A stretch of 41,330 nt of DNA. Origin: a virus. Location of the stretch: the IMG/VR virus record IMGVR_UViG_3300009155_000106, positions 1 to 41,330 of that record. The stretch is one strand, 5' to 3'. Both the position numbers and the translations under genes were made by a program. The notes beneath the pieces are model-generated. The model ran no database searches. It was not told where the DNA came from and was given only the letters and a program-made list of their open reading frames with translations. Of this stretch, positions 1 through 41,330 are shown piece by piece (positions within the stretch are counted from its first letter, which is position 1; the number at the start of each line of letters is the position of its first letter).

Positions 1-1
1 G

Positions 2-1276
2 TTTGATATGAAGAAGGCCGCTGACGAGCAGAAGCGCACCACTACTTCTCGTAGCGGTAAGTTGGATACAGATCGTCTGTGTCTTCACAAGATCACAGAT
101 GATATCTTCCTCAATTACTCAACCATTGCCGATGGCAAGAACCACGGTATGGTCATGTTCATTGACTGGTCGAGCTCGATGCATGATTCAACAGAAGATG
201 TTCTGACACAGGTTGTCATGCTCTCGCAGTTCTGCAAGCGTATGCAGATTCCGTTTGATGTTTATCTGTTCAGCAGTCAGTTCACTGTGCTTGATACGCA
301 TTTGGGAATTCGTCGCGGGACGAACGATTTCTCGCTCAACGATTACAAGCAATGGGAATCCAAGTGCAATCGTTCTTCTCTTCGCAAGTCATATGGCAAT
401 GAAGGAAAGTCCACTCTCGACAAATATGATGATCACCATAATGGGCAAGCTGGAGAAGTGCTGGCACTTCTCCATGTTCTCTCTTCGGATATGAAGAACA
501 ACGAGTTCAACGAAGCGTTGAAGAATGTGTTCACGCTTGGTCAGTTCGTGTCTACTCCTAAAGATATCATGGAAGGACTCAGTATCAGTCGTAGTGTACA
601 TGCTCCTGTGGGATTTACTCAGGGCAATACGCCTCTCGACTCGACCATCGTTGCTGCAATGAAGATGATTCCTGAGTTTCAGAAGAAGCACTCGGTTCAG
701 ATCGTCAATACGATCTTCCTCACCGATGGTGAGACTGGGTACTCTCCAATCTCTTGTCATGGAAACGAAATGTACAACAAGTCGTTTGTCTACTGTCCCT
801 TCAACAAGAAGGAATATGATGTGAGCAAGTATATGCGTACTACAGATGCGCTGCTTCACATCTTCGGTGATGTTACTGGAAGCAACACCATCGGGTTCTA
901 CATTCTTGCGAAGGCTGGATACTGCACATACTGGCAGGGTGATTGCAAGGGAGAAGCGAAGAAGTTGAGTGCGATTGGGTTCTACGATGCTCCTCGTATT
1001 CGGTACTCCGAATCTTATGACTACGAAAAGAAGATGAATGTTCCCAACAAGGACTATCCGATCATTAATCACGGGTATGATCGGTTGTTCGTGCTTCCAA
1101 ACAATCACGACATTGCGGACATGGATTCCGTCGATGATGTGATGGATACTCTCCAGTCAAATGCTACCTTCGCTCGCATTCGTAATACCTTCTTCAAGGC
1201 AGTCGAGAAGCGAGGCAACTCACGCGCGTTCATCAATCGGTTCTCCGATGTGATCGCGAACCACATCAAGCGTTGA
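2..1276 (+). CDS. VWA-domain protein, CobT-like (5' partial)
   Basis: The protein carries a von Willebrand factor A domain with a metal-ion-dependent adhesion site: D-x-S-x-S (D53, S55, S57, counted from the ATG at position 8), a Thr in GNTPLDSTI near residue 208 and an Asp in FLTDGE near residue 240. Phages of the T4 group often encode such a protein, usually annotated CobT-like, next to a MoxR/CobS-type AAA+ ATPase. That partner would lie left of the window. The reading frame is open upstream of the ATG to the window edge and no ribosome-binding site can be seen, so I infer that the true start is outside the window. It is the only large plus-strand gene in the left 20 kb and is followed by strong hairpins. 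A true cobaltochelatase role is unlikely; an ATPase-linked remodelling role is an inference. Confidence 0.82.
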   Translation, partial: FDMKKAADEQKRTTTSRSGKLDTDRLCLHKITDDIFLNYSTIADGKNHGMVMFIDWSSSMHDSTEDVLTQVVMLSQFCKRMQIPFDVYLFSSQFTVLDTHLGIRRGTNDFSLNDYKQWESKCNRSSLRKSYGNEGKSTLDKYDDHHNGQAGEVLALLHVLSSDMKNNEFNEALKNVFTLGQFVSTPKDIMEGLSISRSVHAPVGFTQGNTPLDSTIVAAMKMIPEFQKKHSVQIVNTIFLTDGETGYSPISCHGNEMYNKSFVYCPFNKKEYDVSKYMRTTDALLHIFGDVTGSNTIGFYILAKAGYCTYWQGDCKGEAKKLSAIGFYDAPRIRYSESYDYEKKMNVPNKDYPIINHGYDRLFVLPNNHDIADMDSVDDVMDTLQSNATFARIRNTFFKAVEKRGNSRAFINRFSDVIANHIKR

Positions 1277-1309
1277 TTCCCGCATAAAGGAATCTCAACT
1301 CCTCTTTAC

Positions 1310-1341
1310 TTGGGGCTAGAGTAAAATCTAGTCCCAATTTT
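1310..1341 (+). terminator. Rho-independent terminator of the VWA gene
   Basis: An 11-bp stem (1310-1320 with 1327-1337, one G-T wobble) encloses the loop GTAAAA and is followed by TTTT. It lies 34 bases after the stop codon of the plus-strand VWA gene. Confidence 0.75.
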
Positions 1342-1352
1342 AAAAGTTAATC

Positions 1353-1390
1353 ACGGATATTTTTATCCGTATTTCCGAAATTTCGGAAAT
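1353..1390. repeat. Hairpin plus perfect 20-bp palindrome
   Basis: Positions 1353-1359 pair with 1364-1370 around a TTTT loop. Directly after it, 1371-1390 is a perfect 20-bp palindrome made of two inverted 10-base halves centred on AAATTT. They sit between two terminator hairpins in a convergent intergenic region. They could be extra termination or mRNA-protection structures, or a protein-binding site. Confidence 0.6.
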
Positions 1391-1392
1391 AG

Positions 1393-1419
1393 AAATCGCC
1401 GCTTTTCAGCGGCGATTTT
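1393..1419. terminator. Bidirectional terminator
   Basis: A perfect 11-bp stem (1393-1403 with 1408-1418) closes a TTTC loop. A T-run follows on the plus strand and a T-rich run on the minus strand. It lies between the convergent VWA gene and the late minus-strand block, so it can stop transcription from both sides. Confidence 0.8.
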
Positions 1420-1452
1420 GTTGATAGTACCCACCCTTGTTGATAGTACCCA
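1418..1452. repeat. Tandem 16-bp direct repeat
   Basis: TTGTTGATAGTACCCA occurs at 1418-1433 and again at 1437-1452, a 19-base period. It lies between the bidirectional terminator and the end of the 60-aa gene. Its role is unknown; replication slippage or a binding site are possible. Confidence 0.7.
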
Positions 1453-1455
1453 GTA

Positions 1456-1638
1456 TTAAATTAATCCCATGATTGTAAGAACTCTTTCATGAATCTGATC
1501 ATGTACCATTCCACCACGACCATGGATTGCATCATAATGTCTATCGTATTCTTCTTGGCGATGCTCAGGAATTTCTATATGATCATATTTTCCTTTAGCC
1601 TTCTTTGCTTCTGCTAATATTTCCTTGAATGTTTTCAT
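1456..1638 (-). CDS. Small putative internal head protein
   Basis: This 60-aa hypothetical protein begins MKTFKEILAE/AKK. The first ten residues closely resemble the capsid-targeting sequence of T4 internal proteins (MKTYQEFIAE/A), and LAE/A fits the prohead-protease consensus (I/L)-x-E. I infer that it is packed into the prohead and trimmed after residue 10. The remainder is short, charged and rich in His, Glu and Asp, with no recognisable domain. A GAGGAT ribosome-binding site and a late-type CATAAATA lie just upstream. It is the last gene of the minus-strand late block. Confidence 0.7.
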   Translation of the reverse strand: MKTFKEILAEAKKAKGKYDHIEIPEHRQEEYDRHYDAIHGRGGMVHDQIHERVLTIMGLI

Positions 1639-1655
1639 GTCTGAATCCTCTTTTG

Positions 1656-1663
1656 TATTTATG
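1656..1663 (-). promoter_or_regulatory. Late promoter (CATAAATA variant)
   Basis: CATAAATA on the minus strand differs from the T4 late consensus TATAAATA at the first base. It overlaps the stop codon of the upstream lipoprotein gene. It is followed by GAGGAT and the ATG of the 60-aa gene, giving an expected leader of roughly 10-15 bases. Confidence 0.55.
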
Positions 1664-1958
1664 ATCCAGTTATTCCTGGAGGTGCTTCAGATGAATCGTC
1701 GATTTCATTATTATTTTTATCATCACCACCATCATTCTTGAATGCGAGATATAAAGCAAAACAGATTAATGTTCCATAGAATAGAACAGCATACCAATTG
1801 ATATTTATTGGTTTTAACAATGGACCCGCTGCAATTGCTCCATGTTCATCTTTGCTACTGCCATCTGCTGGTGCGGTGTGTTGAACCTCTGGAATTATTT
1901 TACATGACGCAAGACAGAACCAAAGAAATAATAATGTAAAGAATCCAATTTTCTTCAT
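1659..1958 (-). CDS. Small lipoprotein with one TM helix, possible lysis protein
   Basis: The 99-aa protein starts with a lipoprotein signal: two Lys, a hydrophobic stretch and the lipobox LASC with Cys19. A second hydrophobic helix lies at about residues 54-73 and the tail is acidic. The gene overlaps the preceding putative holin gene by ATGA, so the two are probably translated together. That pairing suggests an outer-membrane lysis component such as a spanin. The internal transmembrane helix is not typical of an o-spanin, so the role remains an inference. Lipid attachment implies a diderm host or at least a host with lipoprotein processing. Confidence 0.65.
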   Translation of the reverse strand: MKKIGFFTLLFLWFCLASCKIIPEVQHTAPADGSSKDEHGAIAAGPLLKPININWYAVLFYGTLICFALYLAFKNDGGDDKNNNEIDDSSEAPPGITGS

Positions 1959-2389
1959 GACTTGTTTCCTGCGGCCGCGGATCCAAAGTAAAATCCGATG
2001 ATGCTGATCAGAACTTGTCTACTCTCACTGGTAAACAGAAACCCATTCACAACTTGGAATATCTTGTGGTTTGTCTCTGGAATCAGACCAAACATGAGTT
2101 CTGGATTGGTCTGGTCAACTTCAACTACGGTTGGAATGCCAAAGAATGGAAGAATGAATGGCGCAATGATTGTACCAAACAAAATTACAAGGACGATGAA
2201 TCGTCGTACAACCTTTCCAGCATCAACTGGAACTCTCTGTGCTGCGAGATTCTGATTGTTTGTAGTCTGTGTATTTACTTCAATGAGTCGCTTGAAATTC
2301 TCTGCTTCCGCAGCACGCTTCTCGGCAATATAACGAAACAAGAATCCTACGAAAGATCCACCAATGAGTGAAATGATTTCTGGTGTCAT
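1955..2389 (-). CDS. Three-TM membrane protein, putative holin
   Basis: This 144-aa protein has hydrophobic segments near the N-terminus (residues 5-20), in the middle (about 64-86, RRFIVLVILFGTIIAPFIL) and near the C-terminus (about 126-140, ending GFYFGS). Between the first two is a charged, probably coiled region. The three-helix layout and the pairing with a lipoprotein gene resemble phage holins of the three-TM type. It overlaps its upstream and downstream neighbours by ATGA, so it belongs to a tightly coupled operon. The holin assignment rests on architecture and context only; a general membrane protein of unknown function is the alternative. Confidence 0.6.
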   Translation of the reverse strand: MTPEIISLIGGSFVGFLFRYIAEKRAAEAENFKRLIEVNTQTTNNQNLAAQRVPVDAGKVVRRFIVLVILFGTIIAPFILPFFGIPTVVEVDQTNPELMFGLIPETNHKIFQVVNGFLFTSESRQVLISIIGFYFGSAAAGNKS

Positions 2390-3783
2390 GCTTGGTTTCC
2401 TAGATTAACACTATCCAAAAACTTTCTAGTCAAGTTTCTGCGATGTGGTTTTGATTTTCTAGTGGATAGAGGAGCAACTGCCACATCATCTGGAGCAGGA
2501 CCACCGAGATTATAACCCATACCAGAGATTGCTCCACTGGATGCGGTCATCATTCCACCACCTTCATCCTCTTGAATTTGTTGTTTATTTTTCTTTCTTG
2601 ATTTTGCAGCTGCACTTTGAGCAGCATTTGCGGAAGTGAAAGATGACTCGACAAATTTAACAGGTTCTATTCCAGGAACATTTGAAACCTTTCCTTCTCC
2701 CATGCTGTAATCAACCTTACCTGTTTCTGGATTCACTGGGTGAAGATCAGAAGGTGTTCTTTGTGTTATATTGACTATGTGTTTTCTTGCTTCATCTATA
2801 TGAGCATGACCTTCTAGCATTTTGTGTATTGCCAAGCCATTATTTCCAATGTATTTTAAATGCCCAAGTATTCTATTCTTTTCAGAAGAACTTTTTGCAT
2901 TTGCTAGTTTCATTGTTGCAAAATGCATAAGAAGGTCTGTTGATCTTCTAACTGGTCGATCTTTTGTTGAGAAATAATTAAAATCGCCTCGTTGGAAAGC
3001 ATTATTAAATTGCTTGAAAAACAAGTATCTATGCCCTTGTTTGTTTGATGGATCCCTATGTCTCGCTATGCCTTTAACAACACGGGCAACATCTGGATCT
3101 GAAAATATTTTCTTTGCTTCAGAAATACTGCGGTGGATTGATGCGACTTCCTCTGGCTTGGGAGAATGTATTTTTCCTTTTGTGCCAAGATATGGGAGGA
3201 AAAGATCCTTTGTCTCCATATGTCTGAGATCTGGAGCAGTATCTATTTTCTTACCAGTATTGGAATCAAAAACCGTATGAACCGCAACTCCATACTTGAC
3301 AGACTTTCTTGGTTTCTTGTAACTGAGTATATTACCCTTTAACAGATTTGAATGATCTGGATGCTGTAATAAAGTATCTCCTTGATACATAACATCTTCT
3401 GGCATCTCTGGGTGATGTGCTAATCCCAACCCTGACATCAAATGTGGTGTTAGATGACCTCTTCCTTGTTTACCATATGTCTGTTCTATTTCTTCTGGAG
3501 AACTGACCCATGGATTGTTTTCTTCATTTTCACCCTTGTATTTTACAGCACCATTTTTGATTAAAATAGAAACACCACCATCTGCCTTATCACTCATTGA
3601 TCCCTGCGTTGAAAGATTTTGAGAAATATTTAATCCATTCTCAAGGTGTGTGATTGCCTCATGTGGTTTTCCAAGAATTGCTCTTTCAACCACATGAGGT
3701 AAATGCATTATAGTTTCAGTTTTATTTTCTTTTGCCTCTTGCAATAGTGCAATTTTTTTAAATGCTTCTAAGATTGTTATCAT
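2386..3783 (-). CDS. Putative internal head protein with KxDG ligase-like motif
   Basis: The 465-aa protein begins MITILEAFKKIALLQE/A, where LQE/A is a likely prohead-protease site. Residues 60-150 resemble a family of unknown function common in marine T4-like phages: a K-x-D-G motif (KADGG at 66-70) followed by a YQGD motif near 133-136. KxDG is the nucleotidyl-lysine motif of DNA/RNA ligases and capping enzymes, but the other ligase motifs are not certain here. Residues 330-465 are polar and basic. ATGA overlaps link it to the 125-aa gene upstream and the putative holin gene downstream. I am confident of the gene and of its phage family, and unsure of any ligase activity. Confidence 0.65.
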   Translation of the reverse strand: MITILEAFKKIALLQEAKENKTETIMHLPHVVERAILGKPHEAITHLENGLNISQNLSTQGSMSDKADGGVSILIKNGAVKYKGENEENNPWVSSPEEIEQTYGKQGRGHLTPHLMSGLGLAHHPEMPEDVMYQGDTLLQHPDHSNLLKGNILSYKKPRKSVKYGVAVHTVFDSNTGKKIDTAPDLRHMETKDLFLPYLGTKGKIHSPKPEEVASIHRSISEAKKIFSDPDVARVVKGIARHRDPSNKQGHRYLFFKQFNNAFQRGDFNYFSTKDRPVRRSTDLLMHFATMKLANAKSSSEKNRILGHLKYIGNNGLAIHKMLEGHAHIDEARKHIVNITQRTPSDLHPVNPETGKVDYSMGEGKVSNVPGIEPVKFVESSFTSANAAQSAAAKSRKKNKQQIQEDEGGGMMTASSGAISGMGYNLGGPAPDDVAVAPLSTRKSKPHRRNLTRKFLDSVNLGNQA

Positions 3784-4157
3784 TTGATTCTCTGTAATAG
3801 TTTTGAAATTCTATGATCTGGATTTATTCCGTGAATGTCTGCTTCTGGTATCTCATATGGAAGATATTGAAGATATTCTAAAAAAGACTTAAGGGGTGCA
3901 TGTAAATCCTTATTTAATTTGTAAAATAGGATCCGCACACACCCCTCAACACCAAATACATTTTGAAGAATTATGATATGATTTAAAATAAGTCTTTCTT
4001 TTAAGTGACCATACTTTTTATATTTTATTAGCAATCTCTTGATGTATTTTATTCTGGAAAGATCTTCTTTAAATTCTTCTATACCAGAACAATGAGGATT
4101 ATTATACATCTTCATTGCGAACATTACAAAATTATGTGGACTTAATTTTTCCTTCAT
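3780..4157 (-). CDS. Conserved T4-like hypothetical protein
   Basis: This 125-aa protein has a pattern I recognise from T4-like phages of aquatic bacteria: NFVMFAMKMYNNP, then EEFKEDLSRIKYIKRLL and LILNHIIILQNVFG, ending in a helix with FLEYLQYLP. Predicted secondary structure is mostly helical. No catalytic motif or membrane helix is visible and the function is unknown. It starts 18 bases after the stop of the 216-aa gene and overlaps the next gene by ATGA. Confidence 0.7.
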   Translation of the reverse strand: MKEKLSPHNFVMFAMKMYNNPHCSGIEEFKEDLSRIKYIKRLLIKYKKYGHLKERLILNHIIILQNVFGVEGCVRILFYKLNKDLHAPLKSFLEYLQYLPYEIPEADIHGINPDHRISKLLQRIK

Positions 4158-4175
4158 ATTATAAACTATTGTAAA

Positions 4176-4826
4176 TTATCGTCTCTTACCTTTTACAGAT
4201 TTCAATTTTCTCTCCGTGGAATTTTTGAACTTTGAACCTTCTCTTTGAGTATCACCGTGCGGATCCACAATATTCTCTGCTTTTGTAGATTCTCTGCCTT
4301 CCATGACTTTCTTGATGGTATTGATTCGCTGAGATCTTCTGTCAGCAGAGAGAAGATTCTCTGTCAATGTATCTCCAGCACCCATTTTACCTTCAAGTTT
4401 AAATCCACCATCCACTTTGATTACTCTAATTTGGAGATTGTATTTTTGAAGATCTTGTCCCGTATCAAATCCTTTTGAGAGATCTGTTGTTGGAGTAACT
4501 CCAAATGCGCTTCCACCTCTAGTTACAATATAATCATTCACAGCAGCAAGAGGTGTTGATGCGTTGAATGGGAAATCAAGATTCAAATGATTCAATCTTG
4601 CTTTCAATTGAACTACTTCATATTGAGGATTCAATGTGACTCTTCTAAATGCGTTGGCAATAAACACATTTATTCTATGAAGTCCTTCATTTGTATCGGG
4701 ATTGAGTCTATCCTTTCCCTGTACCGTTTCAGCATCAACTGGTCCTAACGCTCCATTATATTCCTGCGATTGGGAATTTCCTATTGATGATGGATATGCT
4801 GTGCTAAATTCGTTTAAGTTTCTCAT
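4176..4826 (-). CDS. Putative virion protein of unknown function
   Basis: I do not recognise a functional domain in this 216-aa protein. Residues 49-90 (around INVFIANAFRRVTLNPQYE) look like a compact alpha/beta core, and the last 40 residues are basic and end RKLKSVKGKRR. A clear GAGGA ribosome-binding site lies 7 bases before the ATG, and a CATAAATA late-type promoter lies upstream, which argues for late expression. An early LNE occurs at residues 4-6, but the N-terminus is not otherwise like the capsid-targeting leader. Confidence 0.65.
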   Translation of the reverse strand: MRNLNEFSTAYPSSIGNSQSQEYNGALGPVDAETVQGKDRLNPDTNEGLHRINVFIANAFRRVTLNPQYEVVQLKARLNHLNLDFPFNASTPLAAVNDYIVTRGGSAFGVTPTTDLSKGFDTGQDLQKYNLQIRVIKVDGGFKLEGKMGAGDTLTENLLSADRRSQRINTIKKVMEGRESTKAENIVDPHGDTQREGSKFKNSTERKLKSVKGKRR

Positions 4827-4847
4827 GGGTGTATTCCTCTACTATTG

Positions 4848-4855
4848 TATTTATG
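4848..4855 (-). promoter_or_regulatory. Late promoter (CATAAATA variant)
   Basis: CATAAATA on the minus strand is followed about 7 bases later by a GAGGA ribosome-binding site and then the ATG of the 216-aa gene. It is the second example of the C-initial variant, seen also at 1656-1663. Confidence 0.55.
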
Positions 4856-4865
4856 TTTTTTCATA

Positions 4866-6725
4866 TTATCTCTTCTTTGTCTTTTTACTAGGTTTCTTGC
4901 TAGATTTGGTATTTGATTTTTCAGACTTAGATGATTTTCCTTCGCGTGCTCTTAGAACCAAATAAGTAGCGTATCTGTATTTTGCTTCTTTATCCGAATC
5001 TGGTTTGCCCTTAATAGATTTTATACCTTTGACACTTTTAGCAATTCTATCTCTTTTTGATCTCTCTTTCCCTGTCATAGTTCCTTTATTACTCTTGTTA
5101 ACTATTTCTTCCTTTATTGCGTGTTTTGCTCTGGCATATGCTTCCTGTAATGGAGTCATTGTGTTTTCCGAGATTGGGACACAGTTTGGTACTTGTCTTC
5201 CGTTTTTCATTTTAGTTCCTTTTGCAGTGTAACCTTTCCAGCAGGCCTCATTGAGTGATATTTTGTGATTTAGCATTGATGTTTTCGTTTCATATGATTC
5301 GTTTGTTCCACATCTACATCCCCATACACGGAGTGCTGCATTTATCTTACTCTTTGGATCATTCGCCGTCTTTGAACTGGTATTTCGTCTCTTCATTCCA
5401 CACATACGAGCGCAGAATGATTTTCTTCTGGCTTGAGTCTTGCCAGAGAGTTTACCAAACCCACCCTTGCGCTTGGCTTCATCCTTGGTTTCAATGCCAG
5501 CATGAATACCTTGACGATGTGCTTCCTTACGGGACAACCCACCCTCTGGATGGTTCTTGCCCTTTACAAAACCTTTATATGGTTTCTTGGATTCTGTGAG
5601 ATTTTGATCACATCCGCAGTTGTTTTCTTTCAGTTGTGCTTTTAATCCATGATGTTCACCAACACTGATAACCTTTCCTGTGTCTGGATGTCTTACTCGT
5701 GAATTCAAATGATCTCTCAATATCTCTCTGACTGCTTGTTCATCCATACTACCATCAGCAGTATGAGCCCACTTTGGTTTTTGGTGAGTATCTATAGATC
5801 CATCTGGATAAATTGTTCCATTTGAGAGATTAACTTCTGTATGTGATTCTTGTGTGAATTCTGGAGCAGTGCCATGTTTTGGATTCGGAACCTTTGTTCT
5901 CATACTAAATCTAATTGTACCATCTTTTGTGTTGTGATTTGTAGTTACACTAATTTTACCAGTAGATATTCGTGTATCAAAACCACTTGGAATCCAAGAT
6001 CCAGAGTGGTTGTGACTCGAAACATATTGTGAATCTCCACCAATTGCTGCTTGATGTTTTCCCATTCTATCACGCATCATTGCTCTTAACTCAGCAATTC
6101 TATCGCGTATTTTCTTAGTTTCGTTATTTTCTTCTTCTTTTGCTTCATTTAATGCTTGTTCATACATTTCTCGTAGTCCTTTAAAGTCCATTAATCTTGT
6201 TAATACACTTAAATGTTGAGGGTTTAGGAATGGATATCTTGATACATGCAAACCAGTGATATTTTTTAGTTCTGCGGCCACTTCTGCTCTATGTCTCGTG
6301 GAAGTTCCACCAGCACCAGTTGGATATCCCGTTAGGTTTTTTCCTTTTGAATCTATTCCAGTGACGATTAAACCAGTTGCATTAGATTCTCCACCTTTTT
6401 TGAGGAAATGGCGAACAACAACATTCAGCGCATGACCTGGGTATTGTGATTGAATATCCTGAACGAATGCCAACGCACCATGAACTCTATCATGGTGATC
6501 CATGGATGTGATATCACCAGATTGAATTGTTCTTAGCAATCTTGCTCTATATTCTTTTGGAGATTCTCCACTATGAATTTGATCTTCGTTGATATTCTTA
6601 TCACACCCACAGTCGTTTTGATTTGATTCATTCATTTTTTTCTTCCCTGGTTTATATTTATTTTTAGATCCATCTTGTGCAGTCCATTTCTCTTTGAACC
6701 ATCTGCGCAAATCCTCAGAAATCAT
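4866..6725 (-). CDS. Modular Cys-containing basic protein, possible polyprotein
   Basis: The 619-aa protein is a string of modules. Residues 1-30 (EDLRRWFKEKW, KPGKKK) match a small viral domain of the DUF5872 kind. NDCGCDKNINE (37-47) recurs as NNCGCDQNLTE (368-378). Residues 395-473 (GGLSRKEAHR, ARRKSFCARMCGMK, CRCG) form a basic Cys module found in many large phages. ACWKGYTAKG to NCVPI (494-517) is another, and the tail from 545 is Lys/Ser-rich. Sites of the prohead-protease type (LNE/A at 192-194, LNE/A at 491-493, LQE/A at 526-528) fall near module borders. Molecular function is unknown; nucleic-acid binding fits the charge. It overlaps the upstream gene by ATGA and has an AAGGAT ribosome-binding site. 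Confidence 0.7.
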   Translation of the reverse strand: MISEDLRRWFKEKWTAQDGSKNKYKPGKKKMNESNQNDCGCDKNINEDQIHSGESPKEYRARLLRTIQSGDITSMDHHDRVHGALAFVQDIQSQYPGHALNVVVRHFLKKGGESNATGLIVTGIDSKGKNLTGYPTGAGGTSTRHRAEVAAELKNITGLHVSRYPFLNPQHLSVLTRLMDFKGLREMYEQALNEAKEEENNETKKIRDRIAELRAMMRDRMGKHQAAIGGDSQYVSSHNHSGSWIPSGFDTRISTGKISVTTNHNTKDGTIRFSMRTKVPNPKHGTAPEFTQESHTEVNLSNGTIYPDGSIDTHQKPKWAHTADGSMDEQAVREILRDHLNSRVRHPDTGKVISVGEHHGLKAQLKENNCGCDQNLTESKKPYKGFVKGKNHPEGGLSRKEAHRQGIHAGIETKDEAKRKGGFGKLSGKTQARRKSFCARMCGMKRRNTSSKTANDPKSKINAALRVWGCRCGTNESYETKTSMLNHKISLNEACWKGYTAKGTKMKNGRQVPNCVPISENTMTPLQEAYARAKHAIKEEIVNKSNKGTMTGKERSKRDRIAKSVKGIKSIKGKPDSDKEAKYRYATYLVLRAREGKSSKSEKSNTKSSKKPSKKTKKR

Positions 6726-7354
6726 TTTAAATCCTTTATTTGTTGGGATAACTTGGTCTGTACAATGTTTCTTGTGTGTAGTAGTTCAATTTTAATTACC
6801 CCCTCATTATTCACCGCATATTCACTATCTGTTTCTCCACACCACTCCATCATTATAAATCCACTCTTTGCTCCACCATAGAATAAGGGAAGTGCCATAA
6901 AGTAATCAACGCTACCCAAGTCAAGTGTATTCTTAAAGTAACTTGGTTTCTCTTCCGATGTCTTGTATAGTTGTGGTTGATTGGTTTCCAACTTATCCAT
7001 CAGTGCAGAAAACATAGTGACTAGTAAAAGTTTCTTCTCGTTGCTAGATAATCCATTCTTCAACGATTCATGAGTGGTTGAAAGTTTATACATGGAAATT
7101 CCATCTATAAAATATTCACCATTATGAAACTGAACAATCTGTGCTCTTCCAGCATGAGTCTTTACACGAAGTTCTGTAAGAAATTCATGAATCTGAGAAT
7201 GAACTTCCCAGTTTATCTCGTCATGTTTCTTTAGTTTTATAGCACGATTACTCTTCTCTTTCATCTTTCCTGACACATAAGCAACTATTGCAATCCCAAG
7301 TGTTAGTATTGCTTCAACCCAGAATGGGAACGAAATGTCTGGCATCAAATCCAT
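6722..7354 (-). CDS. Membrane-anchored protein of unknown function, GAF-like
   Basis: This 210-aa protein has one N-terminal membrane helix (about residues 8-28) and then a soluble domain. The sequence RAQIVQFHNGEYFIDGISM (about 79-97) and the later ALPLFYGGAKSGFIMMEW are reminiscent of GAF-type sensor domains, but the match is weak and the assignment is only suggested. An AAGGAAG ribosome-binding site precedes the ATG. It lies directly downstream of the 1019-aa gene and overlaps the next gene by ATGA. A cytoplasmic domain tethered to the inner membrane is the likely topology. Confidence 0.6.
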   Translation of the reverse strand: MDLMPDISFPFWVEAILTLGIAIVAYVSGKMKEKSNRAIKLKKHDEINWEVHSQIHEFLTELRVKTHAGRAQIVQFHNGEYFIDGISMYKLSTTHESLKNGLSSNEKKLLLVTMFSALMDKLETNQPQLYKTSEEKPSYFKNTLDLGSVDYFMALPLFYGGAKSGFIMMEWCGETDSEYAVNNEGVIKIELLHTRNIVQTKLSQQIKDLK

Positions 7355-7363
7355 ATAACTTCC

Positions 7364-10300
7364 TTAATTATCCGCGCGGTTTTCAGATTTATCTCTTACT
7401 CGGAGATTGTGTTTTCCATTGTTCTGAGGATTACCATCTTTGTGATCTACATCTTTACCATCACCTTTATGAACCTTACCCAATTTTGCCATCAATCTTC
7501 TCGCCATAACACGCTTGGAACGATTCTTTCTTTGTTCTGGACGAGAATGATAATTGCGATATTCTGATTTATAGTCTCTTTCATCCAGATATTCTTCTGA
7601 TAGAGGAGATTCTATATTTCCATTGGGGGTATAGTTATATGGGACTTCAACTGGAATTTCAAATTGTTTTCCATTGATGAACACAATATTCTTTGTTGTA
7701 CTTGCAGAATCTGCAAGTTCAGTCCAATCAACTATCGGTTGAGTTGTCTCTGGGTCTATTGTATCTTCAAAGAATTGATACAATTTAAAGGAGTCTTCTC
7801 CAATGTATTGAAATGCATCCTTGAGATAGTTAACTGCTTCTTCTGGTGTTCTTGGATCTGGGGGAGTTACTTTCTTCATTTCACTGTTAGTAGATTCCAG
7901 AAAAAGAGAAACAAGTTTTCTTCCAGTAATATTATTCATGTTTTCTGTTAGATATGCACGAATAACAGATCTATATGAATATTGACGGAAGTCTTCACCA
8001 AGAGTGATCTTCTGCCCTTGTTTCTTCTTTCTATCCTTAAACTCTGCCCACTTCTTCTTGACATCGCTGGTTTCTACTGCGGAAGACTTAAACTTCATCT
8101 GAAACTTGACTTTGCCCAACAGTTTATCAGCATATTTCATATCAACTTTAGTCATCTTAAGATCAGTACCATCTCTATTAGCACTAAGAATATGAGTAGC
8201 AATTGCAGGATCACCTTCTTTGAATTTACTAGCACCAGTGATCAATGAATATATGAATGCCGATGCAAGTTTCTTATCTCCATTCAGAATGTTATTTAAC
8301 ATCTCTGTTGCTTTATCGTGAAGTTTTTCTCTTCTTTCAACTTCTTTATCTTCTCCTGCTTTTTCTGCACCTTGTTGGTAAAGAGAAACTGGACCTGCTT
8401 GTGTTCTTGGATTTCCACCGAGTTCATTTTCAAAGAACTTGATGAATCCATCAATCTCTTTTTTGGTTGCTGGATCAAGTTTGTCGCCAAGAGTATTCAT
8501 GGACCATTTAAGATGTGTGATTGTTTCCGCAGGACCACCAGAACTCAACTGAGATTCACCAATCTTCTGTGACAATGCAGCAACAATATTTCCATCTCCA
8601 TCCACTAACAGTAAATCTGATTTTGGAGTATTATCCCTGACTCCATTATCAATTGCTTCCTTTGAAAGTGTAGTTATGCTCTTCAGTCTACCTGTATGCT
8701 TAAGATATAATCCACCGTATTGTTTGATGATCTGTTCTGCTGCTCTTTGACAAGATGGCATGAACGATTCATTGTTATTTGCAAGAACCGCATCAACATC
8801 TTTCTTGTCAATAAGACCTTTCTTTACCATCTGCTCTGGAGATAATCCAAGTGCGCTATTGACTGCAAATGCAATTCCAGATTCCATTGCTGTTGCATCA
8901 TGCGAAGTTGCATATGTATCTTTCTTTGATGCTTTCTTGGATGCTGCAATCTTCTGTGGTGGTGGATTCAATGCAGCTCCAGCTGAAGTCTGCTTTCCAC
9001 TCTTCTTTTCTTTTGATTCTTTCTTTTCTTTCTTTCCTTCTTTTTCTCCACCAGCATCTTTTTGAAGACCGAATAATCGAATAGAAGTATCGGTGTTTCT
9101 GAATCCTTTATCACCGACAAATTTCTTAAGAGTAGAGAGACTCGCCTTGTCTGCGTCTAAAAGAATGGTATGATCTGCGCGAAGTGATTGTTTATCAACC
9201 AATTCAACATCACCTTTTTTATTTTTAACGGCGTATACTTCACCTTTAACATTTCCAGATTTGAGTTTTTCTTCTCTTTTACCTCTGACTTGTCTTTGAG
9301 TCATAGTATTGTTTCTTTTTCTCTTTGCCTTATCAGCAGAATCAGGAGGTTGACGATTTGTTTTCTTGGATTTCATCTTTGTCGCTTCTGATAAGAAGTT
9401 AGACATGAACATTTGAACTACATCAAATGAAGAATTTAAACTTTTAAGTCTGTCAGATTCACCTTTAATCACTTGTGGCATAATTCTCTTTACCATATTT
9501 GTAACTAGTTTCTTTCTTCTCGCCAAATTACGGTCAATCGTCACTCTTTGAGAATACGGAACCTTTTTCCAGTTTCTCTTTCCTGAAATCTTCTTTCTTA
9601 ACTGAGAGATGATTTCATTCTTTGCACGAACTTTAAGTTGTGTAAGATTCTTTCTTCTCTTTGCTCTGCTTCTGCGTACTATTTTTCGTCTTGATGATGT
9701 TCTTCTTGCTGCTTTCGCAAGTTTCATGCGAGTTACGGCAGAAGTTTCTTCATTAATGCCAGCAACATGGGGATGTAGAGATTCCATATATTCAACTGCG
9801 TCTTCTCTCGTCATATGTGGAGGAAGCATTGAATGTACCAAATCTACATTCTTTTCCATTATTGCTTTACGCATTTTGGATCCAGAAATTTTCTCAATCT
9901 TCATTTTTCCTGTAGTTTTGACAAAATCTTTTGGGGATATGGTTTGCAATCCGTCATCAGAATCTGCATCTCTCGGGATTCCTATTATATGAAAATTTTC
10001 TGGTTTTATATTCGTAAAATCAATAACTTTACCCTGTCGATCAACTGTTCGTTTCCCCATATACTCTTTTAGTTTCTCGTATTGGACTATTCGTTTTCCA
10101 CCCGCAAGTATAGTTAATTCAGTAGCACCGTTGTCGTGAGCGTGCTGTGCGTGACCAAAAACACCAGGTAATTTTAAAGGAGCAGTAACAGTAATATTAT
10201 CTGTATCAAAGATTTTACGCATGAATTGATCTTTGAGCTCTGCTGGAATTGGATTCTTTGAACCAGGACCATCAAAAGTTGGTGTTCCGTAAATATGAAA

Positions 10301-10423
10301 ATCTGCGGTAACACCAGATGCTTGGGCAACCTTTACCATATTTTTCAATTGATCAGCAAGATGACTATGCGCTCCAGTTGGAGGAGCAAAACGACCAGGA
10401 TAAATAAATGTATGTTTTCCCAT
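7364..10423 (-). CDS. Multidomain protein: nucleotidyltransferase, nuclease-like and HNH domains
   Basis: The 1019-aa protein opens with a cytidylyltransferase-like fold: PGRFAPPTGAH (9-19), a variant of the HxGH nucleotide-binding motif, and ISGSKMRKA (179-187), the ISxTxxR-type motif. Residues 235-320 are very basic. Residues 500-800 contain KSDLLLV (601-607) and ALSQKIGESQLSSGG (616-630), resembling a PD-(D/E)xK-like nuclease core with SxK. Residues 990-1008 (DVDHKDGNPQNN, then NLRV) are an HNH motif. Possible prohead-protease sites lie at 344-346 (LSE/A) and 825-827 (LTE/N). No ribosome-binding site exists; TATAAATA ends 6 bases before the ATG, suggesting a leaderless late mRNA. The adenylyl- or cytidylyl-transfer substrate is unknown. 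Confidence 0.75.
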   Translation of the reverse strand: MGKHTFIYPGRFAPPTGAHSHLADQLKNMVKVAQASGVTADFHIYGTPTFDGPGSKNPIPAELKDQFMRKIFDTDNITVTAPLKLPGVFGHAQHAHDNGATELTILAGGKRIVQYEKLKEYMGKRTVDRQGKVIDFTNIKPENFHIIGIPRDADSDDGLQTISPKDFVKTTGKMKIEKISGSKMRKAIMEKNVDLVHSMLPPHMTREDAVEYMESLHPHVAGINEETSAVTRMKLAKAARRTSSRRKIVRRSRAKRRKNLTQLKVRAKNEIISQLRKKISGKRNWKKVPYSQRVTIDRNLARRKKLVTNMVKRIMPQVIKGESDRLKSLNSSFDVVQMFMSNFLSEATKMKSKKTNRQPPDSADKAKRKRNNTMTQRQVRGKREEKLKSGNVKGEVYAVKNKKGDVELVDKQSLRADHTILLDADKASLSTLKKFVGDKGFRNTDTSIRLFGLQKDAGGEKEGKKEKKESKEKKSGKQTSAGAALNPPPQKIAASKKASKKDTYATSHDATAMESGIAFAVNSALGLSPEQMVKKGLIDKKDVDAVLANNNESFMPSCQRAAEQIIKQYGGLYLKHTGRLKSITTLSKEAIDNGVRDNTPKSDLLLVDGDGNIVAALSQKIGESQLSSGGPAETITHLKWSMNTLGDKLDPATKKEIDGFIKFFENELGGNPRTQAGPVSLYQQGAEKAGEDKEVERREKLHDKATEMLNNILNGDKKLASAFIYSLITGASKFKEGDPAIATHILSANRDGTDLKMTKVDMKYADKLLGKVKFQMKFKSSAVETSDVKKKWAEFKDRKKKQGQKITLGEDFRQYSYRSVIRAYLTENMNNITGRKLVSLFLESTNSEMKKVTPPDPRTPEEAVNYLKDAFQYIGEDSFKLYQFFEDTIDPETTQPIVDWTELADSASTTKNIVFINGKQFEIPVEVPYNYTPNGNIESPLSEEYLDERDYKSEYRNYHSRPEQRKNRSKRVMARRLMAKLGKVHKGDGKDVDHKDGNPQNNGKHNLRVRDKSENRADN

Positions 10424-10429
10424 ATCATT

Positions 10430-10437
10430 TATTTATA
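10430..10437 (-). promoter_or_regulatory. Late promoter TATAAATA, 6 nt from start codon
   Basis: A perfect T4-type late promoter element on the minus strand is followed by 6 bases and the ATG of the 1019-aa gene. In T4 the late start site is about 6 bases after this element, so the transcript should begin at or next to the start codon. Confidence 0.75.
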
Positions 10438-10440
10438 ACA

Positions 10441-10466
10441 TTAAGAAACCCACCGTTAGGTGGGTT
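10441..10466 (-). terminator. Terminator of the exonuclease cassette
   Basis: AACCCACC and GGTGGGTT form an 8-bp stem (10447-10454 with 10459-10466) around a 4-base loop. On the minus strand the stem is followed by TCTTAA. It lies just after the stop codon of the 130-aa gene and just before the next late promoter. Confidence 0.75.
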
Positions 10467-10470
10467 CTAT

Positions 10471-10863
10471 TTATTCCATAATACTTTCAACAAAGGAAAA
10501 TCCCTTATGGTGTTTCCGTTTTCCCGATATCACCTCATAGAGGCTTGATCGTGTTAGGAAATAAGTTTTACAAAATTCTTGTATATTTTTAGTTTTTACA
10601 TCAACCCCATCAATATTCTTGAAAATCCAAGTTTTGCTTGGTTCATGAATCTGGGGTGGGGGTGGGTCTATTATAGATTGATCTAAAATAATCAATTGTT
10701 CTTTTGTGGGAGTCCATTCCCAATAGATTTCATTTTTATGAAATTCTCCACCATACTTATGGATGAACATATTCCGAAAATGAGCGGATTTGGAATCATC
10801 ATTACAACGAATCCAGGTGAAAGAATATTTACGATTTACATCATTTAAACTTAAAGAAATCAA
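10471..10863 (-). CDS. Putative DNA-binding protein with NUMOD-like C-terminus
   Basis: The C-terminal third of this 130-aa protein (about residues 91-125, with NIQEFCKTYFLTRSSLYEVI then GKRKHHKGF) looks like the helix-turn-helix modules attached to phage homing endonucleases (NUMOD type). The first 80 residues form an unrecognised domain with several Trp and no GIY-YIG or HNH motif. The likely start is a TTG that overlaps the stop of the exonuclease gene (TTGA), implying translational coupling. It may guide or regulate the exonuclease, or be a relic of a homing endonuclease. Confidence 0.55.
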   Translation of the reverse strand: MISLSLNDVNRKYSFTWIRCNDDSKSAHFRNMFIHKYGGEFHKNEIYWEWTPTKEQLIILDQSIIDPPPPQIHEPSKTWIFKNIDGVDVKTKNIQEFCKTYFLTRSSLYEVISGKRKHHKGFSFVESIME

Positions 10864-11513
10864 ATTGGGAGAACCTTTTTATTATAAGTATCTATTGACG
10901 CTTTCAGTGGTTTCACAAAGTTAATTACTTTTTCTTTGAATACCTGACAGAATCCCTGTTCATTAGCAATTAAAATCACGATATTTGGTATAGACTCACC
11001 AGTTCGTTCCTGCCACAGCAAAGAATATGCTGTTGCTTGACAAAAATAGTTCTCTATATCTATCTTTTTCTTTGGACGAGTACTCGCCTTAAAGTCTATT
11101 ACCGACAGTTCTTTTTTGTATTCTGCAATACAGTCCACTCGTCCAGCAAGACCTGTAATCTTACCCCAGAGTGGTTGCTCAATGGCACGAATATTGTTGA
11201 TATGGTCTACTTCCTTCTTAATAAGGGTAAACAATTCATCATTTATGGTCATATCCACCTCCTCGTTGATCAAATATGATTCAATCTTGGAATGGAGAAG
11301 AGTCCCACGATCACATACTCGTTGAGACTCCTTAGAATTATTCTTTCTCCAATCCGCAAATTGTTGTTGTTTCTCCCATCCGACCACGCTGGTCACGGAT
11401 GGAAATATTCCATCAGGTGTAGAATACAAACGAAGACCGTTGGTTTCGGTTCGTTCTATTCCGTCTTTCGGAAGATCATAACAATTATGGGTAAAGTTTC
11501 CAATCACAACCAT
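10860..11513 (-). CDS. PD-(D/E)xK exonuclease, RecB/MGME1-like
   Basis: The 217-aa protein has the motif series of RecB-family single-strand exonucleases: PSVTSVVG (38-45), RGTLLH (69-74), GRVDCIA with D127, VIDFKAS with D140 and K142, and Q159xxxY163 (QATAY). T4-like phages of aquatic hosts often carry such an exonuclease, presumably for recombination or host DNA degradation. A sigma-70-like promoter (TTGACA, 16 bp, TATAAT) abuts the ATG. If transcription starts about 6-7 bases after the -10 box, initiation would use the in-frame GTG at codon 3. It is the first gene of a two-gene cassette that ends at the terminator at 10441-10466. Confidence 0.82.
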   Translation of the reverse strand: MVVIGNFTHNCYDLPKDGIERTETNGLRLYSTPDGIFPSVTSVVGWEKQQQFADWRKNNSKESQRVCDRGTLLHSKIESYLINEEVDMTINDELFTLIKKEVDHINNIRAIEQPLWGKITGLAGRVDCIAEYKKELSVIDFKASTRPKKKIDIENYFCQATAYSLLWQERTGESIPNIVILIANEQGFCQVFKEKVINFVKPLKASIDTYNKKVLPI

Positions 11514-11541
11514 ATTATAACCACAATCAAATAAATGTCAA
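11514..11541 (-). promoter_or_regulatory. Sigma-70-type promoter of the exonuclease cassette
   Basis: On the minus strand TTGACA (11536-11541) and TATAAT (11514-11519) are separated by 16 bp, a perfect match to both boxes. The -10 box touches the ATG at 11513, and an in-frame GTG lies exactly 6 bases after the box. It sits inside a block that otherwise uses late promoters. Confidence 0.75.
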
Positions 11542-12662
11542 GAGGGTTTCTTTTTACTTTGTTTATTTTTATTAGCTATATCTCTTCGCTGCCGAGGAGA
11601 CAGTCTTTGTTCTATCTCTTCATCAGATAATTTAGCATTATTCGTATATGGTTTCTTAACAACTTCTTCTTCAATTCTTCTTCTAATTTCTTCTCTAATA
11701 AGAGACTTTAGTGAGTTATCAGATGATTCTGTTTTTGCAATGAAGTTCATTGCTTGGTCTGGTGTAATGGTAAACATGGAAGATTGACGGAATCTACTGC
11801 TTCTATCTTTAGGATTATGTTCTTCGTGGTTTGCTGCCTTAGGCCTGCCACCCATTTGAGCAACCTCTCCTGAACTAAACATATCTGTTTTCATAGACTG
11901 ATTGGATAGAGGGGTCGGTGATGGAAGTGGTTTTGTATTATCTTCATCCTTGGGTGGGGGTGGTACACCTGGGGCTCCTGGGGTGGCTGGGGGGGCTAGT
12001 AAATTTCCTAAAAGATTTGATCCCATGTTAGTTCCTCCTGATGTGGTTTTTGTACTAGTCATAACTTGTGGCTTGATACTTAACTGTGTCTGTGGATTTG
12101 CTGGTTGCGTCCCAGAGAAAATCTGTCTGCCAAGTGCATATGCAGCTGCAATGCCTTGGACTGCGGAACCAAAATTCAATCCCATATTTGGTGCAGATAA
12201 GGTTAATGCATTCCTAGCAGATTGAAACAGTTGCATAGCTGGATCTATTCCAATACTGGTTGTAAGATCACTTGGAGAAACTGATTGTTCTGGTTGAGCA
12301 ACATTATTATCTTGTTGCCGTTTAATAGGAGTTGTTGGAACAGCTGTTGGTTGGGGTGACCGAGCTCGCGCGGCATTTACATTGGGTGGAGTTCGATAGT
12401 TTGCAACTCCACCAGATTGATCTTCACCATTCCCTGAAAGTGCGCCCATTATTAAATCATTTTGAGAGGGTGATGAATTAATTGCAGCTCCAGCTCCAGC
12501 TGAAGGTGTATATGAGCCAGTTGAAGTCCCGACATTAGTAGATCCTCCAAGAGCTCTAGAGGACACACCAGTTGCTCGAGCTGTTGCTGTACCTGTTGCT
12601 GTAGCGGTTCCTTGAAATTGCTCCGTTATCATACTTCTAATAGTTTTATGTAAGTCGCTCAT
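11538..12662 (-). CDS. Low-complexity virion/internal head protein
   Basis: I place the start at the ATG at 12662 because AAGGAT lies 5 bases before it; an ATG eight codons upstream has no ribosome-binding site. The resulting N-terminus is MSDLHKTIRSMITE/Q, similar in plan to the capsid-targeting leaders in this window. Residues 15-250 are rich in Ala, Gly, Thr, Pro and Ser, with alanine stretches. A Pro-rich segment lies near 235-255. The last 60 residues are charged and helical (REEIRRRIEEE). No enzymatic domain is visible. It follows the 471-aa protein of similar composition, and both probably belong to the virion. Confidence 0.65.
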   Translation of the reverse strand: MSDLHKTIRSMITEQFQGTATATGTATARATGVSSRALGGSTNVGTSTGSYTPSAGAGAAINSSPSQNDLIMGALSGNGEDQSGGVANYRTPPNVNAARARSPQPTAVPTTPIKRQQDNNVAQPEQSVSPSDLTTSIGIDPAMQLFQSARNALTLSAPNMGLNFGSAVQGIAAAYALGRQIFSGTQPANPQTQLSIKPQVMTSTKTTSGGTNMGSNLLGNLLAPPATPGAPGVPPPPKDEDNTKPLPSPTPLSNQSMKTDMFSSGEVAQMGGRPKAANHEEHNPKDRSSRFRQSSMFTITPDQAMNFIAKTESSDNSLKSLIREEIRRRIEEEVVKKPYTNNAKLSDEEIEQRLSPRQRRDIANKNKQSKKKPS

Positions 12663-12688
12663 TGGTATCCTTTTATTTTCTAACATCT

Positions 12689-14104
12689 TTATTTAGTTCT
12701 AACATCGTTATCAAGATATGGTGAAAGTTTATGTATTTCATAATCCCAAGGAACTACTTTTGTTTGGCTTCCTTTGCTTCGAATATTGCTACCGAGAAGT
12801 TTATCAATCTGCATTTGAATAACATTTGAACTTGGATATGACATTCTTGGATCTGAAGATGGTACTATACTTGTAGTCATTGTGGTATTGTGTGGTATTT
12901 GAACATGAGTTGGCAGACCTAGTTTACCGAGATCTATTCCGTCTTTTGAACTATCAAATGGTTTACCTCCAACTTCTAAAGTGTATGCTGTATTACCTTC
13001 TTTTGGATATGGAATTCGTGTTTTAGCACTCTCTTCTCCAGTTAAATTATCTCTTGATCTTCTTGGTTCATTTGCTCTTTCTGGTCGCTGAAATTCGGAT
13101 ATTGGTCCTTGAGTTTTTCTTTCACGAATCTTATCCACAAATACTGAATCACCTTTACCAAGAGGTTGTGTTGTTCCAGCAAGACGATCTGTTGGGGATT
13201 GACGAAGTTCAAATTCAGGTTTAAGTTCCAAATTTTGTGCATCTAGTACTTTAGATATTAATTTAGCACCTCGCTGACTTGGCGGTTGACCAACAGTCGT
13301 TGCTATACTCTGTCGCATGGCCCTTCTAATGGCAGTATTATCAGCATCAGTTCGCCAGGGTTGATCTTTTTGTACTTCAGCTCTTGTTGGTACTCCAAGC
13401 GTTCTATCCCGTAGATCTTCTGCTGCTTGTCTGGTTTTATCTGTTGTATTATTGACAACATTTCCTATTGCTCTTCCAAAGGATGATGGGACTCCACCAA
13501 CGCTGGACATTGCTCTTCCAACGGTAGTATTTCTCACTGCGCTAGGTAATCTGCCACCACCACCGCCAACTTTACCAATCGCATATGCGATTGCGATATC
13601 AGCAGCAGCACCAGCAAGTTTCTTCCACGGAAATGCTCCCATGGGTTGCACATTTACACGATCATAATCTTCTAGATCTTTCAATGAGTCGGCTCGTTCC
13701 TGGTCTGAGTAACGAGTATCTGTCTTTGCTTCATTTTCCAACTTAGATCGCAATGCACGATAATCATCAGATGCCATCTTAAATGCTACATGTGCAGAAT
13801 CATCCCCTGTTCCCTTTCTAGACTGAGCTTCCTTCATTCTGCCAAGTGGTTCGTCGCGAGGATCGCGTTCACCTTGTCCCCAACCATATCCACCCATTTC
13901 TGCGGAAAACATTCCTGGCCTACTTGTCCCTTGATTCTTTATTTGATCCGCAAAATCTTTCCCTAGTTGTCCTGGTGGCGGATTAAGAAAAGTATCAGAA
14001 TTAGAATTTTCTGGTTTAGGTTTATCATACTTTGCAGGGACAACACCTTCATTCAATTGAATCTTTATTCTATCTACCTGTTGCTGATACGAGTATCTCT
14101 TCAT
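12689..14104 (-). CDS. Low-complexity virion/internal head protein
   Basis: This 471-aa protein begins MKRYSYQQQVDRIKIQLNE/G, ending in a plausible prohead-protease site. An Ala/Gly hydrophobic segment near residues 160-185 (AGAAADIAIAYAIGKVGGGGG) could enter a membrane; the rest is polar and rich in Arg, Pro and Ser. I recognise no catalytic motif. AAGGGA lies 6 bases before the ATG. The gene is followed within 30 bases by the similarly built protein ending at 11538. A role in the head interior or in genome delivery is an inference from the leader and composition. Confidence 0.65.
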   Translation of the reverse strand: MKRYSYQQQVDRIKIQLNEGVVPAKYDKPKPENSNSDTFLNPPPGQLGKDFADQIKNQGTSRPGMFSAEMGGYGWGQGERDPRDEPLGRMKEAQSRKGTGDDSAHVAFKMASDDYRALRSKLENEAKTDTRYSDQERADSLKDLEDYDRVNVQPMGAFPWKKLAGAAADIAIAYAIGKVGGGGGRLPSAVRNTTVGRAMSSVGGVPSSFGRAIGNVVNNTTDKTRQAAEDLRDRTLGVPTRAEVQKDQPWRTDADNTAIRRAMRQSIATTVGQPPSQRGAKLISKVLDAQNLELKPEFELRQSPTDRLAGTTQPLGKGDSVFVDKIRERKTQGPISEFQRPERANEPRRSRDNLTGEESAKTRIPYPKEGNTAYTLEVGGKPFDSSKDGIDLGKLGLPTHVQIPHNTTMTTSIVPSSDPRMSYPSSNVIQMQIDKLLGSNIRSKGSQTKVVPWDYEIHKLSPYLDNDVRTK

Positions 14105-14105
14105 G

Positions 14106-14405
14106 TTATCCCTTCCATTGCTTTCCAGTTTGAGAAGATGCTATATCAAGATTGGTATGATATCTCTTACCAAGACCCTTCTTCATTCTTCCCATTAACT
14201 CATTCCATTTTCCACCAGTTACTTTATTTGCGTTAAGAGTCGCATCTGATCCTATTGGTTGAGCAAAGGAATCATATTGTCTTCTTATTTTCTTTTTCTT
14301 ACAATTTGGACAAGATTTGCTCAACGGTATTTCTCTGTCGGATATTGAAAGAATTTTATCAAAGGCGTGTTGGCATCCATCACATACAAATCCATAATTT
14401 GGCAT
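14106..14405 (-). CDS. FmdB-type zinc-ribbon protein
   Basis: The 99-aa protein has four cysteines in two CxxC knuckles (C8/C11 and C32/C35) in the order typical of FmdB-family zinc ribbons, with the characteristic Y-x-C-x-x-C start (MPNYGFVCDGC). The C-terminal half is basic. Similar small zinc-ribbon proteins occur near structural genes in other T4-like phages; their function is not established. An AAGGAT ribosome-binding site lies 8 bases before the ATG. Confidence 0.8.
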   Translation of the reverse strand: MPNYGFVCDGCQHAFDKILSISDREIPLSKSCPNCKKKKIRRQYDSFAQPIGSDATLNANKVTGGKWNELMGRMKKGLGKRYHTNLDIASSQTGKQWKG

Positions 14406-14416
14406 AATATAAATCC

Positions 14417-14872
14417 TTAATTTCCTTGTAATCTTGCGTATACTGCCTGTCTATTTTGAAGCATTCTTGCATTAGCATCAGCTGCTATTTGTACTACCGA
14501 TTTTGGTCCTTGAACTGCAAACATGTTTCCGCTTCTTGCTGCTTGCGTAGTTTCCATGCGTTTTTGTAAAGATTTTATAGGTGCTGATTTTTCTTCTGGA
14601 ACCCGAAATGCGTTTCCGCTTCCGACATATTGCTTAGTTTCCATGCGTTTTTGTAAAGATTTTATAGGTGCTGATATTTGTTCTGGAACTTGAAATCTGT
14701 TTCCACTTCTGACCTCTCGCATAGTGTTAATGCGGCCTTCTAGACTTTTATCTGCGGCGGCCGCACCCTGTGGGAGTTTAAATTTTCCTGGCAATTGCTG
14801 TCTATCAGCAGCATGGTCGTCCCATGCTTTCCTGATTTTACTTGCATATGGATCATTTGTTACAATAGGCAT
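14417..14872 (-). CDS. Short-repeat protein, probably virion-associated
   Basis: This 151-aa protein contains three copies of a roughly 29-residue repeat (about 41-63, 71-92, 100-121) with the core KSLQKRME then SGNxFxVP. Two copies are nearly identical at the DNA level too, which points to recent duplication. No domain is recognised. The gene has its own TATAAATA late promoter and an AAGGAA ribosome-binding site, so it is a late product. It lacks a capsid-targeting N-terminus. Confidence 0.65.
   Translation of the reverse strand: MPIVTNDPYASKIRKAWDDHAADRQQLPGKFKLPQGAAAADKSLEGRINTMREVRSGNRFQVPEQISAPIKSLQKRMETKQYVGSGNAFRVPEEKSAPIKSLQKRMETTQAARSGNMFAVQGPKSVVQIAADANARMLQNRQAVYARLQGN
14546..14673 (-). 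repeat. Two near-identical DNA repeats within the 151-aa gene
   Basis: Blocks beginning near 14546 and 14636 share about 40 bases (encoding IKSLQKRMET) at a 90-base spacing. They are the DNA form of the 30-residue protein repeat. Confidence 0.7.
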
Positions 14873-14882
14873 ATATTGTTCC

Positions 14883-15428
14883 TTATTTCTTATTTATATG
14901 TTTCTTAATGTGCGATATGACACGAAGTATCTTTGGATCTACTTTTTTCTTGGCACTCTTACCATTCTTATTTATTTCAAACTTATTACCAAGTCTACGA
15001 ATTAAATCATCAGAGTGCATGACAGAATCAGAAAAATCAACAATATCTGGATTGTGTGATTCCATGTGATGCATCAATGAAGGTACAATAAATGATCTAT
15101 AGATCTGAATATCTTCCTCTGGTGGTTTTCCATTTAATTCAAAATGAACTCTACTTCTGGTTTCGTGTCCAGAATTCTGGGGAGCATACTTATGTTCTAT
15201 CTCAAGAATTCCAGAAGCACCACCACTTCTAAAACTATAGATGTGTCTTCCACTATTCTTTGTTTTTCCATCTGGAACAATGTCCCATTTAATTGGATAT
15301 GCAGACTTCTTCAGATACCCTCTATGAATTACATCCTTGAGATCCTTTTCATCTACGGGAAGAAAATCAGCAGGAGAGTTTCTTTTCTTTATGGATTCGT
15401 TTAAAGATTTAAAGACATCATTGTACAT
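14883..15428 (-). CDS. Putative internal head protein
   Basis: I choose the ATG at 15428; a TTG two codons upstream is the only earlier start. The N-terminus MYNDVFKSLNE/S fits the capsid-targeting plan with LNE as the cleavage site. The middle is a beta-rich region with no recognised domain. Near the C-terminus, DDLIRRLG resembles EDLIRRIG in the 386-aa protein encoded at 17918-19078, so the two may share a C-terminal module. The gene overlaps the muramidase-like gene upstream by 11 bases. Function unknown. Confidence 0.65.
   Translation of the reverse strand: MYNDVFKSLNESIKKRNSPADFLPVDEKDLKDVIHRGYLKKSAYPIKWDIVPDGKTKNSGRHIYSFRSGGASGILEIEHKYAPQNSGHETRSRVHFELNGKPPEEDIQIYRSFIVPSLMHHMESHNPDIVDFSDSVMHSDDLIRRLGNKFEINKNGKSAKKKVDPKILRVISHIKKHINKK
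14891..14898 (-). promoter_or_regulatory. Late promoter TATAAATA
   Basis: A perfect late promoter element on the minus strand, inside the end of the 183-aa gene. It is followed by AAGGAA and the ATG of the 151-aa gene, so this promoter gives a normal short leader rather than a leaderless one. Confidence 0.7.
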
Positions 15429-16086
15429 TTTCAAAACTCATATTTTCGTTGTAGTGGTGCGTGAAATTCTTTAACCAATTATTATTTAGTCCTTTTGGAT
15501 CGTTGGTTGCTCCAATAGTTGGTGAATATTTAGATTGTAGATAATGTGGGAATCCATTATATTGTGCCTGTGTAGTGGAATCCATACCTTCCCATTCACC
15601 TTTCCTCTTCATGAGAATTGATGATGCCCATCCCGCTTGTTTATCTAGGGTCTGTCCAGGTTTTCCTACTGCATTTTTATGAAGAACTCCAAATTCTTTT
15701 CCAGCTCTACCATTCTCAGTACTGCGTATAGCATAGAGCATTGACATGGTTTCATGGTCGTTTTCATCTATGTGATTTCTCTTTGCAGCATTTAAAATCA
15801 CTTCGTGTTCATCTCCATGTTTAGTGGCCATTCCCTTCATGAAATTATCATGTTTCACTTTAATAGGATCTACCTTTGATTTTTCTTTCTTTTCCTCTTC
15901 CTCCTTTTCTGTAGATTCAACAGGTGGTTGGGTTGCGGTTGGTTGTTCTTGATGTGGTGATGTCACCACAGGTGATATCAACTTTCCGAGAACAGCACCA
16001 CCTGTAAAAACTCCAAGTCCTGCTGCTGCTATAGCTAATTTGTCAACAAGAGATCCTTCGTTAATGTATTGTTTAAATGTTATCAT
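15418..16086 (-). CDS. Muramidase-like protein with capsid-targeting leader and TM helix
   Basis: The 222-aa protein has three parts. Residues 1-10 (MITFKQYINE/G) match the capsid-targeting leader. Residues 13-41 form a hydrophobic helix (LAIAAAGLGVFTGGAVLG). After a Pro/Glu/Lys linker, residues 115-205 match a lytic-transglycosylase-like family: AIRSTENGRAGKEFGV with likely catalytic Glu124, and later FPHYLQSKYSP and NDPKGLNNNW. I infer an enzyme packed in the head that is delivered with the DNA and opens peptidoglycan locally, or a membrane-tethered lysis enzyme. Its ATG follows the stop of the repeat protein by one base. Confidence 0.72.
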   Translation of the reverse strand: MITFKQYINEGSLVDKLAIAAAGLGVFTGGAVLGKLISPVVTSPHQEQPTATQPPVESTEKEEEEKKEKSKVDPIKVKHDNFMKGMATKHGDEHEVILNAAKRNHIDENDHETMSMLYAIRSTENGRAGKEFGVLHKNAVGKPGQTLDKQAGWASSILMKRKGEWEGMDSTTQAQYNGFPHYLQSKYSPTIGATNDPKGLNNNWLKNFTHHYNENMSFENVQ

Positions 16087-16087
16087 T

Positions 16088-17527
16088 TTATTTTGTTAAT
16101 TTTCTTCTTGTTATTTTAGTTTTATGAAATCTTGTGTCTATTAGTTTTTTTACAGATTCGTGTGGGGATACAGCAGCATGGGAAAAATAGTTAAATTTAG
16201 GATGATTTGCTGCTACCAATGCTACAGATTCGTGAGGTGAGTTTAATCCTACATTTATATGGTTGTTTGAAGTACCAAATGCAGGATGCTTCACTGCTGC
16301 CATTGCTACAGATTCGTGTGGTGATTTTAATGCAAATTCCATTTCATAATTCTCCCATGTATTGTTCTTTTGCTGCGCAAATGCAGGATGATTTACTGCT
16401 GCCAATGCTACAGATTCGTGTCGTGATTCTACTGTATCTTCTAAGCGTCTGACAGCATCAAATCTAGGATGCTTCACTGCTGCCGTTGCTACAGATTCGT
16501 ATGGTGATTCTAATGCAGGTAACCAATGTGTGTCAGGATTAAATTTATGATGCTTCACTGCTGCCATTGCTACAGATTCGTGTGGTGATTCTAATGCATT
16601 AGACATATTATCACCGCCAGAAAAAAAGTTAGGATGGTTAAATGCTGCCATTGCTACAGATTCGTATGGTGATTTTAATGCAGACCTTATATGCCTTTCA
16701 GAATTATTTTTAGGATCTTTTACCAATTTTAATAAATGTTGTTCTGATGCTTTTGGATCAGTAAGATCAACTGATAATTGTATATCAAATCTACTTTGAT
16801 GATTAAATTCAGGCAAAGGTCTATCATGAAACGAAAGCTTAGGCAAGTTAGTTTCAGATGAATTAATTGGTTTATTTTCTTTATTCATGAACTGCTCAGG
16901 ATGCCATTGATACTTTTCTCCTTTATATAATGGTTTTTTTGGAAGTAAAACCATTAAAGGTCCGCTTTTATTATAATGCGTAAACCTGTTGTTACTTTTT
17001 GAAGAAGTACACCAATTTGTACCTCCACCAAGTGTGCATGAAGCTGATTTCGTGTGTGGTTGCACTACTTTCCAATGTTCATTTTCTCCATGCAGTGTAA
17101 ACTCGCCTGTAGGAATATCTTTAGTTGTGGTTTCGGGATTATGTTTTTGTGCAATGTTAAATAACTCAGTTGGATTATTTACCTTATCTAAATTCATTTT
17201 ATGCGCATCTTTATGTTCTTCAAATGTATTTAAATTATCTTTTATGGTAGATTTTAAATCTTCAAGATGAGGAATATTACCCTTTACAACTTGCTTCAAT
17301 GCCCATCTTTGATGGTGTAATGGCATATCATGTATACCCAATGATCTTGTTATGAAATCTGTTTTGTGTTCAGTTTGTTGATCTGGTGGTATCTTTGAAT
17401 TATCATAAGGAATTTCATAATTCTTAAGAATCTTATCACCATGTTGATTGACAAATTGATGAAGTTCTTTACCTTCAAGTAACATAGACAAATTAGTTTC
17501 AATTAGATATTCTTTAAATGTTATCAT
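16088..17527 (-). CDS. HEAT-like repeat protein with capsid-targeting leader
   Basis: The 479-aa protein starts MITFKEYLIE/T, a capsid-targeting-type leader; a second LLE/G follows at 16-18. Residues 150-222 (HWKVVQPHTKSASCTLGGG, NWCTSS, YQWHPEQFMNKENKPI) match a domain I recognise from other phage and bacterial repeat proteins, function unknown. Residues 283-466 hold seven copies of SPHESVAMAAVKHPxF at 27-34 residue spacing, probably stacked helical hairpins of HEAT/ARM type for protein binding. A TATAAT-like box lies 15 bases before the ATG but lacks a good -35. The target is unknown. Confidence 0.72.
   Translation of the reverse strand: MITFKEYLIETNLSMLLEGKELHQFVNQHGDKILKNYEIPYDNSKIPPDQQTEHKTDFITRSLGIHDMPLHHQRWALKQVVKGNIPHLEDLKSTIKDNLNTFEEHKDAHKMNLDKVNNPTELFNIAQKHNPETTTKDIPTGEFTLHGENEHWKVVQPHTKSASCTLGGGTNWCTSSKSNNRFTHYNKSGPLMVLLPKKPLYKGEKYQWHPEQFMNKENKPINSSETNLPKLSFHDRPLPEFNHQSRFDIQLSVDLTDPKASEQHLLKLVKDPKNNSERHIRSALKSPYESVAMAAFNHPNFFSGGDNMSNALESPHESVAMAAVKHHKFNPDTHWLPALESPYESVATAAVKHPRFDAVRRLEDTVESRHESVALAAVNHPAFAQQKNNTWENYEMEFALKSPHESVAMAAVKHPAFGTSNNHINVGLNSPHESVALVAANHPKFNYFSHAAVSPHESVKKLIDTRFHKTKITRRKLTK
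16130..16681 (-). repeat. Seven tandem repeats inside the repeat-protein gene
   Basis: The DNA coding for the SPHESVAMAAVKHP unit recurs seven times at about 80-100 base spacing, with several copies nearly identical, for example around 16290, 16480 and 16560. This favours recent expansion by recombination. Confidence 0.75.
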
Positions 17528-17603
17528 TTGTATGTTTTATCCATTATACCATAATCATTGCCGTGCTTCACTATAGTTTCTTTTAATATTTACTTGAAAT
17601 CTT

Positions 17604-17921
17604 TTATTTGTTTTTCCATCGGTGCTTTCCAAATTTTCGGTTATCCCAAGGATTAATTAGTCTTCCATATTTATCAAAATATTTTATCTTTGACTGTGAC
17701 ACTGGTTCGGACTTTGGTGTTCTATCTGAGTTTGGGTTTTTAACTGGCATCAGACGATAATCTAAATCTCCCTTTGTGAATTTTTCCTGAGCAGATGGTT
17801 CCTTGATTCCTTTATAGGGAGAAAATGGACCATTTGGACCAAATAACACACCAAGATCTTTACCACCTGGTTCAAATTTTGCTTCTGCAATTAACGACAA
17901 TATTTGTTTAAAGTTTTTCAT
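17604..17921 (-). CDS. Small putative internal head protein
   Basis: The 105-aa protein begins MKNFKQILSLIAE/AKF and then has LGVLFGPNGPFSPYKG. This N-terminal 45 residues is a paralogue of the start of the 316-aa protein encoded at 19075-20025 (MKKFKQILLLIAE, then FGKLFGPRGKYSPN), and the similarity extends to the DNA. IAE/A is a good prohead-protease site. The rest is basic and polar with no known domain. It overlaps the 386-aa gene by ATGA. Confidence 0.7.
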   Translation of the reverse strand: MKNFKQILSLIAEAKFEPGGKDLGVLFGPNGPFSPYKGIKEPSAQEKFTKGDLDYRLMPVKNPNSDRTPKSEPVSQSKIKYFDKYGRLINPWDNRKFGKHRWKNK

Positions 17922-19078
17922 CTTTTTATGAACTCCACCATGTGTCGGTTTATATTTGTTTCTGGTATTATTGGTTGAATAGAAATCGAAGATGGGTTTT
18001 TCTTAAACTCATTCATTACATTTTGAGGTGCTTCAGCTTCATATGTGGATAATACATGTCCAATAGCACTCTTGACTGAGTTTCTATTCTTTCCTCTAAA
18101 ATGTGAATGTGTTCCAATTCTTCTTATCAAATCTTCATTTCCAAAAATCTGATCGTGTATTAGATTTTTAACTCTTGCAAGTTTATTCTCATCCAGATTT
18201 TCATGTTTTGCATTAGCAGTCAATATTCTGTAGATATGAAATCTACTCAAGGCCTGACCAGCAGAGATCTCTTGCTTAGACATGTCACCTAATTCACCAA
18301 AATGTATTGGAGCTGAATCAATCATGGATCGAGTCGCTAAAATGGCATCTTTTTTGGTATTCTCAACTAAAAAATCAGAAGAGGAATATACTAGAGATTC
18401 CTTTACATCCTGAGATTCAATATGCTTCTGTAGAATACCCATAAGTTTTTCATCTCCAGTACTAGCTATTCTCAACATTTTTTCTGGAACACCAGGTTTA
18501 GTTGAATCCAAGTGACCAGTATCAAAATCAACTATTCTTGCATAAGATAAAGCAACTCCATGCGGATCAGTTGCTTCTATTGTGCCATTTCTAATAAGAT
18601 GTCTGACTCTTGAATACACCTTCTGTGCTGTTGGATGCCAGTTATGAATAGGTCTATTTCTAGAATCTGTATGGTTATAACCACCCCTTGGTATTTCGCT
18701 ACTAACTCTCCACTTAAGCCAATCTGCTTGATTACGCAACTTTACATCTTTAGGCAATTTTTTGATATAATCTGGAAACTGCGTTTTACCAGGCTCTAAA
18801 AGTCCATTTCCAATATATTCTGCTCCAATGCGAGGGATAGATGTTTCAAAACTTGTCATAGCATTTGCTGCTCGTTGATTTCTAACAGCTGTAAATTTTA
18901 AAAATTCAGAATCTAGATTTTCTAGTGCTTTATCAGATAATGTGCGGTTATAAGCTATTTGATTTTGCAATCTAATAATATGTCCATTAAGCGGTTCTTG
19001 AAAAGCACTAAGCTTATTATAATTACGCAGGAATGCTTTTTTTCCAGATTCGGTAATGTATTGTCGAAATGATTTCAT
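17918..19078 (-). CDS. Putative internal head protein
   Basis: This 386-aa protein begins MKSFRQYITE/S, a clear capsid-targeting-type leader with ITE as the cleavage motif. The body is alpha/beta and soluble without a recognised catalytic motif. EDLIRRIGTHSHF near residue 310 resembles a segment of the 182-aa protein at 14883-15428. ATGA overlaps join it to both neighbours, so three leader-bearing genes (316, 386 and 105 aa) form one translationally coupled unit downstream of a late promoter. Cargo function is unknown. Confidence 0.7.
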   Translation of the reverse strand: MKSFRQYITESGKKAFLRNYNKLSAFQEPLNGHIIRLQNQIAYNRTLSDKALENLDSEFLKFTAVRNQRAANAMTSFETSIPRIGAEYIGNGLLEPGKTQFPDYIKKLPKDVKLRNQADWLKWRVSSEIPRGGYNHTDSRNRPIHNWHPTAQKVYSRVRHLIRNGTIEATDPHGVALSYARIVDFDTGHLDSTKPGVPEKMLRIASTGDEKLMGILQKHIESQDVKESLVYSSSDFLVENTKKDAILATRSMIDSAPIHFGELGDMSKQEISAGQALSRFHIYRILTANAKHENLDENKLARVKNLIHDQIFGNEDLIRRIGTHSHFRGKNRNSVKSAIGHVLSTYEAEAPQNVMNEFKKNPSSISIQPIIPETNINRHMVEFIKR

Positions 19079-20025
19079 ACGAGTGATGGCATCCTTGGTC
19101 TTGTTGGTGCTTTTGGTCCTGTTGGTTGCTTTCCTGTTGGATTTTTTGGTTTTGGTGTCACTGGTTCATTACCACCACCACCTCCACCATCCACACCTGG
19201 CACATCTGGATGATTGATGGCCGTTGCCAATACTAATGGACTGCGTTTTGTACCAACCATTTGTTGTCCGCTATCTGGGTGTATATACCATGCATGTCCA
19301 GTCTTCTTTTCTAGATACTGAGTTAATTCTTTTATTTGACCTGCACCTGATATAAAAGTCTTTAAAGGGTAAAAGTGAGCTTTTAGAGTTATTTCTCCTG
19401 GAAAACTAGTGTCTTGAGAAGTATGTGATACTCTTGCATTACCAAATTTTTCGTCAATTGGCAATCCTTTAGAATTTAGATCAGTTATCTTATCTGCTAA
19501 TGTATCTAAATGAGAAGTAATCAAATTATGAGCAAATAGACCTCGTTCATATTTACTCGCTTTTCCACCAGTGGATTCATGATATTCACGAAGAGCAGCT
19601 GTTAATCTATCTGAATGTTTCATGAATCTTGGGCTAACAGCTTTCATCATTTCGCGAAGTTCACGATCATTCTCCATCATTCGCATCAAGTGTCCCTCGT
19701 GGTGCATATTGTTCGTGACAACTGGAAACGACCCTGTTGGTCTTTTTGCTGCTGATGGTTTCTTGGTTCTTGATGGTGTTGGTGTTGCTGGTGTTGGTTC
19801 TGATGGCATCTGAGGCCTCCGAATGTTACCACTTTTAATTCTTGCGAGATATGTTTCTTCTTTTCCAGGATTCCATGATGATTCTCCTGGAGCATTTTTG
19901 TCATTTGGAGAATATTTACCCCTTGGACCAAATAATTTACCAAAATCTAATTTACCAAAATTTTCACGATCTGGTCCATATCTTTCTTCTGCTATTAACA
20001 ATAATATTTGTTTAAACTTTTTCAT
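19075..20025 (-). CDS. Putative internal head protein
   Basis: I start the gene at the ATG at 20025, giving MKKFKQILLLIAE/E; the codon before it is TTG. The first 45 residues duplicate those of the 105-aa protein at 17604-17921. Residues 60-110 are Pro/Thr/Lys-rich, 110-240 are largely helical, and the last 50 are Gly/Pro-rich. No enzyme motif is visible. There is no ribosome-binding site, and TATAAATA ends exactly 6 bases before the ATG, which suggests a leaderless late transcript. The gene leads the coupled 316-386-105 set. Confidence 0.7.
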   Translation of the reverse strand: MKKFKQILLLIAEERYGPDRENFGKLDFGKLFGPRGKYSPNDKNAPGESSWNPGKEETYLARIKSGNIRRPQMPSEPTPATPTPSRTKKPSAAKRPTGSFPVVTNNMHHEGHLMRMMENDRELREMMKAVSPRFMKHSDRLTAALREYHESTGGKASKYERGLFAHNLITSHLDTLADKITDLNSKGLPIDEKFGNARVSHTSQDTSFPGEITLKAHFYPLKTFISGAGQIKELTQYLEKKTGHAWYIHPDSGQQMVGTKRSPLVLATAINHPDVPGVDGGGGGGNEPVTPKPKNPTGKQPTGPKAPTRPRMPSLV

Positions 20026-20031
20026 CAATTC

Positions 20032-20039
20032 TATTTATA
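20032..20039 (-). promoter_or_regulatory. Late promoter TATAAATA, 6 nt from start codon
   Basis: A perfect late promoter element on the minus strand with a 6-base gap to the ATG at 20025 and no ribosome-binding site. It has the same geometry as the promoter of the 1019-aa gene. Confidence 0.75.
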
Positions 20040-20046
20040 ATAAGTT

Positions 20047-20072
20047 GGGGGGATTCACACCTGAATCCCCCC
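20047..20072 (-). terminator. Strong hairpin after the 62-aa gene
   Basis: GGGGGGATTCA (20047-20057) pairs with 20062-20072 around a 4-base loop, an 11-bp GC-rich stem. The downstream minus-strand tail is only moderately T-rich, so termination is likely but not certain. Confidence 0.6.
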
Positions 20073-20104
20073 CTAGTCCATCAGGTAGCGAAAGCCCGAG
20101 CGGT

Positions 20105-20293
20105 CTAGTGTTTCTTTCGCACTTTACGAATAAAATCCTCTGGGTGTGTAAAAAACACCGCAGGATCTATTTTATGTTTGCGCGATTCAAATTTGAGATA
20201 GTTTAAGAAAGCGGGGGTGCGGACTAGTTCCGCAGAATCCTCGGAGATCATTACCCGTCTAAGGTTTTCGGCAAAAGCCTTGTCTTTCTTCAT
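20105..20293 (-). CDS. Small hypothetical protein
   Basis: A 62-aa basic protein with no recognised domain, containing LVRTPAFLNYLKFESRKH and FFTHPEDFIRKVRKKH. It has a downstream hairpin and a possible promoter in the palindrome just upstream. There is a GGTGG directly before the ATG but the spacing is poor, so an internal start at codon 15 (MISED) or a leaderless start are possible. Moderate confidence that it is expressed. Confidence 0.5.
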   Translation of the reverse strand: MKKDKAFAENLRRVMISEDSAELVRTPAFLNYLKFESRKHKIDPAVFFTHPEDFIRKVRKKH

Positions 20294-20297
20294 CCAC

Positions 20298-20311
20298 CTT
20301 TATATATAAAG
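20298..20311. promoter_or_regulatory. Divergent palindromic promoter-like region
   Basis: CTTTATATATAAAG is a perfect 14-bp palindrome between two divergent small genes. Each strand reads TATATAAA, two mismatches from the T4 late element, so it may drive both genes. Confidence 0.4.
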
Positions 20312-20327
20312 AAAAGGAGTTCATACT

Positions 20328-20465
20328 ATGGACAATCTACAAGCAGTATTCTCAAGCACTTTAGGCACGATTTTCTACACACTTACAGTCTTCGTTGCTG
20401 GAGCACTTATCGGTGCTCCACTTTGGAGTTGGGTGAATGAAAAATTACCTTGGAATAAGAAATAA
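20328..20465 (+). CDS. Small single-TM membrane protein
   Basis: This 45-aa protein has an excellent AAGGAG ribosome-binding site. It contains one transmembrane helix (about residues 12-33, TIFYTLTVFVAGALIGAPLW) and ends VNEKLPWNKK. The FVAGALIGAPLW...LPWNK pattern recalls a small membrane protein present in other T4-like phages, of unknown function. It is transcribed away from the 62-aa gene and ends before the terminator at 20508-20542. Confidence 0.7.
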   Translation: MDNLQAVFSSTLGTIFYTLTVFVAGALIGAPLWSWVNEKLPWNKK

Positions 20466-20466
20466 T

Positions 20467-20474
20467 TATAAATA
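20467..20474 (+). promoter_or_regulatory. Late promoter TATAAATA upstream of a terminator
   Basis: A perfect plus-strand late element two bases after the stop of the 45-aa gene. The only thing between it and the terminator at 20508-20542 is about 60 bases, so it would give a very short transcript. Confidence 0.55.
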
Positions 20475-20507
20475 TTATTTCCACGGGATGGGAAAACGGG
20501 AAAGAAG

Positions 20508-20542
20508 AAGGGGAGTCGTAACAGACTCCCCTTTCTGTTTTT
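20508..20542 (+). terminator. Rho-independent terminator
   Basis: A 10-bp stem (20508-20517 with 20524-20533) with a 6-base loop is followed by a T-rich tract on the plus strand. It ends the 45-aa gene transcript, and its T-tract runs into the next late promoter. Confidence 0.8.
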
Positions 20543-20549
20543 ATAAATA
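20542..20549 (+). promoter_or_regulatory. Late promoter TATAAATA
   Basis: A perfect plus-strand late element followed by AAAGG and the ATG of the 95-aa gene 17 bases downstream. Confidence 0.7.
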
Positions 20550-20566
20550 ATAAAAAAGGTAATTAT

Positions 20567-20854
20567 ATGAATCTAAAAGAATATTACAAGAATCGTTTAA
20601 ATGAATTGATGGAACAACAGGCCAGACTGCCCAGTCTTGAAAAAGATACTATTGATCGTAGTTATGATTCCATAGAAAATATTAGAGCGGGTGCAGAGTT
20701 TGGAGCTAATACACCAGCAAACAGTGCTGATAAGAAGATTAAAGTGTATACAGGCGGATTGGTTCAAAAACCGCTCACTCCACAGTATGGCACACCTAAT
20801 GCCAAAGCACGCAATAAGAGTAGTGGAAATCCTACATTCACTCCTGGACTTTAA
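20567..20854 (+). CDS. Small putative internal head protein
   Basis: The 95-aa protein begins MNLKEYYKNRLNELME/QQA. LNE and LME are both plausible prohead-protease sites and the leader fits the capsid-targeting plan. The rest is polar and rich in Asn, Lys, Pro and Thr, with no domain seen. It has its own late promoter and AAGG ribosome-binding site. Its 3' end overlaps the convergent RuvC-like gene by 17 bases. Confidence 0.65.
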   Translation: MNLKEYYKNRLNELMEQQARLPSLEKDTIDRSYDSIENIRAGAEFGANTPANSADKKIKVYTGGLVQKPLTPQYGTPNAKARNKSSGNPTFTPGL

Positions 20855-21395
20855 GTTGATTCCAGAATAATTTACAGATAGCAAAAGCGTCCACAATATC
20901 TGTAACGGGATTACCAACAAGAGTCTTATTAGGGGTGATGATCTTATGAAGATCCACCCCTGTCTCTTTTACGAAGGTATCGTACATTTTTGGTTTATCG
21001 GCATTTCCTTTTTCAGTATAGAACTTCTTGACTCTTGTTGGTTCTAGAATATCAACAGGAATACCCGCTTGGTAAAGTTTGTACTTGAGAATGCCTGTAT
21101 TCTCAGCAAGATTAAAAACCCTTCCTGTGGCATTGTAGGCGTATCCTTCGATTGCCACCTGATCGGATCCAATTACGGTTCTCATTACCCAATCAGAAAT
21201 TGAGTCATATCTCTCACAATCACCTTTATAGTCTATAAACATCTCTCCGTGAATATTATTCAGAAAGGTAGTTGCGTACTTCTTAGTATCGGTGAGGAAA
21301 TAAAAGGAGCAATTCTTGAAATTAAATTCCTTCTTTGTGTCAAATACACAAAGAGCTGGACCGTTTAGAGAATAATCAATAGCTGAAATAATCAT
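20838..21395 (-). CDS. RuvC-like Holliday-junction resolvase
   Basis: The 185-aa protein has an RNase H-type fold with the acidic residues of RuvC-like nucleases: D7 in ISAIDYSLNGPAL, E83 in VAIEGYAYNATG, and D166/D169 in NPVTDIVDAFAI. Such proteins resolve branched DNA before packaging, the job done in T4 by the unrelated gp49. It is a lone minus-strand gene between plus-strand late genes, so it may rely on its own promoter, which I do not see clearly. The length is normal for the family. Confidence 0.82.
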   Translation of the reverse strand: MIISAIDYSLNGPALCVFDTKKEFNFKNCSFYFLTDTKKYATTFLNNIHGEMFIDYKGDCERYDSISDWVMRTVIGSDQVAIEGYAYNATGRVFNLAENTGILKYKLYQAGIPVDILEPTRVKKFYTEKGNADKPKMYDTFVKETGVDLHKIITPNKTLVGNPVTDIVDAFAICKLFWNQLKVQE

Positions 21396-21398
21396 CGT

Positions 21399-21406
21399 TA
21401 TAAATA
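21399..21406 (+). promoter_or_regulatory. Late promoter TATAAATA
   Basis: A perfect plus-strand late element upstream of the 511-aa gene, followed by AGGA and the ATG at 21429. It lies immediately beside the divergent start of the resolvase gene. Confidence 0.7.
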
Positions 21407-21428
21407 TTTAGGATAGGAACAAAAACAC

Positions 21429-22964
21429 ATGAGCGGATTCAACAACAATTATTTCAATAGACATCTCATTAATGATATGAGAAATGCCCTAAACTCGGTC
21501 TTCATTGAAGAAGAAAAAACTTCTGCGAGAAATCTTGAACAATTTAGAGAGCGACAAGCTAGCGATAGAGCAGATCGTATAGCTACAGGTAAGGCAAATA
21601 ATGCTGCCAAGGATGCTGCTAAGGCTGAGCGAGCAGCTGCGAGAACAGCTGCAGAAAAACCAGCACCAGCACCAGCACCAGCATCAGCACCAACTGCACC
21701 AGCAGCTGCACCAGCAGCTGCGGTGCGTGGGCCCAACGCAGGGAAGATAAACACAGATCCGACTAATGTGACAATGGGTGACAATGGACGGCCGCGGTCT
21801 ATTAATCTAGATGGTTCTTTTAATATTTCACCAGAAGCACAGGTACAAGCAGCAGCAAACAGAACCCCAGGCCCTACTGAAACCCCGCCTAGAGAAAGAT
21901 ATGTGAATCGGAATAGTCCTGAAGGAAGAGTTGAAGCATCAATTACTGCTGGAAAAGAACCTGATCTGCCGCGAGCTCCAGGTAACAGAATCATAACCAA
22001 TGACAGGGGAGTTCAAGATCCAGACTCTGTAGGATATGCTGCTGGTCAAAGAGCATTTGATGCAAGTATAGCAGCTGATGCAAGAGCATCAGCAAAGGCA
22101 GCAGCAGATGCAAGAGCAGCAGCAGATGATACTGAGGAACTTGAGGATTCAATTCCTAACAACGGAGGGTTGCTGACACAGTTAAGAGGCGCAATAAGGG
22201 GACAAAACAATGATCGGCAGGAGGCAGGAGCAGATGCTAGAGCACCAAAACCAGCCACACCAGCACCCACAGCACCCACAGCAGCACAAACAACTGATAC
22301 GCCAGCACCCACAGCACCCACAGCACCCATAGCAGCAAGAAGTTCTCCACAAATTAATACATCGGGAATTCCAAGTAGGTTACGAAATGCATTTGAAAGA
22401 TTAAATCAGTTAGATGCACCAGAAGCACCCACAGCACCCACAGCACCCACAACTGGTACGCCAGCACAACCAACAGCATCAAGCGGGGATACAGTGAATG
22501 GTGTTAGACAATCTTGGCAAGATTCACCACCCAGACCAAGTCAAAATATACGGCAAGATCCAAATAATGGCAGAAATGATGTAAACAACTTTAATCGCAT
22601 ACCAAAGCCGCGACCATTTAATCTTGTAGACCCATCAACCCAGCGTCAGGATGAAAGAGATGTGCAACAAAGAGATTCTCAATTCTCTAAATCAACTGCA
22701 CCAAAACCAGCAGGTTCAACACCATCAGTACAACCACCAGTAAAGTACGGAGAAGGTCGATCTAATTCAGATAAATTTGTCCCACCACAAAATCCAAGAT
22801 CATCAAGCGGGATGGCTGACAACGATTTACGAATGTGGAATGGAACAATAGGTCCAAATGGGGGACAACGAGCAAACCCAGCAGGTTCAACCAAATCTAC
22901 AGTAAAACCAGCAAGTACAGTGAAACCTAAAACCCCTCCTCAGACATTCTTTCCAATGAGATAA
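21429..22964 (+). CDS. Ala/Pro-rich low-complexity virion protein
   Basis: This 511-aa protein has an N-terminal helix ending SVFIEE/E, a possible prohead-protease site, then a charged coiled region (about 29-75). Ala/Pro/Thr repeats follow (APAPAPAS, repeated APTAP) at about 78-95, 275-300 and 335-350. The rest is Asn/Arg/Pro-rich and probably disordered. The 382/374-aa and 471-aa proteins on the other strand have a similar build, so all may be head-interior or scaffold-like proteins. It has its own late promoter. No enzymatic function is visible. Confidence 0.65.
   Translation: MSGFNNNYFNRHLINDMRNALNSVFIEEEKTSARNLEQFRERQASDRADRIATGKANNAAKDAAKAERAAARTAAEKPAPAPAPASAPTAPAAAPAAAVRGPNAGKINTDPTNVTMGDNGRPRSINLDGSFNISPEAQVQAAANRTPGPTETPPRERYVNRNSPEGRVEASITAGKEPDLPRAPGNRIITNDRGVQDPDSVGYAAGQRAFDASIAADARASAKAAADARAAADDTEELEDSIPNNGGLLTQLRGAIRGQNNDRQEAGADARAPKPATPAPTAPTAAQTTDTPAPTAPTAPIAARSSPQINTSGIPSRLRNAFERLNQLDAPEAPTAPTAPTTGTPAQPTASSGDTVNGVRQSWQDSPPRPSQNIRQDPNNGRNDVNNFNRIPKPRPFNLVDPSTQRQDERDVQQRDSQFSKSTAPKPAGSTPSVQPPVKYGEGRSNSDKFVPPQNPRSSSGMADNDLRMWNGTIGPNGGQRANPAGSTKSTVKPASTVKPKTPPQTFFPMR
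22240..22460 (+). repeat. Tandem ACC/GCA-rich coding repeats
   Basis: Repeated CACCCACAGCA units near 22255-22330 and 22425-22450 encode APTAP runs. They are prone to slippage and should vary in number between relatives. Confidence 0.65.
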
Positions 22965-22975
22965 AGGAACAATAT

Positions 22976-23713
22976 ATGCCAATTATAAATGGAAGATATC
23001 AAACTCCCTCGGCATTCGGATACGGAGTAAATGACAGACAATCTATTCAAAATAAATTAAGACAATCTATTTCACAAAGACCACCAGCAGCATTAAGTAG
23101 AAAAGCACCACCAACTGAAACTGATCGTGGAGAAACTCCATCTCTATTAAGAAATCCAGATGATAACAATCTTTCGAGTGCTGCTTTTGGTCCAGGACAA
23201 AATTCAGCAAGCTGGCAACAAGTAAGAAATGATCACATTGATGCTGCTAGAACTGGAACACCACCTCCACTGTTTTCTCCAGAAAGAAGAACAACTGGAA
23301 CATCTGATCAGATGAGAGTTGCAACTGACTGGGCGAATAAGGGATCATCTCCTGGCGAAATAGCACAAAGAATGAAAACTGTTTCATCTATGAGAAATGA
23401 TGATTTTGGAAGAAGAACACCAACGGTATCTCCAGCAGCGCAAGCAGCAGAGCAACAAAGAAAAACAGCATTTAATGATTGGGATAGTGGTAGAAGTGGA
23501 AATCCAAAGGGAACTCCATTAACCAATCAACAATTAGGAATTGCTGATAACAATGATGCAGTATCGGCAAAAGTAGGATTTGATGTAGCATCAAGTCAGA
23601 ATAGAACATCTGAAGTATTACGACAATCACAACGCGCAGAAGAACTTGCCAACAAATCAAGAAACACAGCGACAAGATTGAATTCTGAAAGGTCTTCTGG
23701 ATTGTTCAGTTAA
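22976..23713 (+). CDS. Low-complexity virion-type protein
   Basis: The 245-aa protein is polar, rich in Arg, Ser, Asn and Pro, and lacks recognised domains. A helical charged segment lies near the C-terminus (about 205-240). AAGGAA precedes the ATG, and the gene follows the 511-aa gene by 11 bases, so they share a transcript. The start (AAGGAACAATATATGCC) is the same as that of the 151-aa gene at 14872. The terminator at 23734-23757 ends the unit. Confidence 0.62.
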   Translation: MPIINGRYQTPSAFGYGVNDRQSIQNKLRQSISQRPPAALSRKAPPTETDRGETPSLLRNPDDNNLSSAAFGPGQNSASWQQVRNDHIDAARTGTPPPLFSPERRTTGTSDQMRVATDWANKGSSPGEIAQRMKTVSSMRNDDFGRRTPTVSPAAQAAEQQRKTAFNDWDSGRSGNPKGTPLTNQQLGIADNNDAVSAKVGFDVASSQNRTSEVLRQSQRAEELANKSRNTATRLNSERSSGLFS

Positions 23714-23733
23714 TGAAACTCTCCAAATAATGA

Positions 23734-23757
23734 AAAAACCCCCGAAAGGGGGTTTTT
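23734..23757. terminator. Bidirectional terminator between convergent units
   Basis: AAAAACCCCC, a GAAA loop and GGGGGTTTTT form a perfect symmetric hairpin with T-runs on both strands. It separates the plus-strand 245-aa gene from the minus-strand 1136-aa gene. Confidence 0.88.
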
Positions 23758-23759
23758 CT

Positions 23760-26700
23760 TTAGCGCAATATTGAATCTATTGTATTGTTCCAATAATTAT
23801 CACCAGATGAAGCATATGTTATTGCGGTTGGAATAGGACCAGATCCAATGTAAGGTGGAGCAAAGGTACAACCTTTTGGAGTCAAAGTCTTGGCAATATC
23901 CTTGAATATTGTAAGTTGATTGCCAAATGTAGTTCCACGCATATTTGTGTTAAACCAAGATCTTGTATCTGATCCTAGTGTATTGTCCGTCCAATATCCA
24001 CCAGTATATGAAACTGTGTTAATTCCATTCGCTCCCTTGGATGCTGCTGCGGTAGTAAATCCCTTTGGATAGAATATAGGCATTACTACAGAATATGGAT
24101 TTGCTGATGGTAGCCACCATCTATATGTCCATTGTGGAACATTACCTTGATTGAGCAAATAGAATCCTGCTATCATATATGGCTCGAATGATAAAGTGCT
24201 AAAGGCATTGAACTTTCTTCTTGCTTTCCATGTGTCGGTCCGATATGTAAGACCACCTCTATAAAACCAATCCATTGCTATATCAGCACCCGCATAATAA
24301 TAACACATCGCATAATATGGACTATACACATTACTATATTGATCATTGAAACTAGCCTGACCAGATAAGAAAAGATCCAGTGTAGCACCAGCATGAGTTG
24401 CAATTGTAGTCATTCCCCACGGCAATCGTTCCCCAGTAGTTAAATAACTTCCACCTAAACGATGAGTCCAAGCATTTGTTGAATTTGCTATGGAATTGTC
24501 AAATCCATTATCACCAAGAGAAGAAGCAATTGATGGATCAGAATACCATAGAAAATTCTCATCGCTTGTCCAGTAACTGTGAGATCCACAGAATCCTGTG
24601 CTTGCTGTTGTCCCGATAGCACCTAATGTGAATCCAAGTGGAAATGGAGTAGTAACATTTCCATATACTTCTCGCTGACCAGTCGTCATAGCTTGGTTCA
24701 TTCGTACCTGCGGTCTTGCTTCAACCAGACAAGGAATTCCTCTTTTTGCAAGTTCTGTCCTAAAATACCAATCTGCCAATTCGCACACATCGGATTTATA
24801 ATCAAATAAACTTCTAAACAATTGTACAGTATTTGGAGTTGCTGAGAGAGCATCGCTATCTATTGCGAAAGAAAGAAATCCTTTAGTGTCTGTGCTTGCT
24901 TTACACGAAGCAATAAAATTCACCATCTGATCTAATCTTGACAGCAGTGCAGAATCTCTTTCTGCATTTGTGCCAGCGGAATATGTCCACCAATCATGCA
25001 TAAAATTACGATAAGATTGCCACCCATTGCATCCAGAACCATATATCATGACATCACAATATTCGGTCAATCCTGCTCTTCCTGTTGCTCCAGGAATCAT
25101 AGTTCCTTCAAGCAATTGGTTTATAGCACCAGTGAATCCCTTTACTCTTGCTGGACACCATTCATGTAGTGTTGAAGAATTATAAGAAGTCATTCCACAT
25201 AAACCAGCTCTAGTGTATATTGAAGAAAATCCAGTAGTACCATATAATTGATCCAATGGATGGAGTAACCATGTATGATTCGTAAAGGCCTCTCCGAATG
25301 GAAAATTAATATGGAGTGCTCGCATTCCAGCAAAATAACTTTCACTGAAAATTTCATATATGATATTATGCCATGGAGAAGATGTTGCTGGATTTGCTGG
25401 GTTGAATTCAAATGGATATGCTCTAAAGGTATGTCCCTTTGCACCAAATGTAGAAGCAAGTGCGACTCCCTCTGGATCTCCTCTAAATGTAACTATAGTT
25501 CCATAATTCCATCCATCATATTCAAATGTATTGGTTCCTGCCAATCCTGACATTTGATAAAATCTTCGCACGAAATCTGTAGATCTTCTGTCAAGCAATT
25601 GTTGACCCAACGATTTAGTAAATGTTGGTTTTGTATTTGTTAAAGTTTGGAACCATGCTCCACCATCAGCATCTAGTGAAACTACAAACGAATTGGAATC
25701 TTGTATTTCTATTCCTGGTTTTGGAGTTACTCGCCAGAGATAATTTCCAGAAGTAGATTGAGCACCACTAATCACATAATCAGCAAGAAAATCAATTCTC
25801 TCGTTATGAGTTTCGGAAGTAGATCTACTTCCACCTAAAAGTGTATTCAATTCAGTTAGCACACCGTTAAGTGCTGTGCATCCAGCATTGAGTTTTGTTG
25901 CGTCTGTTTCATGCGCATTAAAATAATTAAACATCTTTGCGCCAGTGAGTGCAAGATGTCTTATTGATTCATAATATAATCCAAGATTTGTTGAACTCTC
26001 GGTCCATTTAGAATCAAAAGCATTATCTGTAAAGTATGGACTTCCAATCCATGGGATGATTGCAGCACCAGCAGATCCTCTTTTTGATGCTCTTGCGTTT
26101 TGCATCATAATGAGGAAGTGATTCCAGGCATTTGATCCAAATGCTGTAGTTGCAGCATAATCTTTACGAACAATCCTTGTAGTATCACTATTCAATATAC
26201 CATAGCCCGCTGAAGCACCACTCCATCCAGCATATATTTCAGGAGCAGCATAATCTCCAACAATACCTGTTCTTACAAATGGATGTCCATTATAATCATA
26301 CGCATTTCCTGCTGTACCACCATCAAGACTTACCAGTGAACCATAATTACTCATCTTTGCAGATGGATAGATGCTTCTAAGCGGAGTAACTATGAATTGA
26401 TTGAGAAATGCTGAGTGTATTCCTTGAACTGCGCGGTCCCAGAATAAATAATCTCTCGTATTCTGAGGATGATATACTCCATTTACAAGATTAGTAAATC
26501 CAAATGCGTATGAACCACCTTGAGTATAAAGATTATTAAAACTAGTGGATCCATACCATGTTTGATTAAATTTAGCATCACTGGTTATTCCAAAGACCTG
26601 ATTAGTCCAATTAACTGATGGTCCATATGGGAAAGCGAATGTTCCACCTTGCTCACAATCTATTAGAATATAGTCTGGAATTCCTCCAGAATTACCAAGT

Positions 26701-27170
26701 CGTGTAAACAAGGTAGTAACATCTGCACTCACTGTAATTCCAGCATTTTCAGCCCAAGGAGATTGCCTTCCGCTAGCATAACGGTCACCAACTTCATCGT
26801 ATAGCTTTCCATAGTCATATCGCATTGTTCGGTATGCTCTTTTACCACTCGGAAGTTCCTTCACCTTATTAATAATACCATTAATTCTGGGACTAGGAGA
26901 ACCGCAATATGTTCCATTAATAAATTCTACTGCTGTACCATGCTGATATCCACCAGCATTACAATCATTAATATGAATCATTGGTTTCACATATGTGTAA
27001 ACATTAACATTTCCAAGTGATTCCGCAGCATATGGTGTAGATATAGCTGTAGGATCAGTTGGATACCATGAAGCAGCCCAGAGATCTGTTATTGCATCTG
27101 GAACTACTGTAGGATTGAAATATATCTTTTGTATTCCTGTTGCGCGACTAATATTTACAACATACGACAT
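23760..27170 (-). CDS. Large protein of unknown function, possible virion or host-contact protein
   Basis: I do not recognise this 1136-aa protein. It is soluble, rich in aromatic residues, Gly, Asn and Ser, and has no signal peptide or membrane helix. Segments such as PDYILIDCEQGG (about 165-176) and a stretch with MFNYFNAHETD (about 410) recall the strands of TIM-barrel glycosidases, but no catalytic pair can be assigned. Composition suits a carbohydrate-active or tail-fibre-type protein. It lies downstream of the nuclease, dockerin and outer-membrane genes and ends at the terminator. No obvious ribosome-binding site precedes the ATG. Confidence 0.6.
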   Translation of the reverse strand: MSYVVNISRATGIQKIYFNPTVVPDAITDLWAASWYPTDPTAISTPYAAESLGNVNVYTYVKPMIHINDCNAGGYQHGTAVEFINGTYCGSPSPRINGIINKVKELPSGKRAYRTMRYDYGKLYDEVGDRYASGRQSPWAENAGITVSADVTTLFTRLGNSGGIPDYILIDCEQGGTFAFPYGPSVNWTNQVFGITSDAKFNQTWYGSTSFNNLYTQGGSYAFGFTNLVNGVYHPQNTRDYLFWDRAVQGIHSAFLNQFIVTPLRSIYPSAKMSNYGSLVSLDGGTAGNAYDYNGHPFVRTGIVGDYAAPEIYAGWSGASAGYGILNSDTTRIVRKDYAATTAFGSNAWNHFLIMMQNARASKRGSAGAAIIPWIGSPYFTDNAFDSKWTESSTNLGLYYESIRHLALTGAKMFNYFNAHETDATKLNAGCTALNGVLTELNTLLGGSRSTSETHNERIDFLADYVISGAQSTSGNYLWRVTPKPGIEIQDSNSFVVSLDADGGAWFQTLTNTKPTFTKSLGQQLLDRRSTDFVRRFYQMSGLAGTNTFEYDGWNYGTIVTFRGDPEGVALASTFGAKGHTFRAYPFEFNPANPATSSPWHNIIYEIFSESYFAGMRALHINFPFGEAFTNHTWLLHPLDQLYGTTGFSSIYTRAGLCGMTSYNSSTLHEWCPARVKGFTGAINQLLEGTMIPGATGRAGLTEYCDVMIYGSGCNGWQSYRNFMHDWWTYSAGTNAERDSALLSRLDQMVNFIASCKASTDTKGFLSFAIDSDALSATPNTVQLFRSLFDYKSDVCELADWYFRTELAKRGIPCLVEARPQVRMNQAMTTGQREVYGNVTTPFPLGFTLGAIGTTASTGFCGSHSYWTSDENFLWYSDPSIASSLGDNGFDNSIANSTNAWTHRLGGSYLTTGERLPWGMTTIATHAGATLDLFLSGQASFNDQYSNVYSPYYAMCYYYAGADIAMDWFYRGGLTYRTDTWKARRKFNAFSTLSFEPYMIAGFYLLNQGNVPQWTYRWWLPSANPYSVVMPIFYPKGFTTAAASKGANGINTVSYTGGYWTDNTLGSDTRSWFNTNMRGTTFGNQLTIFKDIAKTLTPKGCTFAPPYIGSGPIPTAITYASSGDNYWNNTIDSILR

Positions 27171-27173
27171 AGA

Positions 27174-27557
27174 TTACTTTCGTTTTTCTAATAATAAATT
27201 CAAATCTTTATTCTTCACACCACCATCATACGCCCATGCGTATCCACCAGCAATTAAAAGATCACTAAGGCATACATCGCCATCACCATAAAATTCACCA
27301 AGTAGTCTTCCATATTTGTCATCCTTGAAAGTCTTGATCTTTACTTGCTTCTGATTGATCATCCAAGTAGAAACATAATTCTTTGCTTCAACAGCAAGTT
27401 TCTTTTCAGTGACATCCTTGCTATTGGTTTCTGGAGTATCAACTCTATTTATTCTGACTCTTTCTTTACGGTAGACATCAAATCCAAGATCCAATACGAT
27501 GTCTACCGTATCACCATCTACTATTTTTACAATTTCTTTTACAGTATATTCGTACAT
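27174..27557 (-). CDS. Staphylococcal-type (thermonuclease) nuclease
   Basis: The 127-aa protein matches the SNase fold: KIVDGDTVDIVLDLGF (11-26), RVRINRVDTPET (33-44, with R35 and E43 as likely catalytic residues) and DDKYGRLLGEF (79-89, R84). SNases cleave DNA and RNA with calcium. No signal peptide is present, so it acts in the cell or the virion rather than being secreted alone. TATAAATG spans its start codon, near to a late promoter. It lies just downstream of the dockerin gene. Confidence 0.85.
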   Translation of the reverse strand: MYEYTVKEIVKIVDGDTVDIVLDLGFDVYRKERVRINRVDTPETNSKDVTEKKLAVEAKNYVSTWMINQKQVKIKTFKDDKYGRLLGEFYGDGDVCLSDLLIAGGYAWAYDGGVKNKDLNLLLEKRK

Positions 27558-27567
27558 TTATAGTTAT

Positions 27568-28320
27568 TCAACTCCAATTATTTACTAGTAGTGCTAGATC
27601 CTGCGAGTTGACGATTCCATCGTTATTGATGTCATGGGGATTAGCCTTGAAACTAGCGGCTCCCCAATCAGCAAGCAACTCACCCATGTCCTGAGCATTT
27701 ACCAATCCGTCATTGTTGAAATCACCTTGTAGGGGAATTCCAACGGTGGTATTGGTCAGAGATCCTGTGACATCATTGCCGCCAACGCAGCAGCCATACA
27801 CAACACAGGAAGCAGGAAACATAGGTCGAAGTGGAAGGTTATCATATAGCACAACATCAGATCGACCCAATCCAACCACCTTGAAGATGAATTTTGCCAT
27901 CTGTACTGGTTCGGTGGTTACAATCCATTCATACCCAAGAACTCCATAGCAATAAAACATTCCGTTGCCGTCTTGGGGCGGAACGACTTCATTGCACCAA
28001 GTATAGTCATTTGCAGGAAAGGTAGAATACTCTTGCATGACTCCAACATGGGAACCAACCAATGATACTCCAAGTAGTTGAAGTCTGGTAGGATCCCATC
28101 CAAAGGGAACATCAGCCACTACAAATCGCTGTGGATTGTTCTCCGCAGATACCATGAGTTGTACCTCAATGATATCATCTATGGCTGTAGCCTGTTGTGG
28201 AGTCACTAGCGAGAGATTCAACTTAGCAGTTGGATCGTTTTGCGCAAAAGACATGCTTGCTAGGCATACCAAAAATACAAAGAAGAGAAAAAATGATTTG
28301 ATGTACTGTTGTAGTTTCAT
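27568..28320 (-). CDS. Secreted cohesin-like/dockerin protein
   Basis: The 250-aa protein has a signal peptide (1-26, cut after SFA), a beta-sandwich region (about 30-190) resembling cohesin-type domains (VADVPFGWDPTRLQLLGV), and a C-terminal type I dockerin. The dockerin consists of two calcium-binding repeats, GDFNNDGLVNAQDMGELLA (199-217) and HDINNDGIVNSQDLALLVN (229-247). Dockerins attach proteins to cohesins, for example on cell surfaces or cellulosomes, and this single-protein arrangement resembles proteins of Planctomycetota. A late promoter, TATAAATA, and AAAGGAAA precede the ATG. It is unusual in a phage; I infer that it was acquired from a host and is made late. Confidence 0.82.
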   Translation of the reverse strand: MKLQQYIKSFFLFFVFLVCLASMSFAQNDPTAKLNLSLVTPQQATAIDDIIEVQLMVSAENNPQRFVVADVPFGWDPTRLQLLGVSLVGSHVGVMQEYSTFPANDYTWCNEVVPPQDGNGMFYCYGVLGYEWIVTTEPVQMAKFIFKVVGLGRSDVVLYDNLPLRPMFPASCVVYGCCVGGNDVTGSLTNTTVGIPLQGDFNNDGLVNAQDMGELLADWGAASFKANPHDINNDGIVNSQDLALLVNNWS

Positions 28321-28336
28321 ATGATTTCCTTTCCTC

Positions 28337-28344
28337 TATTTATA
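28337..28344 (-). promoter_or_regulatory. Late promoter TATAAATA for the dockerin gene
   Basis: A perfect late element lies in the T-tract of the terminator at 28351-28378 and is followed by GAGGAAAGGAAA and the start codon. It makes the dockerin gene a separate late unit. Confidence 0.75.
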
Positions 28345-28350
28345 AAAAGA

Positions 28351-28378
28351 AACCCCCGTTCTCGAAAGAACGGGGGTT
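28351..28378 (-). terminator. Terminator of the outer-membrane protein gene
   Basis: A perfect 12-bp stem (28351-28362 with 28367-28378) with a 4-base loop is followed on the minus strand by TTTCTTTTT. Confidence 0.88.
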
Positions 28379-28404
28379 AGACTGGGATACTAACCTTGAG
28401 GGGT

Positions 28405-29217
28405 TTAGAATGCTAACTGTAATCCAATTCCAACGACAGAACTGATTGTGTCGTATGGAATATCCTCTGATACTGCAAATCCAACTTCTACGGAGAGTGT
28501 TGCTCTCTCAGTAAGTTTCATATTTACAATTGGACCAAGAAGAAAGGCATTATAAGAACCAGAATATTGTTGTTCTGCCTTAACGCCAAACTTAATCATA
28601 TCTGCTACATTGTAGGTAGCTGTTGTGGTGAATTGAAAAACATCGTCCGTGACATAACCACCGAATACTGGATTGAATGTGTAGTCTCCTGTGAAGACAT
28701 AATTGAATCCTTGGACCACTTCAAACTTATCCTTCTGAATGCCAATATCTGCTCCAGCATGTGCTGTTGCTGAACTTGAGGAATATTCCCCATCTACTGG
28801 AATGTAAAGACCAGCATTTACAGTTGCCCAGACATCTGCTTTCAGATAATCACACTTACCTTTATAAGCGTCATACTTTACAAAGAGATCAATGTCTGAC
28901 AATCCAGTACCAGATCCTTCTGATATACCCTGATTGAGTTGCCATGCAAGTTGCTGACCTGTTGCTGGATTCTCATTGTTGATGACATCAAGACCAACAC
29001 CTACGGTAAACTTATCGTATACCTTAGTGCTAAATGTGTCGTTGAGAACGAAAGTGCTGCCACTGTCAAGAGTGTAAAGACTTGCATTTGCAGTCCAATC
29101 AATCTTGAATTTATCGCCACTAATTCCTGGTTCTGCTTGAGGGACTTGTTGAGCAAAAGCAATTGCGGTCACGAACAATGAAACTAACGAAAATAATGTT
29201 TTAAAAATTCTATTCAT
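28405..29217 (-). CDS. Outer-membrane beta-barrel-type protein
   Basis: The 270-aa protein has a signal peptide (1-22, cleaved at AFA/QQ). It then has alternating polar/hydrophobic strands such as FKIDWTANASLYTL, DKFTVGVGLDVI and YLKADVWATVNAGLYIP. It ends GIGLQLAF; a terminal Phe with alternating hydrophobics is the usual outer-membrane assembly signal. A porin-like barrel in the host outer membrane is the best reading. In phages such proteins may block further infection or alter the surface; that is an inference. AAAGGAAA precedes the ATG, and a strong terminator follows. Confidence 0.78.
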   Translation of the reverse strand: MNRIFKTLFSLVSLFVTAIAFAQQVPQAEPGISGDKFKIDWTANASLYTLDSGSTFVLNDTFSTKVYDKFTVGVGLDVINNENPATGQQLAWQLNQGISEGSGTGLSDIDLFVKYDAYKGKCDYLKADVWATVNAGLYIPVDGEYSSSSATAHAGADIGIQKDKFEVVQGFNYVFTGDYTFNPVFGGYVTDDVFQFTTTATYNVADMIKFGVKAEQQYSGSYNAFLLGPIVNMKLTERATLSVEVGFAVSEDIPYDTISSVVGIGLQLAF

Positions 29218-29226
29218 ATTTTTCCT

Positions 29227-31146
29227 TTAAGATACTAAATCTACTACCTCACAACTATTTGCGCTACAAGCGAACTGTTGTGTTCCTGTCGTCTTGTCTT
29301 CTTTCTCGTACTTAGTAAGCATTCCCCAGTCTACATTCTTGGGCATCTTTTCAAGTGCCACAAGATATTCTTCTTTAGTACAATCTTGATAAGGTGCTTG
29401 CCTATATGTATGATCGGAGTGTGGAAGGAACGAAATACCAGATATCTCATCAAAGTACTTGTATACGAACGCTCCAACATCCATCCATTCATTTTCCTTA
29501 ACAGTGATTGTGATTGATGGTTTATGTTCACACCAATAACGCTGATATGCCAACCACAACTCTAGATGTATAATCGCAGATACATCGTTGCGAGTGAGAG
29601 AACCTTCTGCCTTTTGTGGAAATGAGAATACCATTGTATGTTCTGGTTTCATCACACAAGGTTCACATGGGAATCCCATCTCAATCATCATCTGACATAG
29701 TGGATCCTTACGATCCGCACGAACTGTACGGATATAATATTCAGCATGACGAGGATGAATACCAGATGCTGCATCAGTTAATTGTGAAACTGTTCCTGAT
29801 GGTTTTACGCAAGTGATTGCAGCAGCAGGATTTATACCAATCTTACCTGCCCATACTTTATTTGTATCAATCGCAACTTGCTTAAGACCAGTGAGTGTGA
29901 TTTCAAGATCGACTGTGTGTCTCATCATCACATTATCCAGTATACCAGTAAGTGAGACTCCAAGCAATGCTTCTTCCTGACAATTCTTTTTCCATTCAGA
30001 TGAAAGATATGGAAAGTTTGTCAACGATGCTTGCCATGTTCCTAGAATAGATGCGAGTTTAACCTTACGCTTGAGTGTTTCAATTGTATCCTCTGGGCGA
30101 ACTACAACCTCAGTAAGGTTGCAAAATTCACGGTCGCGTAGAATAATCTCAGAGCAAGGATTTGTACCAAACTCATAAGAGGAATCTCTACGATCTCCCA
30201 ATTTGGCAACCGTTCTACGACATGCATCACGATTAAATATGCCGCGTTCTCCACTTTTTGATTTATAAAGCGCAACCCATTCATCTAAAAATACTCCTAC
30301 TTCTGGTTTCTCTTTGTACGCAACCGAGTTGTTCGCAAGGGCTCTTTGGGGGTTTTCGTTCCACCAAGCACCAGACTTGGCATCTCGCATCCTTTCATCC
30401 GTGAGATTGGATAGGCTAATAAGAGCAGATCGACGGACTCCTCCGACCACGACAATTTCCGCAACTTTGCAGACAAGATCGTGGCATTCAATAGATGTAA
30501 GTTTTCTCCCTGCTGCTCTCTTAAAAGTGTCAACCGTGAATTTGAAGAGATCTTCAAGAGGTCTTGGTCCTGAAGCTCTCCCACCAAATGTCTTAAGTCT
30601 CGCCCCAGCAGCACGAACTTTTGATACATCCCATCTTGGAATCTGACCTCCAATGAGTAGGGAGACAAGTTCCTTATAACTCTTAGCCCAACCAGCCTTG
30701 CTATCTTCCACGATGATTGTGGTATCTGTATTAGAAAAGTTTTCAGCGATTGTAGGAAGTTTCTCAACATATTGTCTCTCCACACTAAATCCTACACCCG
30801 TTCCACACATGAGGATGTAGAGAATTTCGTCAAATGCACGAACACGATTAACTGCGATATACGAGCAATTATATCCTGCGGTGTTGTCACGACGAAGTGC
30901 TTCACCTGCGGTCATCAATGCTCTCATGCTTGGCATGATCTCAAGATTCAAAACAGCAGTTTCAAGTTCTGATCTGAGTTCTGGTGTAACGATAAAATTA
31001 TTGTTCTCTTTGAGTTGATTCTCAAAGAAATCAAAATAACGCTTGACTGTCTCACCCCAAGTCTCTCGTCGTTTCTCTTTTTCAACCCAACGAGCATATC
31101 TGGAGGTGTGTATAAACTTCTGATAATCAGATGGCAATTCTTTCAT
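29227..31146 (-). CDS. nrdJ: Class II (adenosylcobalamin-dependent) ribonucleotide reductase
   Basis: The protein reduces ribonucleotides to deoxyribonucleotides with coenzyme B12. It matches the monomeric class II type: NCSYIAV (first active-site Cys), MCGTGVGFSVER, TNPCSEI (N-x-C-x-E radical site) followed by EFCNLTE (second redox Cys), and a C-terminal CSANSC (Cys-x4-Cys, the reactivation pair). I place the start at the ATG at 31146, where GGAGA lies upstream, rather than at an ATG 18 codons earlier. It follows ThyX, so the two form a nucleotide-supply unit. Class II enzymes work with or without oxygen and need host cobalamin. Confidence 0.93.
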   Translation of the reverse strand: MKELPSDYQKFIHTSRYARWVEKEKRRETWGETVKRYFDFFENQLKENNNFIVTPELRSELETAVLNLEIMPSMRALMTAGEALRRDNTAGYNCSYIAVNRVRAFDEILYILMCGTGVGFSVERQYVEKLPTIAENFSNTDTTIIVEDSKAGWAKSYKELVSLLIGGQIPRWDVSKVRAAGARLKTFGGRASGPRPLEDLFKFTVDTFKRAAGRKLTSIECHDLVCKVAEIVVVGGVRRSALISLSNLTDERMRDAKSGAWWNENPQRALANNSVAYKEKPEVGVFLDEWVALYKSKSGERGIFNRDACRRTVAKLGDRRDSSYEFGTNPCSEIILRDREFCNLTEVVVRPEDTIETLKRKVKLASILGTWQASLTNFPYLSSEWKKNCQEEALLGVSLTGILDNVMMRHTVDLEITLTGLKQVAIDTNKVWAGKIGINPAAAITCVKPSGTVSQLTDAASGIHPRHAEYYIRTVRADRKDPLCQMMIEMGFPCEPCVMKPEHTMVFSFPQKAEGSLTRNDVSAIIHLELWLAYQRYWCEHKPSITITVKENEWMDVGAFVYKYFDEISGISFLPHSDHTYRQAPYQDCTKEEYLVALEKMPKNVDWGMLTKYEKEDKTTGTQQFACSANSCEVVDLVS

Positions 31147-31172
31147 TAACTTCTCCTGTTTAATTCGGTATC

Positions 31173-31886
31173 TTATGTATTCTTGGTCAAAACATGCCAA
31201 GACTCTGGGAACAATGGATCAATTATATCTCCAATTGCTCTTGCGTATTCTTGTACTTCCCACTGTGCGTGAGGATCCATTCTTTGAGTATATACTCTAG
31301 CGAACGCAGAAAGAGATCCAGTCCACCACCACTCAGTATAGATTCCCTGTGGTAGAACAAATCGCGCTTGCTCTGGTGCGACTCCTGCTTCAAGAAGTTC
31401 ATCATAGATCTTGATGCATTCCTCTGCTGCTTTACGATATTTCACATCAAGTTCTTCCTTGAGTCTCACATCAGTGATGAATTCTTCGGATCCTTGTTTT
31501 GCACCATTCGTTGGTTTGCCTCTGAAGTATGGAAAATAAAGATCTGGTTGATACGAAACATATCGTCGTGAAATTTCATTCTCTACAAATCCAACCTTGT
31601 GCTTGAACAGTTGTGTACGAATGGAGATGGGTGCTTTGATTCTCAGTGTGATCTGTGGATGGGCGAACGGAGTCCAATGATTGTGTTCCGCAAGATAGCG
31701 AATTAACTTGAAATCCTTATCTGACAATTTTTTATCTTTTATATGTCCAGAAAAATGTTGATCACCATCCCATGAACTCTCTTTGTTAAAGGATACTCTC
31801 GCTGCATTTACAACAGTAAGATCAGATCCCATATGATCAACATATTCAACAAATCCCGCATCAAGAACATTAACTTTCTGAATCAT
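31173..31886 (-). CDS. thyX: Flavin-dependent thymidylate synthase (ThyX)
   Basis: The 237-aa protein converts dUMP to dTMP with FAD and methylene-tetrahydrofolate. The signature region is QLFKHKVGFVENEISRRY, a phage form of the ThyX motif in which RHR is KHK and the spacing to Ser is one residue longer. The N-terminal NAARVSF and C-terminal LSAFARVYTQRMDPHAQWE regions fit ThyX. AAAGGAG precedes the ATG and the start overlaps the preceding gene's end by 17 bases. It lies directly upstream of the ribonucleotide reductase gene. Confidence 0.92.
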   Translation of the reverse strand: MIQKVNVLDAGFVEYVDHMGSDLTVVNAARVSFNKESSWDGDQHFSGHIKDKKLSDKDFKLIRYLAEHNHWTPFAHPQITLRIKAPISIRTQLFKHKVGFVENEISRRYVSYQPDLYFPYFRGKPTNGAKQGSEEFITDVRLKEELDVKYRKAAEECIKIYDELLEAGVAPEQARFVLPQGIYTEWWWTGSLSAFARVYTQRMDPHAQWEVQEYARAIGDIIDPLFPESWHVLTKNT

Positions 31887-32400
31887 TAGTATTAAACTCC
31901 TTTAGAAAATCGCTACCACTTCCTAACACTCTGACAATCTGTGCCTTTGCAAATTCAATAAACTTTGGATCATCTTTGATATATTGACAAATGTTTGAAA
32001 AGTTCGCCCAATCCTCTAGAGTAAATGAATCATAATCAAGTTCCTTTGCGTGTCGGACGAAGTTGCTCAGATAATTCTTCATTCCAAGAATATCTTCTTT
32101 GTTTGTATTCTTTTTCTTCATCCACATATTCGCTGCTTTGTCTTCATCTCCGACTTTATCAACCAATCGTTTAAAGTTTATTTCCTTCTTAAGAAGAATT
32201 GTCAAAAGTTCCTCTAGGAATTTTGCATTATCTTCATGCCAATAATCAAATTCAATTCCATTTGAAGCAGTATATGTCTTTGCATAATCTACTGCGCGGT
32301 AGAACATCTCTTCATCGCTCTCGCGAATATATTCAGAAAACTTAAAATGGAACTCAACGAGTCCAACCAATAGTTTATAGTCTTTATCGGAAATTTTCAT
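31870..32400 (-). CDS. Conserved-position hypothetical protein
   Basis: The ATG at 32400 overlaps the primase stop by ATGA and has GGAG 9 bases upstream, so I prefer it to the ATG five codons earlier. The 176-aa protein is helical and acidic, begins MKISDKDYKLLVGLVEFHF and has no catalytic motif I recognise. Position between primase and ThyX in a tightly packed replication operon suggests a DNA-metabolism accessory, but the function is unknown. Confidence 0.65.
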   Translation of the reverse strand: MKISDKDYKLLVGLVEFHFKFSEYIRESDEEMFYRAVDYAKTYTASNGIEFDYWHEDNAKFLEELLTILLKKEINFKRLVDKVGDEDKAANMWMKKKNTNKEDILGMKNYLSNFVRHAKELDYDSFTLEDWANFSNICQYIKDDPKFIEFAKAQIVRVLGSGSDFLKEFNTNDSES

Positions 32401-33383
32401 TGACATTTTCTCCATGCATTAAATGCCAGCATCGCCGCTGCACCTTTGTGAATGTGAGTTTCTATGATATCATAAACATTGATTCCATTCAACACCATAT
32501 CATTTATATCCTTTTCTTTTATAGTATCAGGAAAAACACATACTTTTTCTTTATTTTCAATAAGTTTATAAAGAACCTCAACCACTACCTTATTTCTCGG
32601 TTCATTATCCACAACAAAGATAAGATCCTGGTTCTGAAACTTTTCCCTGACCTCTAGAAAATTTCCTACACCCAAGCAAGCAAGGGAGTTGGGAAGGAAC
32701 AGACTGTCAATCGGACCCTCCACAACAAAGATTGGTTTGCTCTTGTCAATTTTCTCCATCCCATAAATTAGACGAATCTTTTCATCAGTCTTCAGGGTGA
32801 TATATTTTGGTTTGATATTTCCAAAAGATCTACCCTGCGCTCCAATGAATTGGTTGTGTTCATCATAGATTGGAATTATGATTCGCTCATCATCAATCAA
32901 TTCGTAGGATTCATTTACCGATTTTGCGAATTGAGAAAAATGCTTTGTATATCCAAATCGTTTCCATTCAGACTTTGGAATCTTTCGTGCCGTGAGAAAC
33001 TTGATTGCCACATGATCTACTGGGAGATCTGAAATTTCATCATATGATGGTCGTGAAGAAAATACAGGAGGTTTGAATTCTTCTGTCACCTCTTCAATTC
33101 TCTTATCCTTATCTGCAAACTTCTCAAGACAATATTGCTTGAACAACGCAGGAGAGATCACTTCAAGAAACTTGTACACATTATATGAAACCCCACAGTT
33201 ATGACATTTATAAAAATAACTATCCTTACTGCTGAAGAAATAACCTCTCGCTTTGTTCTTATTTGTCTCGGAATCACCACAAAAGACACAACGGCAGTTA
33301 GCAAGATTTACCTTCTTCCATTTAAATTTCACAAGGGAATTAGAAACCAAATTGATATATTTACGATCAAGATAAGCAGACAT
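32397..33383 (-). CDS. DNA primase (T4 gp61-like)
   Basis: The 328-aa protein makes RNA primers on the lagging strand with the gp41-type helicase. It has an N-terminal zinc finger (C32-x2-C35 and C60-x2-C63) and a TOPRIM core: FVVEGPIDSLFLPNSL with the Glu of motif IV near residue 224, and IFVVDNEPRNK with its Asp. I start it at the ATG at 33383, which overlaps the helicase stop (TAATG); the codon four residues earlier is TTG. Gene order helicase-primase matches T4-like replication clusters. Confidence 0.9.
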   Translation of the reverse strand: MSAYLDRKYINLVSNSLVKFKWKKVNLANCRCVFCGDSETNKNKARGYFFSSKDSYFYKCHNCGVSYNVYKFLEVISPALFKQYCLEKFADKDKRIEEVTEEFKPPVFSSRPSYDEISDLPVDHVAIKFLTARKIPKSEWKRFGYTKHFSQFAKSVNESYELIDDERIIIPIYDEHNQFIGAQGRSFGNIKPKYITLKTDEKIRLIYGMEKIDKSKPIFVVEGPIDSLFLPNSLACLGVGNFLEVREKFQNQDLIFVVDNEPRNKVVVEVLYKLIENKEKVCVFPDTIKEKDINDMVLNGINVYDIIETHIHKGAAAMLAFNAWRKCQ

Positions 33384-34747
33384 TAGAAATTCCAATCTTC
33401 AAACTTTTGACCCTTTTGCTTTGGTTGATTAGCAATAGGAATAGTAATGAGATTTGTGTGTTGCGGTGGAATATCGGAAAGTTTCATCTTAGCACGCTGA
33501 ATGTTAAGCAAGAACTTACGATTGGTTGCTGTATCATTGTAACGATTCTTTAACTGCTTCACCATGATCTGATTCTGTTCCGCAAGTTCATCTGTAGAGA
33601 TCAAGGCGAACATAAAGTCAGCAGTTGCTGGAAGACCAAATGACTCGGAAGTATCCTCAAGACTAACATCCGTGTTTGAATGCCCAGAGCGAGTAGTTTG
33701 CGTGGCACTGAAAATTGGTACATTATATTCAACCGCAAGACCACGAATCTCCTCTGCAATTGACTTGATGTAAGTGTAGGAGTTTACATTGTTTCCACTC
33801 TTTACTCTTGCTGAAGCACAGATGTTCAGATAATCAATGAAGATCACATCGGGTTTAAACTTACGCTTCAACCAAAGTTCATCCAACAAAAACCGAAAGT
33901 GATTTACATTTGCTGTAGCAGTTGGATATTCCTTGATGATAAGTTTACCTTGAACTCCAGCACTCAGATTCTGAATTTTCTTTTCATAGATTACCTTTGA
34001 AAGTTCGCGAAGATTATCAAGAGTAACATCAAGAAGATTTGCATCAATGCGTTCTGCAATTCTTTCCTCTGCCATCTCACAGGTGATGTATAGAACCTTA
34101 CAATTCTTTTTGAGACAATTTGCAGCATGATGGCACAGGAACAATGATTTACCAACACCAGTTCCTGCCATGACAATGTTCAAAGTCTTTGCAGGAGTTC
34201 CCCCATTTGTGATCTGATTGAATCCATCCAAATCAAATGGAATTCGTTTCTCTACCGTGTGGTAGAAATCATATCGTTTCTCATAGTCTTCAATGTAATC
34301 GTGACCAATATGAACATCAAATGATACCGACAACGCCTTGGATAGAATATCAGGAATAGATCCCTGAGATTGCTGAGTCTTTCCATCTATAATCTGAATG
34401 GATTCCATGATCGCATTATATACCGCCTTATCCTTGCAGAAAGTTTCAGTTTCTGTCATCAACCATTCAGAATCAACATTTTCCTTTGAATTGCAAATCT
34501 CCTCCACATAATTTGTGATGCGCTTCATCTCTTCTTGATTAATACTTTTGTTCTTATCAAGAATGATATAGATCGCTTCCTTTGTGGGAAGGTTATTATA
34601 TTTTAGAATAAATTCATGAATAGTCTCAAAAACAAATCGTAGTCCACGATCATGAAAATACTCCCTCTGTAGGAAGGGAGTAACTTTTCGTGCGTATGTC
34701 TCGTTCTTGAGAAGGTTGTGAAGAATTAGTTTTTCAACATCAGTCAT
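33383..34747 (-). CDS. Replicative DNA helicase (T4 gp41-like)
   Basis: The 454-aa protein is a DnaB-family hexameric helicase. An N-terminal helical region (1-150) resembles gp41, and the RecA-type core has Walker A MAGTGVGKS, Walker B-type PDVIFIDYLN and motif H3/H4-like segments (PIFSATQTTRSG). It unwinds the fork ahead of the split DNA polymerase and carries the primase. The ATG overlaps the end of uvsX by eight bases, showing tight coupling. Confidence 0.92.
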   Translation of the reverse strand: MTDVEKLILHNLLKNETYARKVTPFLQREYFHDRGLRFVFETIHEFILKYNNLPTKEAIYIILDKNKSINQEEMKRITNYVEEICNSKENVDSEWLMTETETFCKDKAVYNAIMESIQIIDGKTQQSQGSIPDILSKALSVSFDVHIGHDYIEDYEKRYDFYHTVEKRIPFDLDGFNQITNGGTPAKTLNIVMAGTGVGKSLFLCHHAANCLKKNCKVLYITCEMAEERIAERIDANLLDVTLDNLRELSKVIYEKKIQNLSAGVQGKLIIKEYPTATANVNHFRFLLDELWLKRKFKPDVIFIDYLNICASARVKSGNNVNSYTYIKSIAEEIRGLAVEYNVPIFSATQTTRSGHSNTDVSLEDTSESFGLPATADFMFALISTDELAEQNQIMVKQLKNRYNDTATNRKFLLNIQRAKMKLSDIPPQHTNLITIPIANQPKQKGQKFEDWNF

Positions 34748-35783
34748 CGGTGTTCTCTATGGTTTTCTCTCCACCATAACTGAACTGAGTATACACTGCC
34801 TTCTCCACTAACGCAAGAACATCTTTGGTAAAATACTTTTCTGGATTATCATAAATCGTCTTCTCAAACGCTTTGGTTCCATCTGGAAGTTCAATGCGCG
34901 TTGAATTCTTTTTGAATATTCCAGCAGATACCGCAACATCCACAAGACCATAATATGGGTCAAGTCCAGTTTCGTAATTCAACCGAATATCCACCATGCT
35001 ATTTTCTTTGGTGAATCTACCCTTATAAAGTTTACAATGAATGATATTTCCAACAACCTCACCATCAGAATTCTTATCCTTTCGCTTGGAAAGATAAAGA
35101 ATAGTTGATGCCGCATACTTCAATCCCTGACCACCAGCAAGTTCTGCCGTTGGGAACATTCCCATGGATTGATATGTGTGGTTTGTCATCAGAAGAGGAA
35201 TCTTCGCCACACCAAGTTTTACCGTCAAGACTCTAAATGTAGCCTTGATGATTTGTGCGCGGGTCATATCCCTTGTATCTTTTCCATCAGCGGTATCAGT
35301 CATCTCTTTGGTCGTGGACAACATTCCCAACGAATCAAGAACGATGAAGGTTGGTTTCTGTTCCCCTTTGGGAAGGTCAATATATTTGTCCACAATCGTA
35401 ATTACTTGATGACGAAATTCCTCCACCGTTGATACTGGAAATACTGCAATTCGCTTTGGGTCAATTCCACGATTCTTGAACATCTCAGAAGTAACTGCTT
35501 GTTCAGAATCAAAATATAAAACAACAGCATTGGGATTATCCCGTAAAAACTTAGAGGCAATTCCCAAAGCGATATAAGTCTTTCCTGTGGATGTTTCTCC
35601 CGCAATCGCTGTAATTTTATTATTTGGCATTCCATTATAAATGGATGCCGACAGTAGTCCATTCAGAATATAACATCCAGTATCCACGAATCCATTTACA
35701 TCACTTCCCTCAAGACCATCGGAAACCAGTGATGCGTATTTGTTTCCAGAATTCTTAACCATAGACGATAAAAAATCACTCAT
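34740..35783 (-). CDS. uvsX: UvsX recombinase (RecA-like)
   Basis: The 347-aa protein has the RecA/UvsX core: Walker A GETSTGKT, Walker B-like PTFIVLDSLGML and a following LLMTNHTYQS segment. It forms filaments on single-stranded DNA for strand exchange in recombination-dependent replication. I start it at the ATG at 35783, preceded by AAGGAA; the start six codons earlier is a TTG. It lies between the C-terminal polymerase half and the helicase, as expected of the T4-type cluster. Confidence 0.92.
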   Translation of the reverse strand: MSDFLSSMVKNSGNKYASLVSDGLEGSDVNGFVDTGCYILNGLLSASIYNGMPNNKITAIAGETSTGKTYIALGIASKFLRDNPNAVVLYFDSEQAVTSEMFKNRGIDPKRIAVFPVSTVEEFRHQVITIVDKYIDLPKGEQKPTFIVLDSLGMLSTTKEMTDTADGKDTRDMTRAQIIKATFRVLTVKLGVAKIPLLMTNHTYQSMGMFPTAELAGGQGLKYAASTILYLSKRKDKNSDGEVVGNIIHCKLYKGRFTKENSMVDIRLNYETGLDPYYGLVDVAVSAGIFKKNSTRIELPDGTKAFEKTIYDNPEKYFTKDVLALVEKAVYTQFSYGGEKTIENTDD

Positions 35784-35793
35784 AATATTCCTT

Positions 35794-36945
35794 TCAACCA
35801 AATAGGTTTTCTAATGTATTTTTCTTTTCAGTTGACCACCCAATAGTATCTAGAATGGCGGTCAGAGGATCAATAAAAGATTTCTCAAATTGCGTTTTAT
35901 AATCAATATATTTCTCAAGTTCAAATTCTTTTGGAAGAACATTTGGAAAAGAAATAACCTGATCTTCTCCAATGCAACCACCAACAGGATTTGGTTTCTT
36001 GAGCATTAGAAATTTAATCTTATCTCCTTCAATAATCTTCCTATATTTCTTACCAATCTTGAATTTAGCAAGATAATGATTGTAAATCAAAGCACCCTTT
36101 ACGGCAATAGGTGTTGATTTTTTATAAATTGCAGAACGATCAATATATTTTTCCAATCCGTTTACGCTACGAGGAAATGCAATATCCTCTGGAGGCAGTG
36201 CGTAAAATTCATTACGACACTTCTCAACAAAGTCTATCATATCCTGTGCAGTGCCATTCATGGTAATATTGATAGCCTTCTTAAGATGCTTACGGACAAA
36301 CTCTGGAGTTGAAGAACGAGTAGTTTCAATTCCCATGATCTTGAGTTTAGGTTCTGCATAGCGCACACCTTCAGAATCCCAAACATTCAACATATACCGT
36401 TTCTTGGCAGTCCATATTCCCTTGTCGGCAATGACTTCCCGACCCATCTGCATTTTGTTCTCGTATGCATTCATGGTGAGTGCGAGTTCAGCAAACTTCT
36501 TCTCAATGAATGGAATGATCGCCTGTTCCGCAGACTTATCTAAGAAATCAACTACGGTCTTTGTCGGTGGTCGCGAAACTGGTTTTCCATCAAAAAGACC
36601 TGTGTTTGGAAATACCTTCAAGACTAGATTATTAAGACACAGATAAACAGAATCTGTATCTGATGCAATCACATAATCCACATCGGTAGTGCCAATAATC
36701 TTGTTGAGATATTTGTTTAGTTCTTGACCGATCCATTGAATTGACAATTGACCCGACAGAGTAATCGCCTCTGCGAGTTCGGTAGAATAATATCTAAAAT
36801 ATTGGTTCCCTATCGCACCGTAAGCGGAGTTTAACTGAATCTTGCGAACCAACTGAAAATTATGATACTTGGATATATCATGTTCAGTTTGTTTTTTCAG
36901 TGCCATTAGTTGGGCATCGGTGAACTTGGAGTAGTCTTTTGACAT
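35794..36945 (-). CDS. DNA polymerase B, C-terminal half (palm/thumb)
   Basis: The 383-aa protein carries the second half of a T4 gp43-type polymerase: the motif B helix KIQLNSAYGAIGN (35-47), motif C ASDTDSVY (94-101, two catalytic Asp), the palm and thumb, and a final ENLFG. The last residues match the T4 clamp-binding tail (FLFG). Residues 1-34 align with T4 fingers sequence just before motif B, so the split is in the fingers. AAGGAT precedes the ATG. It must act with the N-terminal half encoded at 38525-40006; the intact pair would be about 876 residues, near T4's 898. Confidence 0.93.
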   Translation of the reverse strand: MSKDYSKFTDAQLMALKKQTEHDISKYHNFQLVRKIQLNSAYGAIGNQYFRYYSTELAEAITLSGQLSIQWIGQELNKYLNKIIGTTDVDYVIASDTDSVYLCLNNLVLKVFPNTGLFDGKPVSRPPTKTVVDFLDKSAEQAIIPFIEKKFAELALTMNAYENKMQMGREVIADKGIWTAKKRYMLNVWDSEGVRYAEPKLKIMGIETTRSSTPEFVRKHLKKAINITMNGTAQDMIDFVEKCRNEFYALPPEDIAFPRSVNGLEKYIDRSAIYKKSTPIAVKGALIYNHYLAKFKIGKKYRKIIEGDKIKFLMLKKPNPVGGCIGEDQVISFPNVLPKEFELEKYIDYKTQFEKSFIDPLTAILDTIGWSTEKKNTLENLFG

Positions 36946-37148
36946 AATGTAGAATCCTTTTTAATTCCAAAGGTGGCATTCGCCCAAACATTCAACTGAT
37001 CACTTCTAAAATGCCGAATCGTTCCACCTTCAGTCAAGACCACGGCGAAAATATCGTTTTCCCATGTTCCGCCATCGCGAACATATAAAATATAACCATC
37101 ACCCATAGGTGTGGTTACAGGAATTGGATTTTTAAACTCGTAAATCAT
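36906..37148 (-). CDS. Small conserved phage protein
   Basis: The 80-aa protein (IYEFKNPIPVTTPMGDGYILYV, later GGTIRHFRSDQLNVW) has the pattern of a small T4-like phage protein of unknown function. It overlaps the polymerase C-terminal half by 40 bases. No ribosome-binding site is present; a TTGACT-17-TATCAT promoter ends exactly 6 bases before the ATG, so a leaderless message is likely. It is the last gene of the insertion between the polymerase halves. Confidence 0.72.
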   Translation of the reverse strand: MIYEFKNPIPVTTPMGDGYILYVRDGGTWENDIFAVVLTEGGTIRHFRSDQLNVWANATFGIKKDSTLCQKTTPSSPMPN

Positions 37149-37154
37149 TCACAC

Positions 37155-37183
37155 ATGATACTACAAACTCAATGTAGAGTCAA
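37155..37183 (-). promoter_or_regulatory. Sigma-70-type promoter, 6 nt from start codon
   Basis: TTGACT (37178-37183) and TATCAT (37155-37160) on the minus strand are separated by 17 bp; each box has one mismatch. Six bases separate the -10 box from the ATG of the 80-aa gene. Confidence 0.6.
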
Positions 37184-37528
37184 GAGATACTTAGTCTGAT
37201 TGAGAACACTTAACATTTCATCGCGAATATTTAAAAGTTCTGTATCTTGTTCAGACAAATCGTTTGGAAGTTCATTGATTAAATAATTTTCAAAATACTT
37301 CAATACTGGCATTGGATGAGCAGTTTCGTACCCTTGTAGATCAATACTTCTATTCTGCTGTGTATCTTTTCCATACTTGCCCATATATGTTTCCACAAAG
37401 GTATCAATTAGTGGATCCAATCCTGCGTATGCCTTACCCAATGCTTTGTGTTCAGCATATGATGGTGTTTGCCAATGGTGAACGCGAAGTTGGTTTTGAA
37501 GTGTCAGTAATTTCGAAATACATTCCAT
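37169..37528 (-). CDS. DUF5856-type small protein, ferritin/Dps-like
   Basis: I start it at the ATG at 37528, which has GAGGAA 5 bases upstream; the longer frame runs into the preceding gene. The 119-aa protein has the signature QLRVHHWQTPSYAEHKALGK followed by DPLIDTFVETYMGKYG, a family frequent in T4-like phages and annotated DUF5856. The His/Glu pattern of its helices recalls Dps-like ferritins, but iron binding is not shown. A late promoter lies upstream. Function unknown. Confidence 0.75.
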   Translation of the reverse strand: MECISKLLTLQNQLRVHHWQTPSYAEHKALGKAYAGLDPLIDTFVETYMGKYGKDTQQNRSIDLQGYETAHPMPVLKYFENYLINELPNDLSEQDTELLNIRDEMLSVLNQTKYLLTLH

Positions 37529-37547
37529 AATTGTTCCTCTTATGAAG

Positions 37548-37555
37548 TATTTATA
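37548..37555 (-). promoter_or_regulatory. Late promoter TATAAATA in the replication region
   Basis: A perfect late element overlaps the stop codon of the 79-aa gene and is followed by the ribosome-binding site of the DUF5856-type gene. It places one late unit inside an otherwise early replication cluster. Confidence 0.7.
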
Positions 37556-37793
37556 ATTTTTGCTTCCACACACCATCCACAATAAATCCATATGATGAGG
37601 TTTCATCTTCTGGAAACTTGGCAACCACATATGGTTTAGTTTTCTTAGTCGTCAGGAGGTCATTCAGGGCATCACATTCGGTGACCGCACTAGTCTTCTT
37701 CTTAAATGCCAGAACGCCCTTACGAGGTACTCCCAAGGAGTCTTTCAGGTTGTCGTCAACGAAGTTGTTCAGTTTGGTCATAATTCCATACAT
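37551..37793 (-). CDS. Small hypothetical protein
   Basis: I place the start at the ATG at 37793, since the first possible start at 37838 lies inside the Leu tRNA. GGAG is 10 bases upstream. The 80-aa product (MYGIMTKLNNFVDD then a Lys-rich middle and a C-terminal YGFIVDGVWKQKL) has no recognised domain. It follows the tRNA pair in the cassette between the polymerase halves. Confidence 0.6.
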   Translation of the reverse strand: MYGIMTKLNNFVDDNLKDSLGVPRKGVLAFKKKTSAVTECDALNDLLTTKKTKPYVVAKFPEDETSSYGFIVDGVWKQKL

Positions 37794-37813
37794 TATCGTC
37801 GTCTCCGATTTAA

Positions 37814-37886
37814 TAAGGATGGTGGGACTCGAACCCACACTGGAATCATTTTAAGTGATTTGTCTCTGCCATTGGACTACATCCCC
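37814..37886 (-). tRNA. tRNA-Leu(UAA), class I-like
   Basis: The minus strand folds as a cloverleaf: acceptor GGGGATG with CATCCTT (two G-U pairs), a D arm, anticodon stem AATCA/TGATT with loop CTTAAAA (anticodon UAA, codon UUA), a short 5-base variable loop and T arm GTGGG-TTCGAGT-CCCAC. The short variable loop is unusual for leucine tRNAs, which normally have a long one. CCA is not encoded. It lies six bases from the glutamine tRNA. Confidence 0.85.
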
Positions 37887-37891
37887 AAAAA

Positions 37892-37962
37892 CTACCCCGC
37901 TTGGATTCGAACCAAGAAAAGAAGCTCCAAAGGCTTCTGTGATACCATTTCACCACGGGGTA
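37892..37962 (-). tRNA. tRNA-Gln(UUG)
   Basis: The minus strand folds as a cloverleaf: perfect 7-bp acceptor TACCCCG/CGGGGTA, D arm GTGA/TCAC, anticodon stem GAAGC/GCTTC with loop CTTTGGA (anticodon UUG, codon CAA) and T arm CTTGG-TTCGAAT-CCAAG, then a G discriminator as expected for Gln. Its 5' end directly follows the stop codon of the RNA methyltransferase gene. Confidence 0.88.
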
Positions 37963-38502
37963 TTAAAACACATTACTTGCGAGTGCGTACATTGCGATAC
38001 CACTCGCGGTTCCTACATTCAGACTCCTGACAGTTCCATATTGTTTAATATACAAGATGTGATCACAGATGTCGAGGATTTCTGTTGGTAGACCGACTTG
38101 TTCTTGACCGAACGCTAGAACATAATGTGTATTTGTGTTCCATTCAAAAGTATCAATCGCCGTAGCACCTGGAACATTATCTATGCCGATGATCTTTACC
38201 GTACCATAGGTCTGACGAAGAATCTTCATTCTTTCATCTAGTTCGGTAAAAGTCTTGGCATGAATGAAATTAGTATAATGATGTGTTCCAACAGTGCCAC
38301 GGCGATCATACTGCTTGGATCCGTATAGGATCACCTGCTTCGCGAGGAACGCATTTGAGTTACGAATGACTGTAGCGATGTTGAAATCATTGTAAAGATT
38401 GCTGCAAAGAACGGTAAAATTATTCCGTTTTGCATCAAGATCTGCAATAATCGCTTCGTGCGTCCAGTAATGAAAGTAGTCAATAATGTTCCTCGTTTCC
38501 AT
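37963..38502 (-). CDS. SPOUT (TrmH/SpoU) RNA 2'-O-methyltransferase
   Basis: The 179-aa protein has the three SPOUT motifs: NIATVIRNSNAF (motif 1), LAFGQEQVGLP (motif 2, the FGxExxGL knot) and VRSLNVGTASGIAMY (motif 3). Such enzymes transfer methyl groups from S-adenosylmethionine to ribose 2'-OH of tRNA or rRNA as dimers. It is the first gene of a cassette whose next two genes are tRNAs, so tRNA is a likely substrate. A perfect sigma-70-like promoter ends 6 bases before the ATG and no ribosome-binding site is present. Confidence 0.87.
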   Translation of the reverse strand: METRNIIDYFHYWTHEAIIADLDAKRNNFTVLCSNLYNDFNIATVIRNSNAFLAKQVILYGSKQYDRRGTVGTHHYTNFIHAKTFTELDERMKILRQTYGTVKIIGIDNVPGATAIDTFEWNTNTHYVLAFGQEQVGLPTEILDICDHILYIKQYGTVRSLNVGTASGIAMYALASNVF

Positions 38503-38508
38503 CCGTCT

Positions 38509-38536
38509 ATTATACCAGAAAACTTTACTTTGTCAA
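38509..38536 (-). promoter_or_regulatory. Sigma-70-type promoter of the methyltransferase-tRNA cassette
   Basis: TTGACA (38531-38536) and TATAAT (38509-38514) on the minus strand are spaced 16 bp and match both consensus boxes. Only 6 bases separate the -10 box from the start codon. Confidence 0.8.
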
Positions 38537-40006
38537 TGCCCTACGCATGAGTTCCTTAGTGATTTCCTCTAAATGTTTTTGCGATTCAATCATTTTATTT
38601 TTGAATGTTTTACGCTCTTGATACATCGTATCCATAAGTTCTGGTAAGAATCCACGAATATCCTTGCGATAGGTTGTCCCATTGGCAGCAACGGATAGAT
38701 TCTTTTCCTTGAATTGTTGTATTAATTTAGTGGCAACAACATCACCTTTGAGAATAGCATCTGGTGAAATAAGACCACGCACTTCATCGGGTGTGATTGT
38801 CTCTGTGGAAATATTATAATGCATGATGAGATGCGGATAAAGTGAATTCAAGTCAAAGGATACTACCCATTCATGCATACCGACAAGAGGTTCCTTGACA
38901 TAAGCACCAGCATATTGCTCATCCTTTCGTCCCCTCTTCTTGGGAGGAATGACGATGTTCTTCTTGCTCAAGTAATTATAGATGATTACATCCCATGTAC
39001 GAACCTGAGAGAATACATCCTGAAAATTAACTCCTGCTGAATATGCAAGTGCCACAGAGAGTTCTATAAGCTTTAACTTCTCTTCCAATTTCTGAACGAG
39101 TTCAACATCTCGGATATTATACTGAATAAACTTCTGGAAATCCTTCTTGTAGAACTCATTCATACTCTCGTATTCATCATATGCCAATTTACGCTGACCT
39201 AATTCAACATACGCAATATGATCAAGACGATAAGATTCCTGATTGACATATGTGAATGTCTTGTAGACTTCAAAGTAGTCGAGCATGGAGACTCCGATGA
39301 TATCATACATCAGATCTTCCTTACCATTGCGAGTGATATACTTTTCCTTTAGAATACCCCAAGGAGAAAGCATCTTTGCTGCTTTATGTCCAAGAACCTT
39401 TTTGATTCTCTTGATGAGATATGGAAAGTCAAAGAAACGAATGTTCCAACCACTCACAACATCGGGATAATTCTTGGCAAAGTATTCAAGGAATTCTCTG
39501 AGTAGTTTCTGTTCATCTTGATATTCAAATACCTTGATATCCATATCGCCAGGATTGAATATACCAAGACAGAAAGTTGCATTTCCATGCTTACTGGAAA
39601 ATACAGTAATCGCAATGATCTCTTCTTCAGGATCTTCAATTGAAGGCCACCCCTTCTCAGAGGTGGTTTCAATGTCAATATACATGATGTCTATCTGTGA
39701 AAAATCATAGGAAATATCAGTTCCATATTTGCGATTGATGAACTGATATTCGGTTTGAATATCACCATGAATCTCAAAATTGGGGACATCAGCATACTTC
39801 TCAGAGAATTCCTTGTATGACTGATAAGAATCAAATGTCATTTCATGAACATACTGACCATGAATCGAAAGAGAATCAGTTTTCTTTTTAGACGGCAGAT
39901 AAACGCTTGGAACATATTCCTCACTCCTATAGACAGTTATGCCATTCTCTTTTTCTGCATAAAGAATGGACTTGAAATCATAAAATACATTTGTATAGAA
40001 ATTCAT
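38525..40006 (-). CDS. DNA polymerase B, N-terminal half (exonuclease/palm)
   Basis: The 493-aa protein has the first half of a T4 gp43-type polymerase: exonuclease motifs DIETT (D111, E113), WNIRFFDFPYL (D193) and YNIRDVELV (Y296, D300), then palm motif A SFDLNSLYPHLI with D385. It ends shortly after the start of the fingers (QERKTFKNKM then MRRALTK) with a normal stop. Motifs B and C are encoded 1.6 kb downstream at 35794-36945. No intein or intron signatures are seen, so two subunits probably assemble. Confidence 0.93.
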   Translation of the reverse strand: MNFYTNVFYDFKSILYAEKENGITVYRSEEYVPSVYLPSKKKTDSLSIHGQYVHEMTFDSYQSYKEFSEKYADVPNFEIHGDIQTEYQFINRKYGTDISYDFSQIDIMYIDIETTSEKGWPSIEDPEEEIIAITVFSSKHGNATFCLGIFNPGDMDIKVFEYQDEQKLLREFLEYFAKNYPDVVSGWNIRFFDFPYLIKRIKKVLGHKAAKMLSPWGILKEKYITRNGKEDLMYDIIGVSMLDYFEVYKTFTYVNQESYRLDHIAYVELGQRKLAYDEYESMNEFYKKDFQKFIQYNIRDVELVQKLEEKLKLIELSVALAYSAGVNFQDVFSQVRTWDVIIYNYLSKKNIVIPPKKRGRKDEQYAGAYVKEPLVGMHEWVVSFDLNSLYPHLIMHYNISTETITPDEVRGLISPDAILKGDVVATKLIQQFKEKNLSVAANGTTYRKDIRGFLPELMDTMYQERKTFKNKMIESQKHLEEITKELMRRALTK

Positions 40007-40311
40007 TTGGATTTTAGGTATGCTGCAAGCAGCACAGAGTAATTGATCAAATCTTCTAGAGTATCATACACGGTTTCATCTTCAACACTCAATTTCCCTC
40101 TGCTGGCGAATGATGTCAATCGTGACATCTTATCGGTCATGCGAACAAGGAATGCTTGCTCAGTGGAGCAAACCCCCAATGCTTCTGCACGACGAAAGTT
40201 CGCAAAGGGATCACTACCACTGCCAGCGTAGTCTGCATTCTTTTTTCTCATAAGGTCAAGTGCAGAGCAACACATATCTTCATGCATTTTAAAAAGTTCA
40301 TCACGAGTCAT
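40003..40311 (-). CDS. MazG-like/Nmad1 NTP-pyrophosphatase-type protein
   Basis: I start it at the ATG at 40311 with GGAG 6 bases upstream; the earlier start is a TTG. The 102-aa protein has the pattern KKNADYAG...DPFANFRRAEALGV, VRMTDKMSRL and VYDTLEDLINYSVLL. This fits the DUF1599 / nucleotide-modification-associated family of all-alpha NTP-pyrophosphatase-like proteins. It may sanitise nucleotides for phage DNA synthesis. It overlaps the polymerase N-terminal gene by 4 bases. Confidence 0.75.
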   Translation of the reverse strand: MTRDELFKMHEDMCCSALDLMRKKNADYAGSGSDPFANFRRAEALGVCSTEQAFLVRMTDKMSRLTSFASRGKLSVEDETVYDTLEDLINYSVLLAAYLKSK

Positions 40312-40312
40312 A

Positions 40313-41330
40313 TTAGTCTCCAAATAGTCCTTCTAGTGTAGCAAATCCTGGGGATAAGTCAAATCCATTCTTGGAAAAACACCAAATATTCTCAATAAAG
40401 GTTGTGGTTAAATGTTCTTTAAGATCAGCAGCATCAACATTTTTTGGACGCTGCTTGATTCTCATTCCAATCTGACCATCAAATGTTCCACCAAGACTCT
40501 TGATATAATCTACCATCTGATCACATGTATTATATCGTTTACCATATACATGTGGATCCATGATATTAATCATCATCGCTCCATTGTCGGTAAGGGATTC
40601 ATAACACGCTTTCATTACTGGTGCGTAGAACTTATTCCACCAATTGTCATATTCGCTGTAACGAAACCAAGACTGTTTCCAATCATCTCCACCCTCATCA
40701 TATAGTTCAGTTGCAAAATATGGAGGAGATGTAAAGATACAATCATATTTATTAGCGCGAACAACATCAAGGATATCTTCAGCAGGAGCATTGTACACAA
40801 TCACTTCTTTACCAGAAGAACCAACGCAACGGAAAGCATCATAGAAATGCCCATTCACTTCTTTTTGAAAATCAGTGATAATTGGATCCTTACCACTGAT
40901 TAGTTTTTCATATGCAATACACTGATCCTTATATACACGAAATACACTTGGATTTGGATCTGTTCCCAGATACTGAGTCGCCTTTGATGTATAAAATCCT
41001 GCAAGGCGATCTCCCCACCCCATACTAAAATCAAGAACACGGAATTGATGAGCCTTTACCTTGAACTTAACAAAATCAAAGATTGTCTTTGCTACTTGTG
41101 GTTTAAACTGAGTAGCAACATATGCTCCAAGACGAAAGGATCCACGAATCTTTCCATGATTGATTCCACGATCTTCCATTCTCCAGAATGTCCAATTCAT
41201 TTTCTTGAGTAGGTCGGGAGAATACCAGTATTCATTTGGAGAAACAAATCCATGCGATCCGCAATCATAGCGATTGCGTTGATGATAGTAATTGCTAATG
41301 TCATTGAAATAATGACCAAATGAAATTACA
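40313..41330 (-). CDS. DNA methyltransferase (5' partial)
   Basis: The protein has S-adenosylmethionine motif I FSMGWGDRLAGF and catalytic motif IV TSPPYF, with the following DWWNKFYAPVMKACYESL region, as in beta-type N4-cytosine or N6-adenine DNA methyltransferases. The frame stays open from the internal ATG at 41200 to the window edge, and the upstream codons read as sensible protein (DCGSHGFVSPNEYWYSPDLL), so the true start lies outside the window. Roles could include protection from restriction or marking phage DNA. It is the most upstream gene seen of the replication block. Confidence 0.85.
   Translation of the reverse strand, partial: VISFGHYFNDISNYYHQRNRYDCGSHGFVSPNEYWYSPDLLKKMNWTFWRMEDRGINHGKIRGSFRLGAYVATQFKPQVAKTIFDFVKFKVKAHQFRVLDFSMGWGDRLAGFYTSKATQYLGTDPNPSVFRVYKDQCIAYEKLISGKDPIITDFQKEVNGHFYDAFRCVGSSGKEVIVYNAPAEDILDVVRANKYDCIFTSPPYFATELYDEGGDDWKQSWFRYSEYDNWWNKFYAPVMKACYESLTDNGAMMINIMDPHVYGKRYNTCDQMVDYIKSLGGTFDGQIGMRIKQRPKNVDAADLKEHLTTTFIENIWCFSKNGFDLSPGFATLEGLFGD

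Follow-up and report, generated by a model that had tools for sequence, protein, structure and literature searches.

Why should a dozen or so genes, crowded into 20 kb of a phage genome and encoding proteins with little else in common, begin in nearly the same way? The window, by which I mean the whole stretch analysed (positions 1 to 41,330 of IMGVR_UViG_3300009155_000106), is a 41-kb fragment of the contig of a T4-like phage. The initial annotation quoted a set of N-termini from it, likened them to the leaders that send internal proteins into the T4 head, and supposed that they mark a cargo delivered to the host. All of the quoted N-termini were located, and all lie within the 20-kb block. 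The proteins at issue are these, a slash marking the site at which the leader would be cut:

1456..1638, minus strand: 60-aa leader protein, MKTFKEILAE/A, in the strict register of IPIII
2386..3783, minus strand: 465-aa leader protein, MITILEAFKKIALLQE/A, DUF6267-like as judged by hhalign and motifs
4176..4826, minus strand: 216-aa protein with a short Alt-like leader, MRNLNE/F, added to the quoted set
7364..10423, minus strand: 1019-aa multidomain protein without leader, considered by comparison of domains and relatives
11538..12662, minus strand: leader protein read from an internal ATG, MSDLHKTIRSMITE/Q, its body rich in Ala, Thr and Ser
12689..14104, minus strand: 471-aa protein with a weaker leader, MKRYSYQQQVDRIKIQLNE/G
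14883..15428, minus strand: leader protein, MYNDVFKSLNE/S
15418..16086, minus strand: 222-aa leader protein, MITFKQYINE/G, a hydrophobic stretch coming next
16088..17527, minus strand: 479-aa leader protein, MITFKEYLIE/T, with a central domain of PHROG 17056 type and C-terminal repeats
17604..17921, minus strand: 105-aa leader protein, MKNFKQILSLIAE/A, with a short stretch common to 19075-20025
17918..19078, minus strand: 386-aa leader protein, MKSFRQYITE/S, with an orphan body
19075..20025, minus strand: 316-aa leader protein, MKKFKQILLLIAE/E, with TATAAATA immediately upstream
20105..20293, minus strand: 62-aa protein with a candidate leader, MKKDKAFAENLRRVMISE/D, added to the quoted set
20567..20854, plus strand: 95-aa leader protein, MNLKEYYKNRLNE/L, with TATAAATA immediately upstream

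In the targeting leader of T4, mutagenesis has shown that residues 4 and 7 (Y4 and F7 in IPIII) serve targeting and residues 8 and 10 serve processing (PMC9026906). The window leaders resemble those of T4 IPI, IPII, IPIII and Alt in occupying the extreme N-terminus, in their length of 10-19 residues, and in having aromatic or hydrophobic residues at positions 4 and 7. Four of them fit these two positions exactly, with F4 and either I7 or Y7; two more start identically and have a 3-residue insertion ahead of the cut site, and the remainder are shifted. (I/L)-x-E is present in every accepted leader, followed by A, G, S or T in eight. This putative cut site, the unrelated bodies behind it and the T4-like phage that encodes them further recall the T4 internal proteins. 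The first aromatic residue differs, F here rather than Y, and FK often stands in place of YQ.

It might be objected that so short a pattern is an accident of the composition of AT-rich phage N-termini. Under a loose rule for the leader, about 2.4 matches are expected among the 26 genes of the block, as judged by shuffled N-termini, and two or three of the 12 observed may be due to chance. The strict register of IPIII, however, is expected 0.01 times and is found four times. IMG/VR was scanned with the pattern M-K-x-F-K-x-(F/Y)-I-x-E, whose counts are lower bounds. The pattern was found in at least 120 contigs, and 124 of the 130 matches listed start open reading frames of at least 40 aa, whereas a permuted pattern of equal composition was found in 56 contigs of the whole collection and started an open reading frame in 7 of the 56. 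The reversed pattern matched none of 30 records, 24 of which match the leader pattern. Chance is thus refuted for the strict set, and as a general explanation is barely credible. Applied to T4, the approach recovers IPII and IPIII. Matches of the type MKLFKTYI.EN, lying deep inside longer frames, were excluded, and the match MVDLSKFVEVKLNE in the related contig G010 is probably RegA, a false positive. The 471-aa and 511-aa proteins had both been called weaker cases; the first keeps that standing, and the second (21429-22964) was rejected, its N-terminus being unconvincing.

A search of related phages for the leader, proposed in the initial annotation, gave at least 113 tagged open reading frames in at least 59 clusters of bodies, mostly beside T4 core genes. 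Among the matches listed, a T4 core gene is present in the available DNA of 70 of 104 tagged contigs, against 1 of 56 controls, and position 3, left free in the pattern, is S or T in 48 of the 59 cluster representatives (it is T in IPIII). In close relatives, leaders recur at syntenic places.

Is the leader cut, or might it be an uncut helix that docks proteins to some other phage complex, such as a membrane or replisome site? Cleavage cannot be read from sequence, and the preference for a small residue after the cut site is modest (23 of the 59 cluster representatives among the matches listed, against 26%, p 0.017), both of which leave room for a docking helix. Against it, the leader sits in T4-like phages that encode gp21 (PF03420), found in seven of the eight tagged contigs that reach 50 kb or more and in 3 of 10 controls, and the capsid protein of most relatives has an L-x-E/(A/S/T) site; G010, a relative of the window, has both. 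The leader is also missing from the replication proteins of the window, and from all 18 genes outside the block. Its match to the mutationally defined T4 sequence and its enrichment in a virion proteome, described below, weigh in the same direction, and I regard docking as highly unlikely. The 41-kb fragment itself bears no head genes, a search for gp21, gp22 and gp23 having found none, and this counts against capsid targeting; the lack of PF03420 is to be expected of a fragment. TATAAATA, a box resembling a T4 late promoter, occurs 8 times in the window, against 2.9 expected, and two of these are directly upstream of leader genes.

I propose that the leader would be a T4-type capsid targeting sequence, directing its cargo to the prohead, and that this phage would belong to a wide environmental group of T4-like phages in which many unrelated enzymes and inhibitors are likewise tagged (probability roughly 0.83). 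T4 itself has few such proteins, mostly small and basic, along with Alt: IPI, IPII, IPIII, Alt and the candidate gp61.1 in 169 kb. Here a single block of 20 kb encodes about 12, the longest of 479 aa. The claim of a much larger cargo set than that of T4 is plausible on this count, although the strict count is four to six.

What, then, would the cargo be? Pfam, NCBIfam, PADLOC and PHROGs gave almost no matches to the bodies in the window, a PDB sequence search with two of the proteins found nothing significant, and the DNA of the window has no DNA-level relatives in the phage collection. Residues 1-34 of the 60-aa protein give a weak match (E 0.043) to PHROG 2667, 'internal head protein'. What follows the leader had been described as unrelated from protein to protein, which is nearly right: the bodies have no mutual similarity, except that those at 17604-17921 and 19075-20025 have a short segment in common just behind it. 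Relatives of the protein at 15418..16086 were sought and none found, and its single-sequence AF2 model is too poor for interpretation; a reading of it by eye as a peptidoglycan hydrolase was dropped for want of support. The 216-aa protein has homologs in contigs G013 and L004 with leaders MKKFKQILSKLAE/S and MSLFKKLLSRLVE/N, and in L165 the leader MIDLIEHYKNILNE, similar to MNLKEYYKNRLNE of 20567..20854, adjoins RuvC.

A direct Pfam scan of the 465-aa protein at 2386-3783 gave no match; compared by hhalign with an alignment of a leader-bearing DUF6267 family, one leader-bearing member of which matches PF19782 at 1.5e-102, it scored a probability of 94.7 (E 6e-8). Its F8 and E16 align with F4 and E10 of these relatives, and KxDG, EGxV and a downstream K are invariant throughout the alignment, motifs that would be of the ligase or nucleotidyltransferase type. 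Its AF2 model is usable (pTM 0.61), but comparison of the fold with PDB gave nothing under E 0.1, and ligases came up only among the weak matches; a PDB sequence search with DUF6267 found nothing significant. The 1019-aa protein consists, in order, of a cytidylyltransferase-like N-terminus, a basic stretch, a Melnitz_15-like part (534-782) and a C-terminal HNH domain. In relatives, some of these parts occur as proteins in their own right, with leaders, and the 1019-aa protein is probably a member of the cargo block.

An alternative view accepts that the leader targets the prohead and holds that most of the tagged proteins of the block are parts of its core or scaffold, like T4 gp67, gp68 and IPIII, rather than injected effectors. 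IPIII does support head assembly as well (PMC9026906), a tagged 106-aa family lies between tail fibre and terminase genes, and some tagged proteins mimic the N-arm of the capsid protein. Against this view, clear enzymes of many families are found behind the leader in relatives: SAM lyase, adenylate kinase, ADP-ribosyltransferase, a (p)ppGpp-hydrolase-like HD protein and CTP-transferase, besides DUF6267, of which the window has one. For three bodies of the window no IMG/VR relatives were confirmed, so cargo in an arms race fits better than conserved core parts. I think the alternative unlikely for the block as a whole. Capsid targeting, as first suggested, is favored by a leader of T4 type on diverse bodies that include plausible early-infection effectors, while some of the tagged proteins may be head-core components.

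Independent evidence comes from published virion proteomes of cyanophages. In S-CREM2, five of the 52 virion proteins carry the leader (SAM lyase gp6, gp13, kinase gp14, gp136 and cytidylyltransferase gp154), against a single one of the other 167 proteins (Fisher p 0.003); when the virion proteins are restricted to the 28 non-structural ones, the five give p 0.0002. That the leader predicts virion association in this proteome is therefore supported, although the authors warn that abundant proteins may have co-purified (PMC10665884). The label 'Cas9' on S-CREM2 gp12 has no Pfam support. In S-SCSM1, the NMNAT gp91 (MKSFLQFLKE/A) was detected in virions, and the virion protein gp38 (MAMGPFKSLNE/N) is comparable to MYNDVFKSLNE/S of the window. 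Against the proposal, S-SCSM1 gp30, with a strict leader, went undetected in the published proteome, and several of the virion proteins encoded in the S-SCSM1 cargo block begin with a merely loose leader or lack one. The same enzymes known from cyanomyovirus virions (NMNAT, kinase, SAM hydrolase) carry the leader, which the accessible parts of the papers on both phages do not mention, their packaging being left unexplained there or put down to possible contamination.

The identification of internal proteins by their leader is not itself new, having been practised in T-even phages since 1994 (Repoila et al., as cited in PMC12373910); in these phages, each of Ip1-3 counters a different GmrSD restriction enzyme (Silas et al. 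2025, PMC12373910). The genes of the T-even ip hotspot, like those here, change fast and are recognised through their common leader; about ten are known, from coliphages, whereas the leader here extends to uncultured phages and cyanophage relatives and to other classes of cargo. P1 Dar and the head ejection proteins of SPN3US and phiKZ are likewise loaded for injection, many at a time, by N-terminal signals, and the phiKZ group shares an E-specific prohead protease. The Dar N-termini, however, have no common consensus (PMC9024508), and in the giant phages most propeptides are far longer, with cleavage at A/S-x-E (PMC5694885). Polyvalent proteins, proposed to be injected multidomain effectors (Iyer et al. 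2017, PMC5512222), are identified by domain architecture rather than by leader (PMC5512222), and their ART-PolyVal domain is found behind the leader. It is the breadth of the leader, its enzyme cargo and its marine reach that look new.

Sequence shows the tag with its pattern of residues, how far it has spread, which genes surround it, and that it is enriched in one virion proteome from the literature. I infer that the window proteins themselves would be packaged, cleaved and injected, and would have targets in the host; the cargo would most plausibly be at work within minutes of infection, in anti-restriction, host takeover and nucleic-acid repair. Leaders such as MITFKQYINEG, MKNFKQILSLIAEA and MITILEAFKKIALLQEA are candidates for loading proteins into T4-like heads. 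More broadly, it seems fairly likely that one short capsid-import tag serves as a general, exchangeable delivery code on dozens of unrelated enzyme families, so that N-termini alone would reveal the injected effectors of uncultured phages. If so, a tag of ten residues would be enough to pick out anti-defence and host-takeover proteins in metagenomes, with no need of culture, and would account for the NMNAT-like enzymes, kinases and SAM lyases that recur in cyanophage virions.

The initial annotation took a leader shared by otherwise unrelated proteins as a capsid-targeting tag on cargo. Every N-terminus it listed is present in the window; three of them (11538-12662, 14883-15428 and 19075-20025) are read from start codons a short way into the longest frame. 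In the cargo block (26 genes), four leaders are in the exact register of T4 IPIII and 12 fit a looser rule. Shuffling residues 2-25 of every protein gives expectations of 0.01 and 2.4, which leaves about 9-10 of the 12 as probably genuine. Neither rule matches any of the 18 window genes outside the block; the leader is not equally frequent in the window's early enzymes.

The residues that matter are known from T4. Suppressor mutagenesis of IPIII assigned targeting to residues 4 and 7 and processing to 8 and 10 (PMC9026906), and all four positions are matched by MKTFKEILAE, MITFKQYINE, MITFKEYLIE and MKSFRQYITE. Three additional residues precede the cut site in MKNFKQILSLIAE and MKKFKQILLLIAE, and MITILEAFKKIALLQE, aligned with the leaders of a wider family, places F8 on F4 and E16 on E10. 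MRNLNE/F (4176-4826; the slash marks the predicted cut) resembles the Alt leader, six residues cut at ITE-6 (PMC5694885), and its homologs in two relatives have full leaders, MKKFKQILSKLAE and MSLFKKLLSRLVE.

At the DNA level, nothing among annotated phages closely matches the 41,330-base virus record; its DNA polymerase shares about 46-47% identity with those of marine T4-like phages. Genes at 1.4-23.7 kb, mostly without annotation, adjoin a replication and metabolism block at 27-41 kb (two-part polymerase, UvsX, helicase, primase, ThyX, ribonucleotide reductase). The polymerase occupies two frames (493 and 383 aa, 35794-40006), as annotated also in cyanophage S-CREM2; between them lie tRNA-Gln, tRNA-Leu and a gene that by eye is SpoU-like methyltransferase-like. 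A secreted-looking protein (27568-28320) ends in a pair of dockerin-like calcium repeats (by eye), unusual in a phage.

A DNA pattern encoding M-K-x-F-K-x-(F/Y)-I-x-E matched at least 120 IMG/VR stretches, and 124 of 130 matches listed begin a frame at least 40 aa long. A control with F and E swapped matched 56 stretches across the entire collection, seven of which begin such a frame. At least 113 tagged proteins remain once internal matches are dropped, and without leaders they form at least 59 similarity clusters, a figure kept low by the largest, which chains several families. Of the 59 cluster representatives listed, 48 have S or T at position 3, which the pattern left open (IPIII has T). 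Among the matches listed, a T4 core gene lies within the examined stretch in 70 of 104 tagged contigs, against 1 of 56 controls, and a gp21-type protease in 7 of 8 tagged contigs of at least 50 kb, against 3 of 10 control contigs. Major capsid proteins of most relatives keep L-x-E at the T4 cut position: LTE/AEIGG in T4, LTE/APTQ in S-CREM2, LNE/TGAP in G010, a relative of the window. One contig stretch (L306 of G009, 3807-9422, minus) packs seven leader genes into about 6 kb, denser than the window's array, at least one ADP-ribosyltransferase-like by eye (YHGS...GSGFYF).

Published virion proteomes test this independently. That of S-CREM2 has 52 proteins, including enzymes whose presence its authors could not account for (PMC10665884). 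Its strict leaders are:

gp6, SAM hydrolase, virion, MKDFDSFLEE
gp13, virion, MKDLHSFLTE
gp14, kinase, virion, MKRFDAFLTE
gp136, virion, MQTFSMFFSE
gp154, cytidylyltransferase, virion, MKNFSSFLTE/A
gp175, 55 aa, undetected in the virion, MNWLKNYLIE

This is 5 of 52 virion proteins against 1 of 167 others (p 0.003), with gp154 read directly, the automatic list having missed it, probably through its upstream-frame limit. S-CREM2 gp12 has a shifted form, RFASFMAE/A; its depositors' label, "Cas9", finds no Pfam support. In cyanophage S-SCSM1, the virion-detected NMNAT begins MKSFLQFLKE/A, and another of its leader proteins, gp30, is not among the proteins detected in virions. Co-purification is not excluded by the authors of either proteome in the text available. 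The virion data favor packaging of leader proteins, supporting it without proving it.

The tagged bodies include (Pfam E-values):

SAM lyase, locus L117, 2.4e-17
adenylate kinase, 3e-41
HD_4, 3.6e-16, of (p)ppGpp-hydrolase type by sequence motif
ART-PolyVal, 9.7e-24
ADP-ribosyltransferase exoenzyme, on contig G002 (168 kb, with gp21 as well), 1.8e-15
CTP_transf_like, with Pfam support
RNA_ligase, 1.7e-5, just under the cut-off
DUF6267, 1.5e-102

The virion-detected gp6 of S-CREM2 matches the same SAM lyase family as L117 (2.3e-19). Window 2386-3783 is DUF6267-like (hhalign 94.7%, E 6e-8) and has the invariant KxDG, EGxV and a downstream K; the motifs suggest a ligase-type nucleotidyltransferase, a reading that a fold search did not confirm. 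A close-range scan with three window bodies, this one included, confirmed no relative, as expected of fast-changing anti-host cargo but equally uninformative. In the 1019-aa protein at 7364-10423, a cytidylyltransferase-like part, a basic part, a Melnitz_15-like part and an HNH part are joined. Phages Melnitz and C48C1 have counterparts of some of these as free-standing proteins with leaders, pointing to gene fusion inside the cargo block. A family of leader proteins starting MQGFKTFLSE or MKGFKDFIDE (...EDYEAAIVIGW; L257:12203-13288, L152:3993-5114) likewise has its body incorporated in the window's 1019-aa protein.

The mature N-terminal arm of the major capsid protein recurs as a near-copy in several small proteins:

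T4 gene 61.1 (L333:467-631, minus)
S-SM2 gp108 (L332:877-1305)
S-CREM2 gp160 (L336:25342-26235), virion-detected
S-SCSM1 gp97 (L340:43121-43306), virion-detected
loci L081 and L191

The copy directly follows the leader in gp61.1, gp108, L081 and L191, and in the four isolates it scores 69-114 locally against the phage's own arm (shuffles at most 53). T4 gp61.1, with leader MKTFKEFIKE/D and such a copy, is therefore predicted to be an internal protein. The copies are perhaps shell tethers or protease decoys.

Sequence by itself shows only the tag, its residues, the genes that accompany it and how enriched it is in one proteome. Boxes like T4 late promoters (TATAAATA) number eight in the window (2.9 expected), two of them directly upstream of 19075-20025 and 20567-20854, suggesting that leader genes are expressed late. 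I propose, from T4, that the leader would dock onto the prohead core and become enclosed, that the S77 protease would then cut it, and that mature cargo would exit with the DNA. T-even phages have at least ten leader-type proteins, found via the leader, and Ip1-3 each inhibit different GmrSD restriction enzymes (PMC12373910). As far as the literature consulted shows, what is new is the leader's reach into T4-like viruses that are uncultured or infect cyanobacteria, a repertoire of this size and enzyme content, and the tie between the leader and unexplained virion enzymes.
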